From assembly GCF_022447245.1 (NCBI RefSeq), contig NZ_JAKVBC010000002.1:124001-188000 (forward strand): DNA of 64,000 nucleotides, read 5' to 3'. This stretch comes from Kordia sp. (GTDB lineage Bacteria; Bacteroidota; Bacteroidia; Flavobacteriales; Flavobacteriaceae). Positions 1 to 64,000 of the stretch are shown one piece after another. How positions within the stretch are numbered: the stretch's first letter is position 1; the number at the start of each line of letters is the position of its first letter. Both the position numbers and the translations under genes were made by a program. The notes under the pieces are model-generated. The model was not told where the DNA came from. It was given only the letters and a program-made list of their open reading frames with translations, and did no database searches.

Positions 1-1426
1 AAATCGCGCAATTCTTTATTACTACGTTTTAAATTTTCGAGCAATTCTTTATTTTCACTTTCGGCAGCAATCCTTCTTTCTAAATTCACTGCTTTTGTCA
101 ATTGAATAGAAACCAAATTGGCTACATTTTTCAGTAAGCGCAAATGCTCTTTTGTAAAAAAGTTCTTGGTAGAATGTTCGGAATCAATAACTCCCACGAC
201 TTCTCCTTTGATGATAATTGGCACTGAAATTTCTGAATAGCGTCTCATATCATCAACTACATAACGCTCATCTTTAGTTGTATCATGTACTAAAGCAGCT
301 TTTCCAGTTGCGCAACATTCCCTACTATTCCTTTTCCAAACGGAATGTATAGCTTATCAATAATTTCTTTGTTTTCATCAACTTTAGCACCGTAGCCAGC
401 TATTTGCTCTAATATATTTTCTTCTTTGTTGACTAAATACACTACACAATCTTCAAACTCTAAATCGCGAGCAGTTACATTCGCTATTTCCCAAGCAATA
501 TCATGAATGTTTAGTTTCCCAATAAAAGAGCGCGTTAAATTATTCAAAGTATTCAACATTAAACGTCTTTTATGTTTAACGGAAACATCTTCAACAAAAG
601 CTAACTGGTACTTCATTTTTCCATTACCATCTCGAACTCCAGTAACACTTGTCTTTGATAAAAATGAGGTTCCATCCTTTCGTTTGTACTTTTCTGTAAG
701 ACTGTAATGATCAATTTCTTTAGCAATCATTCTACTGTATAATCTTCTAGATTTCTCATGAGCATCTTCGTATGAAAGTGCATCTACAGGAGTTCCTAAA
801 AGTTCTTTATCAGTATATTGAATGAGTTTTTGAAACGCATTATTTGTTTTGATGATTTTTCGATCTTGTGCCAAAACAATTCCTAAAGTAGAGTTATCAA
901 CAATGGCTGCCAATTGCTCTTGCTGCTCCTCAAAGTTTACTGCATTTTCTTTAGATATGGTAATATCTCTTACAACGCCTTGCGCCGCTGTTATTTTCCC
1001 TTCTTCATTATAAATTAAGCTCGCATTAATCTGTACCCACTTTACTTCCTTATTCTTTGTAAAAATTCGCGCTTCATAATTTGTAAACGAACCTTTTTCA
1101 ATAAGTGCTGCGAAGGAATTCATTGCATACTCAAAGTCTTTACTGTAAATTAAATTGACAACGTTGATTGGTTCTTCTTTAATATCATATCCTATCAATT
1201 TGACTGCAGCATCATTCATTTTGATGACATTTCCCTTAGTATCCATGACAATAAAGGAATCGAGGATATTTTCAAAAAACGCATTGTATTCATGTGTTTT
1301 CGATTTGAGGGCTTCTTGTGTTTCTAGCAATTCGCTAGTACGGCTCAAGAGCAATTCTTCCGCTTTTTCACGGGCTCTTTTTTCGTTTTGGAGGGCTAGT
1401 TCAAGGGCTTGAATCTTATCTTTCAT
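1..1426 (-). pseudogene. PAS-PAS-GAF sensor kinase, frameshifted, C-terminus off the window
   Basis: Residues 1-47 form a charged coiled coil, followed by two PAS domains (about 48-165 and 170-285) and the start of a GAF domain. The frame stops at about 290 inside GAF. The next frame continues without interruption to the window edge, covering the rest of GAF (VHDTTKDERY, VPIIIKGEVVGVIDSEHS) and then NLKRSNKELRD, the usual lead-in to a HisKA domain in this phylum. One missing base near 304-313 explains the break; homologues read GNVA-x-TGKAAL there. The product would be a cytoplasmic histidine kinase; the response regulator upstream is a plausible partner. A real frameshift would remove the kinase domain. 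A sequencing error cannot be excluded because this is a single lesion. Confidence 0.75.
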
Positions 1427-1565
1427 TTAGAACGCAAATCTAGTTTCAAGGGATTTTCGCGTTTGAAGATAATAAATTCCAAATAATTTTCGGTCAATAA
1501 ACAAAATTAACCGATGAACTGCAATCTTGGTGCTTTAATTGGAATAAGAATTTTGAAATGCTTTT

Positions 1566-1979
1566 TTAGAATTCTATAACTTCATTTACCATCCAATAAT
1601 CAACTACACGCTGTATTTTTTTAATGTAGTCTTCATAACGTAATGGTTTGATAATGTAGCCTGCAATTCCGAGATTGTAGCTTTCCAACATATCTTGATG
1701 ATTGTTAGAAGTTGTTACGATGATTGCTGGAATGTAACGTAGATGTGAATCTTCTTTAAGTTCTTTTAGAAATTCAAGTCCATTCATCTTTGGCATATTT
1801 AAATCCAATAGGATAACATTAGGTAGCTCTTGTTTCTTTCGTAAGATATCAAGTGCTTCCTCTCCGTTCTTAGCCTCGAGTATTCTGTGAGTAAATCCTA
1901 ACTTTTTTAAAGATTTTTTAAACTTCAATACTTCGATCTCATCATCTTCGATGAATAAAAATGAAAGATTCTCTAACAT
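1566..1979 (-). CDS. single-domain response regulator (CheY/Rcp1-like)
   Basis: This 137-residue protein is one receiver domain with no output domain. The acidic pocket (EDDE, residues 11-14), the phospho-acceptor Asp59 in LLDLNMP, the conserved Thr in VTTS and the Lys in IIKPLRY are all present. The length and the sequence PKMNGLEFLKELK match Rcp1-type receivers that pair with PAS/GAF or phytochrome-like kinases. It lies 139 bp upstream of the frameshifted sensor kinase on the same strand, so the two probably form a two-component pair. If the kinase is truly truncated, this regulator has lost its local partner. Confidence 0.9.
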   Translation of the reverse strand: MLENLSFLFIEDDEIEVLKFKKSLKKLGFTHRILEAKNGEEALDILRKKQELPNVILLDLNMPKMNGLEFLKELKEDSHLRYIPAIIVTTSNNHQDMLESYNLGIAGYIIKPLRYEDYIKKIQRVVDYWMVNEVIEF

Positions 1980-2265
1980 TTGTTTAATTTATGGTTTTCA
2001 GCAATTAAAACGTAAATTTCCCGTTTATATGCGATATAGTTTAGTTCTTTCGATTAAATGATTTTTTAAGCAGGTTGAATGGTATTTATTCGTAGATTAG
2101 TGGTTTTCTGTTTTCTGCATTTTTTATGCTCTTTTTACCTCTGTTTGTGCTATTTTCTTAGAATAAACTTCCTTTCTATTTGATGATAACCTATTTTAAA
2201 TGTATCCAAATACTTTCCCAATAGATTTTTAAGAGCAAATTGACGGTTAATAGTGTCTCTATTTT

Positions 2266-2643
2266 TTATTGATATTTTGCCAATTCGGCTTGTTGTTTCT
2301 TAGTCATTCCTTTGACAACTAAATTGTACGATTCATCAACTAATTCTTTGATAAAATTATTTGGCAATTCGCCATGATATAATTCAATAGTATTCCAATG
2401 CTTTTTACTCATGTGATAGCCAGGTTTGATACTATCATATTCACCTCTAAGTTCTTCTGCCTTTTCAGGATCGCATTTTAAATTAACAGATGGAATACCT
2501 TCCTCCCATTTTTTTAAAGATGTTAAGGCGAACATTTTCCCTAAAACTTTAAAAACCAATGTATCTTGATCAAAAGGAAATTCTTCTGTAACTGCTGGTT
2601 TTTTAATACAAAATTCGCGAAGTAATTCTATGTCCATAAACAC
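2266..2643 (-). CDS. MmcQ/YjbR family protein
   Basis: The 125-residue protein matches the YjbR (CyaY-like fold) family by overall pattern: an N-terminal segment with TEEFPFDQDTLVFKV, then GKMFAL, a central SVNLKCDPEKAEELR, the PGYHMSKKHWNTI block and a C-terminal helix ending in a lysine-rich tail. Members are small and probably bind DNA in a non-specific way, but no biochemical role is established. MFMDIELL gives two start choices, Met1 or Met3; the difference is two residues. It stands alone, with about 290 bp of AT-rich DNA without a recognisable gene downstream (1980-2265). Confidence 0.85.
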   Translation of the reverse strand: MFMDIELLREFCIKKPAVTEEFPFDQDTLVFKVLGKMFALTSLKKWEEGIPSVNLKCDPEKAEELRGEYDSIKPGYHMSKKHWNTIELYHGELPNNFIKELVDESYNLVVKGMTKKQQAELAKYQ

Positions 2644-2704
2644 TATTTGCTGACAAGATATAAAAATCTTATCAACAGAGGAAGCTTTGGAAAATGATTA
2701 AAGA

Positions 2705-2842
2705 TTATGCATTAATATCTGTGTGATCATGCATTCCTTTTCTTTTGTTTTTTTGCTTAGGTGTCGCCTTTTGAATAGGAGCGATATCTAAGCTTACAAG
2801 AACATCATTTAGATAATAAATTACTTTATCAATTAGTGACAT
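2705..2842 (-). CDS. small hypothetical protein (45 aa)
   Basis: An ATG at 2842 opens a 45-codon frame (MSLIDKVIYYLNDVLVSL...) with an amphipathic N-terminal half and a basic tail (KQKNKRKGMHDHTDINA). It starts after an A/T-rich stretch typical of translation starts in this phylum and stays open to a TAA at 2705. I do not recognise a family. Coding status rests only on the clean frame and sensible composition, so it could be a chance frame. Confidence 0.4.
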   Translation of the reverse strand: MSLIDKVIYYLNDVLVSLDIAPIQKATPKQKNKRKGMHDHTDINA

Positions 2843-3024
2843 CTTATTGTTATTTTAGGTTGGGACAAATATACAGCAAGAATGTGTAAAAGAAGGTTAT
2901 ATTTTGTTTAAATCAATATAAAATTTCGATAAAATATAGGATTTTAAGACAAATAGTCTACAAAAATACTAGAGAAATTGTTTTTCAATGTCAAAAACGT
3001 GAATTCCAATCTTTTAAAAAATAA

Positions 3025-3669
3025 CTAAGAATTGTTCTTTTTCAAGTGATTAACCTCATCTGCGGGAAGTGTTATCTCTGAATAATCTAATGTCCAACCA
3101 ATTGTTTCCACAATTTTTTGAATGACTAAAACAGCATTCAAAGCTTCTTGTTTTGCTGTAATTAACAAACCACTTTCAGGAACTTTATCAATGATGTGTT
3201 GTTTTGCTTGTTGGTTGAGTTTGGTTAAATCATCAGCACTAAATTTATTGAACAATCCATCTTTTATATCATAATATGTAAAGTCGGTTTCTATTGTTAA
3301 AATTTCTGGTTGCGGCACATAAACAATTCGTATAGTTTTATTGTTTTTATCAGCTTCTAAACGTATCTTTTTTAAATCATATCCAACGCTAGCTCTGGCT
3401 TTAATTACAATTAGCGCCCGCTTTTTACTAGAAATCATTCGTAAAAAATGTTCTGATTTATCTTCATAATGATAAATCTCACTAAAATCACCTTCTACTG
3501 ATGTGAGTTTACACACATTTTTAATTTTGTCTAAAAGCAAATGTGCCTGTTGCGTGATGCGCTTCTCCGATTGTCTTTTACCTATATAATCATACACAAA
3601 GTACGATACAATTCCTCCGATTAATACTGCTAAAAATATATCCATATACAAGCGATTAACAAAAACCAT
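3025..3669 (-). CDS. DUF4230 domain-containing membrane-anchored protein
   Basis: The 214-residue protein has one N-terminal membrane helix (about residues 8-27, IFLAVLIGGIVSYFVYDYI), then a soluble DUF4230 domain. Family features are the KNVCKLTSVEGDFSEIYHYED block, RALIVIKARASVGYDLKKI, and the C-terminal AKQEALNAVLVIQKIVETIGW. The topology suggests an anchor in the inner membrane with the domain outside. The function of DUF4230 is unknown. The start may be Met9 (MDIFLAV) instead of Met1. It is a single-gene unit between other small genes. Confidence 0.85.
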   Translation of the reverse strand: MVFVNRLYMDIFLAVLIGGIVSYFVYDYIGKRQSEKRITQQAHLLLDKIKNVCKLTSVEGDFSEIYHYEDKSEHFLRMISSKKRALIVIKARASVGYDLKKIRLEADKNNKTIRIVYVPQPEILTIETDFTYYDIKDGLFNKFSADDLTKLNQQAKQHIIDKVPESGLLITAKQEALNAVLVIQKIVETIGWTLDYSEITLPADEVNHLKKNNS

Positions 3670-3759
3670 TCCTGATTTGCATGCTAGTAAATGTACTGTA
3701 ATTTTAAATGATAGTACTAATAGAAATAAGATTGCATGTAAAGTATGACAAAAAAGAAC

Positions 3760-4020
3760 TTACGTTATTCCTAATATTCGATTTCGCGCTTGCTCGGTTT
3801 CTCTAATATCTTCTTGTGTACGGACAAATAACTCAATGATGGCATTTTCAATATCTTCATTTTCGTTTAATCCATTAAATACATTTCGGATCATAGACGA
3901 GCCATAAGGCTTATCATTTCTGCTAGTTACTTTTTTCTCTTTTAATATTTTTAGCACACCATCTGTATAATGATATCCCAACACTTCCTTGAGTTTTTTA
4001 CGCTGTTCTTTTCGTATCAT
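3760..4020 (-). CDS. hypothetical protein, 86 aa
   Basis: A short, charged, mostly helical protein (MIRKEQRKKLKEVLG...LGIT). The segment from about residue 11 to 55 (GYHYTDGVLKILKEKKVTSRNDKPYGSSMIRNVFNG) looks like a small helix-turn-helix-type DNA-binding unit of the kind linked to phage or plasmid regulators in Flavobacteriaceae, but I cannot assign a family. It is divergent from the two phage-repressor-like genes that begin 140 bp away, and the shared intergenic region could serve both. Confidence 0.7.
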   Translation of the reverse strand: MIRKEQRKKLKEVLGYHYTDGVLKILKEKKVTSRNDKPYGSSMIRNVFNGLNENEDIENAIIELFVRTQEDIRETEQARNRILGIT

Positions 4021-4108
4021 ATGTATACCTATCGTTTTATAATTAGTAAATTGCTAAATTAATGTCGCTTTTATGACACACATTATAGAGCTTACAGTAT
4101 AATATTAC

Positions 4109-4138
4109 AAACTATTTTCTACATAAAGAAACTTTATG
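4109..4138 (+). promoter_or_regulatory. shared upstream motif plus palindrome before HTH gene 1
   Basis: The 13-mer AAACTATTTTCTA (4109-4121) is directly followed by the inverted repeat CATAAAG-aaa-CTTTATG (4122-4138). The same 13-mer followed by a different inverted repeat lies in front of the paralogous gene at 4770-4803. This suggests an autoregulatory operator; binding is inferred, not shown. Confidence 0.45.
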
Positions 4139-4158
4139 CTGAAAAATTTAGTAAAACG

Positions 4159-4584
4159 ATTAAAATAATCGACAGAATTATCATCTTTATCAAGCATAAA
4201 AACCTCAGTATGCGCGAGTTTGATACGTCAATAAACGTAGGAAATGGCTATATAAGCAAGCAATCGAAATCTAGCGCCTCTGTAGGCAGTGATGTATTAG
4301 AGAGGATAATCGACACGTATCCAGATTTAAGTCCGCTTTGGCTACTAACTGGAAAAGGCACTATTATTATTGAAGTAGTTGATAAAAAGAATACTGACGA
4401 TACAAAAAATACAAACAAAGCAAATGAAACTCCATTTATCTATAACACCTTCGATGAAATTATTGAATCAAAAATAGAATGCATAGTTGCACGTCAATTG
4501 AAAACTTTTGGCGACAAACTTGAAAATATTCCTACTTTAGAAAAAATCAGTGACGAAATTCAGAAGAGTTTTAATAAAAATTAA
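4159..4584 (+). CDS. phage-repressor-like HTH protein, copy 1 (no ATG at the homologous start)
   Basis: This is a paralogue of the gene at 4821, with an N-terminal helix-turn-helix domain and the hallmark YPDLSPLWLLTGKG, seen in CI-like repressors of Flavobacteriaceae. The C-terminal half is a charged helix (DEIIESKIECIVARQL...) shared with the paralogue. In the paralogue the protein begins MKIIDRI; here the aligned codon is ATT (4159-4161) before KIIDRII, and no ATG, GTG or TTG lies in frame until 4210. Starting at 4210 (MREFDTS) would remove the first helix of the HTH. Either an ATT start is used, as known for infC, or the gene has lost its start codon. Confidence 0.65.
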   Translation: MKIIDRIIIFIKHKNLSMREFDTSINVGNGYISKQSKSSASVGSDVLERIIDTYPDLSPLWLLTGKGTIIIEVVDKKNTDDTKNTNKANETPFIYNTFDEIIESKIECIVARQLKTFGDKLENIPTLEKISDEIQKSFNKN

Positions 4585-4615
4585 TGATTAATAAGTAGGA
4601 ACGCTATGTGATTTT

Positions 4616-4645
4616 TTGAGAATCATTGAGAATCATTGAGAATCA
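4616..4645. repeat. tandem repeat, 3 x 10 bp
   Basis: The 10-mer TTGAGAATCA occurs three times head to tail between the two paralogous HTH genes. It could be a slippage product or a binding-site array; nothing distinguishes these. Confidence 0.7.
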
Positions 4646-4769
4646 ACGGTATACAATTCCTGTCTTTTCCAGAAAAAATTCTATAAATAATGTAAAATGT
4701 GTATATTTACTAGATGACTCATTTGTGCTGATTTACTGTCAGTTTAAGTGACGTTTTTAAATTTAAAAA

Positions 4770-4803
4770 AAACTATTTTCTATGAAAATTGATTTTTTCA
4801 TAG
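4770..4803 (+). promoter_or_regulatory. shared upstream motif plus palindrome before HTH gene 2
   Basis: AAACTATTTTCTA (4770-4782) is followed by the inverted repeat CTATGAAAA / TTTTCATAG (arms 4780-4788 and 4795-4803), 17 bp before the start codon. It mirrors the arrangement upstream of copy 1 and is a candidate self-binding operator. Confidence 0.45.
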
Positions 4804-4820
4804 TTTAATTTCCATATACA

Positions 4821-5213
4821 ATGAAGATAATCGACAGAATCATTCAATTTATTAAGTATAAAAATATGAGCATGAGAGCCTTTGATATCTCTATAAAAGT
4901 AGGAAATGGCTATACGAGTAAGCAATCAAAATCAGGCGCTTCTATTGGAAGTGATGTTTTAGAGAGAATAATCGATACGTATCCAGATCTTAATCCTCTT
5001 TGGTTGATTACAGGAAAAGGCGATATGACACTACCTGTTAAGAAATCTGGAGAACCACTTCCAGATTATGGAGAAACCATTGATGAAATTTTAGAAAATA
5101 AAATCAAACGAATCGTTCAAGAGCAACTCAAAGAATTCAGTGACAAGTTGGAATCTTTTCCAACCTTGGATCAAATTAGTAAAGAAATTAAGAAGAATTT
5201 ACGAGGCGAGTAG
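4821..5213 (+). CDS. phage-repressor-like HTH protein, copy 2
   Basis: A 130-residue protein: HTH at about residues 1-60 (MKIIDRIIQFIKYKNMSMRA, then KVGNGYTSKQSKSGASIGSD) ending in YPDLNPLWLITGKGD, then a linker and a charged C-terminal helix (DEILENKIKRIVQEQLKEF). This pattern is common for CI-type repressor domains in Flavobacteriaceae, here without a peptidase domain, so it is not a LexA-like self-cleaving repressor. It is about 65% identical by eye to copy 1. No phage structural genes are nearby, so the pair look like domesticated regulators. Its stop is directly followed by the stop of the convergent cyclase gene. Confidence 0.85.
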   Translation: MKIIDRIIQFIKYKNMSMRAFDISIKVGNGYTSKQSKSGASIGSDVLERIIDTYPDLNPLWLITGKGDMTLPVKKSGEPLPDYGETIDEILENKIKRIVQEQLKEFSDKLESFPTLDQISKEIKKNLRGE

Positions 5214-5963
5214 TTACTTGATTATTTTATACAAAATTGGCTTGCTTGGCGTAGCATCATTTTCAAACGGCGCAATTTGAATATTTATATAATACGCTCC
5301 ATCTTCAATAGTATTTGCTACATAAATAAATTCTGTAATAGTAGCATCCATACGAATATTTCCTGAGGTATTCCAAAAAGCATTATGCGCTAGCAATTCT
5401 CCTCCATCTTTTTCTTTATCGACACTTGGCAAATCAAGCAGCAAATGTTTGATTCCTTTCTCGCGTAGATATATTGCCGCAGCTTCTTCTAAATATGGCG
5501 GATTCGTATTCGAGTACTGTCGTTGCTTTTTTTCATCAAAATTAGGCAATGTACGAAGAACAATGGCTTCACGCTTTTTATTCCCTATATTCATTTGTAA
5601 TTGCTTCTTTGAAATCACAAAATCATCTCCTTTTTTTTCAGGAACAACCGTGATCAATTCCGCATAGAAGAAAAATTGCGTTAAATTTTGATTGACAGAG
5701 TATACTTCTTGCGTAATATGCCCAACACATTCGGTATGTGTTCCATGTGAGTGCGGATTAAAATAAATATTATTAAAGTTAACATTACCGCCTTCTTTCA
5801 CGCTTCCAACCCAATTATCTAGTCGTACTGGTTCAATTTTTGGTGCTCCAAGATACCATGCATTAACATTGTCTTTAGAAGCTCGTAATGGAATGGAAAT
5901 ATCAAGCGGTTTAGATAAATCTATTTGATGTTTGGTTGTTTTACGTAGAATTGTACAAATCAT
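5214..5963 (-). CDS. cyclase family protein (kynurenine formamidase-like metal hydrolase)
   Basis: The 249-residue protein belongs to the cyclase/KynB superfamily. The metal-binding signature HSHGTHTECVGH (residues 71-82) matches the family HxGTHxD/E pattern; LSKPLDISIPL at the N-terminus and LLLDLPSVDKEKDGG in the C-terminal half are also typical. Members hydrolyse amide or lactam bonds such as N-formylkynurenine. No tryptophan-degradation genes are nearby, so the substrate is unknown. It is a single cytoplasmic enzyme (no signal peptide), convergent with the HTH gene with no gap. Confidence 0.85.
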   Translation of the reverse strand: MICTILRKTTKHQIDLSKPLDISIPLRASKDNVNAWYLGAPKIEPVRLDNWVGSVKEGGNVNFNNIYFNPHSHGTHTECVGHITQEVYSVNQNLTQFFFYAELITVVPEKKGDDFVISKKQLQMNIGNKKREAIVLRTLPNFDEKKQRQYSNTNPPYLEEAAAIYLREKGIKHLLLDLPSVDKEKDGGELLAHNAFWNTSGNIRMDATITEFIYVANTIEDGAYYINIQIAPFENDATPSKPILYKIIK

Positions 5964-6188
5964 AACACAAAAATACGAATTGATTTTTTCTTACCTTGAC
6001 AAAGTGTATAAAAAGCCTTTTTACCATAAAAAATCATTTCTTTTTGCTTGGGTATTATTTCTACTATCACTGGTATTTTCTATATGGCTTTTACAAGAAA
6101 ATGGTCCTTAAGATTTATTTACATTTCTATTTATCAGATTGCCTCATCATATTATTTTTGCAATTACTCTTGTATTCGCAGGACAAGA

Positions 6189-7313
6189 TTAAACTTTGAA
6201 AAAATCTGCTGCAATTCCGTCACATAAAAACTTTCCTTTTTGTGTTGTTTTGATAAGATTTCCTTCTGTTTGAATCGTTTTTTCTTTTACGTGGATTTCT
6301 GCTATTTTATGTGTATGCTGCAGATAGCTTTCTCCAAATTCTTGTTGAATATACTCCAGAGAAATTCCCCAAACAGTGCGCAAACTTGTCATTACATATT
6401 CGTTGTACTGATCGTTTATGGAAAGTTGTTCTGAAGTGAGTGGAAGTATATTTTCTGCTATACTTTTTATGTATTTGGTATTGTTTGACACATTCCAGCT
6501 TCTTGTGCTTTTTTGAAACGAATGTGCACTTGGTCCAATTCCAAGATAACTTGCACCTTTCCAATACGAAGTATTGTGTTTTGAAAAGTAATTCGGTTTT
6601 CCAAAGTTTGAGATTTCATAATGTATGAATCCTTGTTTTTCGGTAGCTTCAACCAATTCATTGAAGTGTGCTAAAGATGCCTCTTCAGAAATGGCAGGAT
6701 ATTTTCCTTGCCGGATAAATTTTTCCAATGCCGTTTTTGGCTCTACCGTAAGTGCATAACTTGAAATATGATGGATACCATAATTAAAAACCGTTTCCAT
6801 GTTCGTTTTCCACTGTTTCATGGTCATATTTGGAATTCCGTAAATCAAATCAATGGTAATATTATCAAAATGTTGTGTCGCAAATTCTAAGCATTTTTTT
6901 GCTTCTTCACTATTATGCGCACGATTCATCAAGGATAAATGCTCATCATAAAACGACTGAATTCCTATACTCAATCGATTTACGGATGATTTTGCCAAAT
7001 CGATAATTTTGGCTTCCGTTAAGTCATCTGGATTTGCTTCCAAGGTAATTTCTGGAGTATTAGATACCTTGTAATATTGGTTAACCGTTTGCAAAATTCC
7101 ATTGATTTCTTCTAATGAAAGTACACTTGGAGTTCCTCCACCAAAATATATAGTTTCAACAAGTGTACCTTCCAATGCTGTTTTACGCAATTGTAATTCT
7201 CGCTTGAGCGCGTGCAATAGTTGATCTTTCTTAGCCAAAGACGTAGAAAAATGAAAATCGCAATAATGACATGCTTGCTTACAAAATGGTATATGTATAT
7301 AAATTCCTGCTAT
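6189..7313 (-). CDS. hemW: radical SAM HemW-like protein (ATA start)
   Basis: Read from 7313, the protein begins (I/M)AGIYIHIPFCKQACHYCDFH, containing the radical-SAM CxxxCxxC cluster motif, then IYFGGGTPSVL, EANPDDLT, LSIGIQSF, and the HemW C-terminal region: 374 residues, the expected size. Homologues start MAGIYIHIPFC; here the first codon is ATA, with no ATG, GTG or TTG upstream in frame before a stop. A TTG at 7238 would give a protein without the iron-sulfur motif. HemW is a heme chaperone, often misnamed coproporphyrinogen oxidase, that carries heme to membrane proteins. The ATG-to-ATA change probably lowers expression strongly. Confidence 0.85.
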   Translation of the reverse strand: MAGIYIHIPFCKQACHYCDFHFSTSLAKKDQLLHALKRELQLRKTALEGTLVETIYFGGGTPSVLSLEEINGILQTVNQYYKVSNTPEITLEANPDDLTEAKIIDLAKSSVNRLSIGIQSFYDEHLSLMNRAHNSEEAKKCLEFATQHFDNITIDLIYGIPNMTMKQWKTNMETVFNYGIHHISSYALTVEPKTALEKFIRQGKYPAISEEASLAHFNELVEATEKQGFIHYEISNFGKPNYFSKHNTSYWKGASYLGIGPSAHSFQKSTRSWNVSNNTKYIKSIAENILPLTSEQLSINDQYNEYVMTSLRTVWGISLEYIQQEFGESYLQHTHKIAEIHVKEKTIQTEGNLIKTTQKGKFLCDGIAADFFKV

Positions 7314-7335
7314 AACTACTAATGTATTTTAATTA

Positions 7336-7630
7336 CTACGAGCAAGACATCAAAAGTCTTATGATTGTTATTGCAAAAATAACAATTCATATAATCATAC
7401 GTAATGGAGAAGCCAGTTTTTCGTCCTATATTTCCTCAAGAAAACCTTCTGAGGCTAATACTTCTAGCTTCTGTTTTTGTAATTCGTTCTTCTTCCTTAT
7501 TATCCTTCTCATAATCTGTACAATTAGTGACAAAAGTTGGTTTTTGAACGGTAAGTCCGCAGACAATTCCTTGTGAAGAAGAAAATTTTCTGTTGGTAGA
7601 TACTTTACATAATTCTAATTAGGCACTCAT
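7336..7630 (-). pseudogene. decayed small Cys-rich membrane protein gene
   Basis: Read from the ATG at 7630: MSA-stop, then LELCKVSTNRKF, SQGIVCGLTVQKPTF and TNCTDYEKDNKEE, a pattern I recognise from small flavobacterial proteins (C..C.NRKF....GIICGLT). After a one-base loss near 7487 the next frame gives NELQKQKLEVLASEGFLEEI-stop-DEKLASPLRMII-stop-IVIFAITIIRLLMSCS, ending in a membrane helix. Lesions seen: TAA at codon 4 (7619-7621), one frameshift, an in-frame TAG and an in-frame TGA (probably from TGG). The first CxxC cysteine pair also reads CxxS. It fills the gap between hemW and the LRR gene. Confidence 0.7.
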
Positions 7631-7651
7631 AATTAGCTGTTTTTTAGCTAA

Positions 7652-9346
7652 TTAATTTTGAGGAATCACATATAGTGTGGGATTTATGGCTTTGAGTGAA
7701 TCTATATTTTTTTGTGTAATATATTTCGGATTTACAAGAATGCGTTCCAAACTTGGTTTTTTGGCCATTGCATAAGGAATATTTTTGATAGGTGTATCGT
7801 GGACAATAATACTAAATACGCTTTTTAGCGATTCCAATTCCGTTGGAAATACTGTAAAATCGTTCCCATCTAAAGATACACGCCCTAAACTATCAAGTTT
7901 TTTAAATGAACCTGGCAAGTCTTTCAATCGGTTTGCACTTACATTCAAGTATTTTAATACTTCTAAATCTCCAAAAGATTGTGGTAGTTTTTCAATTTTA
8001 TTACCATATAGGCTTAAGTTTCTAAGGTTTATTAAATCTCCAAAGTTTTCAGGCAAAGTATTGATTCGGCTTCGGTTAGCAGATAACATTATTAATTGTG
8101 AACAATATGCTACCTCAACCGGTAAACTTGTTAGTTTGGTTTGTGAAATATCCAATACTTGTAAGCATTGTAAATTTCCAATGCTTTTAGGCAAAGACGT
8201 TAACTTCAAATTATTTTCTAATCCTAAATATTTTAAATTACGTAATTCTCCGATAGCTTCTGGAAGTTTTTCAAAACGATTTCCATACATATCTAACATC
8301 AATAATTGATCTAAGAGTTTTATATTACCTGGCAACTCCTTTATGCCGCATCTATTCAATAAAAGTACTTTCAAATTTGGAAGCTGACTGAGTTCTTCTA
8401 TCGTTTTTTCTAAGTTTGTAAATTGATTAAAAGATAGGTTTAAGATTTGTAAATTTTTGAACGCAAATAAAGTTTTTGGAAGCTCTTCATAATTATTATT
8501 GGAAAGATTCAACACATATACTTCCTCTTTTTTCGGCAACAATGCTTCTAGATCTCTAACGTTTGGCTCTCTTGCAATATCATTCAGAATTTCAACACTG
8601 CGATAGGTTTTATCTGGAAACAAATCAAATTCATGACAATTATTTTTAAGCATGTTTTCCAGTTCTATTATTGTAAATTTTGGCAATTCAAAATTTGCAA
8701 TTTCGTCATACTTTATCTCATCATTTATGAGCGCTTTCATTAGTAATGAATCTTGTTTAAAACCACGGTCTTCTAAAAAAGCAGTATCCCAAATAGCACC
8801 TTCTTTGTTTCCTCCAAAGTGCTTAGAAAACACCATGTAATAGTAATTATTTCTAACGTCGTCATAAGTTCCGGACATTCGTGTACGTTGCTCGTAAACT
8901 TTAGCTGCAATATCAAACTTTTTTGCCAAAAAAGCAGCGTTTCCTTTCCATGATAACAAAAAAGAATTTTTGCCGTGTTTTTTAATAATTGTTTCAATAT
9001 CTTCTAACGCTTTCTCAAATTCTGCTATATGTAAATATGCTTGAAATCGAAACATTTTAGCAACTGAACTTTCAGGCTTTTTTTCAAGATAAGTATTCAA
9101 ATCTGCAATAATACCTTCTAAATCTAATGGATCAACATTTGTTGCAATCCTAGCTCTTGAAAAATACGCTTCCGTATCTTCTGGAGTTCGCTTTATATAT
9201 TCATCAAATAATTGCTTAGAAGCTTTCCACTTTTTAGCTTCTAATGCTTTTTTAAGTCGTTCTTTAACTTCTTCGTCACTAAGTCCACAAGAAAATACTA
9301 ATATTGACATCAAGCCAATAATAAATACCCTAAAAAGTTTTGTCAT
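7652..9346 (-). CDS. leucine-rich-repeat lipoprotein with TPR region
   Basis: The 564-residue protein has a lipoprotein signal (membrane stretch, then LVFSC with Cys20). Residues about 30-200 are TPR-like helical pairs (WKASKQLFDEYIKRTPEDTEAYF..., SFLLSWKGNAAFLAKKF). Residues about 270-535 hold about ten leucine-rich repeats of the LPxxIGxLxxLxxLxLxxN type. Both modules mediate protein binding, so an outer-membrane-associated scaffold is likely. Its start is next to the ruvC stop (about 2 bp), so it may be co-transcribed with ruvC, though there is no functional link. Confidence 0.85.
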   Translation of the reverse strand: MTKLFRVFIIGLMSILVFSCGLSDEEVKERLKKALEAKKWKASKQLFDEYIKRTPEDTEAYFSRARIATNVDPLDLEGIIADLNTYLEKKPESSVAKMFRFQAYLHIAEFEKALEDIETIIKKHGKNSFLLSWKGNAAFLAKKFDIAAKVYEQRTRMSGTYDDVRNNYYYMVFSKHFGGNKEGAIWDTAFLEDRGFKQDSLLMKALINDEIKYDEIANFELPKFTIIELENMLKNNCHEFDLFPDKTYRSVEILNDIAREPNVRDLEALLPKKEEVYVLNLSNNNYEELPKTLFAFKNLQILNLSFNQFTNLEKTIEELSQLPNLKVLLLNRCGIKELPGNIKLLDQLLMLDMYGNRFEKLPEAIGELRNLKYLGLENNLKLTSLPKSIGNLQCLQVLDISQTKLTSLPVEVAYCSQLIMLSANRSRINTLPENFGDLINLRNLSLYGNKIEKLPQSFGDLEVLKYLNVSANRLKDLPGSFKKLDSLGRVSLDGNDFTVFPTELESLKSVFSIIVHDTPIKNIPYAMAKKPSLERILVNPKYITQKNIDSLKAINPTLYVIPQN

Positions 9347-9347
9347 T

Positions 9348-9922
9348 TTATTTTTTAACTCTGTTTTCGTTTTGTTTTACAAAGCTCGCCCAACCTGAAT
9401 AACTCTTTCCAACTTCTACTCTACCCGAATTGTAAAAGTGACAGACTGCTGCTGCCAAACCATCGGTAGAATCTAAATTTTGGGAAGCGTTTTGAGTTGT
9501 AATAAGCTTTGTAACATTTTGGCAACTTGTTCTTTACTGGCATTTCCATTTCCAGTAATGGCCATTTTTATTTTTTTGGGAGAATATTCGATAATAGGAA
9601 CTTCGCGTGACAAACCTGCTGCCATTGCCACACCTTGGGCGCGACCAAGTTTCAGCATGGATTGCACGTTTTTACCAAAGAATGGTGCTTCAATCGCAAT
9701 TTCATCTGGATGATAGGTATCTATCAATTCAATCGTACGTTCAAAAATCAGTTTCAGCTTTAAATAATGGTCTTTGTATTTTTGAAGCTGTAATTCATTG
9801 AGTTGCAAAAAGTGCATTTTTTTCCCTACAACTCTAATCAATCCAAAACCCATAATCGTAGTTCCTGGATCAATTCCTAGTATTATTTTTTCAGTTTTTG
9901 ACGTCTTTTTCTCTTGATTCAT
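9348..9922 (-). pseudogene. ruvC: Holliday junction endonuclease RuvC, frameshifted near the C-terminus
   Basis: The first 149 codons give a normal RuvC: catalytic Asp in ILGIDPGT, Glu in [12 protein letters not shown], and [15 protein letters not shown]. The frame stops after LKTLPKI. The next frame continues directly as [18 protein letters not shown], which carries the last catalytic acidic residues, and ends at 9348 (about 191 residues, normal length). One A missing from the run at 9478-9481 accounts for the break. Without the C-terminus RuvC cannot cut Holliday junctions. The gene is divergent from the flippase-like gene. A read error is possible because this is the only lesion in an otherwise clean gene. 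Confidence 0.8.
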
Positions 9923-9997
9923 CTATTTCCAATGGTATCTCATCATGAAACGCAGCTCCATGATAGATTTGTATTTCGAAATGCTTTACTTTGTACT

Positions 9998-10981
9998 ATG
10001 CAGATTTCGGTATCACACAAAACTAAGCAATTCTTTGCGTTAGCTATAAAAGTAGCGATACTTATTGGTGCAGCCTATTTTATTTTTGACAAATTAGTAA
10101 ATAATACTCAATTAGATTTTGATACTTTTTTAACGCAACTCAAAACTTCTCAACTTATACAACCAAGTATTATTTTTGGTCTTTTTGCAATTACTTTTTT
10201 GAATTGGTTTATGGAAATTGTGAAATGGAAAACATTGGTAAGTTCTATAAAACCGATTTCACTTTGGGAAAGTACCGCACATAGTTTGGGCGGATTAACA
10301 GCTTCATTGTTTACACCAAATCGTGTGGGCGAATATGGTGCGAAAGCATTGTATTTTAAGAAGTCTGAACGAAAACGAGTTGTAGGTTTAAATTTTCTTG
10401 GAAACTTTGCACAACTTATTGCCACTGTTATTTTTGGCGTGATTGGTTTCTCCATTTTTGTCATAGAATTTGGCATAGAATTGCCTTGGTATAGAATTTT
10501 ACGAATTTTTGCCTTTATACTGGTTTTGGGTGGACTTTTCTTTGTAGGCACCAAACAGAAACGATTTCGTATTAAAGGTTTTTCATGGGAACGTGTTCGT
10601 AGTTTTATTCGAAATGTTTCTAGGGAAAGTCATTTTAAAAATCTTAGTCTGTCCATAATTCGTTACGCTATTTTTTCACATCAGTTTTATGCGTTATTAT
10701 TATTTTTTGGATTGAATACATCATACTTTATTACCATGAGCACTATTGCTTCCATGTATTTGATTACTTCCATAATTCCGATGTTATTTATTTTCGATGT
10801 CATTGTAAAAGGAAGTGTTGCCGTATGGCTTTTTGGTTACCTTAACATCTCTGAATTAAACATTCTTTCTGTAGTTTCTTTGATGTGGATTCTGAACTTT
10901 GTGTTGCCAAGCATTGCAGGAAGCTATTTTGTATTGAATTTTACACCTTTGCAAGCCAAAGAAAAATCAATTGCTTCATGA
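9998..10981 (+). CDS. flippase-like / UPF0104 (LPG synthase TM-like) integral membrane protein
   Basis: I chose the start at 9998 (MQISVSHKTKQFFALAIK), the usual family start; upstream in-frame ATGs overlap ruvC. The 327-residue protein has about eight membrane helices with the family features LGGLTASLFTPNRVGEYGAK and FLGNFAQLI. This fold is shared with the membrane domain of lysyl-phosphatidylglycerol synthase (MprF), where it flips lipids. The stop overlaps the start of the glycosyltransferase gene (ATGA), so the two are translationally coupled and probably act together on a membrane lipid or glycolipid. The substrate is unknown. Confidence 0.8.
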   Translation: MQISVSHKTKQFFALAIKVAILIGAAYFIFDKLVNNTQLDFDTFLTQLKTSQLIQPSIIFGLFAITFLNWFMEIVKWKTLVSSIKPISLWESTAHSLGGLTASLFTPNRVGEYGAKALYFKKSERKRVVGLNFLGNFAQLIATVIFGVIGFSIFVIEFGIELPWYRILRIFAFILVLGGLFFVGTKQKRFRIKGFSWERVRSFIRNVSRESHFKNLSLSIIRYAIFSHQFYALLLFFGLNTSYFITMSTIASMYLITSIIPMLFIFDVIVKGSVAVWLFGYLNISELNILSVVSLMWILNFVLPSIAGSYFVLNFTPLQAKEKSIAS

Positions 10982-12108
10982 TACAGATTCTTCTTTATTT
11001 CATTTGCGGAAGCTATGCTTTGTTAATTACAAGCTTAGTGTATGGTTTTTGGAAAGTTCCCATAACAAAACAACAAGAAGTTACAACATTTACTGAGTTT
11101 TCAGTGATTATTCCTTTTCGTAATGAAGCTAAAAATTTACCAAAACTATTAACATCAATTGCTGCTTTGAAGTATCCTGCATCAAAGGTTTCATTTTGGT
11201 TTGTCAATGATGCTTCAGAAGATACTTCTTGTGAAATCATAGAAAAGTTTCACAAAGAATACACAGCCTTTAACATAGATATTTTACAAAACAAACGCAC
11301 TTCCAATTCACCAAAAAAGGATGCAATTACAACCGCTATTTCCAACATTCAAAGTGACTGGATTGTTACTACAGATGCCGATTGCTTAGTGCCTGAAAAT
11401 TGGCTACATCTGCTGAATCAGAAGATTGTTTTGGAGCAACCAAAAATGATTGCTGCGCCTGTTACATATGTCCAAGAAAGCTCATTTTTCAGCACCTTCC
11501 AATTGCTCGATTTTTTAAGTTTACAAGGAACAACCATTGGGAGCTTTGGCTTACAACTACCTTTTATGTGCAATGGCGCCAATTTCGCTTATGAAAAGAA
11601 AGCTTTTATGGAAGTCCAGGGATTTATAGGAAATGATACGATTGCTAGTGGTGATGATGTTTTTTTGTTGGAAAAATTCATCCAGCAATGGCCAAAAAAA
11701 GTGGTGTATCTAAAATCTGCAAAAGCATTAGTACAAACATTCGCCGTACATACATGGAGTGAATTTGTTTCACAACGTGTCCGATGGGCTTCAAAAAGTG
11801 CTAACTACAAGTTATTTACAGGCAAACTCATAGGAATTATTGTGCTTTTGATGAATCTTCTATTTTGTTTGCTTCCAGTTTTTCTATTTACTGCTGTTGT
11901 TTCATGGAAGTCGCTACTTATATTTTTTGTTTCAAAGATTATCATTGACAGCATTTTATTGCTTCAAACAATGCAGTTTACCCAACAAAAAGTGCAAGCT
12001 TTCCACATCTTCTTAAGTGGAATTCTGTATCCATACATTACTATTTTTATTTTCTTCCGATCGTTATTTTCTACATACAGATGGAAAAATAGAAGATTCA
12101 ATAAATGA
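10978..12108 (+). CDS. family 2 glycosyltransferase, membrane-bound
   Basis: Start at 10978, overlapping the upstream stop by 4 bp. The 376-residue protein has an N-terminal membrane helix, a GT-A domain with FSVIIPFRNEAKNLPKLL and the metal-binding TTDADC, then the acceptor/catalytic part SGDDVF and QRVRWASKS (QxxRW-type, found in processive GT2 enzymes), followed by three C-terminal membrane helices. It probably transfers a sugar to a lipid or polysaccharide at the inner membrane. The coupled flippase-like gene suggests synthesis and translocation of the same product. Confidence 0.85.
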   Translation: MIQILLYFICGSYALLITSLVYGFWKVPITKQQEVTTFTEFSVIIPFRNEAKNLPKLLTSIAALKYPASKVSFWFVNDASEDTSCEIIEKFHKEYTAFNIDILQNKRTSNSPKKDAITTAISNIQSDWIVTTDADCLVPENWLHLLNQKIVLEQPKMIAAPVTYVQESSFFSTFQLLDFLSLQGTTIGSFGLQLPFMCNGANFAYEKKAFMEVQGFIGNDTIASGDDVFLLEKFIQQWPKKVVYLKSAKALVQTFAVHTWSEFVSQRVRWASKSANYKLFTGKLIGIIVLLMNLLFCLLPVFLFTAVVSWKSLLIFFVSKIIIDSILLLQTMQFTQQKVQAFHIFLSGILYPYITIFIFFRSLFSTYRWKNRRFNK

Positions 12109-12188
12109 TAAATTTGTCTTATTTTTCCAAGGAACCTATTTGAAGCGCTATTTTTTTCTAACTATAAGTGCATAACCAACTTACCACC

Positions 12189-13470
12189 ATGATGAAAACC
12201 GATACTACTTGGAATATTTTCCAAAAATAACCTTTCGCTTCTTTTTTATTTACGTCTTACTCTATATGTTTCCGTTTCCTTTAAATGGCTTTCAGTATTT
12301 ACATAATAATGTTGTTATTTTTTTAAATGATACTATAAGTGGGGAATGTTGTTTCATTTATGGGGGATTTATTTTTTGACCTTAGTTTACCAAACCAAGG
12401 CCCAGAAAAGGAAGTGGCGATATGACGTATGATTATGTAAAGTTGTTTTCAGGTGTATTCTTTGCTATGTCAGGAGCCATTATTTGGAGTCCTATTGACC
12501 GTAATCGTAAGAATTATGCGAAACTGTTACGCTTATTGGTTCATATATGGCATATTTTCTGGCACTTACTATGTTTTTGTATAGCTTTTATAAAGTAATT
12601 CTGTTGCAGTTTTCCACGCCTTCTTTAGGAAGATTGGTTCAACCGTATGGGCATTCATCGCCTATGGGAATTACTTGGACATTTATGGGAGCTTCGGAAG
12701 CGTACACTATGTTTTTTGGTTATGCAGAAGTGACTGCTGGCGTATTATTAGCTTTTAGGCGCACACAAACCTTAGGTGGATTTGTTGCTTTCGGTGTAAT
12801 GTTAAACGTATTTATGATGAATATGTGTTATGATATTCCTGTAAAAACATATTATTTTCATTTACTGCTTTTTGCATTCTTTATTTTTATGCAGGACTGG
12901 AAACGCCTTTTTGCAGTGTTTTTTTCAAAGGCTACCATCACAGCACGAAGCTTCCCTGCATATTTTAAAGATCAACGGTTTATCATTGCAGCTTTCGTAT
13001 TAAAAATTGTCATTTTAGGACATTTTTTATATGCAAGTTCGGGCGATACTATTGAAAAAAGCGAGATTCGCGGTTCTAGCGTTCCAAAACCACCAATGTA
13101 TGGGGTTTATGAGATTCAGTATCATAAAAAAAATAAGGATTCCATTCCAATGTTAGTCACCAATGATATATTGTGGAGACGTATTATATTTCAGCGTAAA
13201 AATTTCTTTTCAGTATATCGCATGAATAGCACAAGTACGTGGTTAGCAATGAAATTAAATACTGTTGCAAAAACCATGGAAGTTAAAAATCGTAGAGATA
13301 CCACCGATATTTATAATTTTAAATACACTCTAAAGGATAACATTCTAACACTAAATGGCACACATTTAGGTGATACTTTATATATTAAAGTCAAACAATA
13401 CGATTTGAAAAAAATCAAGCTAATCAATAGAGACTTCAGTTGGATTAATGAATATCCATACAATCGCTAA
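12189..13470 (+). pseudogene. DoxX-like integral membrane protein gene, multiply frameshifted
   Basis: From the ATG at 12189 the frame reads MMKTDTTWNIFQK-stop; shifting one base gives TFRFFFIYVLLYMFPFPLNG, then further shifts give DLSLPNQGPE, GSGDMTYDYVKLFSGVFFA..IIWSPIDRNRKNYAKLLRLL and finally a 307-codon frame (12547-13470) with YKVILLQFSTPSLGRLVQPYG and several helices. These blocks follow the order of an intact flavobacterial DoxX-like protein. One-base losses are seen at 12223-12227 (A run), 12406-12409 (A run) and 12540-12541 (T run), plus a shift near 12371-12377. The protein cannot be made as one chain. The 307-codon tail could still be expressed, but it lacks the first helices. Confidence 0.75.
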
Positions 13471-13475
13471 ATGAA

Positions 13476-13943
13476 TTATTTCTCATGGTATAAACGAGAA
13501 TCAAAGCTAAATTTTTGGATCTTGACAACGCTTATTTTATGGAAGTCAATATGCATTGGATTTAAGATATAATTGAATTCATCTTTTACGATAGCTGAAG
13601 GCACTTTTAAAACTGCATATTTGTTCTCTTCCACAAATCGCGTAAATATTTGCTGTGTTTTGCTGTTATAAGGAAACGTATTCCAACTTTTAGGAAGTTT
13701 ATGAAGCTTTTGTATGGAGACTTCCTCAGGAATATTTATATGTACTAAAATACGATCATTTGGTAAATCTTCTGTGATGTCTAGGTGCATCACCACTTCT
13801 AAGTAGGCAAGTGAAATGTGTTGTGAAGTATAAACGGCGCGTGTTCCGATCTCGTTCCAGCGTCCACCAATTTTTTCCGCGCCAACTCCCGAAAGTAAGT
13901 TGTTCCTTCGTTTTGCTCTGTCAATTCTGTAAACTATCATCAA
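13476..13943 (-). CDS. RES-domain toxin (type II toxin-antitoxin)
   Basis: The 155-residue RES-family protein carries the name-giving residues: YRIDRAKRR near the N-terminus (Arg), GAEKIGGRWNEIGTRAVYTS and SLAYLEVVMHLD (Glu), followed by a conserved Ser-containing C-terminal part. Characterised RES toxins (for example MbcT and Xre-RES of Pseudomonas) destroy NAD+. The start overlaps the stop of the upstream Xre antitoxin (ATGA), the standard order. The module looks intact, although both flanking genes are pseudogenes. Confidence 0.9.
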   Translation of the reverse strand: MMIVYRIDRAKRRNNLLSGVGAEKIGGRWNEIGTRAVYTSQHISLAYLEVVMHLDITEDLPNDRILVHINIPEEVSIQKLHKLPKSWNTFPYNSKTQQIFTRFVEENKYAVLKVPSAIVKDEFNYILNPMHIDFHKISVVKIQKFSFDSRLYHEK

Positions 13944-14353
13944 GCAAAAATTCCGTAATCTATACGTCTTATTTCGTCTATAACTAATTTTACGCCGTAA
14001 CTTGTATCTAATAGGGAAAAAGGTGTTTGTCCGCCCAAAACTTTACTTTTTTTGTTGAGCCACCTAGTGAATTTTTTTTCATCACCAAAAACTTCAAACC
14101 CTTTTGAATATACTTCTGCAATTTCAAACAAACGTTCACTAACTTCTTTGTCGTAGCTGCTCTTTTTTGATAAGGTAGAATAGGAAGCTGGAACTATTTC
14201 TGATATTTTTGTCAACGGTAAAGCAATTCGCATGCTAAACTTTTTTAATTGTGAACGTGTTACACCACTTCTTGTGGCATGAATGATTTTTAGTTTATTT
14301 TGCGGTGAGTCATTTCGGTTATCAATATAACTCGTCAGGGTTAAAGCTTCCAT
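13940..14353 (-). CDS. Xre/MbcA/ParS-type antitoxin with toxin-binding domain
   Basis: The 137-residue protein has an N-terminal Xre-like HTH (HATRSGVTRSQLKKFSMRIAL, PLTKISEIVPASYSTLSKK) and a C-terminal DUF2384 toxin-binding domain (RLFEIAEVYSKGFEVFGDEKKFTRWLNKKSKVLGGQTPFSLLDTSYGVKLV; listed in part only by its blocks LFEIAEVY, WLNKKSKVLGG and PFSLLDT). It neutralises the downstream RES toxin by covering its active site and represses its own promoter. The 100-bp AT-rich region 14354-14455 would contain that promoter. Confidence 0.9.
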   Translation of the reverse strand: MEALTLTSYIDNRNDSPQNKLKIIHATRSGVTRSQLKKFSMRIALPLTKISEIVPASYSTLSKKSSYDKEVSERLFEIAEVYSKGFEVFGDEKKFTRWLNKKSKVLGGQTPFSLLDTSYGVKLVIDEIRRIDYGIFA

Positions 14354-14455
14354 ATTTTAGTAATTTTACCTAGTACATTATGTAAATTTACAATTATTTT
14401 ACATATCTACCATAGGAAAGAATCTTTTTTTAGTATTTTTAACAAAAACCCACTC

Positions 14456-15206
14456 ATGAGTTTATTCGTATTAAACACCTCAAATCCAGAATTTTATGAT
14501 TATTTCTGGAAACAATATAGTACGAAACGAACTAACAGAATGACACTGAATGGTGAGATTTTAAATCTATTTTTTGTTTACTACTTGTGAGTTTAACTGC
14601 TGCGTATACATGGAAATTATTCTTTGAAGGCGTCGATATTCAATGGTATACAACAGGCGGAATTTTTGTGCCACTTGTGTCCTTGTGTCCAGTTTTGTGA
14701 TTTCTGTAAGGCGCTAATGGACGATGCCACTCACTTTAATTTACGCTATTGCCAAAGGATTATTTGTTGTTGGATTTAGCGCTTATATTCATCAACGGTT
14801 TCCCTATTTACCATTTCAAGCTGTAATTATCACATTGATTACTTTTTTTGTCATGTTACTCTTGTGTATGGCACGTATTATAAAAGTGACTAAAAAGTTT
14901 AGAAGTGTTTTCGTTACTGTGATCTCCGTTATTTTCCTCGTTTATATTACATTATTTATCCTGAACTTTTTTGGTATTCATTTTTCATTCTTGTGGGACA
15001 GCTCATGGATTGCCATAGCGTTTAATGTTGCGGTTTCCATTTTTGCTTCGTTAAGCTTATTTCTCGATTTTGATTTTATGGTTCGTTATATAGGTCGCAC
15101 CAAAAAAAACTATGAATGGTTTGCCACTTGGGGATTATTGGTTACTATTATTTGGTTATAGGTGGAAGTGCTGCGTTTGCTAAAAAAATTAGCGATACGA
15201 TTTTGA
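14456..15206 (+). pseudogene. Bax inhibitor-1/YccA-like membrane protein gene, dead
   Basis: ATG at 14456 gives MSLFVLNTSNPEFYDYFWK and RTNRMTLNGEIL, then a stop. Restoring one A at 14563-14565 gives FCLLLVSLTAAYTWKLFFEG and IQWYTTGGIF. A tandem 8-bp duplication (TTGTGTCC at 14675-14682 and 14683-14690) breaks the frame again. Beyond it FVISVRR-stop-WTMPLTLIYAIAKG shows a TAA at 14715 where Gln is expected, and the final helix WGLLVTIIWL-stop-VEVLRLLKKLAIRF shows TAG where the family has Tyr. At least four independent lesions make this a true pseudogene. Six or seven membrane helices of the YccA type are otherwise recognisable. Confidence 0.85.
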
Positions 15207-15217
15207 AGTCGAAGCTT

Positions 15218-15712
15218 TTACTCTTCAAGCTTTTGTTCTTCTACATTTAAAATGATTGGTAAGATAAATTTTGTTTGTACTGGAATTCCTCTTTTGTACG
15301 CTGGCGAAGCTTTTGGAAGGTTTTCTGTACTTACCTTTATTAAGCTATCTATGCTAGGAATATATTTAGCAGTGACCGCATTTTTTTGAATATCTATGAC
15401 ATTCACAATTCCTAATGTATCAATGTATAATTGTACCTGAATGGTATCTTTTATCGTTTTGGTAACGAGTAAATTATTTTGTGTTAACTGCTCGTAAATT
15501 TGATCTGTTAAAGTTTGAAAGAAACAGTTTTTCTGCTGTTCCTTTTCTAAGGAATCACAGTTAGAAAAGGATGGAAATTCATCAACCGTATTTAGATTGA
15601 TACTTTCTTTTTCTTGTGCTACCAACTCTTCTTCTGTGACTACAGGCTTTTTAAAAAAGTCACAAGACACGCATAGAAAAAGAATTAGGCAATATGTCCA
15701 AAGTTGTTTCAT
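15218..15712 (-). CDS. lipoprotein with TonB-like C-terminal domain
   Basis: Start chosen at MKQLWTYC (15712), which places a lipobox LCVSC at residue 17 or so. The 164-residue protein then has a linker, a block SFSNCDSLEKEQQKNCFFQTL similar to the Cys-containing pre-domain of the BlaR1-like proteins nearby (PGCE...IKKCLTENI), and a C-terminal TonB-like fold (TLGIVNVIDIQKNAVTAKY, RGIPVQTKFILPIIL). It follows the TPR gene on the same strand and shares domain type with the two BlaR1-like proteins upstream, so it is probably part of the same signalling locus. Its role is inferred. Confidence 0.75.
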   Translation of the reverse strand: MKQLWTYCLILFLCVSCDFFKKPVVTEEELVAQEKESINLNTVDEFPSFSNCDSLEKEQQKNCFFQTLTDQIYEQLTQNNLLVTKTIKDTIQVQLYIDTLGIVNVIDIQKNAVTAKYIPSIDSLIKVSTENLPKASPAYKRGIPVQTKFILPIILNVEEQKLEE

Positions 15713-15771
15713 CAATACAAATATCATGAAAAATACAACTTTTCGACATGTTGCCGTAATTTTTGATTTGA

Positions 15772-16914
15772 TTATTCTGGTTTTAAGTGAATTTCCTCTT
15801 TTAACTCACGAATTCGCGTGTTGACAATTTTCTTCATTTCGATCTTCGCTTTTGGAAATTTTCCCAAAAAACGTTCATACATTTTTAGCTTTTCTTTTGG
15901 ATCCGAATAGTAATTGTCTGCAACCTGCGCCAATCGTAATTGCGCCAATTCGTAATCTGGATTTTCCTCTAATGCCATATTGAAGAGTTTCATGGCTTTT
16001 CGATGCTCTTTTCGATCAAAATGCACCATTCCCAAAATATAATAATCTCCTGAAGGATCTGTCATTTTCCCAACAATAGCTTGTGATGCATGGTGTTCCG
16101 CTTTGTCTGCAATTCCATCTTGGTAATACAGTTTTGCCAATTGCGAATGATAAAAATAATTTCCTCGATCGCGCTTTAAGGCCTCTTCATAGTATTCAAT
16201 AGCCTTTAAAATTCGTCGGACACGATAGGCTGCAAATGCTGCCTTTTCATATACATATTGCGTTGCCTTTTTTCGTTGAATTAATTTTTCAAACCATACT
16301 AATGCATTTCTGTATTCTTGATTTGCATAAAACAATTGCGCTTTGAAACCAATAATTTTTACATCTTCTGAATTATTTGACAAACCTACTTCAATTGTCT
16401 TTGTAGCTTTATCAAAATTTTTGGTTTCTATATAATTTTTAATGAGCTTGTAAATACTTTTTTGATGTTGCGGATCTAGTTTAAAAGCAGCTTCATAAGA
16501 TGTAATGTAATTTTCTTTCCCAAAAGCTTCACTTGCCAAACCAATTTGATAGTAAAAATTCGGGTTCAGCGTATCTTTAGCTTTTAGTTTTTCAAAAATC
16601 GTTAATGATTTATTTAGTTTTCCTGCTGTAAATAACAATCTTCCATAATCATACAATACCAATACATTTTCAGCATCAACTTTAAGTACCTTTTCATAGC
16701 TTTCTATAGCTTTTTTACTATTTCCTAAGGCTTTGTATGCTTTTGCAATTTGTGTGTTTGTATAAGCGCTAGATTCTTGTTTTTGATAGATTTTTATTGC
16801 TTTTGAATAGTTTCCAAATTGATACAAACTATCTGCAACTGCCAAAGTCGAAGATTGGGCTTCGACTTTAGTTATGATTGCAAAAAAGATGCAGAGACTG
16901 ATTATTTTATTCAT
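15772..16914 (-). CDS. periplasmic TPR-repeat protein
   Basis: The 380-residue protein has a Sec signal peptide (MNKIISLCIFFAIITKVEAQ) and about nine TPR motifs through to residue 350 (for example AKAYKALGNSKKAIESYEKV and YDYGRLLFTAGKLNKSL). TPR arrays bind peptides or partner proteins. The start lies 6 bp downstream of the second BlaR1-like gene's stop, so it is in the blaI-blaR1 operon and could act as a periplasmic partner or target of those sensors. Confidence 0.85.
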   Translation of the reverse strand: MNKIISLCIFFAIITKVEAQSSTLAVADSLYQFGNYSKAIKIYQKQESSAYTNTQIAKAYKALGNSKKAIESYEKVLKVDAENVLVLYDYGRLLFTAGKLNKSLTIFEKLKAKDTLNPNFYYQIGLASEAFGKENYITSYEAAFKLDPQHQKSIYKLIKNYIETKNFDKATKTIEVGLSNNSEDVKIIGFKAQLFYANQEYRNALVWFEKLIQRKKATQYVYEKAAFAAYRVRRILKAIEYYEEALKRDRGNYFYHSQLAKLYYQDGIADKAEHHASQAIVGKMTDPSGDYYILGMVHFDRKEHRKAMKLFNMALEENPDYELAQLRLAQVADNYYSDPKEKLKMYERFLGKFPKAKIEMKKIVNTRIRELKEEIHLKPE

Positions 16915-16920
16915 AAAAAA

Positions 16921-18459
16921 TTATTCTTGTACTTTAAAGGTAATTGGCAATCCATATTTTACACCAACAGATTTTCCGTCTTTCTGTGCAGGCTTAAACA
17001 TTGGCAATGATTTTATCACACGCTCTGTTTCGTTTTTCAAAGCAGTATTTGGCGCTTTAACTTCAGCAACTTGTACTTTTCCATTTTTGTCTATGATAAA
17101 TCTTGATTGAATTTTTTGCTTGCCTTTTAACTTTGACTCTTCCACCATTTTCATGTTAAAGTTATGTAGCACATGCTTTTGAATGTTTTCTGTAAGACAT
17201 TTTTTTATTTCTTCTTGACTTCCCAAAGTTTCGCATCCTGGATATATTGGTAACTTATCTACCTCCTTAAAAGAATATGTTTCATCTGAATCTTCTTTGG
17301 ATGCTACTTCTGCTTTTTTGTTTGGTTTGTTTCGTTTATTTGTGTTTTCAGCTTCAGCGATACGCTTTTTACGGACATCCACATACTCTTCATACGATTG
17401 TGTTTCATATGTTTTAGCCAGTGTACCATCTTCATCTACTAATCCTGCAACTTCTGTCATGATCTCTGCTTGTTCTTCGTATGCTTCTCTAGTTAAAACC
17501 TCATCGCTTTTGAGAGTTCTATTTATTTCATTTACCCTTTCATATAGACGTGTTATTTTTTCTTTGGCAGCTTTCTTATCTAAAGTTACTGTTTGAGCTG
17601 TTGTGTTTTCCGTATCTGAAAATATGGCTTCATCGCAAGAAGTGTATATTAATGCTACAACTAGTAAAGGTATTAACACTAAGTATTTTAGCTTTAAGAT
17701 TTGACGAGATTTTTGTTTTGTTAACATAATGATTCGTTTTTTAATTAATGAATGTTTAAAAAATTGGTTGGTAAACGAAAACTGTTGTGTCTGAAAGACT
17801 TCAGCTAACAATTTTTCATAATAATCGGATTTGTTTTTGCCTTTAACAATAATTGCATCGGCAATGTATTCGTGTACTTCTGAGATTCGTTTTTGATAAA
17901 TATATACAAGCGGATTGAACCAACACAAAATGCGTAGAAGTTCAAAATATAGCAAGTCTAGAGAATGCTTTTCGCGAATGTGCACCAATTCGTGTGAAAG
18001 AATATCTTCTAGTTTTTCTTCATGAATATCGTTTCCGAGAAAGACATATCTAAAAATAGAGAATGCTATTGTACTTTCTGGTATGATAATCATGGTGTAG
18101 TTTTCATGTTTTACAAAGCGTCCTTTGAAACGTAGTTTTACGAGTTGTACAACTTTATAGATAAACAGTAAACTACTGATTGAGAATCCAATAATTAAAA
18201 ACCAATTCCAAGTTGGTTCAATTGTAGCAACAGCTTTTTCTGGCGTAAGCATAATTTCTGGCAACAATATTATGTATTCTTGCGGCACTACATTTTGAAA
18301 ACTTTCTATCTTAATAAAAGGTAAAAGAAATGAAATTAAGGATGAAAATATAAGGTATACTCTATTCCAATTGAAAAAGGTTTCTTTTTTGAGAAATAAA
18401 TCATAACTCAATAAGAATAACAGCTGAAAAGCAACGACTTGAATAAAATATGCCATCAT
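16921..18459 (-). CDS. BlaR1-like M56 peptidase with TonB C-terminal domain, copy B
   Basis: The 512-residue protein has four membrane helices (about residues 5-22, 35-50, 84-104 and 254-272) around a cytoplasmic M56 zinc peptidase with HELVH at 156-160 and the third-ligand region NPLVYIYQKRISEVHE. The periplasmic part is a Glu/Lys-rich coil, then KLPIYPGCETLGSQEEIKKC and a TonB_C fold (NGKVQVAEVKAPNT, GVKYGLPITFKV). This Bacteroidota architecture senses an envelope signal and cleaves a BlaI-type repressor. Residues 1-250 are nearly identical to copy A, but the periplasmic coil differs strongly, indicating divergent sensing after tandem duplication. Confidence 0.9.
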   Translation of the reverse strand: MMAYFIQVVAFQLLFLLSYDLFLKKETFFNWNRVYLIFSSLISFLLPFIKIESFQNVVPQEYIILLPEIMLTPEKAVATIEPTWNWFLIIGFSISSLLFIYKVVQLVKLRFKGRFVKHENYTMIIIPESTIAFSIFRYVFLGNDIHEEKLEDILSHELVHIREKHSLDLLYFELLRILCWFNPLVYIYQKRISEVHEYIADAIIVKGKNKSDYYEKLLAEVFQTQQFSFTNQFFKHSLIKKRIIMLTKQKSRQILKLKYLVLIPLLVVALIYTSCDEAIFSDTENTTAQTVTLDKKAAKEKITRLYERVNEINRTLKSDEVLTREAYEEQAEIMTEVAGLVDEDGTLAKTYETQSYEEYVDVRKKRIAEAENTNKRNKPNKKAEVASKEDSDETYSFKEVDKLPIYPGCETLGSQEEIKKCLTENIQKHVLHNFNMKMVEESKLKGKQKIQSRFIIDKNGKVQVAEVKAPNTALKNETERVIKSLPMFKPAQKDGKSVGVKYGLPITFKVQE

Positions 18460-18560
18460 GATTTTTAGTTATTTTTTTCGATTTCTTTACGTATTTTTTT
18501 ACTGCTACCGTATTACTATCATTTTTTCAAAAGAATGACAGCATACTTTTAAAAGGTCTT
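18457..18560 (-). pseudogene. remnant of a duplicated blaI 3' end
   Basis: The spacer before copy B aligns base by base with the last 100 bp of the intact blaI gene (20082-20185). Shared blocks include CGATTTCTTTACGTATTT versus CGATTTCTTTGCGTATTT and ATACTTTTAAAAG. The remnant has small indels and no usable frame. It marks the boundary of an old blaI-blaR1 tandem duplication in which one blaI was lost. Confidence 0.75.
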
Positions 18561-18585
18561 CACTGTTATGATTTTTTATATCAGC

Positions 18586-20085
18586 TTATTCAGCAATTTT
18601 AAATACAATTGGCAATATATACTTTACACTTACTGGCTTTCCATCTTTCATTCCAGGTGTAAGTTTTGGCAACGTATTAATTGCTTCTTCTGCAGCAGCT
18701 TGTAAATCTGGATGTGGCGCTCGTACCTTAAGATTTACAACGTCTCCGTTTTTATCGATTAAAAATTGCGCAAATATTCTTTGGGTACCTGACAAGTTTG
18801 TATTGTGAGCGCGATTTACATCAAAGTTTTCAGCAATATGTTTTTGAATATTTTGGACAAAACACTTTTTTAACTCTTCTAAAGTCCCATAACTTTCACA
18901 ACCTGGAAAAACAGGAACTTTGTCTAGTATTCTAAATTCAACAGCTTCATTTTCTATCTCTGTAATCTCCATATTCTGCTGCATCTTTTTGATTTTGTTC
19001 CTACTTTTTTCTAAGTATTCTTCATAGGTTGGTCGCTCTACAGTTGTAGTTAGTTTTCCATCAGATTTATTGAGAATTTCAGCAAGTTCATCATATATAA
19101 GGTTTCTTTCTTCAAATTCTGCCTTTGTCAAAATTTTATTTGATACACTAAACCTGTTAAGCTCTCTCAGTTTTTCCTTTGCAGCTTCTAACATATCCAA
19201 GTCGGACATTAATTCTGATTTTTGCTCAGTATTATCCGCATCTTCAATTGTTGTATCTTCACAAGATGTATACAATAAGGATACTATTAAAACTGGCACT
19301 AACACCAAGTATTTGAGTTTTAAAATTTCGCGGGATTTTTGTTTTGTTAACATAATGATTCGTTTTTTGATTAATGAATGTTTAAAAAATTGGTTGGTGA
19401 ACGAAAACTGTTGTGTCTGAAAGACTTCAGCTAACAATTTTTCATAATAATCGGATTTGTCTTTGCCTTTAACAATGGTTGCATCGGCAATATATTCGTG
19501 TACTTCTGAGATTCGTTTTTGATAAATATATACAAGCGGATTGAACCAACACAAAATACGTAGAAGTTCAAAATACATCAAGTCTAGTGAGTGCTTTTCG
19601 CGAATGTGCACCAATTCGTGCGAAAGAATATCTTCTAGTTTTTCTTCATGAATATCATCACCTATAAAGACATACTTAAAAATAGAGAATGCTACGGTAC
19701 TTTTTGGTATGATAATGATGGTGTAGTTTTCGCGTTTTACAAAGCGTCCTTTGAAACGGAGTTTTACGAGTTGTATAATTTTATAGATAAATAGTAAACT
19801 ACTGATGGAGATTCCTATAATTAAAAACCAATTCCAAGTCGGTTCAATTGCAGCAACAGCTTTTTGTGGTGTCAATACAATCTCTGGCAACAGTATTATA
19901 TATTCTTGCGGTACGACGTTTTGAAAACTTTCTATCTTAATAAAAGGCAACAAAAAAGAAACTAAAGAGGAAAAGATAAGGTATACTCTATTCCAATTGA
20001 AAAAGGTTTCTTTTTTGAGAAATAAATCATAACTCAATAAAAACAATAGCTGAAAAGCAACGACCTGAATAAAATATACAATCAT
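18586..20085 (-). CDS. BlaR1-like M56 peptidase with TonB C-terminal domain, copy A
   Basis: The 499-residue paralogue of copy B has the same four helices, the HELVH zinc motif, NPLVYIYQKRISEVHE and a TonB_C tail (NGDVVNLKVRAPHPDL, SVKYILPIVFKIAE). The pre-TonB block reads VFPGCESYGTLEELKKC. The start overlaps the blaI stop (ATGA), the normal repressor-sensor order. After membrane signalling the M56 domain is expected to cleave BlaI and so open the operon. The periplasmic coil (about 275-385) is the most divergent part from copy B. Confidence 0.9.
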   Translation of the reverse strand: MIVYFIQVVAFQLLFLLSYDLFLKKETFFNWNRVYLIFSSLVSFLLPFIKIESFQNVVPQEYIILLPEIVLTPQKAVAAIEPTWNWFLIIGISISSLLFIYKIIQLVKLRFKGRFVKRENYTIIIIPKSTVAFSIFKYVFIGDDIHEEKLEDILSHELVHIREKHSLDLMYFELLRILCWFNPLVYIYQKRISEVHEYIADATIVKGKDKSDYYEKLLAEVFQTQQFSFTNQFFKHSLIKKRIIMLTKQKSREILKLKYLVLVPVLIVSLLYTSCEDTTIEDADNTEQKSELMSDLDMLEAAKEKLRELNRFSVSNKILTKAEFEERNLIYDELAEILNKSDGKLTTTVERPTYEEYLEKSRNKIKKMQQNMEITEIENEAVEFRILDKVPVFPGCESYGTLEELKKCFVQNIQKHIAENFDVNRAHNTNLSGTQRIFAQFLIDKNGDVVNLKVRAPHPDLQAAAEEAINTLPKLTPGMKDGKPVSVKYILPIVFKIAE

Positions 20086-20450
20086 GATTTCTGATTACTT
20101 TTTTCGATTTCTTTGCGTATTTCTTCTAACTCTTCCGTACTGATATCATTCTTTTGCATAAAAAATGACACCATACTTTTAAAAGATCCTTGAAAATATC
20201 CATTTACCAATTTTGAAATTGATTGATTGCTGTATTCAGATTGTGCTAACAGCGGAAAATACACGTGTCCTTTCCCCACTTTTTCATACCCTACAAATCC
20301 TTTGTTTTCTAAAATTCGCACAATGGTAGAAACCGTATTGTAGGCAGGTTTTGTGCCTTTAAAATTTTCAATAATAGCTTTAACATTTGCTTTTTCTAGT
20401 TTCCACAGAATTTGCATGATTTCCTCTTCTGCTTTGGTCAACTGCTTCAT
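20082..20450 (-). CDS. BlaI/MecI/CopY family repressor
   Basis: The 122-residue winged-helix repressor has the family pattern: LTKAEEEIMQILWKLEKANV, then KPAYNTVSTIVRILENKGF as recognition helix and wing (GKGHVYFPLLAQ), and a dimerisation C-terminus with FMQKNDISTEELEEIRKEI. It heads the operon with both BlaR1-like sensors. It should bind the three AACTAA-N4-TTAGTT palindromes directly upstream, two of which overlap or flank a -7 box. The regulated function is not a beta-lactamase here; the operon's other members are a TPR protein and a lipoprotein. Confidence 0.9.
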   Translation of the reverse strand: MKQLTKAEEEIMQILWKLEKANVKAIIENFKGTKPAYNTVSTIVRILENKGFVGYEKVGKGHVYFPLLAQSEYSNQSISKLVNGYFQGSFKSMVSFFMQKNDISTEELEEIRKEIEKSNQKS

Positions 20451-20471
20451 AATATAATTTGTATTATTTTC

Positions 20472-20536
20472 AACTAAATTCTTAGTTCAACAATACAAAT
20501 ATAACTAAATATTTAGTTTGAACTAATTTTTTAGTT
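20472..20536 (-). promoter_or_regulatory. triple palindromic operator and promoter of the blaI operon
   Basis: Three copies of AACTAA-N4-TTAGTT lie at 20472-20487 (spacer ATTC), 20503-20518 (ATAT, a perfect 16-bp palindrome) and 20521-20536 (TTTT). On the minus strand a perfect Bacteroidota -7 box TATATTTG sits at 20496-20503, touching the middle copy, so bound BlaI would block the promoter. Confidence 0.8.
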
Positions 20537-20569
20537 AAAAAGTGTTGATTTTTTTTTTAGCGCTTATTC

Positions 20570-21839
20570 TTAGTAGTATTCTAAGGTACGTGTAGTTTTT
20601 TCTGTCTTGATACCGTTTTGAAATGAAGTTTTTAAAGTCCAATTGCCGTATGTATCGTAAGTGTATTGACACGAAGTCTCTTCATTATATTTAAAATCTT
20701 GGTGTTTGCATCGATCTCCATATTGTGTATAAACAGCAATACTTTTTATCGTATCGTTTTTAAAATAGTGTGCGCGATATCCATTTTCAAATTTTTCTAC
20801 AACATTGACACGTTGTTTTGAAACTATTTGCGCATCTTTTTCTCGAATCTTATAACGTATGGTTTTGTATAATTCACCATTGTTTAAATCGTATTTGTAT
20901 TCGATAAGATAACCATCTCCTTTTATCTGTAAATACATACTGTGCAAGCCTATTTTTAGTATTGTACATTCTTATAGTAGTATCAATTCTTCCTTCTGAA
21001 CGACCTCCAAAACCTTCTTGAACTTTCTTTACAACATTATTTTGATGGTCATATTGGTAAGTAATCGTTTTAAATAGTTGATATTCTGAAAAGTCTCTAT
21101 CCGAAATAGCTTTAGTATTATTTTCATCAAAGTTGTATTCATAAGCATATACTTTTTCCGCGATCAATCTATTTTTTTCATCGTAGGTATACAAGCGAAC
21201 ATAATCTGTATCTACCATACTTCCTTTACACGAAACCCTGTATTCTGTTAAGGTATTTATTACTGTTGAATGATTCATATTTAGAAAGCAAAGTATCTTT
21301 GATATACGTGCAACGTTCTTTTATAAAATAATCGTTTTGATACGAAGATTTAAGCCAAACCTCTTTCAGTTTACCTTTATCGGTATAATTTCTCTTTTCT
21401 TCTACTTTGTGTAATCTAAGAAGCTTTTTAGCTTCCCTGTCATATATTTTTGCAAGTCGAACTTTATACACTAAGTCACCTTCTTTTGTATATATATTCT
21501 GAGTGGAAATTAACATTGATCCATTATCCTTTATCAAACCACTTTGCAACACATGGCCATGTTTGCCATATTCTTTGAATTCATTAAGTGGAACAAAAAC
21601 ATCTTTATCATGATTTGATTTTTCGTACTCCGTATAAGTGGAGTCTATCGGATTGAAAGCGTAAGAATAATTTTTTGTTACAGATTTTTAATATTTCCGC
21701 TTACTCGTTCTCCTTACATATAAGCATCATAATAATAAGACTCTGGAATAAGCGTTTCTGGTCGTATTACTGTTTGCGCGTACACAAAAGCAGTTATGCA
21801 TAGCGAAAAGAGGAAAAACAAGGTGATTTTTAGTTGCAT
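20570..21839 (-). pseudogene. secreted YD-repeat-like protein gene, multiply broken
   Basis: ATG at 21839 starts a signal peptide (LFFLFSLCITAFVYAQ), then SYYYDAYM-stop (TAA at 21714). A missing A at 21685-21689 shifts the frame to SVTKNYSYAFNPIDSTYTEY. The coding signal then runs in three overlapping frames (21226-21552, 20874-21278, 20570-20947), with a shift near 21240-21280 and another at the T run 20921-20924. The fragments share YD-like motifs (LYTYDEKNRLIAEKVY, TITYQYDHQNNVVKK, TYDTYGNWTLKT), typical of secreted beta-rich proteins. I do not recognise a specific family. Four lesions mean it is dead. Confidence 0.75.
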
Positions 21840-22082
21840 CAACTATTTTAACGTAGAATTTTAGCATTTATTGAAATTGAATAGCAATAAGAAGTATAAT
21901 CTTTATGATTTTACACTAAAATGTTATGTATTAAAGAGAATTTTGAAAATCGAATTTCCTTAAAATAAAAAAGCATCCCAATTTTCAATGAAGAAAAAAG
22001 GAAAGCTTTTCATTGGTTTAACTACTAAACCGAGGCAAACCAGAGGTTTACCTTAAACAACACAACTAAATCATTTTGCCAA

Positions 22083-22113
22083 AAAAAGCTTCTCTTCGAG
22101 GGAGAAGCTTTTT
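22083..22113 (-). terminator. intrinsic terminator after tRNA-Asp
   Basis: A perfect 12-bp stem AAAAAGCTTCTC / GAGAAGCTTTTT with a 7-nt loop, just downstream of tRNA-Asp on the minus strand. Confidence 0.8.
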
Positions 22114-22123
22114 GCAATTTTAG

Positions 22124-22197
22124 CGGTCTGGACGGGACTCGAACCCGCGACCCCATGCGTGACAGGCATGTATTCTAACCAACTGAACTACCAAACC
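22124..22197 (-). tRNA. tRNA-Asp (GTC)
   Basis: 74 nt; acceptor GGTTTGG pairs with CCAGACC (one G-U), discriminator G, D-loop AGTTCAGTTGGTTAGA, anticodon loop CTGTCAC with GTC, and T arm GCGGGTTCGAGTCCCGT. No CCA is encoded. Confidence 0.95.
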
Positions 22198-22283
22198 GTT
22201 GCTTGATTGCGGATGCAAATATACACCACAATTCTATTTATACAAACATATTCGAGAAAAAAATTGAAGTTTTTTTTACCCAA

Positions 22284-23213
22284 TTACGCAAACTTTTGTC
22301 TTTCAACCAAATACGTTAGTAAAATTTTTTCAAATTTTTCGTTGATATCTGCTGCTACATATTTAATTTTGTATTGCGCACATTTCATTTTTAATTGTAA
22401 AAAATAGTCAGAAACTGCTTTTTGATAATTTTCTTGTACGGTATCTGCATAAATATCGATATGCTCTCCTGATTCTACATCAATAAAACGTTTTGGCTTA
22501 TTGTCAAAATCGAAATTGAATTCTTTTTCAGAATCAAACACATGAAATAAAATAACTTCATGTTTGTTGTATTTTAAATGTTGTAAAGCTTCAAATAGTT
22601 TTTCATCTGCTACTCCATCCTGAAACATATCTGTAAAAAGGAAAATAAGGCTTCTACGGTGTATTTTCTCTGCGATTTGATGTAAATAGGTATATGTGTC
22701 TGTCTTTTTATTAATTCGCGTTGTAGTAACCGTATTATCAAGCGTATTCAATAATAATTGATGATGCCGCTCGCTTCCTTTTTCAGGTGCGTAAAAATCA
22801 TAAGCATCTGAATAAATACTTAATCCGATAGCATCGCGTTGTTTTTTTAAGATATTCATCAAAGAAGCTGTTGCCAATACGGAGAAAGCAATCTTATTTA
22901 AATTATCCACCGACGGAGCAGTTATTTCAGGATAGTGCATGGAAGAAGAATTGTCAATAATGATATGACAACGTAAATTGGTTTCTTCCTCATACTTTTT
23001 TGTGTATAATTTGTCTGTTTTGGCAAACAATTTCCAATCAATATGCTTGGTACTTTCTCCTGAATTGTAAATTTTATGTTCGGCAAATTCTGCAGAAAAC
23101 CCATGAAACGGACTTTTGTGCATTCCTGAAATAAATCCTTCTACCACTTGTTTAGCAAGCAGTTCAAGATTTTTGAATCCTGAAGTTTTATTGAGTTCTT
23201 GTTGTAAATTCAC
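22284..23213 (-). CDS. DUF58 domain-containing protein (vWA-like)
   Basis: The 309-residue protein has the DUF58 signature: SPFHGFSAEFAEHKIYNSGE, then HIDWKLFAKTDKLYTKKYEE and a vWA-like core with the MIDAS-like DNSSSM. DUF58 proteins usually work with a MoxR AAA+ ATPase and BatA/BatB-type vWA proteins in a stress or envelope-related chaperone system of Bacteroidota. No MoxR is in the neighbourhood here, so the partner genes are presumably further along or elsewhere. The N-terminus begins MNLQQELNKTSGFKNLELLA, typical for the family. Confidence 0.9.
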   Translation of the reverse strand: MNLQQELNKTSGFKNLELLAKQVVEGFISGMHKSPFHGFSAEFAEHKIYNSGESTKHIDWKLFAKTDKLYTKKYEEETNLRCHIIIDNSSSMHYPEITAPSVDNLNKIAFSVLATASLMNILKKQRDAIGLSIYSDAYDFYAPEKGSERHHQLLLNTLDNTVTTTRINKKTDTYTYLHQIAEKIHRRSLIFLFTDMFQDGVADEKLFEALQHLKYNKHEVILFHVFDSEKEFNFDFDNKPKRFIDVESGEHIDIYADTVQENYQKAVSDYFLQLKMKCAQYKIKYVAADINEKFEKILLTYLVERQKFA

Positions 23214-23370
23214 AAGCTATTTTCTTTAATTTGAGATCTAAATGTACAACTAAATATTAGCATTCGGAACAAGTTTAACTTCGCGTTACTCTTTTTTAAC
23301 GTTCACTTTATGAGATATGATACATACACAATCAGCATCGTTCATATTGCTTCTTAAAACTGAATTCCAT

Positions 23371-23405
23371 AAAAAAAGGTTCGGCAATGTGCCAAACCTT
23401 TTTTT
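23371..23405 (-). terminator. intrinsic terminator after trxA
   Basis: A stem of AAAAAAGGTT plus GGCA against TGCC plus AACCTTTTTT, with A/T runs on both sides, located 22 bp past the trxA stop. Confidence 0.8.
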
Positions 23406-23426
23406 ATGCTAGAATATGTATTATTC

Positions 23427-23747
23427 TTATGCTAATAATTTATCTAATACTTCTGTATAGGTATTCTTTGGTGCTACACCAACTTGACGTCCTACTAATT
23501 CTCCGTTTTGGAAAACTAATACTGTTGGAATATTACGTACTCCAAACTGTGCTGCGTATTGTTGATTAGCGTCTACATCTAATTTTCCAACAACTGCTTT
23601 TCCTTCGTATTCATCTGCGATTTGCTCAACTACAGGACCTAACATTTTACATGGTCCACACCAAGCTGCCCAAAAGTCAACTAATACTGGCTTGTCGCTA
23701 TTCATTACTACCTCTTCAAAATTTGCATCTGTGATTTCTAATGCCAT
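23427..23747 (-). CDS. trxA: thioredoxin
   Basis: The 106-residue protein is a classic thioredoxin: VLVDFWAAWCGPCKMLGP with redox cysteines 30 and 33, the cis-proline segment VRNIPTVLVF and the C-terminal helix. There is no signal peptide, so it works in the cytoplasm as an electron donor for ribonucleotide reductase, peroxiredoxins and methionine sulfoxide reductase. It is a stand-alone gene with its own terminator. Codon choice appears clean and the gene has no lesions. Confidence 0.95.
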   Translation of the reverse strand: MALEITDANFEEVVMNSDKPVLVDFWAAWCGPCKMLGPVVEQIADEYEGKAVVGKLDVDANQQYAAQFGVRNIPTVLVFQNGELVGRQVGVAPKNTYTEVLDKLLA

Positions 23748-23923
23748 AACTATATATTTTTTTTAATTCAACTTTACTTTTTGAGTATTATGCAATATTA
23801 GTCAAATATTTTTCTAAAACTTACATCACAAGTATTTGTTTTGACTATATGTCAATTGGTTTTTCTTATCATTAACCTGAATAACTGTATTTTAAGCGTT
23901 TAAATGGTTTTATTTCGATGTTT

Positions 23924-24940
23924 TTACCGAGTTACCTCTATAGTATAAGTAGAGATTAAGTCATCTTTGATGTATAAATGCACGTCATAATAGCCTGAAA
24001 ATTCAAACTTATAATCGATAGATAATGATTGATCTTGGATAGAAATCTGATCAGGATATATTTTTCGTTCCCTAAAACTACTTTCTATGACTAAATTGAC
24101 ATCTTCTTTCTCTATTTCTTTTTGAAGCTGTAGCTTAAAATTGAAGCTTTTATTTTTCTGAACTTCATTATTCAATTTTTGTGGATAACTATGATCGCTA
24201 AAATATGTATATGCTTTTCCATAGATAATTGGCGCATCTAAAAATGCTTGAAACGAAGGTGTTGCACCTTCTAGCAAAAACCATTTTTTGTCTAAAGGAT
24301 GATGATTTACAGCAAAAATTTTAGGATCTGATAGAAAGAAACCACTATTAAAATCGAATTGAAAACGATAGGTTTCAGGATTTGGAATTCCGCTTGCCCA
24401 GGTAGGATCACATAAGTACCATTTTCCATTTAACTTTACAGCATTCCATGAATGGTTTGGTGTATCTAAGGTCTCAATATTCATTGTGCTGGTTCTTGCG
24501 TATCCATGCACCATTTCACATTCAATATCTGCCAAATTTGCCAATTCTTTCACCAAATACGCGTATCCTGTACAAATGGTTGTACGGTCTTTAAGAAGCT
24601 TACGGAAGACTATTTTTTGGAATTTTGTATTCCATTCGTTCAAACGGACACTATCATTTTTGTAACGTAAGCGTTTGCGTTTGTTTCGATTATATAATTT
24701 ATAATCATTAGCAATACTACTACAAACCCATTTAAAGATTGCTCTGAAGCGTTCGGCGTCTGTATCTAATTCTGAAGTTAACTTGTATACTAAATCTGGT
24801 AAATTATGTAATGTTTCATCTTTGTATTTCAGTACAATTTCGTCGGCCTTTTCAAATGAAATTTGTTGAAAATCTGAGATCTGTGCATAAGACTGAAATA
24901 CAAAGACGAATAAATATATATGTATTAAAAATATTCTCAC
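23924..24940 (-). CDS. secreted transglutaminase-like cysteine protease fold protein
   Basis: The 338-residue protein has a signal peptide ending in SYAQ (residue 20) and a transglutaminase-like core: FRAIFKWVCSSIANDY, then the triad Cys123 (TTICTGYAYLV), His163 (TPNHSWNAVK) and Asp178 (YLCDPTWASG). All three residues are intact. The C-terminal third is a beta-rich domain of unknown role. Proteins like this (kyphoscoliosis peptidase-like) are periplasmic or surface enzymes; the substrate is unknown. It directly follows the CarboxypepD_reg-like gene, 24 bp downstream, so the two may be co-transcribed. Confidence 0.85.
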   Translation of the reverse strand: MRIFLIHIYLFVFVFQSYAQISDFQQISFEKADEIVLKYKDETLHNLPDLVYKLTSELDTDAERFRAIFKWVCSSIANDYKLYNRNKRKRLRYKNDSVRLNEWNTKFQKIVFRKLLKDRTTICTGYAYLVKELANLADIECEMVHGYARTSTMNIETLDTPNHSWNAVKLNGKWYLCDPTWASGIPNPETYRFQFDFNSGFFLSDPKIFAVNHHPLDKKWFLLEGATPSFQAFLDAPIIYGKAYTYFSDHSYPQKLNNEVQKNKSFNFKLQLQKEIEKEDVNLVIESSFRERKIYPDQISIQDQSLSIDYKFEFSGYYDVHLYIKDDLISTYTIEVTR

Positions 24941-24964
24941 AGAACTGTAATAGCTGTTGTTGAA

Positions 24965-25372
24965 TTAATTTTTTCGTTTTTTGGACTTGTAGCGCTTGTT
25001 GGTATTTACAGCTCCCATAAACTCAATCACTTCGTCCGATAAAACAGCTTTTACAAAAGTGGTGTCAGTCTTAATTCTATATTCGATAGATTCGTATCCT
25101 AAAAAACTAATTACCAAAACATCTCCTGTTTCTAGGGCTACAGGAAACTTAAACTCTCCTTTTGCATTGGTTACTGTCCCTTGATTTTCTCCTTTCAATA
25201 TGATGTTTGCTCCTTCTAAAGGACCTTTTAAATCACTAACCGTTCCTTTGATAATTTTTCCTTTTTGTGAACTACTTGTTGATTGTCCATACATTGGATT
25301 GAATGCAAATACAGCAACCATTAAAATGGTAACGTACCACAATTTTTGTGTAAATGTTACTTGTGTTTTCAT
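24965..25372 (-). CDS. secreted CarboxypepD_reg-like domain protein
   Basis: Start chosen at MKTQVTFTQKLWYV (25372), which gives a compact signal peptide ending in MYGQ; a longer start at 25408 adds 12 Lys-rich residues. The mature part (about 105 residues) is one CarboxypepD_reg-like/CNA-B type beta-sandwich: GTVSDLKGPLEGANIILKGE, TNAKGEFKFP and VISFLGYESIEYRIK. This domain also opens SusC/TonB receptors, but here it stands alone, followed by a lysine-rich tail. It is probably a surface-associated structural protein, near the transglutaminase-like gene, which might act on such Lys-rich substrates (speculative). Confidence 0.8.
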   Translation of the reverse strand: MKTQVTFTQKLWYVTILMVAVFAFNPMYGQSTSSSQKGKIIKGTVSDLKGPLEGANIILKGENQGTVTNAKGEFKFPVALETGDVLVISFLGYESIEYRIKTDTTFVKAVLSDEVIEFMGAVNTNKRYKSKKRKN

Positions 25373-25693
25373 CTGTTTCTTTTTTAGATTAATTCTTTTC
25401 ATAGGCAAACGCTAAATATCTGATTGCATTTTAAGCTCTATATTATTATACCATAAATGTATCTACCCAATTAGATACTTCAAAGTTACATTGAGTAAAC
25501 CTCATCTTTGAATGAGTGAATTGCTTACTTTTTTCAATTTCAGATCAGTATATCCAAATATAGATTATAAAAATAGTGAATTTATACTAGTGTAAACTGT
25601 TAAAATTACAATATGCAACCAAAAAGTTGCTTTTTAAAAAAGATTTTATAAATTAGCAATCGAACAGTTGCGCAATTCTAAAAATTTAATCTT

Positions 25694-26118
25694 ATGAAAG
25701 ACATCATCACAAAAGAAAAAATATTTATGCATCCTATCGATACGGTATGGAATGCTATTTCGAATGCAAAATAACTCTCTACTTGGTTTATTCAAGCTGA
25801 TTTTAAAGCCGAAAAAGGCTATCAATATACTTTTACATCCGATGAAGATGGATGCATACCCATTACTGTAGAAGTTAAAAATGCAAATCCATATACGCTA
25901 GTTTACACTTGGATTGTAGAAGGCACAAATGCAGAAACAAATGTAAGCTGGATGTTAGAAAGTATTCCAGAAGGCAAAAACTGCTTTTAGAACACTCAGG
26001 GATTTCAAATTACAAAGGAGAAACAGCTATGACTATGTTTGAAAGTTTTAATGGCGGCTGGGACAATTGTACTAGTAAATTAATATATTATTTAAAAGAA
26101 AATGCCCATGCAGGATAA
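25694..26118 (+). pseudogene. SRPBCC/AHSA1 (START-like) protein gene, disrupted
   Basis: ATG at 25694 gives MKDIITKEKIFMHPIDTVWN and AISNAK, then TAA (25772) where the family has Glu, then LSTWFIQADFKAEKGYQYTF and onwards to LESIPEGK. A missing A at 25976-25980 shifts the frame to LLLEHSGISNYKGETAM, MFESFNGGWDNCTSKLIYYL and the stop at 26118. One nonsense codon plus one frameshift in a 141-codon gene make it a pseudogene. SRPBCC proteins of this type bind small hydrophobic ligands and are usually paired with an ArsR regulator, as here. Confidence 0.85.
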
Positions 26119-26434
26119 AATCACTCAATTATTTAAAGCTATTGCCGATCCGACAAGGCGTGATATTTTTCATGCCTTAGTGATCGCTAGCTCAGCATTA
26201 TCTATTTCACAAATTAGCAATCAGTTTGAAATGACACGTCAAGGTGTAACCAAACATATTAAAACCTTGGAAGAAGCAGGTCTGGTTCATATTGAAAAGA
26301 AAGGACGCGAACGTTTTTGCGATGCAAATGCACAACCTTTAAAAGAACTTAATAAATGGTTACAATTCTATGAACAATTCTGGGATGATTCATTGGATAG
26401 TTTAGGTAATTATTTGGATGGAAAACTCTTGTAG
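26108..26434 (+). CDS. ArsR-family transcriptional regulator
   Basis: Start chosen at MQDKITQLFKAIADPTRRDIF (26108); MPMQ at 26102 adds two residues. The 108-residue winged helix has the family core ADPTRRDIFHALVI, the recognition helix SNQFEMTRQGVTKHIKTLEE and the wing VHIEKKGRERFC. No metal-binding CxC motif is present, so it is the type usually paired with an AHSA1/SRPBCC gene rather than a metal sensor. Its start overlaps the end of the broken partner gene, so the pair was an operon. The regulator itself is intact. Confidence 0.9.
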   Translation: MQDKITQLFKAIADPTRRDIFHALVIASSALSISQISNQFEMTRQGVTKHIKTLEEAGLVHIEKKGRERFCDANAQPLKELNKWLQFYEQFWDDSLDSLGNYLDGKLL

Positions 26435-26708
26435 AAAACCTTAAAATTTGGCTTTGGAAATACAATCACTTAACCGAGAATTGTTGAATGACTTTTCTTG
26501 ATAGATTTTACATTAATTAGATTTGTGCAACAGGCACAATGACTATAATTCACTACGGTGTATTTTTCCTTCTGAAAAATCCCGTTATAATTACGAAGCT
26601 TAAGCTTATATCGAAAATATTCCCGTATTTTCTTCGTAATGAAATCATAGCGAGACGATTATATTTTATTATAGCGGAATTCAAAATAAATTTTTAGAAA
26701 TAAAAAAA

Positions 26709-27713
26709 ATGAAACTATTAAAATTAATACTAATTACCTTATTTATAGGTTCTACCACATACACAAATGCACAAGAAAGTCATCAAGATACGCAGACTTA
26801 TGAACAAAGAATCAATAATGCAACGCGCTTGTATCAGAACGGTAAATACACCAAAGCAGCATTAGAATACGAGAAAGCCTTTAAGCCAAAAGAAGGTAAT
26901 TTTAGGGATTACTATAATACAGCCTGTCTATGGTCATTAGCAGGGAATACTACAAAATCATTAAAATATTTGAATATTTCTGCGGATAAAGGCTTGAATA
27001 TGGTTGAACATCTTAAAAATGATACAGACTTATCTAAGCTTCACGGAACTGCGGAGTGGAAAATGATTCTGAAAAAAGTACAACAAAACTTAAAAGAATA
27101 TCAAAAATATTATACTGATGATGGTGAATTAAAAAGAGAAGTCATTGCTAAAGATAAATTAGCTAATTGGGTGAATAATTTTGGACTTCAAAAACTTATT
27201 GAAGAGGCTGAAAATAATAGTGCCATTGCACAAAGACGATTAGCGAGATATTATACATTTATAGACAAAATTGACAAAAAGAAAGTAAAATGGTTAAAAG
27301 AGGCTGCTGATAGTTTTGATTATACAGCACTAAATAATTTAGCATTTGCATATAATCAAGGAACAGGTGTAGAAACTGATAAAAAAGAAGCCGCAATTTA
27401 TTATACAAAAGGAGCTTGTGTTGCTCCGTATGGTAAAACAAATTGTTTTTGGGCTATGAGAGATTTTTTTGGTTTGGAAGTTGCTTCAAATCTGAAAATG
27501 GAGACTATGATTAGTTTAGTCAATAACAATATGACTGCTTTGATACTTGATGATTATACGCTTGGGAACCTATTATATAATTTGGCGAGTTATTATGAAA
27601 GTGGATTGGCGAGCGACTACCCAAAAGATTTGTCTAAAGCAAAACATTACTATAAAAAGTCAGCCAAGTATGGAAATGGATACGCAAAAAAGAAATTAAC
27701 CGAATTAGATTAA
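26709..27713 (+). CDS. secreted TPR/Sel1-repeat protein
   Basis: The 334-residue protein has a signal peptide (LILITLFIGSTTYTNAQ). It contains one TPR at about residues 30-65 (NATRLYQNGKYTKAALEYEK) and Sel1-like repeats from about 170 (AIAQRRLARYYTF, ALNNLAFAYNQGTGVETDKK, and DLSKAKHYYKKSAKYGNGYA near the end). Sel1 repeats mediate protein contacts in the periplasm. A block between residues 60 and 130 resembles tetratricopeptide-linked sequences found in many Kordia-type secreted proteins. No enzymatic motif is seen. It is a single gene between the ArsR and HAD genes. Confidence 0.8.
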   Translation: MKLLKLILITLFIGSTTYTNAQESHQDTQTYEQRINNATRLYQNGKYTKAALEYEKAFKPKEGNFRDYYNTACLWSLAGNTTKSLKYLNISADKGLNMVEHLKNDTDLSKLHGTAEWKMILKKVQQNLKEYQKYYTDDGELKREVIAKDKLANWVNNFGLQKLIEEAENNSAIAQRRLARYYTFIDKIDKKKVKWLKEAADSFDYTALNNLAFAYNQGTGVETDKKEAAIYYTKGACVAPYGKTNCFWAMRDFFGLEVASNLKMETMISLVNNNMTALILDDYTLGNLLYNLASYYESGLASDYPKDLSKAKHYYKKSAKYGNGYAKKKLTELD

Positions 27714-27776
27714 AAAATATCAATGATAACCTGTGGTTCCTTCAAATTTTCTTTAAATACTCTATTTAATATTTTG

Positions 27777-28439
27777 TCATAAAAGTGACATGTCAAAAAC
27801 TGTAAAATCGGTAAAATGATGTTTCGCTCCAGAAAGTTGTAGTTTTTCTTTGTTATTTGAACCAATTCCAACAAATTCAATTCCTAAGTTGTTTGCGGTT
27901 TTTACATCCCAAATTCCATCACCTAAAGAAATGACACGCTTGAAATTGAAATTGGTAACATTGAAATATGTTTTTGCTTTCGCGATGGCAGCATTGACAA
28001 TTTCTTCTCTGGTAAAATAAGTGTTAGATGCTTCTAATAAAGCTTGATCATACTCAATTCCAGCACGATCAAGTTTTAACTTGGCTGGCAATAACATAGA
28101 ACCTGTTGCGAAGCAAACCGCATAGTTAGTTTCATTGATAATGTATTGTAAAAACGTATTTGCACCAGCTATTTCTGTGACTTGGCAGTTTTTGATTTCT
28201 TCTAAAAATGCTGCTTCAAACTTTTGCAACATTTGCTTGGAAAACCCTCTATTTACGTCACGTTCATAGTTTTCTTTGGCGATAAAACTGTCTGTTAAGT
28301 GTGTATAATGTTCCCAATCAGTGTTTACGAATTCAACACCAATGGAATGTAGTGCATTTACAAAACCTGTTTGATGCACATTTTCACTATCTAATAAAGT
28401 TCCATCAATATCGAAGACAAGCAGATTTTCTTTTTTCAT
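27777..28439 (-). CDS. HAD-superfamily hydrolase
   Basis: The 220-residue phosphatase-like protein shows all HAD motifs: motif I DIDGTLLDSEN (Asp nucleophile plus acid/base Asp), motif II ATGS, a Lys before motif IV, and motif IV SLGDGIWDVKTA. The cap is of the small helical C1 type (phosphoglycolate phosphatase or beta-phosphoglucomutase-like). The substrate cannot be told from sequence. It lies about 18 bp downstream of the membrane-protein gene on the same strand, and may share its transcript. Confidence 0.9.
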   Translation of the reverse strand: MKKENLLVFDIDGTLLDSENVHQTGFVNALHSIGVEFVNTDWEHYTHLTDSFIAKENYERDVNRGFSKQMLQKFEAAFLEEIKNCQVTEIAGANTFLQYIINETNYAVCFATGSMLLPAKLKLDRAGIEYDQALLEASNTYFTREEIVNAAIAKAKTYFNVTNFNFKRVISLGDGIWDVKTANNLGIEFVGIGSNNKEKLQLSGAKHHFTDFTVFDMSLL

Positions 28440-28456
28440 GACTTATTATAGACACT

Positions 28457-28909
28457 TTAATCGTTATTAATTTCCGTCAATCGCTTTCCAACAGTAAACT
28501 CAATGGCAGAAAGCAAAAGTATTATGAAAACTTCAACTACTATGTATATCCACCCTAAACTTGTAAGTGTTTCTTTATGATACATTGCGAATCCAACAGA
28601 GACAATACAATAGTGTATATTCAATATAGCAATCATTTTTAAAAAAATTCCTGCTCTTTTATGTTCTTTTCGATAGCAATATAGATCAAAAATTGCAAAA
28701 ACTATGGGAATTGCTGCAAGTACATATAATATTGCTGGAGGCATTCCAATGTCATCTTTTATACGAACTAGCACAAATCCTAATAAAAAGGCTGACAACA
28801 AAGCTCCAAATCCATCAACAAGAAAGAGTTGTTTAGGATTATTTTCAACTTTTTGAATGATTTTTTGGAATACCATTTTTTTTAATTCTATGAATTTTGG
28901 AAAACGCAT
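28457..28909 (-). CDS. integral membrane protein, four helices
   Basis: The 150-residue protein has a basic N-terminal stretch, then four hydrophobic helices at about 31-48, 58-75, 86-108 and 118-139 and a charged tail. The loops carry KRAG and YHKETL. The start may be MVFQKIIQ (codon 12), which follows an A-rich stretch typical of starts here. I do not recognise the family; nothing indicates a catalytic function. It is between the HAD and dnaE genes on the same strand. Confidence 0.7.
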   Translation of the reverse strand: MRFPKFIELKKMVFQKIIQKVENNPKQLFLVDGFGALLSAFLLGFVLVRIKDDIGMPPAILYVLAAIPIVFAIFDLYCYRKEHKRAGIFLKMIAILNIHYCIVSVGFAMYHKETLTSLGWIYIVVEVFIILLLSAIEFTVGKRLTEINND

Positions 28910-28944
28910 TCAAAATTCAACTTTTAAAATTTAAGATGCCTAGT

Positions 28945-31900
28945 CTAATTAATTTTATACAAAATATCTTCTTCCTCTAATGCATTTAGTAATTCTTGTG
29001 TAATATTCACTTTTTTCTTCTTACTAGAAGTTTGCAATTTGATTTTTTCTTTAGCTTCATACAACGTAAAGTGCAACGACTTATCGCCTTTATGCGTTTC
29101 TAAGATTTCATTGATAAAATCGAGCTTTTGCTCTTTAAGCTTATTCACATCCAATTGGATAGTCAGTTTTCTAGCAGCAGTTTCCATCACATCTTGCAAC
29201 AATTGCATCGAATTAAATTGAATTCTAGGATCACCGCGTTTTCCTGTGTCTTTATTTACCCAACCTTCTTTTATAAAAGCTTTTATATATACAAATGAAT
29301 TTGGAACAAAGAAATGTCTGAACTTTAAATAATCTTCCCCAAAAATTCGAAATTCGTATGACTCCAAATAGTCTTCGACGGTAAATAACGCCCAACCTTT
29401 GCCATTTTTAGAAACTCTATGCTGTACCTCTGTTACAACACCTGCAAAAGGAATTTCACGATTTACATAGTTTTCCATTTGAGAGAAATAAGACAAATCA
29501 CCTTTACAGAAAAACTTCATTTCTGCTTTGAAATCATCCAATGGATGCCCAGAAATATAAATTCCAACTACATCTTTTTCTCGTGCTAGTTTTTCCATCG
29601 TTCCCCATTCTTCACATGGTGGCACTTTGGGTTCTTCTATTTGTACTTCACTCGCTTCACCGAATAAACTAACTTGCGCTGAGTTTTTATTTTCTTGGAA
29701 CTTTGCTCCGTATTTTACGGCTTTTTCTAAAAAAGTAATGTTGTCATTATTTTCAGTGTGAAAATATTGTGCTCTGTGTGTATCACCAAACGAATCAAAT
29801 CCACCAGCCAATGCTAAGTTTTCAAAGGCTTTTTTGTTAGCGGCTCGTAAATCGATTCGTTTCGCTAAATCGAATACAGACTTGTATTTTCCTTCCGAAC
29901 GTTCTTTTACAATAGTTTTTACGGCTCCATGACCCACTCCTTTGATTGCGCCCATTCCAAAACGTACTGCACCTTCATCGTTTACTGTAAATTTATAGAA
30001 CGATTCATTTACATCTGGACCTAATACATCTAACTTCATTCGTTTACATTCTTCCATAAAGAAGGTTATCGTTTTGATATCGTTCATGTTATTCGAAAGT
30101 ACCGCCGCCATGTATTCGGCAGGATAATGTGCTTTTAAGTATGCTGTTTGATACGCAATCCAAGCATAACAAGTTGAGTGCGATTTGTTGAAGGCATAGG
30201 CTGCGAATGCTTCCCAGTCTTTCCAAATTTTCTCAAGTTTATCTTCTGCATGTCCTTTTTCTGAAGCTTGTGAAATAAATTTAGGCTTCATTTTATCAAG
30301 AACCGCTTTTTGCTTTTTACCCATCGCTTTACGTAGGACATCGGCTTCACCTTTGGTAAAATCGGCTAATTTCTGCGACAGCAACATCACCTGCTCTTGG
30401 TATACAGTAATTCCGTAGGTTTCTTCTAAGTATTCTTCACAAGCTTCTAAATCGTACTCAATATCTTCTTCTCCATGCTTTCTTCGAATGAAACTAGGAA
30501 TGTATTCCATTGGCCCTGGACGATACAGTGCGTTCATGGCAATAAGATCGGCAAACGTTGTTGGTTTGAGCGATTTCATGTGCTTCTGCATTCCAAGAGA
30601 TTCGTACTGGAATACACCAACAGTTTCTCCCCTTTGGAATAATGCGTAGGTTTCTTCGTCGTCTAACGGAATGTCTTCAATGTCTATTTCAACATTGTGT
30701 TTATACTTTACCAGCTTGACAGTATCTTTGATTAGTGTCAGTGTTTTCAGCCCCAAGAAATCCATTTTTAGCAGACCTGCGCTTTCCACCACCGAGTTAT
30801 CAAACTGTGTACAGTACATGTCTGAATCTTTCGCCAATGCCACAGGAACGAATTTGGTAATATCGTCTGGTGTAATGATGACTCCACAGGCGTGAATTCC
30901 CGTGTTACGCACCGAACCTTCTAAGACACGCGCCATGTTGACCGTTTCTCCTTCTAGATTGTCTTGTTCGGCAATTTCTATCAATTCATTGATCAGTACA
31001 ACTTCTTCTGCTCTAAACTTTTGTTTCAATTCTGCTTCCGACTTTCCAAAAATCTTTGCCAGTTTGGTATTCGGAATCAGCTTCGCAATTCTATCCGCAT
31101 CACTTAACGGCAAATCTAGCACACGAGCTGTATCACGAATGGAAGATTTTGCTGCCATCGTTCCATAGGTGATAATTTGTGCTACTTGATTCGCACCGTA
31201 TTTATCAATTACATAATCCATGACACGACCACGGCCTTCATCATCAAAGTCAATATCAATATCGGGCATGGATACACGATCAGGATTTAAGAAACGCTCA
31301 AAAAGTAAGTCATACTTTATTGGGTCAATATTAGTAATCCATAAACAGTACGCTACCACTGAACCGGCTGCAGATCCTCGACCTGGACCTACCGAAACAT
31401 CCATATTTCTGGCTTCGCGAATAAAATCTTCTACAATTAAGAAATATCCAGGATAACCTGTATTTTCAATCGTTCCTAACTCAAAATCGAGTCGTTCTTC
31501 AATTGCTGGTGTTATTTCACCATATCTTTTTTTCGCACCTTCGTACGTTAAGTGTCGCAAGTATTTGTTTTCTCCACGTTTTCCTCCATCCATTTTGTCT
31601 TCTTCAAACTGGAATTCTTCTGGAATATCAAACGCAGGTAATAGAACATCACGTGCCAATTCAAATGGTTCTACTTTGTCTACAATTTCTTGTATGGAAA
31701 GGATTGCTTCTGGCAAATCTTTAAACAAAGTTTTCATTTCATCTGGCGACTTGAAATAGTATTCTTGATTTGGCAATCCGTAACGATATCCACGTCCACG
31801 ACCAATTGGTGTGGCTTGCTTTTCGCCATCTTTCACACATAATAAAACATCATGCGCTGTGGCATCTTCTTGCGCGATGTAATAGGTATTGTTCGTTGCA

Positions 31901-33330
31901 ACTAGTTTTACATCATGCTTTTTAGCCAATTTGACCAATACGTCATTCACACGGTTTTCATCTTCTTGATCGTGACGCATGATTTCTATGTACAAATCAT
32001 CTTGAAAAGTTTCTTTCCACCAAAGTAATGCTTCTTCTGCTTGAGTTTCTCCAACATTTAATACTTTGCTTGGCACTTCTCCGTATAAGTTTCCTGTCAA
32101 TACAATAACATCTTCCTTGTATTGCTCTAGCACTTTTTTGTCAATTCGCGGAACGTAGTAAAATCCTTTGGTATATCCGATAGATGACATTTTTGCCAAA
32201 TTATGATAGCCGTTTTTGTTTTTGGCGATCAATACGATTTGATATCCGTTATCTTTTCGCGTTTTGTCTTCGTGATCTTCACAGACAAAGAATTCGCAGC
32301 CTACAACAGGCTTAAGAATTTGCGCATCGGTAGTTTCTCCTTTTTCTTCAGCTTCTGCAATTTTTGCTTTGACACCTTTGTTATAGCCATTTACTTCTTT
32401 TACAAAGTGAAACGCGCCCATCATATTGGCATGATCGGTTATTGAAACTGCTTGCATATTGTATTTTCCTGCAGCCTTTACCAAATCGCCAATACTGGAA
32501 GTAGATTGTAATACTGAGAATTGCGAATGATTATGCAAGTGTGAAAACGGCGCATTTTTTAAAGCTTCAAGATTTTCTGCGATTTCTTGTTTTGAAATTC
32601 CATCACCAGCTTGTTCTTTAGCTAAACGCTTTCGTATTTTGTCAGAAGCCGCTTTTAGATTGATATGCTTCAATCCAATCATTTCGATTGGCTGCGGATT
32701 GTTTTCCGAGAAGCGTTCAAAATAATCTGGCACAACGTCTAATTGCTCAATGGTATATTCTTTTCTTCGGATGAGTTCTAAAAAACAACGCGTAGTTGCT
32801 TCTACATCGGCAGTTGCGTTGTGCGCTTCACCAAATCCGATTCCGAATAAGTAGTTGTGTAACTCTGTAAGCGTTGGTAACTTGAACTTTCCTCCTCGTC
32901 CCCCTGGAATTTGACACAGGCTTGCTGTAGCTTCTGTACAGGTATCCAACACAGGAAGTTCTTGCAAATTATTTTCAACACCTTCACGATAGAATTCTGC
33001 CCCCATAATGTTGACATCGAAACCAACATTTTGTCCAACAATAAATTTCGCTTTTGATAAGGCGATGTTGAATTTTGCCAAGACTTCTTCTAACGTGATA
33101 CCTTCTTCGGCTGCTAATTCCGTTGAAATTCCGTGAATTTTTTCAGCATCATACGGAATATTGAATCCTTCAGGTTGTATTAAATAATCTTGATGTTCAA
33201 TCAAGTTTCCTAATTCATCATGCAACTGCCAAGCAATTTGTATACATCTTGGCCAGTTATCTGTATCAGAAATTGGTGCGTCCCAACGCTTTGGTAAACC
33301 TGTAGTTTCGGTATCAAATATTAAGTACAT
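28945..33330 (-). CDS. dnaE: DNA polymerase III alpha subunit with N-terminal proofreading exonuclease
   Basis: This 1461-residue protein starts with a DnaQ-like 3'-5' exonuclease (about 1-195) with all DEDDh residues: Asp6 and Glu8 in FDTETTG, Asp105, His170 and Asp175 in HNATAD. A PHP domain begins at 262 (SHLHNHSQFSVLQ, SITDHANMMGAF), then the C-family polymerase core (VGPGRGSAAGSVVAY, PDIDIDFDD near 689 with catalytic Asp), HhH and OB-fold regions, and a charged C-terminus. Having proofreading in cis differs from the E. coli DnaE plus separate DnaQ arrangement; it is a Bacteroidota layout. The gene is intact across 4.4 kb, unlike its neighbour. Confidence 0.95.
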   Translation of the reverse strand: MYLIFDTETTGLPKRWDAPISDTDNWPRCIQIAWQLHDELGNLIEHQDYLIQPEGFNIPYDAEKIHGISTELAAEEGITLEEVLAKFNIALSKAKFIVGQNVGFDVNIMGAEFYREGVENNLQELPVLDTCTEATASLCQIPGGRGGKFKLPTLTELHNYLFGIGFGEAHNATADVEATTRCFLELIRRKEYTIEQLDVVPDYFERFSENNPQPIEMIGLKHINLKAASDKIRKRLAKEQAGDGISKQEIAENLEALKNAPFSHLHNHSQFSVLQSTSSIGDLVKAAGKYNMQAVSITDHANMMGAFHFVKEVNGYNKGVKAKIAEAEEKGETTDAQILKPVVGCEFFVCEDHEDKTRKDNGYQIVLIAKNKNGYHNLAKMSSIGYTKGFYYVPRIDKKVLEQYKEDVIVLTGNLYGEVPSKVLNVGETQAEEALLWWKETFQDDLYIEIMRHDQEDENRVNDVLVKLAKKHDVKLVATNNTYYIAQEDATAHDVLLCVKDGEKQATPIGRGRGYRYGLPNQEYYFKSPDEMKTLFKDLPEAILSIQEIVDKVEPFELARDVLLPAFDIPEEFQFEEDKMDGGKRGENKYLRHLTYEGAKKRYGEITPAIEERLDFELGTIENTGYPGYFLIVEDFIREARNMDVSVGPGRGSAAGSVVAYCLWITNIDPIKYDLLFERFLNPDRVSMPDIDIDFDDEGRGRVMDYVIDKYGANQVAQIITYGTMAAKSSIRDTARVLDLPLSDADRIAKLIPNTKLAKIFGKSEAELKQKFRAEEVVLINELIEIAEQDNLEGETVNMARVLEGSVRNTGIHACGVIITPDDITKFVPVALAKDSDMYCTQFDNSVVESAGLLKMDFLGLKTLTLIKDTVKLVKYKHNVEIDIEDIPLDDEETYALFQRGETVGVFQYESLGMQKHMKSLKPTTFADLIAMNALYRPGPMEYIPSFIRRKHGEEDIEYDLEACEEYLEETYGITVYQEQVMLLSQKLADFTKGEADVLRKAMGKKQKAVLDKMKPKFISQASEKGHAEDKLEKIWKDWEAFAAYAFNKSHSTCYAWIAYQTAYLKAHYPAEYMAAVLSNNMNDIKTITFFMEECKRMKLDVLGPDVNESFYKFTVNDEGAVRFGMGAIKGVGHGAVKTIVKERSEGKYKSVFDLAKRIDLRAANKKAFENLALAGGFDSFGDTHRAQYFHTENNDNITFLEKAVKYGAKFQENKNSAQVSLFGEASEVQIEEPKVPPCEEWGTMEKLAREKDVVGIYISGHPLDDFKAEMKFFCKGDLSYFSQMENYVNREIPFAGVVTEVQHRVSKNGKGWALFTVEDYLESYEFRIFGEDYLKFRHFFVPNSFVYIKAFIKEGWVNKDTGKRGDPRIQFNSMQLLQDVMETAARKLTIQLDVNKLKEQKLDFINEILETHKGDKSLHFTLYEAKEKIKLQTSSKKKKVNITQELLNALEEEDILYKIN

Positions 33331-33478
33331 AGAGTGCTTTTACATAGAGGAAATTAGAACACGTAAAATTACAACTTTTTTTCCTGTTTTTCCGATGGAG
33401 TTATTAACACCATATCAGCAGCATAATAGACTGCCAGCACTCTTTTAAACCGAAAAAATCTTCACAATTATTGAGTTA

Positions 33479-34427
33479 TTAACTATCGTGATTACTAAAA
33501 ACGATATCTTTAACAAAAGTAACCACCGTTTTTCAACATACATAAGAAAGTGCAATTTCAACATAATCTGTACAACTGTACCATTTGCATCAGTTGTAAC
33601 CACTTTGAGCAATACTGACTTTATTTCATACGGAACGATTAATCCTTTGTATTTATATATTGGAACCCACCAACCTTCACCTACTTCTTCCCAATTTGGC
33701 GCTCGTTCTAAATTGAGTTTCTTCACAGTAGATTCTCTAATATCATCATAATTAGTGATTCGTATTCTATAGAAAAATGCATTGGTTGGCTCCATTTTTT
33801 TATACGGTTGACTTCCTTTCCATTTAGGCACAATTCCATCTTCATTTTTAGTTTCTCCCCATGAATTTAGCGCTTCTACAACTGTAGAATATACTTCTAT
33901 TTTTTTTATATTTTTTCTTTGACTTAATTTTAAAAAGCTTATTTCCTACTTCATAAAAAACCTCTTCATACGACAAAAGCGTGTCTTTATTTTTACTTTC
34001 TTCTCTAGCCTCTTCTGATTGAAAATTATAAGTTGTAAAGTCAGTATATTTAGACGAGAACTCAGAACTACAAACTATTTTACAAGAGTCACAGCCCCAA
34101 CCCATGTTCCATATGTCATTATTTTTTAAATAATAAATTACAAAAAACATACCCTTTTAATTCTGATGTTTCTCTTGATTTTGAGTTCACCAAATACCAA
34201 TTCCCTTCTATTTTTTTGCCACTATAATTGATTTCTAACTTGACATTGGTTTTATCAACCAATTCTAAAGGTTCTCCACAATAAAATTTCCCAATTCTTT
34301 CAGATTTTACATCAGGATTAGCTCTCACTATCAAACCGTTCTCTGCTATTACAGAGTAGAATTCCTGCTCTTGAATTTTAGGAATCAAAAAGAAAGTAAA
34401 GATTATTAAAATTAGAAAAGTTCACAT
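33479..34427 (-). pseudogene. secreted SH3b-domain protein gene, disrupted
   Basis: ATG at 34427 is followed directly by TGA, then TFLILIIFTFFLIPKIQEQ (a signal peptide) and the SH3b-like VIAENGLIVRANPDVKSERI and GKFYCGEPLELV. The frame breaks at the T run 34122-34127, continues with IWNMGWGCDSCK and EVFYEVGNKLFKI, breaks again at 33900-33907 (one extra base), and goes on with STVVEALNSWGETKNEDGI, PKWKGSQPYKKMEP and EGWWVPIYKYKG. A third shift at 33529-33533 leads to TVVTFVKDIVFSNHDS and the stop. A nonsense codon at position 2 and three frameshifts make it dead. Similar Kordia proteins are unknown-function secreted SH3b proteins. Confidence 0.75.
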
Positions 34428-34558
34428 TTGGAATTCAGTTATTGCAAATACTCAAATATTCGCATTATGACCACTTATATTGGCGCAAAAATTACAGTTT
34501 ATTACTAACGAACTTTACTTTTTCTCGTTTAAACACCAAAAAAAGCAATATTAAGTGG

Positions 34559-34586
34559 TTGTGTTTCAGAAATAATAGTATTTTTG
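34559..34586 (+). promoter_or_regulatory. rpsP-rimM promoter
   Basis: TTG (34559-34561), 17 bp, then TATTTTTG (34579-34586) match the Bacteroidota -33 and -7 consensus. A small hairpin (GAGGT/ACCTC at about 34604-34618) lies in the leader before rpsP. Confidence 0.7.
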
Positions 34587-34633
34587 CAGCCTTATTAATA
34601 ATCGAGGTCGTGAACCTCACAAATTAATTTTTT

Positions 34634-35137
34634 ATGTCTGTTAAAATTAGATTACAAAGACACGGTAAAAAAGGAAAACCTTTTTACTGGATTGTTGCCG
34701 CTGATGCGCGTGCAAAAAGAGATGGTAGATACTTAGAGAAATTAGGTACTTACAATCCAAACACTAACCCTGCAACGATTGACTTAAATGTTGATGGTGC
34801 TGTAAAGTGGTTACAAAACGGTGCTCAACCAACTGATACTGCAAGAGCAATACTTTCTTACAAAGGTGCTATGTACAAAAATCACTTGTTAGGTGGAGTT
34901 CGTAAAGGTGCCTTAACTGAAGAGCAAGTTGATGAGAAATTCAATGCTTGGGTTGCCGAAAAAGAAGGTAAAGTACAAGGTAAAGTTGACAGTTTAGCGA
35001 AAGCTGATGCTGATGCAAAAGCAAAAGCATTTGAAGCAGAGAAAGCTGTAAACGAAGCTCGTATTGCCGCTAATGCTCCTGTTGTAGAAGATGCAGCTGA
35101 AGATACTGGAGAAACTCCTGCAGGTGAAGAAGAATAA
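34634..35137 (+). CDS. rpsP: 30S ribosomal protein S16 with extended C-terminus
   Basis: Residues 1-85 are a standard S16 ([40 protein letters not shown]). The remaining 80 residues form an Ala/Lys/Glu-rich tail ([20 protein letters not shown]..., ending in GETPAGEEE), which is common in Flavobacteriia and absent in E. coli, where S16 has 82 residues. S16 is needed for 30S assembly. It has a strong promoter upstream and is followed by a terminator-like hairpin and then rimM, the usual partner. Confidence 0.95.
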
Positions 35138-35161
35138 ATTATAGATATTACATATAATTTT

Positions 35162-35198
35162 TAGCCTAGTAAATAGTAAATTTGCTAGGCTTTTTTTT
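35162..35198 (+). terminator. intrinsic terminator between rpsP and rimM
   Basis: AGCCTAG (35163-35169) pairs with CTAGGCT (35185-35191), followed by eight T residues. It may reduce readthrough so that RimM is made in smaller amounts than S16. Confidence 0.75.
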
Positions 35199-35209
35199 AT
35201 GATATAGAT

Positions 35210-35734
35210 ATGCGAATTGAAGATTGTTTTTATTTAGGAAAGATTGTTAAGAAGTACAGCTTTAAAGGCGAATTACTAGCGAAACTCGATACTGATCAAC
35301 CAGATTTGTACGAAGATTTAGACGCTGTATTTATACAACTTGGTCGTGATTTTTTACCGTTTTTTATTGAAAAATCATCTTTACACAAATCAGACTTGTT
35401 AAGACTTAAGTTTGAAGATGTAGACACAGAAGAAGATGCCGATCAGTTGTTAAAGTGCGATTTGTATTTACCATTAGCTGCCTTGCCAAAATTAGAGGGC
35501 AACAAATTTTATTATCACGAGATTATTGATTTTACGGTAGAAGATGCCTCTTATGGAACAGTAGGAATCATTTCTGGTGTCAATGATAATACTTCGCAAC
35601 CTTTGTTTGAGATTGATCGTGATGGCATTGAAATTTTAATTCCAATCAATGATGATATTATCAAAAAGGTAGATCGTGACACTAAAACAATTCATATTGA
35701 AGCTCCCGAAGGATTAATTGATTTATATCTGTGA
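35210..35734 (+). CDS. rimM: 16S rRNA processing protein RimM
   Basis: The 174-residue protein has the RimM N-terminal domain (YLGKIVKKYSFKGELLAKL, GRDFLPFFIEKSSLH, LRLKFEDVDTEEDADQLL) and a PRC-barrel (KFYYHEIIDFTVEDASYG...LIPINDDIIKKVD). It binds S19 and helps mature the 30S head near S16. It follows rpsP with a terminator between them, so expression probably depends on partial readthrough. Confidence 0.95.
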   Translation: MRIEDCFYLGKIVKKYSFKGELLAKLDTDQPDLYEDLDAVFIQLGRDFLPFFIEKSSLHKSDLLRLKFEDVDTEEDADQLLKCDLYLPLAALPKLEGNKFYYHEIIDFTVEDASYGTVGIISGVNDNTSQPLFEIDRDGIEILIPINDDIIKKVDRDTKTIHIEAPEGLIDLYL

Positions 35735-35780
35735 TTTACAAAAAAAAAGATACTTTTATGGTAACCATTACAACTGAACC

Positions 35781-36272
35781 ATGAAAAAAAAGTATCCTCT
35801 TCTATTATTTTTTCTTTTTATAAATTTTTGCATTGCACAAGTAGCAAATCCCGCCAGTAATATCAACTTATGTATTGCTAATGATTCTGGTATTTCTTGC
35901 GATTTTGATTTTTCAAATTCAATTGTAGAAATCATAGGAACGCAAGATTCTACTGGATTAGTTGTTTCTTTTTATGAAACCAATATGGATGCAATTACAA
36001 ACACAAATGCTGTTCCTGTTACTGGATTTTGTAATACGGTGAATCCACAAACTATTTATGTACGCATAGAAGATTCAGCTTCGGGAATATTTGATACTAC
36101 GAGTTTCGATATTTCTGTTTCTCAGAATCCATTTGCAACTACACCTCCTACTATAGAAATGTGCGGCGAGGAGTTAAATGTAAACACAGGGTTTCAAATA
36201 GCAACGTTTGATTTGACAACGAATACTGATATCATTACTGGTGGAGATCCTGGTTTACCCAACATGGTATAG
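35781..36272 (+). CDS. truncated secreted adhesin-like protein
   Basis: The 163-residue protein has a signal peptide (LLLFFLFINFCIAQ) and a repeat-type domain (VVSFYETNMDAITNTNAV, QTIYVRIEDSASGIFDTTSF, FATTPPTIEMCGEELN) known from large flavobacterial surface proteins that usually run for many hundreds of residues and end in a T9SS sorting domain. Here the frame stops after GGDPGLPNMV, and no sorting tail follows before trmN6, 35 bp later. I read it as the N-terminal remnant of a larger gene, probably through a deletion. The next frame reads GIAISGTKSLEL before a stop. Confidence 0.7.
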   Translation: MKKKYPLLLFFLFINFCIAQVANPASNINLCIANDSGISCDFDFSNSIVEIIGTQDSTGLVVSFYETNMDAITNTNAVPVTGFCNTVNPQTIYVRIEDSASGIFDTTSFDISVSQNPFATTPPTIEMCGEELNVNTGFQIATFDLTTNTDIITGGDPGLPNMV

Positions 36273-36307
36273 CAATTTCTGGAACCAAATCACTTGAATT
36301 ATAAGTT

Positions 36308-37021
36308 ATGAGCAAACCTTTTCAATTTAAACAATTTACCATTCAACAAGATAGAACAGCTATGAAAGTTGGTACTGATGGCGTTTTACTTGGCGCTTGG
36401 GCTTCGATTGAAAACAATCCGTTTTCTATTTTAGATATTGGTACCGGTACTGGTTTGATAGCTTTACAATTGGCGCAACGTTGCCATGCTGAAGTGATTG
36501 ACGCCTTGGAGATTGATGATGATGCCTACGAACAGGCTGTTGAAAATTTTGAGAACTCTCCGTGGAGCGACCGTTTATTTTGCTATCACGCAGGTTTGGA
36601 TGAATTTGTAGCAGAGATTGAAGACAAGTACGATTTAATCGTTTCCAATCCGCCATTCTACACCGAAAATTACAAAACTGAAAATACACAACGTGATACG
36701 GCACGCTTTACAGACGCGTTGCCTTTTGAAGAATTACTTGCTAGCGTTGCTCATTTGCTAGAACCAACAGGTGAATTTCAAACTATTATTCCCTACAAAG
36801 AATATGAGTATTTTGTAAATCTAGCAAAAATCAATGCTTTATTTCCCCAAAAAACCTGTCATGTCAAAGGAAATCCTGAGGCAGATTTTAAACGAAGTTT
36901 AATTTCTTTTTCGTTTAAAAAAACTACAAATAACGTAGAAGAATTGGTCATTGAGACAGCAAGACACCAGTACACAGATGATTATATTTCACTTACAAAA
37001 GCTTTTTATTTAAAATTATAA
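36308..37021 (+). CDS. trmN6: tRNA1(Val) adenine-37 N6-methyltransferase
   Basis: The 237-residue Rossmann methyltransferase belongs to the TrmN6 (YfiC) family: FQFKQFTIQQDRTAMKVGTD at the N-terminus, SAM-binding DIGTGTGLIALQLAQR, EIDDDAYEQAVEN and the N6-adenine motif SNPPFY. It methylates A37 of tRNA1-Val in E. coli. Length and motif order match. It stands alone, with a Bacteroidota-type promoter not obvious upstream. Confidence 0.9.
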   Translation: MSKPFQFKQFTIQQDRTAMKVGTDGVLLGAWASIENNPFSILDIGTGTGLIALQLAQRCHAEVIDALEIDDDAYEQAVENFENSPWSDRLFCYHAGLDEFVAEIEDKYDLIVSNPPFYTENYKTENTQRDTARFTDALPFEELLASVAHLLEPTGEFQTIIPYKEYEYFVNLAKINALFPQKTCHVKGNPEADFKRSLISFSFKKTTNNVEELVIETARHQYTDDYISLTKAFYLKL

Positions 37022-37054
37022 CAATTTGTCTTTGTTTTGTGACATTTCATTAAT

Positions 37055-37062
37055 TACTTTTG
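37055..37062 (+). promoter_or_regulatory. -7 promoter box of the acyl-CoA dehydrogenase
   Basis: TACTTTTG matches TAnnTTTG and lies 64 bp before the start codon. A good -33 element is not clear (TTG at 15 bp upstream of the box). Confidence 0.45.
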
Positions 37063-37126
37063 TAGTCGCGATTTACGAACAATCCGTAAATTTGAGTATT
37101 AAAAAAATGCTATAAACATACGATTA

Positions 37127-38305
37127 ATGAAACCAGATTTATTCCAAGCTCCTGATTACTACAACTTAGACGAGCTACTATCCGAAGAACATAAATTAGT
37201 AAGAGATGCAGCCCGCGAATGGGTAAAAAGAGATGTATCTCCGATTATAGAAGAATATGCACAACGTGCTGAGTTTCCAGAACAAATCATTGATGGATTA
37301 GCAGGAATTGGAGCATTTGGACCATATATTCCAGCAGAATATGGTGGCGCAGGTTTAGACCAAATTAGTTATGGTTTAATTATGCAAGAAATTGAGCGTG
37401 GAGATTCTGGAGTTCGCTCTACAGCCTCTGTACAATCTTCATTAGTAATGTATCCTATCTGGAAATATGGAACAGAAGAACAACGTCAAAAATATTTACC
37501 AAAATTAGCTTCTGGTGAATGGATGGGTTGTTTTGGTTTAACAGAGCCAGATCACGGTTCTAATCCAGGTGGAATGACAACCAACTACAAAGACATGGGT
37601 GACCATTATTTGTTGAATGGAGCTAAAATGTGGATTTCAAACGCACCGTTTGCACAAGTAGCTGTTGTTTGGGCAAAGAATGAAGAAGGAAGAATTCACG
37701 GATTAATCGTTGAGCGCGGTATGGAAGGTTTTTCTACACCAGAAACGCACAACAAATGGTCATTAAGAGCTTCTGCAACAGGAGAATTGATTTTTGACAA
37801 TGTTAAAGTTCCAAAAGAAAACTTACTACCCAACAAAACTGGATTAGGAGCACCACTTGGTTGTTTAGATTCTGCACGTTACGGAATTGCTTGGGGAGCT
37901 ATTGGAGCAGCCATGGATTGCTACGATACTGCCTTACGTTACAGCAAAGAGCGTATCCAGTTTGGAAAACCAATTGGAGGGTTCCAATTACAACAAAAGA
38001 AATTGGCTGAAATGATTACGGAAATCACAAAGGCGCAATTATTAACTTGGCGTTTGGGAGTTTTACGCAACGAAGGAAAAGCAACTTCTGCACAAATTTC
38101 TATGGCAAAGCGTAACAATGTAGATATGGCAATAAATATTGCACGTGAGGCACGTCAAATGCTAGGTGGTATGGGAATTACTGGAGAATATTCTATCATG
38201 CGTCATATGATGAACTTAGAAAGTGTAATTACGTATGAAGGAACACACGATATTCACTTATTAATCACAGGATTAGACGTCACTGGATTAAACGCATTCA
38301 AATAA
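37127..38305 (+). CDS. acyl-CoA dehydrogenase (glutaryl-CoA dehydrogenase-like)
   Basis: The 392-residue flavoenzyme has an N-terminal helical domain, the FAD-binding GCFGLTEPDHGSNPGGM and KMWISNAPFAQVAVVWA blocks, and a C-terminal helical domain with RYGIAWGAIGAAMDCYDTAL, RIQFGKPIGGFQLQQKKLA and the catalytic Glu (near residue 371) in TYEGTHDIHLLITG. The EGTHDIH signature and GLTEPDHGS pattern fit glutaryl-CoA dehydrogenases, used in lysine or tryptophan breakdown, which oxidise and decarboxylate glutaryl-CoA. Electrons go to ETF. It is a single gene with a terminator. Confidence 0.85.
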   Translation: MKPDLFQAPDYYNLDELLSEEHKLVRDAAREWVKRDVSPIIEEYAQRAEFPEQIIDGLAGIGAFGPYIPAEYGGAGLDQISYGLIMQEIERGDSGVRSTASVQSSLVMYPIWKYGTEEQRQKYLPKLASGEWMGCFGLTEPDHGSNPGGMTTNYKDMGDHYLLNGAKMWISNAPFAQVAVVWAKNEEGRIHGLIVERGMEGFSTPETHNKWSLRASATGELIFDNVKVPKENLLPNKTGLGAPLGCLDSARYGIAWGAIGAAMDCYDTALRYSKERIQFGKPIGGFQLQQKKLAEMITEITKAQLLTWRLGVLRNEGKATSAQISMAKRNNVDMAINIAREARQMLGGMGITGEYSIMRHMMNLESVITYEGTHDIHLLITGLDVTGLNAFK

Positions 38306-38313
38306 AAAAGAAC

Positions 38314-38335
38314 AGCTTCTTACGAAGCTTTTTTC
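38314..38335 (+). terminator. intrinsic terminator of the acyl-CoA dehydrogenase
   Basis: AGCTTC-ttac-GAAGCT followed by T residues, 9 bp past the stop. The hairpin overlaps the 3' end of the convergent small Cys-rich gene. Confidence 0.75.
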
Positions 38336-38484
38336 AATAAATCAAAACATGGGCAACGCTTGCAACGCTTGCCCTTTCCTTTTTTATACTTCTTACAACA
38401 TTTACTTTTTACGCTTTGTGCAATCTTTACTTTTTTCTTCTTCGATTTTGCTGGCGCATCTTCTATCGCAACTAAAAAAGACAT
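38320..38484 (-). CDS. small basic Cys-rich protein (54 aa)
   Basis: The frame from 38484 gives MSFLVAIEDAPAKSKKKKVK, then KSKCCKKYKKGKGKRCKRCP and FDLLKKAS. The CC...CKRCPC pattern with many lysines is recurrent in small conserved proteins of Flavobacteriia, and a four-Cys zinc knuckle is plausible. Its function is unknown. It is convergent with the acyl-CoA dehydrogenase, whose terminator overlaps its last codons. Codon use and length are consistent with a real gene. Confidence 0.7.
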   Translation of the reverse strand: MSFLVAIEDAPAKSKKKKVKIAQSVKSKCCKKYKKGKGKRCKRCPCFDLLKKAS

Positions 38485-38760
38485 AAGAATTTATTCATTT
38501 ATTGAGCGCAAATATAGTTATTTTAAATTATTCTAAATAAAAAATTTGAGTTTTTCGCACAAAAAGATACCTTGAGTAAGGTTTTCGAGTTCTATAAAGT
38601 AAGTGATAGTTTTGAATTTTTCGGAAAATAGAAAGTTTGGGAAATCCCTTTTTAGGTTAATGGAAGTTATTTTCACTACTAAATGAGACCCCCTAATTTC
38701 TCGATTTAATATATAACTAAATTTTATATTTCTCTAAGTTTCCTCAGCAACACTAAAAAA
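38485..38760. other. intergenic AT-rich DNA without a recognised gene
   Basis: No frame in this part, or in 38795-39002, resembles a gene. The stretch between the two terminator hairpins holds an imperfect hairpin GTTACGGT-tttt-ACCGTAAT near 38910. Confidence 0.5.
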
Positions 38761-38794
38761 AAAAGGGAGTAATCACTAGCATGATCTCCCTTTT
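38761..38794. terminator. bidirectional terminator-like hairpin
   Basis: AAAAGGGAG (38761-38769) and CTCCCTTTT (38786-38794) flank a 16-nt loop, with A residues before and T residues after. It works in either direction; no gene ends within 200 bp, so it may be a leftover. Confidence 0.6.
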
Positions 38795-39002
38795 ATCTAA
38801 TAGAATAATACTATTATAATGAGATTCCCCTAAACCTCAATATGTTTTTAACAAAATTAAACTATATCTGGTGAGGTGAATACGATTAAACATTACTTCT
38901 GTTACGGTTTTACCGTAATTATAGTAGGTTTTCAAATTTAAAAACACTTAAAACACTAATATACTACTACTTAATTTTTTTTTAAAAAGAAAGGAAATAA
39001 AA

Positions 39003-39034
39003 AAATCTCCAAAAACCGTAATTCTTGGAGATTT
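39003..39034 (-). terminator. intrinsic terminator of GG-leader peptide gene 1
   Basis: AAATCTCCAA pairs perfectly with TTGGAGATTT over 10 bp with a 12-nt loop, 22 bp past the peptide gene's stop; an A run precedes it on the plus strand. Confidence 0.7.
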
Positions 39035-39055
39035 GCATTTAAAAATTTTAAATTA

Positions 39056-39292
39056 TTAGAGACAGACACAACTCTGACCAGGCTTACTGAAATTAGGATC
39101 TGGACAGTTATTGTCAAAATTGATTGAGAACTCTGTATTTGTTCTCACAGAAGTTTGACAATTCATTTCAAATGTTCCACAAGTAAGATCCGTGTTTGGA
39201 TCTGTTCCACCTTTAATTTTTTTAGATTGTAAATTCGCATCTAATTTTGCAACACTAAGTTTTTTGAGATTTAATTTCTTAAATTTTTTCAT
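39056..39292 (-). CDS. GG-leader peptide precursor 1
   Basis: The 78-residue precursor begins MKKFKKLNLKKLSVAKLDAN and has Gly-Gly at 28-29 (KKIKGGTDP), so the leader is two residues longer than in its relatives. The core (about 49 residues) has five cysteines (TCGTFEMNCQTSV, NCPDP, SCVCL) and many Ser/Thr. The architecture fits Bacteroidota natural-product precursors with GG cleavage (often labelled class I lanthipeptide-type), but no modification enzyme is nearby. It lies just downstream of the TPR-AraC regulator on the same strand. Confidence 0.8.
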   Translation of the reverse strand: MKKFKKLNLKKLSVAKLDANLQSKKIKGGTDPNTDLTCGTFEMNCQTSVRTNTEFSINFDNNCPDPNFSKPGQSCVCL

Positions 39293-39378
39293 AGGTAATA
39301 AAAAGTTTAATTTGAATAAATTTACTTAGGAAAGCTACATACAACAAAGAAATATAATCGTATTTACATAAATACGAC

Positions 39379-41127
39379 TTATGAATTTCCTTGATCAGTA
39401 CTAAGTTTATTAAGGTTTTTAATATAAAATGATGGATAGATACCTGTACGCTTTTTAAAGGCTTTGGAAAATGATTCTGCCGTATTAAAACCCAGTTCAG
39501 AGGCAATTGATTTGATATCATAAGTTCGAAACTTGGTATCGTTTTTTAATCGCTTTAAGGCATATTCCAATCGTAAATCCGTTATGTACTGTACAAACTT
39601 TTTCTGCTTGTGTGATTGCAATGTTTTGGATAAATATGTACTATTGGTGTTGATCTTTTTTGCCACGTAATTGAGCGTGCATTTTTTTTGTAAGAACTGT
39701 TCTTTCTTTTCAAATTTTTCAAGACCATCTAAAATCTTTTGAATATTTTCATCGGTAATTACATAGGTTTGTGCAGTTTTAGATTCTACTCTTTTTTGTG
39801 ATTTTTCTATTGCTTTTAATTCGTTTAAAACAATATCAAAACGCTTTTTAAATGTCCGCTCTCTATTTTTATAATACCAAAAGCCAGCTATAAATAAGAG
39901 GACTAATACAATACTTATATTTATGAATAATGTAGATAAAAACTGCTTGTCCTCTGCTTCTTTTTGCAGTAATTCGATTCTCTTAATAAATGATGGAACA
40001 TCGTATTTTTTATACAACTCTTCTGACACTTGTCGCATCAACTTATCATTTTCCTTAGTCTTTTTTTGAAATATATTCCAATACTTTGATGCAGTTTTGA
40101 CGTCCTCTTTCTTTTCGTAAGATTGGGCTAATAGAATATACGTCTCTTGAAGGTTCTGCGAATACGTATTGTCTTTGGTAATGATGGAATCAGTTTTTAA
40201 CAAATAAGGCAGCGCTTCGTCGATTTCATTCTGAATAAAATAGTTCTTTCCTTTGTGCAAATACACAATAGATAACTGATTATTCAAACCTAGTTTTAGT
40301 ATCAATTTTTCGGCATCATCAAGGTCTTTAAAGGCTTTGGAAAAGTTGCCTCTTTTTTGAAAAATAATTCCTTGGACAGTTAAAAAAAAACTGTACATCT
40401 CTAAATTATTAATTTCAAAACTTTTATCTAAACCCAATTTATTGTAGGACATTGCTGAATCTAAATACTGAGTCCGTTCTTCTGTATAATCATCTGCAAT
40501 AGTTGTGTACACATTGCTAACGCTCAATAAAGTATTCAGATATCCCGCAAGTCGTTTTTTCTTATCAAATACACCTTCATCATACAAACGCAAGTTTTCT
40601 TTTACTTTGAGAAGCGCTTGTTTTCTGCGCCCAATTTGGTTTTCTATCAACGCCATATTGTGCCGTATTTGAGCTAATTTGTTAATATTATTCTCTTTTT
40701 CAAAATAGACATAGGCTTGTTTGTAATTTGAAAGTGCATTTGCAAAATCGTCATAACTAAAACAAATAGATCCTTTAATATTTAAACTGCTGTAATATTT
40801 TTTTTCGTCATTTGCTTGCAAAGCTATCTGAGCAGCTTCATCCACATAAAAATGCGCACTATCTTTTTGCCCCAAAGTGTTATAAACAACCGAAGTTATG
40901 CAAGCTGCATTAAATGCTTTTGCATAATTACCTTGGTCTCTCACTCGCTTATAATACGAAAGTACATATGTTTTAGCGCGTAACGGGTTTTTATAACGAT
41001 TTGATCTGACAAGCTTATATAAAGAATCTGTAGAAAATTGCTGCAACGAATCCTTCTTCAATTGTTGCTGTGCATATATATAAAAGCTAAAAAGGGAAAA
41101 AACAAAGACAAAATACAGTCGCTTCAT
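39379..41127 (-). CDS. TPR-containing membrane AraC-type regulator
   Basis: The 582-residue protein has a signal peptide (FSLFSFYIYAQ), then a periplasmic TPR array to about residue 390 (for example NYKQAYVYFEKENNINKLAQ), one membrane helix (about 398-418, LFINISIVLVLLFIAGFWYY), a cytoplasmic coiled linker and an AraC-type HTH (about 485-575: NSTYLSKTLQSHKQKKFVQY, SIASELGFNTAESFSKAFKK). This one-component layout lets a periplasmic signal control DNA binding. The gene lies between two GG-leader peptide genes, so it is a candidate regulator of them. Confidence 0.9.
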   Translation of the reverse strand: MKRLYFVFVFSLFSFYIYAQQQLKKDSLQQFSTDSLYKLVRSNRYKNPLRAKTYVLSYYKRVRDQGNYAKAFNAACITSVVYNTLGQKDSAHFYVDEAAQIALQANDEKKYYSSLNIKGSICFSYDDFANALSNYKQAYVYFEKENNINKLAQIRHNMALIENQIGRRKQALLKVKENLRLYDEGVFDKKKRLAGYLNTLLSVSNVYTTIADDYTEERTQYLDSAMSYNKLGLDKSFEINNLEMYSFFLTVQGIIFQKRGNFSKAFKDLDDAEKLILKLGLNNQLSIVYLHKGKNYFIQNEIDEALPYLLKTDSIITKDNTYSQNLQETYILLAQSYEKKEDVKTASKYWNIFQKKTKENDKLMRQVSEELYKKYDVPSFIKRIELLQKEAEDKQFLSTLFINISIVLVLLFIAGFWYYKNRERTFKKRFDIVLNELKAIEKSQKRVESKTAQTYVITDENIQKILDGLEKFEKKEQFLQKKCTLNYVAKKINTNSTYLSKTLQSHKQKKFVQYITDLRLEYALKRLKNDTKFRTYDIKSIASELGFNTAESFSKAFKKRTGIYPSFYIKNLNKLSTDQGNS

Positions 41128-41272
41128 GTTATTAAAAGTACTGTGTTTTATTCAAAAAATTAATTTAAAATCACTTTTTTTTGTTTTTGAAAAATTAACC
41201 TCTCATAAATGGTTTATACAAAACAACCAAGGAATTAAAAGAGCGTTTGAAGTAATTAATATGAAAAAGTAG

Positions 41273-41300
41273 AATTACCAAAGTAAAACCTTTGGTAATT
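41273..41300 (-). terminator. intrinsic terminator of GG-leader peptide gene 2
   Basis: AATTACCAAAG and CTTTGGTAATT pair over 11 bp with a 6-nt loop, 14 bp past the stop. Confidence 0.7.
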
Positions 41301-41313
41301 CTTAAAAACAATA

Positions 41314-41565
41314 TTACAAATCTCCAATACCATCTTTACATGGATGAAATATTACTGGAAGAGAAATACAATCGGTAAGCGGAATTGAAATATCACAAGC
41401 TTCCTGAGTGCATCCTTGAGTGCATCCAATTGTAGGGCATGAAATTACCGACCAACAAGGTACAATTGTAATTGACCCAGCTTGCCCACCTACAGCTTTG
41501 CTCTTTTCTAAATTAGAAATTGACCTTTTGTTAAGTCTTAAATTTTTCAAATTCTTTTTTTTCAT
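41314..41565 (-). CDS. GG-leader peptide precursor 2
   Basis: The 83-residue precursor starts MKKKNLKNLRLNKRSISNLE and has Gly-Gly at 26-27 (KAVGGQAGS), exactly as in the copies at 52947 and 53358. The core (about 56 residues) has seven cysteines and several Ser/Thr, e.g. PCWSVISCPTIGCTQGC. This leader is characteristic of a Bacteroidota peptide family often labelled class I lanthipeptide. No LanB/LanC-type enzyme is in the window. It lies upstream of the TPR-AraC regulator on the same strand. Confidence 0.85.
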   Translation of the reverse strand: MKKKNLKNLRLNKRSISNLEKSKAVGGQAGSITIVPCWSVISCPTIGCTQGCTQEACDISIPLTDCISLPVIFHPCKDGIGDL

Positions 41566-41853
41566 AATTGTTTGATTTTTAAGTTAAATACGTTCAAACC
41601 TAAATAACTAAACCTTCAATTGAAAGAAATTGAAGTCGTAATTATGAAAATATCGGCACAAACAAAACAATCTTAAGCTGCTTATTTTAAGACACTTACA
41701 TTCAAAAAAAGCTTCATAAAAAACAAAAATACTATTCCAAGAATATATTTTAGAAGTAGCTTCTAATACTAGTTTTTTTCAACAAAACAACAATCTTTTT
41801 CTTACAAAACGCTTGATTCATTAAGCAATCAAACTGCTTTGAATACGAAAAAG

Positions 41854-41888
41854 AATAAGCCTCTTCACTAAAAGTAAAGAGGCTTATT
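41854..41888 (-). terminator. intrinsic terminator of the metalloprotease gene
   Basis: AATAAGCCTCTT (41854-41865) pairs with AAGAGGCTTATT (41877-41888) followed by T residues on the plus strand, 19 bp past the protease stop. Confidence 0.8.
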
Positions 41889-41906
41889 TTTATAAGAGTT
41901 AATTAT

Positions 41907-44900
41907 TTATTTTACAATCAACTTCTTCACTTCTGATTTATGTCCTGCGTTTGATATAAATTGTACAAAGTAAATTCCCTTAGGATACTTACTAATATCA
42001 AGCATTCTAGATTGACTAGCGTCATTAATACGGTTTATTATTACTCCGTTAAATGATCGTATTATATATTCACCTTTGGTTTCTTGATCTGTACTTACCA
42101 TAAATTCTACTTTTGAAGTAGCTGGATTAGGAGTAATCAATAAATTCAATAGTTCTTTAGTATCTTGTTCCGCTCTTATAGGTGGATCATCAAAACAAAA
42201 AGAGCATTCTTTTTCACTCCAAATAGTTTCACTTAAACCATTACACTTTGCGCCTATTCTAAACGAGAAGCAATGAAATCTTTCATCTCTTGGAAAAATA
42301 CGAACTTGAGTTCGGTCACCTATATTCCATGTATCAGTAGTTACAGCACCTTCGAAGCAGAAACAATCAGGATCATTCCAAATAACTTCAATAACATATT
42401 GATCTGCGCCTGCAACTGGATCAAATGTTGCCCAATACGTGTCACAACTATAATCTAAGTTTGTTGGCGGACCTTCTATTCGACAACATGTTCTACAAAA
42501 CGGTTGTCCCCATTTAACAGTTCCATCACAAATAACTCCCAGTTGAATAGTTAAACATTCAACGTCATCTGCATTAGGTATTGTATAACTATTTTGAGTA
42601 TAATTGAAATATTTTGTAAAACTAGGTTGTGTTAATGGTGTTTCACAACATTCTCCCTGGTTAAGATAAACACGTAAAACATATCCGTCTACATTAGGCT
42701 GATGTCCCCAGGAAACTTCACTTGTAGCACAATCAAAACGAAACTTACCCGTTTTTATATCACATGGGAAATAAGAATCAATAATATCACAATCGATCAC
42801 TTCTTTTTTGGTTGAAATAATTGGTTTCGGATTTGGTCTTCCAGATATGAAAATAGTTCTAGCAAAGCATACTTCACCACAAGGAGTCCGCAACTTATGA
42901 ATCAATGTATATTCTACGCCATATTCTGCACCGCCATAGCTAATAGTACCTACAGAAGATGTTACTGGGCTATATCCTCCCATACCATCACTTTTTAATA
43001 GATACCATTCATGTATGACATTATGACCACTGTAGGTTTCAAAATTAGAGGAAGAAATATTATATGTGCTTCCTGAACCAGCATTAGTAGCAGGAAAGAA
43101 ACTGGCATCCCAAATATCATCACAACATTCTACGGCAAATTTCTTTTCTACTGGTGTCCATACTTTACATTCACCAAGATTGGCGAAAGCAATCGTGAGC
43201 ACGTATTCGCCTTCCGTAAAGTATTTAGGATTATCAAGAGCAGCAAATTCTTCAGAAATATTGACTTCAGTCATGTTTCCGTAAAACCATCCTATAGACC
43301 CAAACCACTGCTTTTGACCATTTACAAATCTCCAGGCATGAATATTATATCTACCTTCTCCAATGGTTGCATTTCCATCTGCCCAAATATCTTCACCAAT
43401 ACAGAAAACTTCTTTCTCCATATCGTTTTGATTTTCTAGCTTGAAATCTGCTGGCTCCACATAAAATGGTTCAATGGCAATACGACGTTCGCGCCAACCA
43501 TAGCAGAAATCACTCCAAATACCATGCTTAATGTAGTATCTTTTAGACTGATCTAACCAACCCCAACTAGCTGTTAAACCATTTTGTATACCACCAATTG
43601 GACCGTCAACGGTATTTCCATCTCCAACTTCACCTTGCGTATCGGTTTGATACAATCCCCACCAATGATTTTGAGGATCCAAATCCAATGCTGTTACACT
43701 TACTTTCCATGTACCATTCTCACAATAGGTTTCAATTTCAAAATCAGCACTATCGGTAGTATCACAAGGGAAACAACCACCTAAACAGTTTGCATCATCA
43801 ACTTTATCTCGTAAAAGGTCTCCAGGTTCATCACCAAATCCTAAAGCAAAACCAATTCCGGGACCAGATCCATGGCAATACGACATTATTGTACCTCCAT
43901 TTGTAGGAGGAATGATTACACTGTCATCATCACAATCATCAATATCATTCCAAAACTGACTTCCACAATCATCTATTTGTTCATTTCCATTAGGTCCCCA
44001 TACACAATCATGTGTATGACGAGAACCAATAGTATGTCCCATCTCATGTGCAAAAACCGACACAGACCAAGAATAATTAGGAACAGTTCCTATAAAAGTA
44101 CGTACATCTGAATACGCATGCGCATCATCTTTATCACATAATTGATCTCTTCTAGCTCTTCCTCCATTACCTCCAGGGTCCATATCGACTAAATGCGCTA
44201 CGTCACCAACATAATTGTCATCTAGTTCGCTACGGAAATCACTTAATATATCTGCTGAGTCGCTATCGGCATATGGATCGTCGGTATCCCACACAAGAAT
44301 TTCTGAAATATCTATAGCAATATTTTCATTTTGGTATAAAACAGCTACCTGATTAAATAAACTTATCACATATGTTTCACTATTTGCAACACTTCCTCGA
44401 TTGGTAAATAATTCAAAACCTGCTTCTATATATACCTTAATACAAGTAGATTCAAAAGCTTTAGGAGTCGCATTCTCTTTCTTTTTATCTTTGTGAGGAT
44501 GCGAATCCCCTTCTTCTACTTCACAAATAAAATCAGGAAAGGATACAATATCAGCATCCTGATATACTATGTGTGCTGCTTCATTTTCCATTTTTCCGAT
44601 GGAAAAATTACCTAAATGAGGTAGAGAAAACATTCCACTTATTTCTGTTTGCCCAACAGTTAATACAGCGATTCCTTTGACTCCATTATGCTCTACTTCT
44701 CCTCTAAGAAAGGTTATTGTATTTCGAATACTAGTATATTGTTTTCCACTACTAGTACGAACTGTATAATCTCCTATGAGATGTGAGCTTTCTATCAAGT
44801 TTAATTGAGCAAAAGATCCATCAGGTAGCGGAACCGATACTGCAAAGAATCGTTCTTCTGTTTTATGTATCTGTTCTAAAGCAGATGCTGACACATTGAG

Positions 44901-45107
44901 CAACTTAAATGCTTTCACATCTTTTTGAACTTGCCTACTTAGTCTGGCATTAGAAGTTTCTTCAAAAAAATGTATTTTTTCAAACTGGACATTGGCTTCC
45001 TTTAACTTAGAAATATTTTCAATAATGGAACCTTGTCTTCGCTCTTGAGCACTTAGAAATAAGCATCCCAATAGACAAATACATACGATTACTAATTTTT
45101 TTTTCAT
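41907..45107 (-). CDS. secreted M12-type zinc metalloprotease with T9SS sorting domain
   Basis: I chose the start at MKKKLVIVCICLLGCLF (45107), which gives a signal peptide; the longer frame at 45215 adds 36 polar residues. The 1066-residue protein has a propeptide, a reprolysin-like catalytic domain with HEMGHTIGSRHTHDC (zinc ligands His, His, His) and the expected Met-turn-like SYCHGSG, then Cys-rich PKD-like or Ig-like domains. It ends in a type A T9SS sorting domain (PNPATSKVEFMVS, YPKGIYFVQFIS, KKLIVK). It is exported through the gliding-associated type IX system to the surface. A role in digestion of host or algal proteins, or in processing the nearby peptides, is speculation. Confidence 0.9.
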   Translation of the reverse strand: MKKKLVIVCICLLGCLFLSAQERRQGSIIENISKLKEANVQFEKIHFFEETSNARLSRQVQKDVKAFKLLNVSASALEQIHKTEERFFAVSVPLPDGSFAQLNLIESSHLIGDYTVRTSSGKQYTSIRNTITFLRGEVEHNGVKGIAVLTVGQTEISGMFSLPHLGNFSIGKMENEAAHIVYQDADIVSFPDFICEVEEGDSHPHKDKKKENATPKAFESTCIKVYIEAGFELFTNRGSVANSETYVISLFNQVAVLYQNENIAIDISEILVWDTDDPYADSDSADILSDFRSELDDNYVGDVAHLVDMDPGGNGGRARRDQLCDKDDAHAYSDVRTFIGTVPNYSWSVSVFAHEMGHTIGSRHTHDCVWGPNGNEQIDDCGSQFWNDIDDCDDDSVIIPPTNGGTIMSYCHGSGPGIGFALGFGDEPGDLLRDKVDDANCLGGCFPCDTTDSADFEIETYCENGTWKVSVTALDLDPQNHWWGLYQTDTQGEVGDGNTVDGPIGGIQNGLTASWGWLDQSKRYYIKHGIWSDFCYGWRERRIAIEPFYVEPADFKLENQNDMEKEVFCIGEDIWADGNATIGEGRYNIHAWRFVNGQKQWFGSIGWFYGNMTEVNISEEFAALDNPKYFTEGEYVLTIAFANLGECKVWTPVEKKFAVECCDDIWDASFFPATNAGSGSTYNISSSNFETYSGHNVIHEWYLLKSDGMGGYSPVTSSVGTISYGGAEYGVEYTLIHKLRTPCGEVCFARTIFISGRPNPKPIISTKKEVIDCDIIDSYFPCDIKTGKFRFDCATSEVSWGHQPNVDGYVLRVYLNQGECCETPLTQPSFTKYFNYTQNSYTIPNADDVECLTIQLGVICDGTVKWGQPFCRTCCRIEGPPTNLDYSCDTYWATFDPVAGADQYVIEVIWNDPDCFCFEGAVTTDTWNIGDRTQVRIFPRDERFHCFSFRIGAKCNGLSETIWSEKECSFCFDDPPIRAEQDTKELLNLLITPNPATSKVEFMVSTDQETKGEYIIRSFNGVIINRINDASQSRMLDISKYPKGIYFVQFISNAGHKSEVKKLIVK

Positions 45108-45515
45108 TGCTAATACATTTTGGTCATTCCTACTCTTATTATTAGGCTTTTCGGTCTCCGCCTTTAATCTATTCTTATATAGATTAAGACTCATAGGTTG
45201 AATTTTGTTACCCATTCATCACCTTCTAGCTCTTTAAGAGTATTCTTTAGATGTCGTAAATCAATGATTTTAGTAATCTCTTATTTTTATAATTCAATTG
45301 CCTAAATTTTATTCTCGCATAGAAAGTCAATTTCCGATATAAATGAACAAGTAGATCTATTAGTGCGTGATTGTGCTAAGAAATTAAAGATATTTGCTTT
45401 AGTGTATTTTTTATTCTCTTAACGATGCGGATTATTAGAAAACATATTTTGAAGAAAGTATATCTCGATCAGTATTAATAGTTTCTTGAGATAACATAAA
45501 GAAATATAATTCCAT
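45108..45515. other. intergenic region without a recognised gene
   Basis: AT-rich DNA between the metalloprotease start and the tRNA terminator. It holds the protease promoter region, but I see no clear -7 box, RNA gene or coding frame. Confidence 0.5.
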
Positions 45516-45554
45516 AAAAAAACCCTTCAAAATCAATAAGATTAAGAAGGGCTT
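45516..45554 (-). terminator. intrinsic terminator after tRNA-Leu
   Basis: CCCTTC (45523-45528) pairs with GAAGGG (45546-45551); the minus-strand transcript ends in a U run. It closes the tRNA-Gly/tRNA-Leu unit. Confidence 0.75.
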
Positions 45555-45557
45555 TAG

Positions 45558-45641
45558 TACTCGAGGCGGGACTTGAACCCGCACGGCCCAAAGGCCATTG
45601 GATTTTAAGTCCAACGTGTCTACCAATTCCACCACTCGAGC
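45558..45641 (-). tRNA. tRNA-Leu (TAA)
   Basis: 84 nt; acceptor GCTCGAG / CTCGAGT (G-U end pair), D-loop TGGTGGAATTGGTAGACA, anticodon loop CTTAAAA, a long variable arm (TGGCCTTTGGGCCG) as expected for Leu, and T arm GCGGGTTCAAGTCCCGC. Confidence 0.95.
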
Positions 45642-45656
45642 GTGGATATTATATTG

Positions 45657-45729
45657 AGCGAAAAACGGGGCTCGAACCCGCGACCTCAACCTTGGCAAGG
45701 TTACGCTCTACCAGCTGAGCTATTTTCGC
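45657..45729 (-). tRNA. tRNA-Gly (GCC)
   Basis: 73 nt; acceptor GCGAAAA / TTTTCGC, discriminator T, D-loop AGCTCAGCTGGTAGAGC, anticodon loop TTGCCAA with GCC, and T arm GCGGGTTCGAGCCCCGT. It lies 15 bp upstream of tRNA-Leu, so the two share a transcript. Confidence 0.95.
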
Positions 45730-45853
45730 AAATTATTTATATGAGCGTGCAACACTATTACTGTATTGCGGATGCAAATTTAACACATTTCTTTAAATAC
45801 CAAAGCGTTTTCAAGAAAAAGAATAAATTATTTTATAATCTTCTCGAAATCAA

Positions 45854-48463
45854 CTACTTTTTTTTGCGTACCAACATGCGTTTTATCTCATTCAGCTTCA
45901 TTAAAGCCTCTACAGGTGTTAAGGTATCAATGTCGGTCATTAAGATTTCTTCCTTAATTTCTTCCAATAATGGGTCGTCCATGTTGAAAAAACTCAATTG
46001 CATGTCGTTTTCTACACTTTTTAAATCGTCCGCGAGTTCTTCACTGGAATGCGATTTTTCTAAACGTTTTAATATTTTATTGGCTTTATGAATAACCTGC
46101 TGCGGCATTCCTGCCATTTTTGCTACATGAATTCCGAAACTGTGTTCGCTTCCACCTTTGACCAATTTACGCAAGAATAAAACATTATCTTTTAATTCTT
46201 TGACTGAGACATTATAATTCTTGATACGATCAAAAATCTCGGTCATTTCGTTTAATTCATGATAATGCGTAGCGAATAAGGTTTTTGCACGTGATGGATG
46301 TTCGTGTAAATATTCTGAAATTGCCCAGGCAATCGAAATTCCGTCATACGTACTTGTTCCACGACCAATTTCATCTAACAATACCAAACTACGTTCCGAA
46401 ATATTATTCAGAATAGAAGCGGTTTCGTTCATTTCTACCATAAACGTAGACTCGCCCATCGAAATATTATCGCTCGCACCTACTCTTGTAAAAATTTTAT
46501 CCACCAAACCAATTCTCGCGGAATATGCTGGCACAAAACTTCCCATTTGAGCTAAGAGTACAATTAAAGCAGTTTGACGCAATATGGCAGATTTACCACT
46601 CATATTCGGCCCTGTAATCATGATGATTTGTTGCGCTTCACGATCAAGATACACATCATTCGCAATATACGTTTCACCAATTGGCAATTGTTTTTCAATT
46701 ACTGGATGACGTCCATTTTTGATATCCAAATCATACGAGTCATCAATTTGCGGATATACATAATTATTTGCTTTTGCTAGCGTTGCAAATCCGCACAAAC
46801 AATCTAGTTTTGCAACAATATTTGCATTCTGCTGCACTGCTTTGATATATTGATTGATCCAAACAACTAAATCAGCAAATAGCTCTTGTTCTATCTGCAT
46901 GATCTTTTCTTCAGCTCCTAATATCTTAGTTTCGTATTCTTTCAGTTCTTCTGTAATATAACGCTCTGCATTCACCAAGGTTTGCTTGCGCGTCCAGGAC
47001 TCTGGCACTTTGGCCTTGTGCGTATTTCGAACTTCTATATAATATCCAAAAACATTGTTGGAAGCAATTTTTAAGGATGGAATTCCTGTCGCTTCACACT
47101 CACGCTCTAGCATTTTGTCTAAATAATCTTTTCCAGAAAAAGCAATACCGCGTAACTCGTCTAACTTATCAGAATATCCCGTTGCAATTGCATTTCCTTT
47201 CAAAATATTTACAGGCGCTTCTTCATTTAAGATTTCTTTTATTTTAGAACGCAACAATTCACATTCATGAATGGTATCACCAATCACCTTTAACGCCTCG
47301 TTAGAACTTTTACTCGTAATCTGTTTGATCGGAACAATGGCTTCGAGTGAATTTTTCAATTGAATCACTTCTCTTGGTGAGATTTTACCCGTAGCTACTT
47401 TGGAAATCAAGCGTTCAATATCACTAATTTGTTTGATATGATGCTGAATCTTTTCCAATTCATCTTCTTCTTTCAACAGATAGTTTACAACTTCATGGCG
47501 TTGTTTTATTTGCTGACTATTTTTTAAAGGCAATGCCAACCAGCGTTTTAATAAACGTCCCCCCATTGGCGAAATCGTCTTGTCAATCACATCTAATAAT
47601 GTAATTGCATTGAAAGCGGTTGAAGCATACAATTCTAAATTTCGTACAGTAAAACGATCCATCCACACATAGGCATCTTCTGCAATACGCGCAATGGACG
47701 TGATATGTTGCAACTTGTTATGTCGCGTTTCTGACTGGTAATGTAAAACTGCTCCAGAAGCAATAATTCCCTCGTTTAAATCTTCTACACCAAAACCTTT
47801 TAGTGAACTCGTATCAAAGTGCGTAATGAGTTTTTCTTCGGCAAAGTCTGTTTTAAAAACCCAATCTTCCAAGTAGAAAATATGATGATTTGTTCCGAAC
47901 GTATCTGCAAATTCTAATTTCTTCTGTTTCGGAATTAAAATTTCGCTCGGTTTAAAATTTTGTAATAACTTATCAATATATTCTGCAGAACCTTGTGTGG
48001 TCATAAATTCTCCCGTAGAGACATCTAAAAAAGAAATTCCTAACTGTTTTTTTCCATAATGAACAGCACACAAAAAATTATTCGTTTTTGCTTGCAAAAC
48101 CTCATCATTAAAAGCAACTCCTGGTGTTACTAATTCTGTTACGCCACGTTTTACAATCTTTTTGGTTTGCTTCGGATCTTCTAACTGATCGCAAATAGCT
48201 ACACGTTCGCCTGCTTTGACCAACTTTGGCAAATAGGTATTTAAGGAATGATGTGGAAATCCTGCCAACTCAATATTATCGCCACCATTATTTCGATGCG
48301 TCAATACAATTCCTAAAATATTGGCTGCTTTCACAGCGTCTTCCCCAAAAGTTTCATAAAAGTCACCTACTCGAAATAATAGCATTGCATCTGGATATTT
48401 GCTTTTGATGCTGTTGTATTGCTTCATTAAAGGAGTTACTTTTTTCGCGCTACTTTTTGCCAA
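45854..48463 (-). CDS. mutS: DNA mismatch repair protein MutS
   Basis: The 869-residue protein has the mismatch-binding domain with the FGDFYETF-type motif ([16 protein letters not shown]: Phe and Glu present), connector, core/clamp and ATPase domains with Walker [15 protein letters not shown] near residue 615, Walker [13 protein letters not shown], and [11 protein letters not shown], followed by the C-terminal helix-turn-helix. The frame is clean over 2.6 kb. This matters because the single-base A/T-run losses elsewhere in the window are what mismatch-repair defects produce; mutS itself looks intact, and mutL is not in the window. Confidence 0.95.
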
Positions 48464-48547
48464 TGTTTGCTATTTTTAATGTTATTTTTGTACAATATTC
48501 GTTAAACGCGAATTTAAATAAATTCAAGGAAAACTTACGGAGTATCT

Positions 48548-49078
48548 ATGAGAAAACTCAAAAATAGTGAACTAAACAGATTGAGTGTAGACGAATTTAA
48601 ATCGTCACAAAAAACAAGCCTTATTGTCATCCTTGATAATATTCGCAGCTTAAACAATATTGGTTCGGTTTTTAGAACGAGTGATGCCTTTTTGATAGAG
48701 AAGATTTATTTATGTGGAATTACCGCAAAACCACCACATAAAGACATTCATAGGACTGCTTTGGGATCAACTGAATCCGTTGCTTGGGAATATCGTGAAG
48801 ATACATTAGAGCTTGTAAAAGAACTGCAAGAAAATGGAGTTAAAGTAGCGTCTATAGAACAAGCTGAGAATGCAACAATGCTACATGAGTTTACTCCTGA
48901 GAAAACAAATACCTATGCTGTAGTGTTTGGTAATGAAGTGAAAGGTGTGCAGCAAGCAGTCGTTTCAGCTAGTGATTATGTGATTGAAATTCCGCAATTT
49001 GGCACCAAACATTCCTTGAATATTTCAGTAAGTACTGGAGTTGTCCTTTGGGATGTGTTTCGAAAGTTGGTGCTTTAG
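48548..49078 (+). CDS. TrmH/SpoU-family RNA 2'-O-methyltransferase
   Basis: The 176-residue SPOUT methyltransferase has LIVILDNIRSLNNIGSVFRT, then the AFLIEKIYLCGITA block, VVFGNEVKGVQQAV and EIPQFGTKHSLNISVSTGVV, i.e. motifs 1, 2 and 3 including the conserved Asn and Ser/Leu-Asn of the knot. The target (tRNA or rRNA) is not clear. It is divergent from mutS across 84 bp, where a TATTTTTG -7-like box occurs on the plus strand. Confidence 0.9.
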   Translation: MRKLKNSELNRLSVDEFKSSQKTSLIVILDNIRSLNNIGSVFRTSDAFLIEKIYLCGITAKPPHKDIHRTALGSTESVAWEYREDTLELVKELQENGVKVASIEQAENATMLHEFTPEKTNTYAVVFGNEVKGVQQAVVSASDYVIEIPQFGTKHSLNISVSTGVVLWDVFRKLVL

Positions 49079-49162
49079 ATTTTAATAGACTTCTTAGACG
49101 CACTTTGTTTTTAGACTGGCTTAGCTTTAAGCTATTGGATGTGAATACAATTTTAACAATGT

Positions 49163-49615
49163 TTATTTTTTGCTGTATACTGTTATTGCTTGCAGTAATT
49201 CATTGAAGCTTTTTTTATATGCTATTTTTTCGAATTTGAATGGTCCAATATCTGTGTAATTGAAAAAGTCTATTTCTTTTTCATAATTATTTTCATCTCC
49301 AAAGTTTGACCAAATTATTTCATCTTGTTTCTCCGAAATTTCAATTGTTGTTGCGCCACAACCTATATCACCACATTCTGCACAAACAAAAACCTTTACG
49401 CGACCACTTTCAAGTTCTTCATTCCTTTTGTTACCTAAAAACTGTTGTATCATCTTTTTCTCTTCTTCTAGGTTCACATCCCATCCAAAAGGAGTAATTT
49501 GATCATAGTCTTCCATTTGGCACATGTCATACAAGGACTTTCCATCAATCAAAAAATCATAAAATAGTAGATTTCTTTTTTTATCAGTTCTTATTTTGAA
49601 TTTGAGAGTATTCAT
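49163..49615 (-). CDS. conserved hypothetical protein with CAECGDIGCGA motif
   Basis: The 150-residue soluble protein has a central CAECGDIGCGATTIEI segment, then IIWSNFGDENNYEK and GPFKFEKIAYKKSF. This pattern, two Cys pairs in a beta hairpin followed by a W(S)xFxxEN block, is found in small unassigned proteins of many bacteria. The cysteines may bind zinc. The N-terminal part (LIDGKSLYDMC) is likely beta-rich. No function is known to me, and the genome neighbourhood (tRNA methyltransferase, folK-dNK) gives no clear hint. Confidence 0.75.
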   Translation of the reverse strand: MNTLKFKIRTDKKRNLLFYDFLIDGKSLYDMCQMEDYDQITPFGWDVNLEEEKKMIQQFLGNKRNEELESGRVKVFVCAECGDIGCGATTIEISEKQDEIIWSNFGDENNYEKEIDFFNYTDIGPFKFEKIAYKKSFNELLQAITVYSKK

Positions 49616-49759
49616 TTTTCAATAATGTATAGCGTTTATCTTAAAGGAGTCCTTGTAATTTCTTCTATAACTATACCTTTTTTAAGGGTTTATTAATTTT
49701 CAAGACTTTCGCAATACTATTTCAATACGTAAGACAAGTAACCTGAGCGAAGTCCATGG

Positions 49760-50893
49760 TTATGCTTCATTAATCTCCGCAACGATTTTATGATAATCAT
49801 TTGCATTCGCTACGAAATCCAAGTCAGAAACATCAATGATTTTTACATTTAAATCTTTATGTGTTCGGATGAATTCTAAATACCCATTGTTAATCTTATC
49901 TAAGTATTCTGAAGGTATTTTTTGTTCATAATCGCGTCCGCGTTTTTTGATATTTCGTAGCAAACGTTCCGTGTTTTGGTAGAGATACACATACAAATCA
50001 GGCTTTGGAATTTCTTTGTACATGATATCAAACAACTTTCGATACAACTTATATTCGTCTTGTTGTAAAGTCACTTTTGCAAAGATTAAGGATTTTACCA
50101 CATCATAATCAGACACAATAAAATCTTTAAACAGGTCCAACTGTGCTAAGTCATCTGAAATTTGCTGATATCGATCTGCCAAAAACGACATTTCTAATGG
50201 AAAGGCATACCGACTGTTATCTTCATAAAATTTTGGCAAAAACGGATTGTCTGCAAAACGTTCTAAGATCAATTTTCTATTAAAATCTTCTGCAATCTTC
50301 GTAGCCAATGAAGTTTTTCCAGCTCCAATATTCCCTTCTATGGCAATATAATTAAAACGAGAAAAGCTTTTGGTTGCATTCGGATTTTCTAAAACTTCTT
50401 CACTGACTTCCATTCCTTCATCTGAAATTTTAGTATTCAATTGAGAAACCGTTTTTTTATGTATTGGATGAATTTTACTTGGCGCAATATCACACAACGG
50501 TTGCATCACAAACTTACGCTCATATGCTAACGGATGTGGCAATACCAACAAGCCTGTTTCCATAATCGTATCTTCATAAAAAATAATATCAATATCAATA
50601 GTACGATCTTGATATTCCTTTTTGTGACTGCGAATCCGACCTAGTGAAACTTCAATTTCTAAAATCTCCGTCATCATTTCTGCTGGAGACAAAGCGGTTT
50701 TTACACATAAACACGCATTGTAAAAATCATTTCCATCATATCCCCATGAAGGTGTTTTGTAAATAGGTGAGATTTTTATAACACGACCAATTTTAGCAGA
50801 AAGTTGCTGCACTGCGTTTTGTAAATGTGCGCGTTTGTCGCCAACATTACTTCCAATAGAGATGTATGTAGTATGTAACAAGTTTGGATGCAA
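49760..50893 (-). CDS. folK: fusion of HPPK (FolK) and deoxynucleoside kinase
   Basis: The 377-residue protein combines two enzymes. Residues about 1-140 are 6-hydroxymethyl-7,8-dihydropterin pyrophosphokinase (SIGSNVGDKRAHLQNAV, ISPIYKTPSWGYDGNDFYN, RTIDIDIIFYED, PLAYERKFVMQPL), a folate pathway step. Residues about 165-377 are a deoxynucleoside kinase with P-loop IEGNIGAGKTSLAT, LERFADNPFLPKFYED and DRYQQ (nucleoside salvage). Both sets of catalytic motifs look intact. The fusion seems usual in Flavobacteriia; it links dTMP-demanding folate synthesis and deoxynucleotide salvage, but a direct channel is unproven. Confidence 0.9.
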   Translation of the reverse strand: MHPNLLHTTYISIGSNVGDKRAHLQNAVQQLSAKIGRVIKISPIYKTPSWGYDGNDFYNACLCVKTALSPAEMMTEILEIEVSLGRIRSHKKEYQDRTIDIDIIFYEDTIMETGLLVLPHPLAYERKFVMQPLCDIAPSKIHPIHKKTVSQLNTKISDEGMEVSEEVLENPNATKSFSRFNYIAIEGNIGAGKTSLATKIAEDFNRKLILERFADNPFLPKFYEDNSRYAFPLEMSFLADRYQQISDDLAQLDLFKDFIVSDYDVVKSLIFAKVTLQQDEYKLYRKLFDIMYKEIPKPDLYVYLYQNTERLLRNIKKRGRDYEQKIPSEYLDKINNGYLEFIRTHKDLNVKIIDVSDLDFVANANDYHKIVAEINEA

Positions 50894-51079
50894 TTAAATA
50901 CGTTTGTAGAGCCAAAAATAGCCGCGCCAAAGATAATTAAAATATACAGATCGAATTGTGAAAATACCGAAAGTGTGTTTTTATTTTACTTAAAAAAAAA
51001 TGTTCCGCTAAATTTTACAAAAAATGTAACTTTTATAGAGAAAACTACACTTACTTTCTAACGTTACGTAATTAATAAA

Positions 51080-51087
51080 TACTTTTG
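51080..51087 (+). promoter_or_regulatory. -7 promoter box of sppA
   Basis: TACTTTTG fits TAnnTTTG, 15 bp before the start codon, implying a very short leader. No convincing -33 element was found. Confidence 0.45.
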
Positions 51088-51102
51088 AAAAAAATATAGA
51101 CT

Positions 51103-52869
51103 ATGAATTTTTTTAAACGTGTACTTTCCACGATTGTGGGATTGACGATCTTTGTTGCCTTGTGTTTTCTAATATTATTTTTAATTATTTTCTTTAATGC
51201 AAATGCCAGCGACAATCTCGTAGTTGTAAAGAAGAATACAGTTTTAGAACTCAATTTAAATCAGCCTATTGAAGATTACGGCGGAAGATTTGATTACAGC
51301 AACGTTCCATTTTATCCAAATACACCACAATACGATGGATTGTTCAATATTATAGACGCCATTAATTACGCAATAGACGATGATAAGATTAAAGGAATTT
51401 CTATTAAAAATAATACCATCAGTGCTGGAATGGCACAAACAAAAGCCTTGCGAGATGCTTTAATTTCATTTAAAGAATCTGGCAAATTCATTGTTTCATA
51501 CGGAGATTATTATTCCCAAAAAGATTATTACTTAAATTCTGTTGCAGATACCATGTACCTGAACCCTGTTGGCTTTTTAGATTTTAAAGGTTTGTCAATG
51601 GAACGCATGTATTACAAAGACTTTCAGGAAAAGTATGGTGTAAAAATGGAAGTAGTTCGCCATGGAAAATACAAAAGTGCCGTTGAGGGATATATTAGTC
51701 AAGAAATGAGTGAAGCCAATCGCAAACAAACTTCTGTGTTTTTACAATCCATTTGGGATGAAATGCGCAAAGAAATTAGTGTAAGTAGAAATATTTCAAC
51801 GGATCAATTAAATCTATTGGCAGATGAATTGGCAGGACGTACAGCAAAACGAGCATTAGAAGCAAAATTGATTGATAAAATGGCTTATGAAGATGAATAC
51901 GAGCTTGGTATTCAAAACGCAATGGGCGAACATACATTGATCAATAGAATTGATATTTATGAGTATGCTAGACATGTAGGTGAACGAAAAACTACTAATC
52001 CTTCTTATGAAAGAATAGCTGTGATTTATGCTCAAGGACAAATTATATATGGCGAAGGTGATGAAGCTATGATTGGACAAGGTGTTATGAATAAAGCTCT
52101 GAAAGAAGCTAGAGAAGATGAAACCGTTAAAGCAATTGTATTGCGCATCAACTCTCCTGGAGGAAGTGCAATGGCTAGTGAGTTGATTTGGAGAGAGATT
52201 GAATTGACAAAGCAAGTAAAACCTGTTATTGTATCTATGGGGAATTTAGCTGCTTCAGGTGGATATTACATCGCATGTAATGCCGATAAGATTTTTGCAG
52301 AACCTAATACTATTACAGGAAGTATTGGTGTATTTGGTACCATTCCAAACATGCACCAATTGGCAGAAAATTTAGGTATCAATGCTGAGCAAGTAGGAAC
52401 GAATAAGAATTCTGTAGACTATAGTGTTTTTGAACCATTAAGTGATGAGCAACGCGCTTTGATAAAAGAAGGAATTGAAGATATTTACGATTTATTTACC
52501 CAACGTGTAGCAGACGGACGTGGTATGACGCAAACTTCCATAGATGAAATTGCACAAGGACGCGTTTGGACAGGAAATGATGCTGTTAAAATTGGATTGG
52601 TAGATGAAATTGGCGGATTAGATAAGGCATTACAAGCTGCAGCAGAAGTAGCAAACCTATCTGAATATGACATTTTAGAATTACCAGTTTACGAAAAAGA
52701 TTTGCAAAGTATTATCAATCAGTATACTGGTGGATACATTCAAACCAAAGAAGAAATATTACGCGAAGAGTTAGGTGATAAAAACTATGAGTTACTACAA
52801 AAAATGAAGAAACTCACACAAATGAAAGGACCACAATTATTATTGCCTTATGAAATTGAGATTAAATAA
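51103..52869 (+). CDS. sppA: signal peptide peptidase SppA (67-kDa type)
   Basis: The 588-residue protein has one N-terminal membrane helix (about 8-34) and two S49 domains. The N-terminal domain provides the general-base Lys (about 189-191, RHGKYKSAVEGYIS) and the C-terminal domain the nucleophile Ser (about 386, SMGNLAASGGYYIACN). RINSPGGSAMASELI is the oxyanion region. This two-domain, E. coli-like type degrades released signal peptides in the membrane. The gene is intact and has its own promoter and terminator. Confidence 0.9.
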   Translation: MNFFKRVLSTIVGLTIFVALCFLILFLIIFFNANASDNLVVVKKNTVLELNLNQPIEDYGGRFDYSNVPFYPNTPQYDGLFNIIDAINYAIDDDKIKGISIKNNTISAGMAQTKALRDALISFKESGKFIVSYGDYYSQKDYYLNSVADTMYLNPVGFLDFKGLSMERMYYKDFQEKYGVKMEVVRHGKYKSAVEGYISQEMSEANRKQTSVFLQSIWDEMRKEISVSRNISTDQLNLLADELAGRTAKRALEAKLIDKMAYEDEYELGIQNAMGEHTLINRIDIYEYARHVGERKTTNPSYERIAVIYAQGQIIYGEGDEAMIGQGVMNKALKEAREDETVKAIVLRINSPGGSAMASELIWREIELTKQVKPVIVSMGNLAASGGYYIACNADKIFAEPNTITGSIGVFGTIPNMHQLAENLGINAEQVGTNKNSVDYSVFEPLSDEQRALIKEGIEDIYDLFTQRVADGRGMTQTSIDEIAQGRVWTGNDAVKIGLVDEIGGLDKALQAAAEVANLSEYDILELPVYEKDLQSIINQYTGGYIQTKEEILREELGDKNYELLQKMKKLTQMKGPQLLLPYEIEIK

Positions 52870-52892
52870 TTTTGTTAGTAATTAATCACATT

Positions 52893-52926
52893 AAAAGCCT
52901 TTCCCGAAAAACGGAAAGGCTTTTTT
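52893..52926 (+). terminator. intrinsic terminator of sppA
   Basis: AAAAGCCTTTCC pairs with GGAAAGGCTTTT, followed by T residues, 24 bp past the sppA stop. It also sits 21 bp from the stop of the convergent peptide gene and may serve both. Confidence 0.85.
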
Positions 52927-52946
52927 ATGTTTAGTGTACAACTAGA

Positions 52947-53159
52947 TTACAGACAATGGCATTCTGAACCTCCGTTACAACTCAACCCACATGTTTCAGT
53001 TCCTCCTCCACAATAGTCTGAGGCATCGTGTGGACAAGTCCATCCTCTATATGAAAGACATCCATAAGTGATTGAAGATCCTCCGTTTAATTGTCCTTCA
53101 GTCAAATTAGAAATACTGCTTTTGTTTAACCCTAAACTTTTTAAATTCTTTTTTTTCAT
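52947..53159 (-). CDS. GG-leader peptide precursor 3
   Basis: The 70-residue precursor starts MKKKNLKSLGLNKSSISNLT with Gly-Gly at 26-27 (LNGGSSITYG). The core (about 43 residues) has eight cysteines and is rich in Gly/Ser/Thr (e.g. DYCGGGTETCGLSCNGGSE). Same leader as peptide 2. The Cys plus Ser/Thr content would suit lanthionine or disulfide formation, neither of which can be shown here. It is the first of three such genes on the minus strand in 52.9-53.9 kb. Confidence 0.85.
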   Translation of the reverse strand: MKKKNLKSLGLNKSSISNLTEGQLNGGSSITYGCLSYRGWTCPHDASDYCGGGTETCGLSCNGGSECHCL

Positions 53160-53357
53160 AATTGTGATATTTTGTGATTAATACATGTACTAAAATTACA
53201 AGAGATCCACATTCACTCAAAACACTTACAGTCAGCAATTTATAAATAACGAGTCGAAATTCATGAATTTCGACATTCACAAAATGTAAGAAAAAAGTAT
53301 TTCCGAATCAACAGAAAGACTTTCATGTCTATAAATTTTAAATTGAAATATCAATAA

Positions 53358-53540
53358 TTATTTTTTCCAACAATCTAGAGTTCCTGAAGGTTTTGGACCA
53401 GTATTGCCTTCACATCGCAAAGTACATCTCAAAGACCTAAGCTTAGTGCTTCCGCTAACTCCTCCTTTTAATTGAGTATCTAATAAATTAGAGATTCTTT
53501 TCTTATTTAATTTCAAAGTTTTTAACCCTTTTCTTTTCAT
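53358..53540 (-). CDS. GG-leader peptide precursor 4
   Basis: Start at MKRKGLKTLKLNKKRISNLL (53540), not the longer upstream frame, because this reproduces the leader length of copies 2 and 3 with Gly-Gly at 26-27 (LKGGVSGST). The core (33 residues) has three cysteines (RCTLRCEGN, DCWKK). It is basic, unlike the other cores. It lies 198 bp from peptide 3 on the same strand, and the AT-rich spacer 53160-53357 contains no gene I can see. Confidence 0.8.
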   Translation of the reverse strand: MKRKGLKTLKLNKKRISNLLDTQLKGGVSGSTKLRSLRCTLRCEGNTGPKPSGTLDCWKK

Positions 53541-53742
53541 AATAATTTGCCTCTTTGGTTTTACAATAAAACAAAGGCATATCTTACAAAATACCAATCA
53601 TAACAATTATAATCTGTTCTTCACAAACAACGAGTCGTAATTTATATATTACGACTGCTATTAATTTATTTTTTAAAAAAAACTACTCAAAAAGCAACCT
53701 CCACATTACTTTTCAAGTAGCTCAAAAATAAAACTTTAAACA

Positions 53743-53937
53743 CTAAATATCGTCAAATGGACAACCAGGATGACCACTTCTATTTCCGCAATCGCCTGTA
53801 CAATTAAAAGCCTTTTGAAATGGAGTACATCCATCGGAACATCCAGTTGAAAATAATCCTCAATTGACAATTTCTCTATTCAAATCAGAAATTGATTTTT
53901 TGTTTATAGACAGCTTGCCTAGTTTTCGTTTTTTCAT
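53743..53937 (-). pseudogene. GG-leader peptide precursor 5 with stop at the first Gly of the GG site
   Basis: The frame reads MKKRKLGKLSINKKSISDLN, then REIVN-stop-GLFSTGCSDGC and on to the Cys-rich end GCPFDDI. The stop is TGA at codon 26 (53860-53862), the exact place where copies 2, 3 and 4 have the first Gly of the cleavage pair; a GGA-to-TGA change explains it. The rest of the frame is open and the core keeps seven cysteines, so loss is recent. Recoding of TGA is unlikely because other genes here end in TGA. Confidence 0.75.
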
Positions 53938-54093
53938 AATATATTCGCTTTTTTGATTCACTAGCTAAAGTAGCAACAAGTAATTTACTATAAAACAACA
54001 GTTTATTCATATTTATAAATTTGACATAAAAAACGGTATCAAATCATTTTTTAACAGCCAAATTCTTAACATAATACTCGAAAGAAACTTTAG

Positions 54094-54101
54094 TATCTTT
54101 G
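54094..54101 (+). promoter_or_regulatory. -7 promoter box of the YhhQ-type transporter, implying a leaderless mRNA
   Basis: TATCTTTG (perfect TAnnTTTG) ends only 4 bp before the ATG, so transcription would start at or beside the start codon. Confidence 0.5.
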
Positions 54102-54105
54102 TAAT

Positions 54106-54837
54106 ATGACAACAGCCGACAAAAAACTAGCAGGCAAAATTTACCTATATCTTGCCGCATTATTCATTACTTCCTTAGTAGTTTCGAACTTAATTTTTCA
54201 AAAATTTTTCTTTTGGTATCCAATAGACATACAAGTGTTTGGAGAAAACCTTTTTGAACTTTCTGTAGGATTACTACCTTATCCTCTTACCTTTTTAATT
54301 ACGGATGCCATTTCTGAGATTTACGGAAAAAAGAAAGCCAATCAGGTTGTAATTGCAGGAATTTTTGCCTCTTTTTTCTCCTTAGGAATTATTTTAGTAT
54401 CAAAGTACGCACCAGCTACTTCATGGTCGCCTGTAAACGACAAAACATTTACAGATGTTTTTGGAAATACAAATTTAGCAGTGTTAGCCTCTATGCTTGC
54501 TTATTTATTTGCACAATTTATAGATATTCATCTTTATCATTTTTGGAAAAAACTTACCAAAGGAAAACATTTATGGTTACGTAATAACTTTTCCACATTT
54601 GCGTCTCAATTTGTAGATACATTCTCTGTTATTACGCTACTTTGCTCATTTGGCGTTATTGAATGGAGTCGTTATTTTGGCTTAATTGCTGCTGGTTTTA
54701 TCTTTAAAGTTCTTGTAGCTTTTCTAGATACACCATTTTTATATTTAATAGTTTATGCGTTTAGAAAGCGTTTTGGCTTGAAAATTGGAGAAGAGATTGA
54801 CTTAGATGATTATTCTGAAAATTTATCAACTTCTTAA
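54106..54837 (+). CDS. queuosine precursor transporter (YhhQ/VUT family)
   Basis: The 243-residue protein has about six membrane helices and the YhhQ pattern: SVGLLPYPLTFLITDAISEI, YGKKKANQVV, FGNTNLAVLASMLAYLFAQF, DIHLYHFWKKLTKGKHLWLR and NNFSTFASQFVDTFSVITLL. It imports preQ0/preQ1, the precursor for queuosine in tRNA-Asp, -Asn, -His and -Tyr. No queuosine synthesis genes are close by. It is the first gene of a plus-strand run with the AsmA-like gene, 51 bp upstream of it. Confidence 0.9.
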   Translation: MTTADKKLAGKIYLYLAALFITSLVVSNLIFQKFFFWYPIDIQVFGENLFELSVGLLPYPLTFLITDAISEIYGKKKANQVVIAGIFASFFSLGIILVSKYAPATSWSPVNDKTFTDVFGNTNLAVLASMLAYLFAQFIDIHLYHFWKKLTKGKHLWLRNNFSTFASQFVDTFSVITLLCSFGVIEWSRYFGLIAAGFIFKVLVAFLDTPFLYLIVYAFRKRFGLKIGEEIDLDDYSENLSTS

Positions 54838-54888
54838 CTGTGTTTTTTTAAGATTTCACGTTATTGAGGTTACCAAAAAGTTGAACTC

Positions 54889-57543
54889 ATGAAGGTGAAA
54901 AAAATATTAAAAAGAACTGGAATCACACTCTTGATTCTTATCATAGCATTGATAGCAACTCCTTATATCTTTGAGGATAAAATTATTGCAATGGTCAAGG
55001 AAAGTATTAATGAAAACATTAATGCTCGTGTTGATTTTGCAGATGCAGATATTAGTTTTTTTAGAAATTTCCCAAAAGCTTCTATTATTTTGGAAGATGT
55101 AGAAGTTATCAATAATGCTCCTTTTGAAAATGATACTTTATTTTATGGAAAAGAAGTTGCTGTCACCACAGGTATTGGAGAGCTTTTTAAAGGAAAGAAT
55201 GAAGCTATGCAGATTTATAGTTTTTCGATTGAAAATGCTAAGATAAATATTGAAGTTGATGAAGCAGGAAATGCGAATTATGATATTGGAAAACCTAGTG
55301 AAACAGCTGAGACTAATGAAGCTACTGAGGAAACTTCTGATTTTAAATTTAAGATCGATAATTATCATATTTTAAATACAGATATCACCTATCATGATTC
55401 AAAAAGTAAAACCTATTTAACAGTTGAAAATTTACAACACAAAGGATTTGGAGATTTTTCACTGGCAACTTCAGAATTAGAAACTACAACGGAAGCTCTT
55501 GTTTCTTTTGCATTAGACGATATGCATTATATCAACAAACAGCAAATAGCTTTAGACGCTATGATTGCAATGGATTTAGCTAATGGAAAATATACATTTT
55601 TAGAAAACAAAGCTTTAATAAATCACTTGCCGCTGAAGTTTGATGGTTTTGTTCAAATTAACCCAGATTCACAAGAAATTGATTTGGAATTAGCAACTCC
55701 TTCGTCCGATTTTAAAAACTTTTTAGCCGTAATTCCAGAAGCATACACCAAGAATATTTCGGATGTTAAAACTACAGGAAACTTTGAAGTTTCAGGAGAA
55801 ATCAAAGGTATTGTGGACGATACACACATTCCAAAAATTGATATTAAAGTAGTTTCAAACAATGCCTCTTTTAAATATCCAGATCTTCCAAAAAGCGTAC
55901 AAAACATCAACATTGATGCTCTATTAAAAAATACAACTGGAAAAATAGAAGATACGTACCTCAACATCAATAATTTGGCTTTTAAAATTGACCAAGATAC
56001 TTTTCGTGGCAACGGAACTTTATCACAGCTCACGACAAATCCTAAGGTAAATGCCACTATCAAAGGAAAATTGGATTTAGGGAATATTTCAAAAGTATAT
56101 CCTATAAAACTCAACAAAGAACTGAGCGGGATTTTGGATGCAAATATAACTACCAATTTTGACATGAATGCGATTGAAAAAGAGCAATATGAGCGCATTA
56201 AAAATACGGGAAACCTAAAAGTGTCTGACTTTTTGTTTTCTTCGAAAGATGTAGTAAATCCACTGGCTATTTCGGAAGCAACTATTGACTTTATTCCTGG
56301 AAGAATTTCACTAAAAAAGTTTAATGCTGCAAGCGGGAAAAGTGATTTTAACGCCACTGGTAAAATTGAAAACTTACTTGGCTTTTTATTCAACGAAGGA
56401 AAACTCAAAGGTGACTTTAATGTAAATTCAAATGCATTTTATGTAAGTGATTTTATGGTGGCTAGCGGAGAAGGAAGCGAAAATCAAAATACGGAAGTAG
56501 CACAAGGAGAAGCCTTAAAAATTCCAGCTTTTTTAGATTGCAGCATCCATGTAAATTCAAAAAAGGTATTTTACGATAATGTACAATTAAATAATGTTAA
56601 AGGAAATTTATCTTTGGTTGATGGAGCAGCGGTTTTAAACAATATAACCTCTGATGTTTTTGACGGAAAAATTACCATGAGTGGATTGGTTTCTACAAAG
56701 AACGACACGCCTAATTTTGCAATGGATTTAGGCATGGATTCTTTTGATTTATCCAAATCATTTAACGGATTGGAATTGCTACAAAATATTGCTCCAATTG
56801 CAAAAGCGCTTGACGGAAAGTTAAACACCAACATTTCCTTAAAAGGGAATTTAAACAAAAGCTATATACCAAATTTGACAACTATTTCAGGAAATGCTTT
56901 CGCAGAATTACTTTCAACGACTTTAAAGTCTAGCAATATTGATTTTTTTAATACCATTAATGACAAACTTACGTTTATTGACTTGAACAAAATTGACATC
57001 GAAGCCATCAAAGCGAAGTTGTCTTTTGATAATGGTAAAGTCAGTGTAAAACCATTTGCATTTAACCATAAAGACATCCAAATTACTGTTGCTGGAAGTC
57101 ATGGATTTGATCAAACATTGGATTACAACGCAACTTTTGAAATTCCAGCAAAATATTTAGGTACAGAAGTCACAAACTTACTTTCACAAATCAAATCGGA
57201 AGAAGCTAAAAATATTACCATTCCGGTATCTGGAAAAATTACTGGAAACTTTACAAGTCCTAACTTCTCTACTGATTTAGCGAGCGCTACTAAAGATTTG
57301 GCTATAAAATTAGGCAAGATCAAAGCGCAAGAAGCTCTAGGGAATATTAACACAGGAAATGATCAAGTGGATAGCATTCTTGGTGATATTTTAGGAAATA
57401 ATAAGAAAAAAGATTCTACAGTTACCACATCAAATTCTACTATTAAAGATGTAAAAAGTGTTCTTGACAATGGATTAATCGACATTTTTAACAAACGTAA
57501 AAAGAAGAAAGAAACGGAGAAGAAAAAAGATTCTATGAATTGA
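54889..57543 (+). CDS. AsmA-family outer-membrane/envelope protein
   Basis: The 884-residue protein has an N-terminal membrane helix (about 10-29) and a long periplasmic beta-rich region with AsmA-type features: NARVDFADADISFFRNFPKA, EDVEVINNAPFEND and IYSFSIENAKINIEVDEAGN at the N-terminal half, and DFNVNSNAFYVSDFM and GKITMSGLVSTKND later. It ends in a Lys/Glu-rich tail. AsmA-like proteins form grooves that carry phospholipids across the periplasm. The C-terminal tail is unusual in its charge. No frameshift is visible across 2.6 kb. Confidence 0.85.
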   Translation: MKVKKILKRTGITLLILIIALIATPYIFEDKIIAMVKESINENINARVDFADADISFFRNFPKASIILEDVEVINNAPFENDTLFYGKEVAVTTGIGELFKGKNEAMQIYSFSIENAKINIEVDEAGNANYDIGKPSETAETNEATEETSDFKFKIDNYHILNTDITYHDSKSKTYLTVENLQHKGFGDFSLATSELETTTEALVSFALDDMHYINKQQIALDAMIAMDLANGKYTFLENKALINHLPLKFDGFVQINPDSQEIDLELATPSSDFKNFLAVIPEAYTKNISDVKTTGNFEVSGEIKGIVDDTHIPKIDIKVVSNNASFKYPDLPKSVQNINIDALLKNTTGKIEDTYLNINNLAFKIDQDTFRGNGTLSQLTTNPKVNATIKGKLDLGNISKVYPIKLNKELSGILDANITTNFDMNAIEKEQYERIKNTGNLKVSDFLFSSKDVVNPLAISEATIDFIPGRISLKKFNAASGKSDFNATGKIENLLGFLFNEGKLKGDFNVNSNAFYVSDFMVASGEGSENQNTEVAQGEALKIPAFLDCSIHVNSKKVFYDNVQLNNVKGNLSLVDGAAVLNNITSDVFDGKITMSGLVSTKNDTPNFAMDLGMDSFDLSKSFNGLELLQNIAPIAKALDGKLNTNISLKGNLNKSYIPNLTTISGNAFAELLSTTLKSSNIDFFNTINDKLTFIDLNKIDIEAIKAKLSFDNGKVSVKPFAFNHKDIQITVAGSHGFDQTLDYNATFEIPAKYLGTEVTNLLSQIKSEEAKNITIPVSGKITGNFTSPNFSTDLASATKDLAIKLGKIKAQEALGNINTGNDQVDSILGDILGNNKKKDSTVTTSNSTIKDVKSVLDNGLIDIFNKRKKKKETEKKKDSMN

Positions 57544-57726
57544 TTTTCTTTCTAGATTTACTTATTTGCGGATTCGTTTTTTACCAATTCACAATTAACC
57601 AACTCACTTTTAGTAGCTTACAAGGTTAGCAGTTTATTTCTTTTTTAATGTTAATTACGTTATTCCCGTATACAATTTAGCATTTGATTTTTGCTTTTCA
57701 TTACATTTTAACCAAAATATTATACC

Positions 57727-57879
57727 ATGAAAAAACAAAGTCTCAAAGTATTGAAATTCAATAAATAGTCTATTTCTAATCTTTCATACGAAAATGCAAA
57801 CAATATAAAAGGAGGAACTTTTGTTTCATTTTTCTGTTCTGTGAGTGCAGAAGAGCACAGATGCGATCCATTTGACTAA
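57727..57879 (+). pseudogene. GG-leader peptide precursor 6, nonsense-mutated in the leader
   Basis: MKKQSLKVLKFNK-stop-SISNLSYENANNIKGG, then TFVSFFCSVSAEEHRCDPFD and a stop. The leader of this family is clear (LKFNK.SISNL). The TAG (57766-57768) replaces codon 14, usually Lys, Arg or Ser in its relatives. The Gly-Gly lies at 29-30. The core is only 20 residues with two cysteines, so it is the shortest member. It is on the plus strand, opposite to the other copies. Confidence 0.7.
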
Positions 57880-58059
57880 TCACCTGAGCTTTTTAAAGAT
57901 TAAAAAGAATCATGCACTGAAGTAAATTTACTATTGATTCGGTTTTTTTATAAAATATATTCAACATATAATCCTTCCAATATAGGTTTCACTTTGAGTT
58001 AAAATTCAAAAAACAATCTTTTAATGTAATGATCGTGAAAAACTTCCTACTAAGTCTTC

Positions 58060-58680
58060 ATGGAATTTTTATTGTACTTTGCGATTGGGATATTAGTGAC
58101 CTTTGTTGGCGCACTTCCTTTGGGAACAGTTAACATTTCTGTCATCAACACTACATTAAGAGCAGATGCACGCAACGCAATGAAAATTGCTGTAGCTGCT
58201 GGAATTGCTGAAATTATCATTTCTTTTTATGCACTGAATTGCAGCGTTATGGTTTCTTCCTTTATAGAAATGAATCAATGGATTCAAATTACAATTGCCC
58301 TTATATTATTTGTTATTGGTGGTTTTTTATTCTTCAAGAAACAAAAAGAAACTCGCGAGAAAAAGTTTAAAATCTCCAAATATGTCACAGGTTTATTCCT
58401 TGGATTACTGAATCCGCCAGTATTGGCATATTGGTTATTTATGATTTCGTACTTAAATAAAAATGACTTCCATTTGAATATGAATTCTTCGATTGCCATT
58501 TTATTTGTTTTCTTCTCAGGTGTGTATTTAGGGAAACTATTGACATTATATGGCTACAGTAGACTTAGTATGCTACTTAAAAACAGAGTTCAAAATATTG
58601 CTTCTATTATCAATCGTGTAATTGGTATATTATTATTTGCGATCGGCTGTGCTCAGTTAATGAAGTATATGTTTGGTTAG
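58060..58680 (+). CDS. LysE family translocator
   Basis: The 206-residue protein has about six membrane helices with family pattern VTFVGALPLGTVNISVINTT, KIAVAAGIAEIIISFYAL, and FLGLLNPPVLAYWLF (the conserved NPK/NPP helix). LysE/RhtB proteins export amino acids or small metabolites. The substrate cannot be assigned. No regulator of LysG type is nearby. Downstream, 58681-58786 contains a direct repeat CGCTTCGCTTTTAGATT-like, twice, with no coding frame. Confidence 0.85.
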   Translation: MEFLLYFAIGILVTFVGALPLGTVNISVINTTLRADARNAMKIAVAAGIAEIIISFYALNCSVMVSSFIEMNQWIQITIALILFVIGGFLFFKKQKETREKKFKISKYVTGLFLGLLNPPVLAYWLFMISYLNKNDFHLNMNSSIAILFVFFSGVYLGKLLTLYGYSRLSMLLKNRVQNIASIINRVIGILLFAIGCAQLMKYMFG

Positions 58681-58786
58681 ATGCGCTTTACTATTAAACT
58701 CGGTTTCACCTGTTAGAATCCAGATCGCTTCGCTTTTAGATTGTTGGACACGCTTCGCTTTAGATTTAATTTGGCTTTTAGAGTTT

Positions 58787-59407
58787 TTAATTAATTTCAA
58801 ATACCAAATCATCTAAAAGCATTTCCTTTACATTGCCAGCCATAAAACGGATATTGTGAAACACTACTAAATCATCTTTTTCTAAAATTTCAAATAGAGC
58901 CTTTATATTTTGTGAAAAATTTTGCTCTTGATCTCTAAACTGAAAAACTTTATTTCTATGAATTACTGTTACATCATAAAAAATTGTACCATGTAAAGTC
59001 ATAGTTACTGGTTTATATACCTTAATTTTGAATCCAGTAGCATATTTAAAAGCACGCCTTGCATTGTCAGATTCAGCTCCAGCTGCATTTAAAAAAACCT
59101 TTGGTTTAAGTAACCATACTGCTACTGGAATAGATTGCCTAATGTTTGTCTTTTTATTAAAAATATCAACATGAATTACACCAGGTTCATAAGCTTTTAG
59201 CGTATATTTATTTCCTTCGTATTTTTTAACTTTTGCATCTTGAGAAGTCACTTCAATTTCATTAAAATCAGCACATCCCACAATCTGTATTGGAGCATCT
59301 AACCCTGCATAAATGAAATTATTGACTCCAAACTTTATGGCTAAGTCTTGAGAAAAAGAAAAATTTACGAATAGTAAAAAGACAATTGCGAAGTTTATTT
59401 TTTTCAT
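58787..59407 (-). CDS. secreted protein resembling the GldM C-terminal domain
   Basis: Start chosen at MKKINFAIVFLLFVNFSFSQ (59407), which gives a clean signal peptide; an upstream frame adds 20 residues. The mature protein (about 186 residues) matches the GldM C-terminal beta domains (KFGVNNFIYAGLDAPIQIVG, PGVIHVDIFNKKTNIRQSIP, DDLVVFHNIRFMAGNVKEML). GldM is the periplasmic part of the type IX secretion motor, but this protein lacks its membrane helix and first half. It may be a soluble paralogue with a role in envelope structure or T9SS assembly. Confidence 0.75.
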   Translation of the reverse strand: MKKINFAIVFLLFVNFSFSQDLAIKFGVNNFIYAGLDAPIQIVGCADFNEIEVTSQDAKVKKYEGNKYTLKAYEPGVIHVDIFNKKTNIRQSIPVAVWLLKPKVFLNAAGAESDNARRAFKYATGFKIKVYKPVTMTLHGTIFYDVTVIHRNKVFQFRDQEQNFSQNIKALFEILEKDDLVVFHNIRFMAGNVKEMLLDDLVFEIN

Positions 59408-59573
59408 ATAGAATAAACGCAATGAAAGTATATTTATTTTTGAGAAAAAATCAAGTTTAATATCCAAACAGGCAAACTACCACGTCGCATACTCTTTGCA
59501 GTGACGTTTCAAAAAATGTTTTGGAAGTACAAAGAATCTAGTATTTAATATTGAGGCACTTCAAATTGATAAA

Positions 59574-60368
59574 TCAAGAAATCCCCAAACTCACTACCAA
59601 ACCTTCATTTCCACGAACATTGAAAACCGTATTATCTTCAAAAATTAAGTATTGTCCTTTGATCCCTTTTAAAACACCTTCAAAACTTGGTGTTTTGCTG
59701 AGGTTTAAGCTTTTTACTTTTTCAGGATACGCAAGCACAGGAAAATCTAGTTCAACTACTTCCCTATTGGGTAAAAAATAATCTTTTGCTTCATCAGGAA
59801 TAAAATCTTTTAGCTCTTCTTTTTTAGCTAATAAATCTGCATCAACATTCAAATTTTGAAGCATTTTTCTCCAATTCGTTTTATCAGAAACGTATGCTTT
59901 TAGAGCAACTTCCGTAATTCCTGCTAAATATCTATTCGGGACTTCCACAATTTCTACCGCTTTGATAGCTCCTTGGTCAATCCAACGCGTTGGAACTTGT
60001 GGTTTTCGTGTAACTCCTACTTTTACTTCACTTGACAAAGCTAAGTACACAATATGCGGTTGTAATTGTACTTTTTTCTCGTATTCCAAATCGCGATCTT
60101 CTATCCCCAAATGTGCTGTACTTAATTCTGGGCGCATGATCCAATCACCTGCTGTTGGAATTTCATAAAAACAGCTTTTACAAAATCCTTGACGGTAAAT
60201 TGGTTTGTCTTTACCACAATTTAAACATTGAAATTTTTCAAAATCTAAGCGTAGTGTTTTATTGAGTAATTGATTCATATTCAGGAAATCATCTTCAAAA
60301 TTTAGGTAATATTGAATCGGATTTCCGAACTCTGTTTGCATTTTTGTTAAAACACCTTTGTACATCAT
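59574..60368 (-). CDS. DUF2797 domain-containing protein
   Basis: The 264-residue protein belongs to the DUF2797 family: four-Cys zinc-knuckle-like FQCLNCGKDKPIYRQGFCKS and CFYEIPTAGDW, then PELSTAHLGIEDRDLEYEKK, HIVYLALSSEVKVGVTRKPQ (a GIY-YIG nuclease-like segment) and RWIDQGAIKA. Function is unknown. The start may be the first or second Met. In Flavobacteriia it is often beside the GH3 gene, from which it is divergent here by 133 bp. Confidence 0.85.
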   Translation of the reverse strand: MMYKGVLTKMQTEFGNPIQYYLNFEDDFLNMNQLLNKTLRLDFEKFQCLNCGKDKPIYRQGFCKSCFYEIPTAGDWIMRPELSTAHLGIEDRDLEYEKKVQLQPHIVYLALSSEVKVGVTRKPQVPTRWIDQGAIKAVEIVEVPNRYLAGITEVALKAYVSDKTNWRKMLQNLNVDADLLAKKEELKDFIPDEAKDYFLPNREVVELDFPVLAYPEKVKSLNLSKTPSFEGVLKGIKGQYLIFEDNTVFNVRGNEGLVVSLGIS

Positions 60369-60501
60369 TAAAGATTTTTGCTATTTTTATTCACTTAAAC
60401 TATGCTTACGTCGTAAGAAAAACGTTAACGAAAGTAACAAACTTTTTGCGAGTAGCCATATTTTAAAAGCTAAAATCACAACCGAATAACCTGAATACAC
60501 C

Positions 60502-62022
60502 ATGCCGATACCATTAGTAAATTCTATCGCTTCTTGGTTTTTGAAAAAGCGCATCTCGCAGATAGAGCACTTTTTGCAAAACCCAAACGAAGTTCAGTTA
60601 GAGCTACTGATGAATCTATTAAGTACTGCGAAAAAAACGGAAGTTGGAAAGCAATACGACTTTGCTACAATTACTGATTACAAAACTTACACAGAGCGTA
60701 TTCCGGTGACTACGTATGAGGATATTCAGGCAATGATTGAACGTGCTCGTAAAGGAGAATCTAATATATTTTGGCCAAAACCGATTAAATGGTTTGCCAA
60801 ATCGAGCGGAACTACGAATGCTAAAAGTAAATTTATTCCAGTCAGCGATGTCTCTTTAGAATATTGCCATTATGCAGCGAGTAAAGATTTGTTGTGTATG
60901 TATCTAAACAACAATCCAGGCGCGCAATTATTTAATGGAAAAAGTTTACGCTTGGGCGGAAGCAAAGAATTGTACGAACAAAACGGAACCTATTACGGTG
61001 ATTTATCTGCCATTTTAATTGACAATTTACCGCTTTGGGCAGAATTCAGTAGCACACCAAGCAGCAAAGTATCCTTAATGGGTGATTGGGAGGTGAAGAT
61101 TGATGCCATCATCAAAGAAACATTGCGTGAAAACGTAACGAGCTTAGCAGGTGTTCCTTCTTGGATGTTGGTTTTAATGAATGAGGTTTTAGAGCAAACT
61201 CAAAAAGCCAACTTATTTGAAGTATGGCCAAATTTAGAAGCGTATTTTCATGGAGGCGTAAGTTTTGCTCCGTATGAAGATCAATATCGCAATTTATTAC
61301 CTAGTGATAAATTCAAGTATTATGAAATTTACAATGCTTCTGAAGGTTTCTTTGCGATTCAAGATCGAAATGATTCTGATGAATTATTGCTGATGTTGGA
61401 TTATGGAATTTTTTACGAATTCATTCCTATGGATGCGTTCCACACACCAGATCAAAAAGTAATTCCATTATCAGAAGTTGAAGTTGATCAAAACTATGCT
61501 GTTGTTATTACAACCAATGGTGGTTTATGGCGTTATATGGTTGGAGACACAATCCGCTTTACATCTATTAACCCATACAGGGTTAAAGTGACTGGTAGAA
61601 CCAAACATCATATCAATGTTTTTGGTGAAGAACTTATTATTGAAAATGCTGAAGATGCATTGCGACGTGTTTGTGCAGCTACGCAATCGGAAATTGTAGA
61701 ATACACAGCTGGACCAATTTTTATGCACGATGGCGAAAAAGGCGCGCATGAATGGATCATAGAATTTAAAAAAGCACCTGAAAATATTGGAGAATTTACT
61801 TTTCTTCTTGATGAAGCACTTCAAAACATCAATTCTGATTATGAAGCGAAGCGATTTAATAATATGACATTAAACAGTCTAAAATTAAATGTTGCACGTG
61901 CGGGGTTATTTTACGATTGGTTAAAAAAGAGTGACAAATTAGGCGGTCAACACAAAATCCCTAGACTCTCAAATCAGCGTTTATATTTGGAAGAATTACT
62001 CCAAATGAACACAAAAGCCTAA
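60502..62022 (+). CDS. GH3 auxin-responsive promoter family acyl-adenylate enzyme
   Basis: The 506-residue protein has the GH3 fold of the adenylate-forming superfamily: YTERIPVTTYEDIQAMIERA, the ATP-binding WFAKSSGTTNAKSKFIPVSD, EIYNASEGFFAIQD, LWRYMVGDTIRFTS and KVTGRTKHHINVFGEEL. In plants GH3 enzymes join amino acids to acids such as auxin; bacterial relatives are uncharacterised. It is a single gene divergent from DUF2797 and free of lesions. Confidence 0.9.
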   Translation: MPIPLVNSIASWFLKKRISQIEHFLQNPNEVQLELLMNLLSTAKKTEVGKQYDFATITDYKTYTERIPVTTYEDIQAMIERARKGESNIFWPKPIKWFAKSSGTTNAKSKFIPVSDVSLEYCHYAASKDLLCMYLNNNPGAQLFNGKSLRLGGSKELYEQNGTYYGDLSAILIDNLPLWAEFSSTPSSKVSLMGDWEVKIDAIIKETLRENVTSLAGVPSWMLVLMNEVLEQTQKANLFEVWPNLEAYFHGGVSFAPYEDQYRNLLPSDKFKYYEIYNASEGFFAIQDRNDSDELLLMLDYGIFYEFIPMDAFHTPDQKVIPLSEVEVDQNYAVVITTNGGLWRYMVGDTIRFTSINPYRVKVTGRTKHHINVFGEELIIENAEDALRRVCAATQSEIVEYTAGPIFMHDGEKGAHEWIIEFKKAPENIGEFTFLLDEALQNINSDYEAKRFNNMTLNSLKLNVARAGLFYDWLKKSDKLGGQHKIPRLSNQRLYLEELLQMNTKA

Positions 62023-62158
62023 TCTCTCTAAATCAAGTAAATAGCCCCTCATATAGGGGAAAATACCTGATTTTTTTCTGTAGTTTCAGCTTTTTATACT
62101 CCTTATCGGATATTCATGTCATTTATCTAAAAAAATGCAAGGAACTAAAATGCTACTT

Positions 62159-62166
62159 TATCTTTG
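62159..62166 (+). promoter_or_regulatory. -7 promoter box of the OmpA-family gene
   Basis: TATCTTTG, a perfect TAnnTTTG, lies 43 bp before the chosen start at 62209. An upstream ATG at 62164 would fall inside this box, which argues for 62209. Confidence 0.6.
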
Positions 62167-62208
62167 TATTATCAGATTATTAACAATACTTACAATACTA
62201 ATTCTAAA

Positions 62209-63837
62209 ATGAGAAAGTTTACATTAGCGGTGCTAACTTTAGCACTGTTCACAGTAACTTTCGCAACTGCACAAGGGCCAGAGGCAGAAGCGATTGAGAC
62301 TAGTGAAACCTACAGCAATGTAGCAGCAGCAAGCATGGAAAACCGAGCGATCAAAGCTTTAGATCCAAACGGATACATGTACGAATTCAAAAATCTTAAC
62401 ATTAACACTAAATACTCAGAGCATGCAACTGCATTCTTTAGAGATAAAGTGATTGTTTCTTCTGCAAAAAAAATTGGGGCATTTTTTGGTAAGAAAGACA
62501 AAAATACCAACACAGGGTTTCACAATTTATATTGTGGAGATTTAAATCAAAAAGGAGACATTAAAAACTTAGTGAGTTTTTCCAGAGCAATCAATACCAG
62601 AGAAAATCACGAAGGTTCAGTCGCTTTAACGAATGAGCAAAATGTTGTTTTCTTTACAAGAAGTGTTGAGGAAAACGGTCAGTACAATTTAAAAATATTC
62701 AGAGGAGAAATGCCAGAATACGAATGGATTAACTTTGAAATGTTACCATTTAACAAAGAAGGATACGCAATTGAAAACCCTGTTTTATCTCCAGATAACA
62801 AAACAATCTATTTTTCATCAAACATACCAGGTTCTATAGGTGGATATGATATCTTTTCTGTTACTATTAATGAGGATGGAACATATTCAGAGCCTAAGAA
62901 CTTAGGAAGCGAAATCAACACTCATAAAGACGAAAGATTCCCTTACATCATGGGAGACAATAGCGCTTTATATTTCTCTTCTAACGGACACTATAACTTA
63001 GGAGGTTTGGATGTTTTTGAAAGTAAAATCGTAAACGGAAAATTCAATTTCCCTGTAAATATGGGTAGTTCGTTAAATAGTACAGAAGATGATTTCGGAT
63101 TCATGATGGATCAAACAAATTCTGGTTTCTTTACTTCAAACCGTGCTGGCGGTAAAGGTGGAAATGATATTTACTATTTCAAGAGAGTTAAAACAACACA
63201 AGTTTTACAAGGAACAATTGTAGACTATAAAACAAATATGGTATTACCAAATGCTACTGTAACTGTAGTAGACGCGTACGGTCGTATTGTTGACAAAATT
63301 ACAACAGATGAAAAAGGAATCTTTACAACAACTGTAATTCCTTATAATTCATATACATTAAACGCTTCTAAAGATGGATTCATTGGAACTGAAGAAGAGT
63401 TTGAATCATTCAGAGGAGACGATTACAAGCACAAGATGACAATTAAATTGCCACAAACTAAGGCTGAAATCGTAGTAGAGGAAGAAAAAATGATGATCAA
63501 AATTGAAAATATCTATTTTGATTACAACAAATGGGTTCTTAAAAATGAGTCTACATTGTCATTAAACAAGATTGTAGAGTTATTGAATGAGAATCCAGAA
63601 ATGAAAATTGAAATCAACGCACACACTGACAACAGAGGTAGAGCAAGTTACAATACGAAGTTATCGAACAAGAGAGCTTCTGCTGCAAGAGCTTATCTAT
63701 TATCTAAAGGAGTGGATGCTAGCCGTATGATTTCTAATGGATATGGAGAATCACAACCGCTAGAGGATTGTGGATCTAAATGTTCAGAGGCGCAACACGA
63801 GACAAACCGTAGAATCGAGTTCATTATCGTGGAGTAA
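62209..63837 (+). CDS. OmpA-family protein with PD40 repeats and CarboxypepD_reg domain
   Basis: Start at MRKFTLAVLTLALFTVTFATAQ (62209), a normal signal peptide. The 542-residue protein has WD40-like/PD40 beta-propeller repeats (LSPDNKTIYFSSNIPGSIGG, YDIFSVTINEDG, YIMGDNSALYFSSN), then a CarboxypepD_reg domain (GTIVDYKTNMVLPNATVTVV), and an OmpA C-terminal peptidoglycan-binding domain (EINAHTDNRGRASYNTKLSN, SNGYGESQPL). In Bacteroidota such proteins are often paired with PorP/SprF-type T9SS partners and tie the outer membrane to peptidoglycan. A terminator follows. Confidence 0.9.
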   Translation: MRKFTLAVLTLALFTVTFATAQGPEAEAIETSETYSNVAAASMENRAIKALDPNGYMYEFKNLNINTKYSEHATAFFRDKVIVSSAKKIGAFFGKKDKNTNTGFHNLYCGDLNQKGDIKNLVSFSRAINTRENHEGSVALTNEQNVVFFTRSVEENGQYNLKIFRGEMPEYEWINFEMLPFNKEGYAIENPVLSPDNKTIYFSSNIPGSIGGYDIFSVTINEDGTYSEPKNLGSEINTHKDERFPYIMGDNSALYFSSNGHYNLGGLDVFESKIVNGKFNFPVNMGSSLNSTEDDFGFMMDQTNSGFFTSNRAGGKGGNDIYYFKRVKTTQVLQGTIVDYKTNMVLPNATVTVVDAYGRIVDKITTDEKGIFTTTVIPYNSYTLNASKDGFIGTEEEFESFRGDDYKHKMTIKLPQTKAEIVVEEEKMMIKIENIYFDYNKWVLKNESTLSLNKIVELLNENPEMKIEINAHTDNRGRASYNTKLSNKRASAARAYLLSKGVDASRMISNGYGESQPLEDCGSKCSEAQHETNRRIEFIIVE

Positions 63838-63861
63838 TTGTAAATAATACTGATATTGCCC

Positions 63862-63893
63862 AAAAAGGAACGCGTTTGCGTTCCTTTTTTTAT
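63862..63893 (+). terminator. intrinsic terminator of the OmpA-family gene
   Basis: AAAAAGGAACGC pairs with GCGTTCCTTTTT, followed by T residues, 24 bp past the stop. It may also serve the convergent partial gene. Confidence 0.85.
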
Positions 63894-63897
63894 TTTA

Positions 63898-64000
63898 TTA
63901 TGATTTGATTTTCATTTTTTGAAATAGCGATTTATCAAAAAATATAGTGATATGATCTTTCATTTCTACCGCCTTTTCATCAACTATTTCCATTGCTGAG
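63898..64000 (-). CDS. partial gene, C-terminal end only
   Basis: A frame open to the window edge reads SAMEIVDEKAVEMKDHITIF, then FDKSLFQKMKIKS and a TAA at 63898. It is convergent with the OmpA gene. About 33 residues are visible, which is too few to name a family. Confidence 0.5.
   Translation of the reverse strand, partial: SAMEIVDEKAVEMKDHITIFFDKSLFQKMKIKS

Follow-up and report, generated by a model that had tools for sequence, protein, structure and literature searches.

Probable recent, lineage-specific decay of accessory genes across a Kordia genome

A Kordia genome very likely carries the marks of recent, lineage-specific and genome-wide decay of its accessory genes, probably brought about by selection that weakened not long ago. 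Of the genes sampled and shared with the closest relative at hand, roughly one in nine has been inactivated by small indels and nonsense mutations. Adjacent genes can differ greatly in how far they have decayed, and the core genes that were examined show no damage. Taken as a whole, the decay is most likely real and young pseudogenization confined to this lineage, a further case of a process already known, and it appears to extend beyond the analysed stretch into many parts of the genome. We propose that selection may have weakened recently either through small populations or through a change of niche, perhaps to a richer or more sheltered one. Genes for sensing, surface and secretion functions, stress and sulfur assimilation would then drift into pseudogenes singly, with lesions arising through commonplace point mutations and replication slippage ahead of large losses of DNA. 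A literature search for Kordia together with pseudogenes returned no title on pseudogenes in Kordia bacteria.

Broken and intact genes in the window

The DNA analysed here (the window) is a stretch of 64,000 nucleotides that corresponds to positions 124001-188000 of contig C12 of the source genome (G000; 5,244,617 bases, 82 contigs, 99.75% complete). The search set held 60 genomes, the source included, ten of which belong to the same genus (the congeners). The closest relative fetched, G001, shows about 81-85% DNA identity in aligned blocks and is collinear with the window over positions 1-28459. Conserved open reading frames (ORFs) of the relatives were located in the window by tblastn and then aligned to it with a frameshift-aware protein-to-DNA aligner.

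The initial annotation had described a series of broken genes in this DNA, and most of them proved to be real (Table 1). Seven are broken in G000 and open in the congeners that possess them, rather than sharing split frames with them: the sensor kinase, the small Cys-containing gene, ruvC and the genes first read as DoxX-like, YccA-like, YD-like and START. The sensor kinase is open in all nine congeners that yielded the gene (G001-G009), the G001 copy being a 687-aa protein with PAS, GAF, HisKA and HATPase_c domains. An uninterrupted homologue of the small Cys-containing gene, 94-96 aa long, is found in 9/10 congeners (no match in G005), and in G000 one of its cysteines is also substituted. 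For the DoxX-like gene, which has a homologue in six congeners, one alignment gave four frameshifts, of which three were counted in the G001-wide comparison; the G001 copy matched no Pfam or NCBIfam family, so that the name is unsupported there. Open homologues were found in seven congeners for the YccA-like (Bax-inhibitor-1-like) gene and in four for the START-like AHSA1 gene, while the YD-like gene occurs only in G001 and G002 among the regions read. The frame that adjoins the AHSA1 gene (26102-26434) is open and reads as an ArsR-type regulator.

Three further genes named as broken were judged against references other than syntenic orthologues. The SH3 domain gene shows its two frameshifts relative to a non-syntenic homologue in G001, and the in-frame stops of the two lanthipeptide-type leader genes were judged solely against paralogous leaders. 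Several other small peptide genes of the window are open; two of them match a class I lanthipeptide leader model, one above its cut-off, and a broken leader adjoins them. The window also holds an open RES/Xre toxin-antitoxin pair, 84-99% conserved among aligned congeners, whose Xre partner was assigned by reading.

Table 1. Genes and elements of the window discussed in the text (window positions).
Feature	Position	Strand	Observation
PAS-GAF sensor histidine kinase	1-1426	-	frameshift near 310; gene extends beyond left window edge
Small Cys-containing gene	7339-7630	-	frameshift and stops
ruvC	9351-9922	-	single frameshift near 9481 through loss of one base in an A run
426-aa gene (first read as DoxX-like)	12192-13467	+	several frameshifts
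RES/Xre toxin-antitoxin pair	13476-14353	-	two open genes; toxin model NF049844
Bax-inhibitor-1-like gene (PF12811; first read as YccA-like)	14378-15203	+	frameshift, duplication (8-bp tandem, 14674-14689), two stops
blaI remnant	18460-18585	-	between two blaR1-like genes; also present in G001
424-aa YD-like gene	20567-21842	-	frameshifts and stops; 49% identity to G001
AHSA1 (START-like) gene, PF08327	25668-26115	+	two frameshifts and one stop
dnaE	28945-33330	-	lesion-free control; 9/9 aligned relatives without frameshift or stop
Bacterial SH3 domain gene	33536-34421	-	two frameshifts against a 290-aa gene on G001 contig C13 (PF08239)
S16-Flavobacteria ribosomal leader	34594-34628		Rfam match ahead of the 34634-35137 gene
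Small peptide genes	39059-39325, 41317-41583, 52950-53177, 53361-53597	-	open
DUF805b RNA	45127-45164		Rfam match within the start of the metalloprotease frame
mutS	45854-48463	-	lesion-free control; seven relatives aligned; TTG start in 7/7 aligned congeners
Lanthipeptide-type leader gene	53758-53943	-	in-frame stop, against paralogous leaders of G001, G006, G008 and G009
Lanthipeptide-type leader gene	57727-57867	+	in-frame stop, against paralogous leaders

The contrast drawn originally with clean housekeeping genes also stands. Apart from dnaE and mutS, the AsmA-like gene aligns lesion-free with five relatives, the metalloprotease is a single 1102-aa frame, and sppA aligns without lesions save for one stop, which falls where the G006 frame extends further at its N-terminus. 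Of two other items, one is not decay of this lineage and the other probably is not. G001 has the same blaI remnant between its own two blaR1-like genes, so the remnant predates the present decay and is probably an older leftover of a tandem duplication. As for the two genes said to lack an ATG start, which had been left unnamed, mutS begins with TTG throughout the aligned congeners and frame 49763-50893 does so in 6/7 of them; the missing ATGs thus look like conserved alternative starts.

Lesions across the sampled genome and the case for error

Further stretches of G000, on contigs C12, C1, C2, C18, C19, C42 and C82, were compared with the matching stretches of G001 and of a more distant complete genome, G009. 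The sample is non-random, being made up of the window's own contig and of contigs paired via ABC genes. ORFs shorter than 100 aa or longer than 1700 aa, those below 50% identity and matches near piece ends were excluded from the test, lesions within 7% of either end of a protein were left uncounted, and two G001 ORFs and one G000 ORF were dropped for poor alignment. On this basis 33/286 aligned G001 ORFs (at least 100 aa) are broken in G000, as against 9/299 G000 ORFs broken in G001 (Fisher p = 8e-5), and some of the nine reverse rows resemble pieces of genes that are broken in G000 (C12 157448 and 157851, C19 20782). The asymmetry sharpens to 32/286 versus 6/299 (p = 6e-6) when both flanks of a lesion must be at least 50% identical (filtered hereafter). 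Two rows counted as broken are doubtful: a kinase at C12 71577 with poor flanks (0.27/0.27), and window gene 3989-4569, which is probably an artefact of an N-terminal extension, since shorter homologues exist; without them 31/284 genes are broken in G000 (p = 2e-4). The ABC-transporter family had been tried as a genome-wide pseudogene probe and gave no stops among the matches listed; the family is too conserved and domain-limited to inform.

The 33 broken genes carry 71 lesions, 37 stops and 34 frameshifts, of which the flank filter retains 51; alignment artefacts may account for some of those in stretches of low identity. Among the lesions are the kinds reported initially, namely loss of a base in an A run (ruvC), substitution stops and the 8-bp duplication. 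Could the breaks be artefacts of a poor draft sequence or assembly? We consider this improbable, even though part of the data fits it: only one lesion was counted in 20 of the 33, some of these being very well conserved frames (ruvC, 95% identical; the sulfhydrylase gene discussed below, 96%), and frameshifts are enriched near homopolymers of at least five bases (0.21, versus 0.09 for random coding positions), as either sequencing errors or slippage would give. The distribution of the lesions, however, speaks against error. Eleven of the 286 genes hold at least three, where 1.2 are expected and the maximum in 20000 random placements was 7; after filtering, four genes do so against 0.5 expected (P = 0.001). 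Conservation is also lower in broken genes, whose median identity is 0.82 against 0.91 in intact ones (p = 3e-6), and this holds weakly even where there is a single lesion (P = 0.033).

The stops argue against error in another way. If random substitution errors were frequent enough to account for 37 stops among 71 lesions, radical changes would be expected across the core proteins too. Among 4587 columns (27 genes) at which the other genomes do not vary, G000 has 50 unique changes, with a mean BLOSUM score of 0.94 and 6% of changes at -2 or lower, within the congener range (0.61-1.0 and 3-14%). Many more random substitutions would be needed than this mild pattern suggests. The initial annotation had favoured relaxed selection on accessory functions over random error, and the overdispersion, the lineage specificity, the share of stops and the lack of a random-change signature in core proteins all speak for that preference.

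Substitution patterns along each branch, for which an outgroup was available for 133 of the 286 genes, bear on both error and age. The ratio of nonsynonymous to synonymous changes (N/S) in intact genes is 0.26 on the G000 branch and 0.22 on the G001 branch. It is 0.70 versus 0.51 in the three genes with at least three lesions and is not raised in the seven with one or two (0.25 versus 0.33), as error would also have it; taken together, the G000 branch shows hardly any rise. These values suggest that selection still acted on the broken genes examined along most of the branch, and that the decay is young. We conclude that the lesion pattern as a whole is most likely biological, and that any individual single-lesion gene may be either a very recent loss or an error.

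Distribution among contigs and congeners

Broken genes occur on each of the six contigs set against G001: 14/129 on C12, 11/41 on C19, 2/45 on C18, 2/23 on C2, 3/27 on C82 and 1/21 on C42. The fraction differs among contigs (p = 0.025), and C19, of which 80 kb was read, is the densest, with five of its 11 broken genes carrying at least three lesions. Against the more distant G009 the asymmetry is weak (7/164 genes broken in G000, 5/171 in reverse).

The broken genes had first been described as clustered, which raises the alternative that decay is a local affair of the window region, perhaps with C19. This seems very unlikely to us. The first 28 kb of the window (C12 123300-152500; window 1 to 28.5 kb) does hold 7/30 broken genes versus 26/256 elsewhere in the sample, C19 is dense, and against G009 broken genes lie on C12 and C19 alone, with none on C1, C2, C18 or C42. 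Yet the excess in the window stretch is not significant (p = 0.06; 6/29 versus 25/255, p = 0.11, without the two doubtful rows), and the presence of broken genes on every contig compared with G001 argues against a single island. The claim of clustering was therefore not upheld.

That the decay is specific to this lineage is the reading that the congeners favour. When the region syntenic with the window was compared all-against-all among 11 genomes, pooling query-target comparisons so that one gene counts once per query genome, G000 as target had 34/340 broken (31/340 filtered), while the ten congeners as targets had 1.2-4.5% (0.3-2.1% filtered). Counts of distinct loci after filtering weaken the contrast, with ten in G000 and one to five in each congener; if at least two query genomes must back a locus, G000 keeps four, G006 and G007 keep one each, and the other congeners have none. 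Three nearest-partner pairs of congeners, tested in both directions, gave 2/246 broken genes and 0/246 after filtering, compared with 6/42 for G001 to G000 and 0/43 in reverse. Mean protein identity is similar in these comparisons (0.84-0.93 in the three pairs, 0.87 for G001 and G000). Two further congener pairs showed one filtered broken gene each, in one direction.

The genome is not reduced in size, and its coding density is barely lower than in its relatives. At 5.24 Mb it lies within the 4.0-6.4 Mb of its congeners, and in the sampled stretches ORFs cover 0.849 of the DNA, next to 0.858 in G001 and 0.870 in G009. In the window, coverage is 0.805 versus 0.814-0.884 in the syntenic stretches of the congeners.

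Functions affected and comparison with known decay

Going by their G001 counterparts, the genes being lost are in our judgement mostly accessory. Regulation is represented by two histidine kinases (one of them the doubtful kinase row) and a TPR-AraC regulator, and secretion by three Por-secretion-tail proteins, among them a subtilase with MAM domains. The others include a spondin-domain protein, a polysaccharide-synthesis protein, a GMP-mannose-pyrophosphorylase-like enzyme, two DinB-fold proteins, a PqiA-like protein, an AhpC/TSA protein, a Bax-inhibitor-like protein, a nucleoside phosphorylase, an aminopeptidase-like protein, an M50 peptidase, an aminotransferase, a LuxC-like reductase, a CysZ/EI24-like protein, a DUF4421 protein, a ResIII helicase and RuvC. 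Several G001 copies matched no family.

RuvC merits separate treatment. The gene is open in 10/10 congeners and in G011, and a DNA alignment with seven congeners shows one base absent from a short A run and the remainder of the gene kept. Across the other 59 genomes the fragment found matches in 58, with open frames of at least 182 aa versus 149 in G000 (four of the 58 match rows flag one TAA within the stretch), and the remaining genome, 84% complete, gave no match. Likewise, 79 of 80 RuvC loci in a named-genome collection are open for at least 160 codons from the match start, and at the 80th, L134, the frame reads on past an upstream stop. The match in the window is the sole RuvC match in the G000 genome, and the gene seems to be among those lost; its lesion is single and could be a sequencing error or a very recent loss. 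That a repair defect, in ruvC or in mismatch repair, drives the lesions is highly improbable: the break in the sole ruvC and an 18% excess of parsimony-counted synonymous changes in intact genes on the G000 branch over the G001 branch (4595 versus 3884) fit it, but mutS, mutL and ruvA are open, the examined core genes are spared, the A run hit in ruvC is short, and the gene's own-branch changes (2 nonsynonymous, 13 synonymous) suggest that it was lost late. Under weakened selection, ruvC most likely counts among the recent hits and is not a demonstrated cause of decay.

Sulfate assimilation may have been caught near the start of its loss. In the cluster at C12 41276-49412 (contig positions), a gene with a siroheme-synthase domain has one stop, as does an O-succinylhomoserine-sulfhydrylase-like gene that scores just below the NCBIfam cut-off. 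Their neighbours (C12 41-54 kb) are open and, by our reading of the sequence, correspond to cysN, cysD, cysH, sir and a siroheme methyltransferase. An open frame at C12 52931-54223 reads as a sulfhydrylase paralogue. A published study of Kordia (PMC7477175) reports that three of five Kordia carry a cysND-cysH-sir cluster close to methionine genes. The species it names with the cluster do not include K. jejudonensis or K. periserrulae, so that G000 seems unlikely to be either of these. The patchy assimilatory sulfate reduction described there is mirrored by the siroheme-synthase domain, which is stop-free in five of the ten congeners and has no strong match in the other five; G000 differs from the pattern given there in that the cluster is present with open frames and single stops in two genes. 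Loss of the pathway in G000 thus seems to be at its beginning, and it would be unsafe to annotate sulfate assimilation in this genome as functional.

A bolder view, which we hold to be unlikely, is that G000 is a non-reduced marine Kordia at the very onset of reductive evolution, in which around a tenth of the genes shared with G001 are dead and the one transposase family covered has not expanded. On this view RuvC-dependent junction resolution has just been lost, and the resulting defect in recombination could lock the decay in. A lineage of a marine genus, with several sequenced sister species intact for these genes, would allow the order in which functions are lost (sensing, secretion, stress, sulfur assimilation) to be observed, and the same lineage could serve to test whether loss of recombination genes precedes or follows decay.

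Gene decay passes quickly through its early stages, which, to our knowledge, have mostly been described in symbionts and pathogens; Sodalis, Mycobacterium leprae and Salmonella Typhi are reportedly examples. G000 differs from such recently host-restricted or bottlenecked bacteria in its genome size and near-normal ORF coverage; it has no known host link, and DDE_Tnp_1, the one transposase family searched, gave two matches in the genome. It resembles them in that many accessory genes are broken by small lesions, stages of decay are mixed, the core is kept and sister species are intact.
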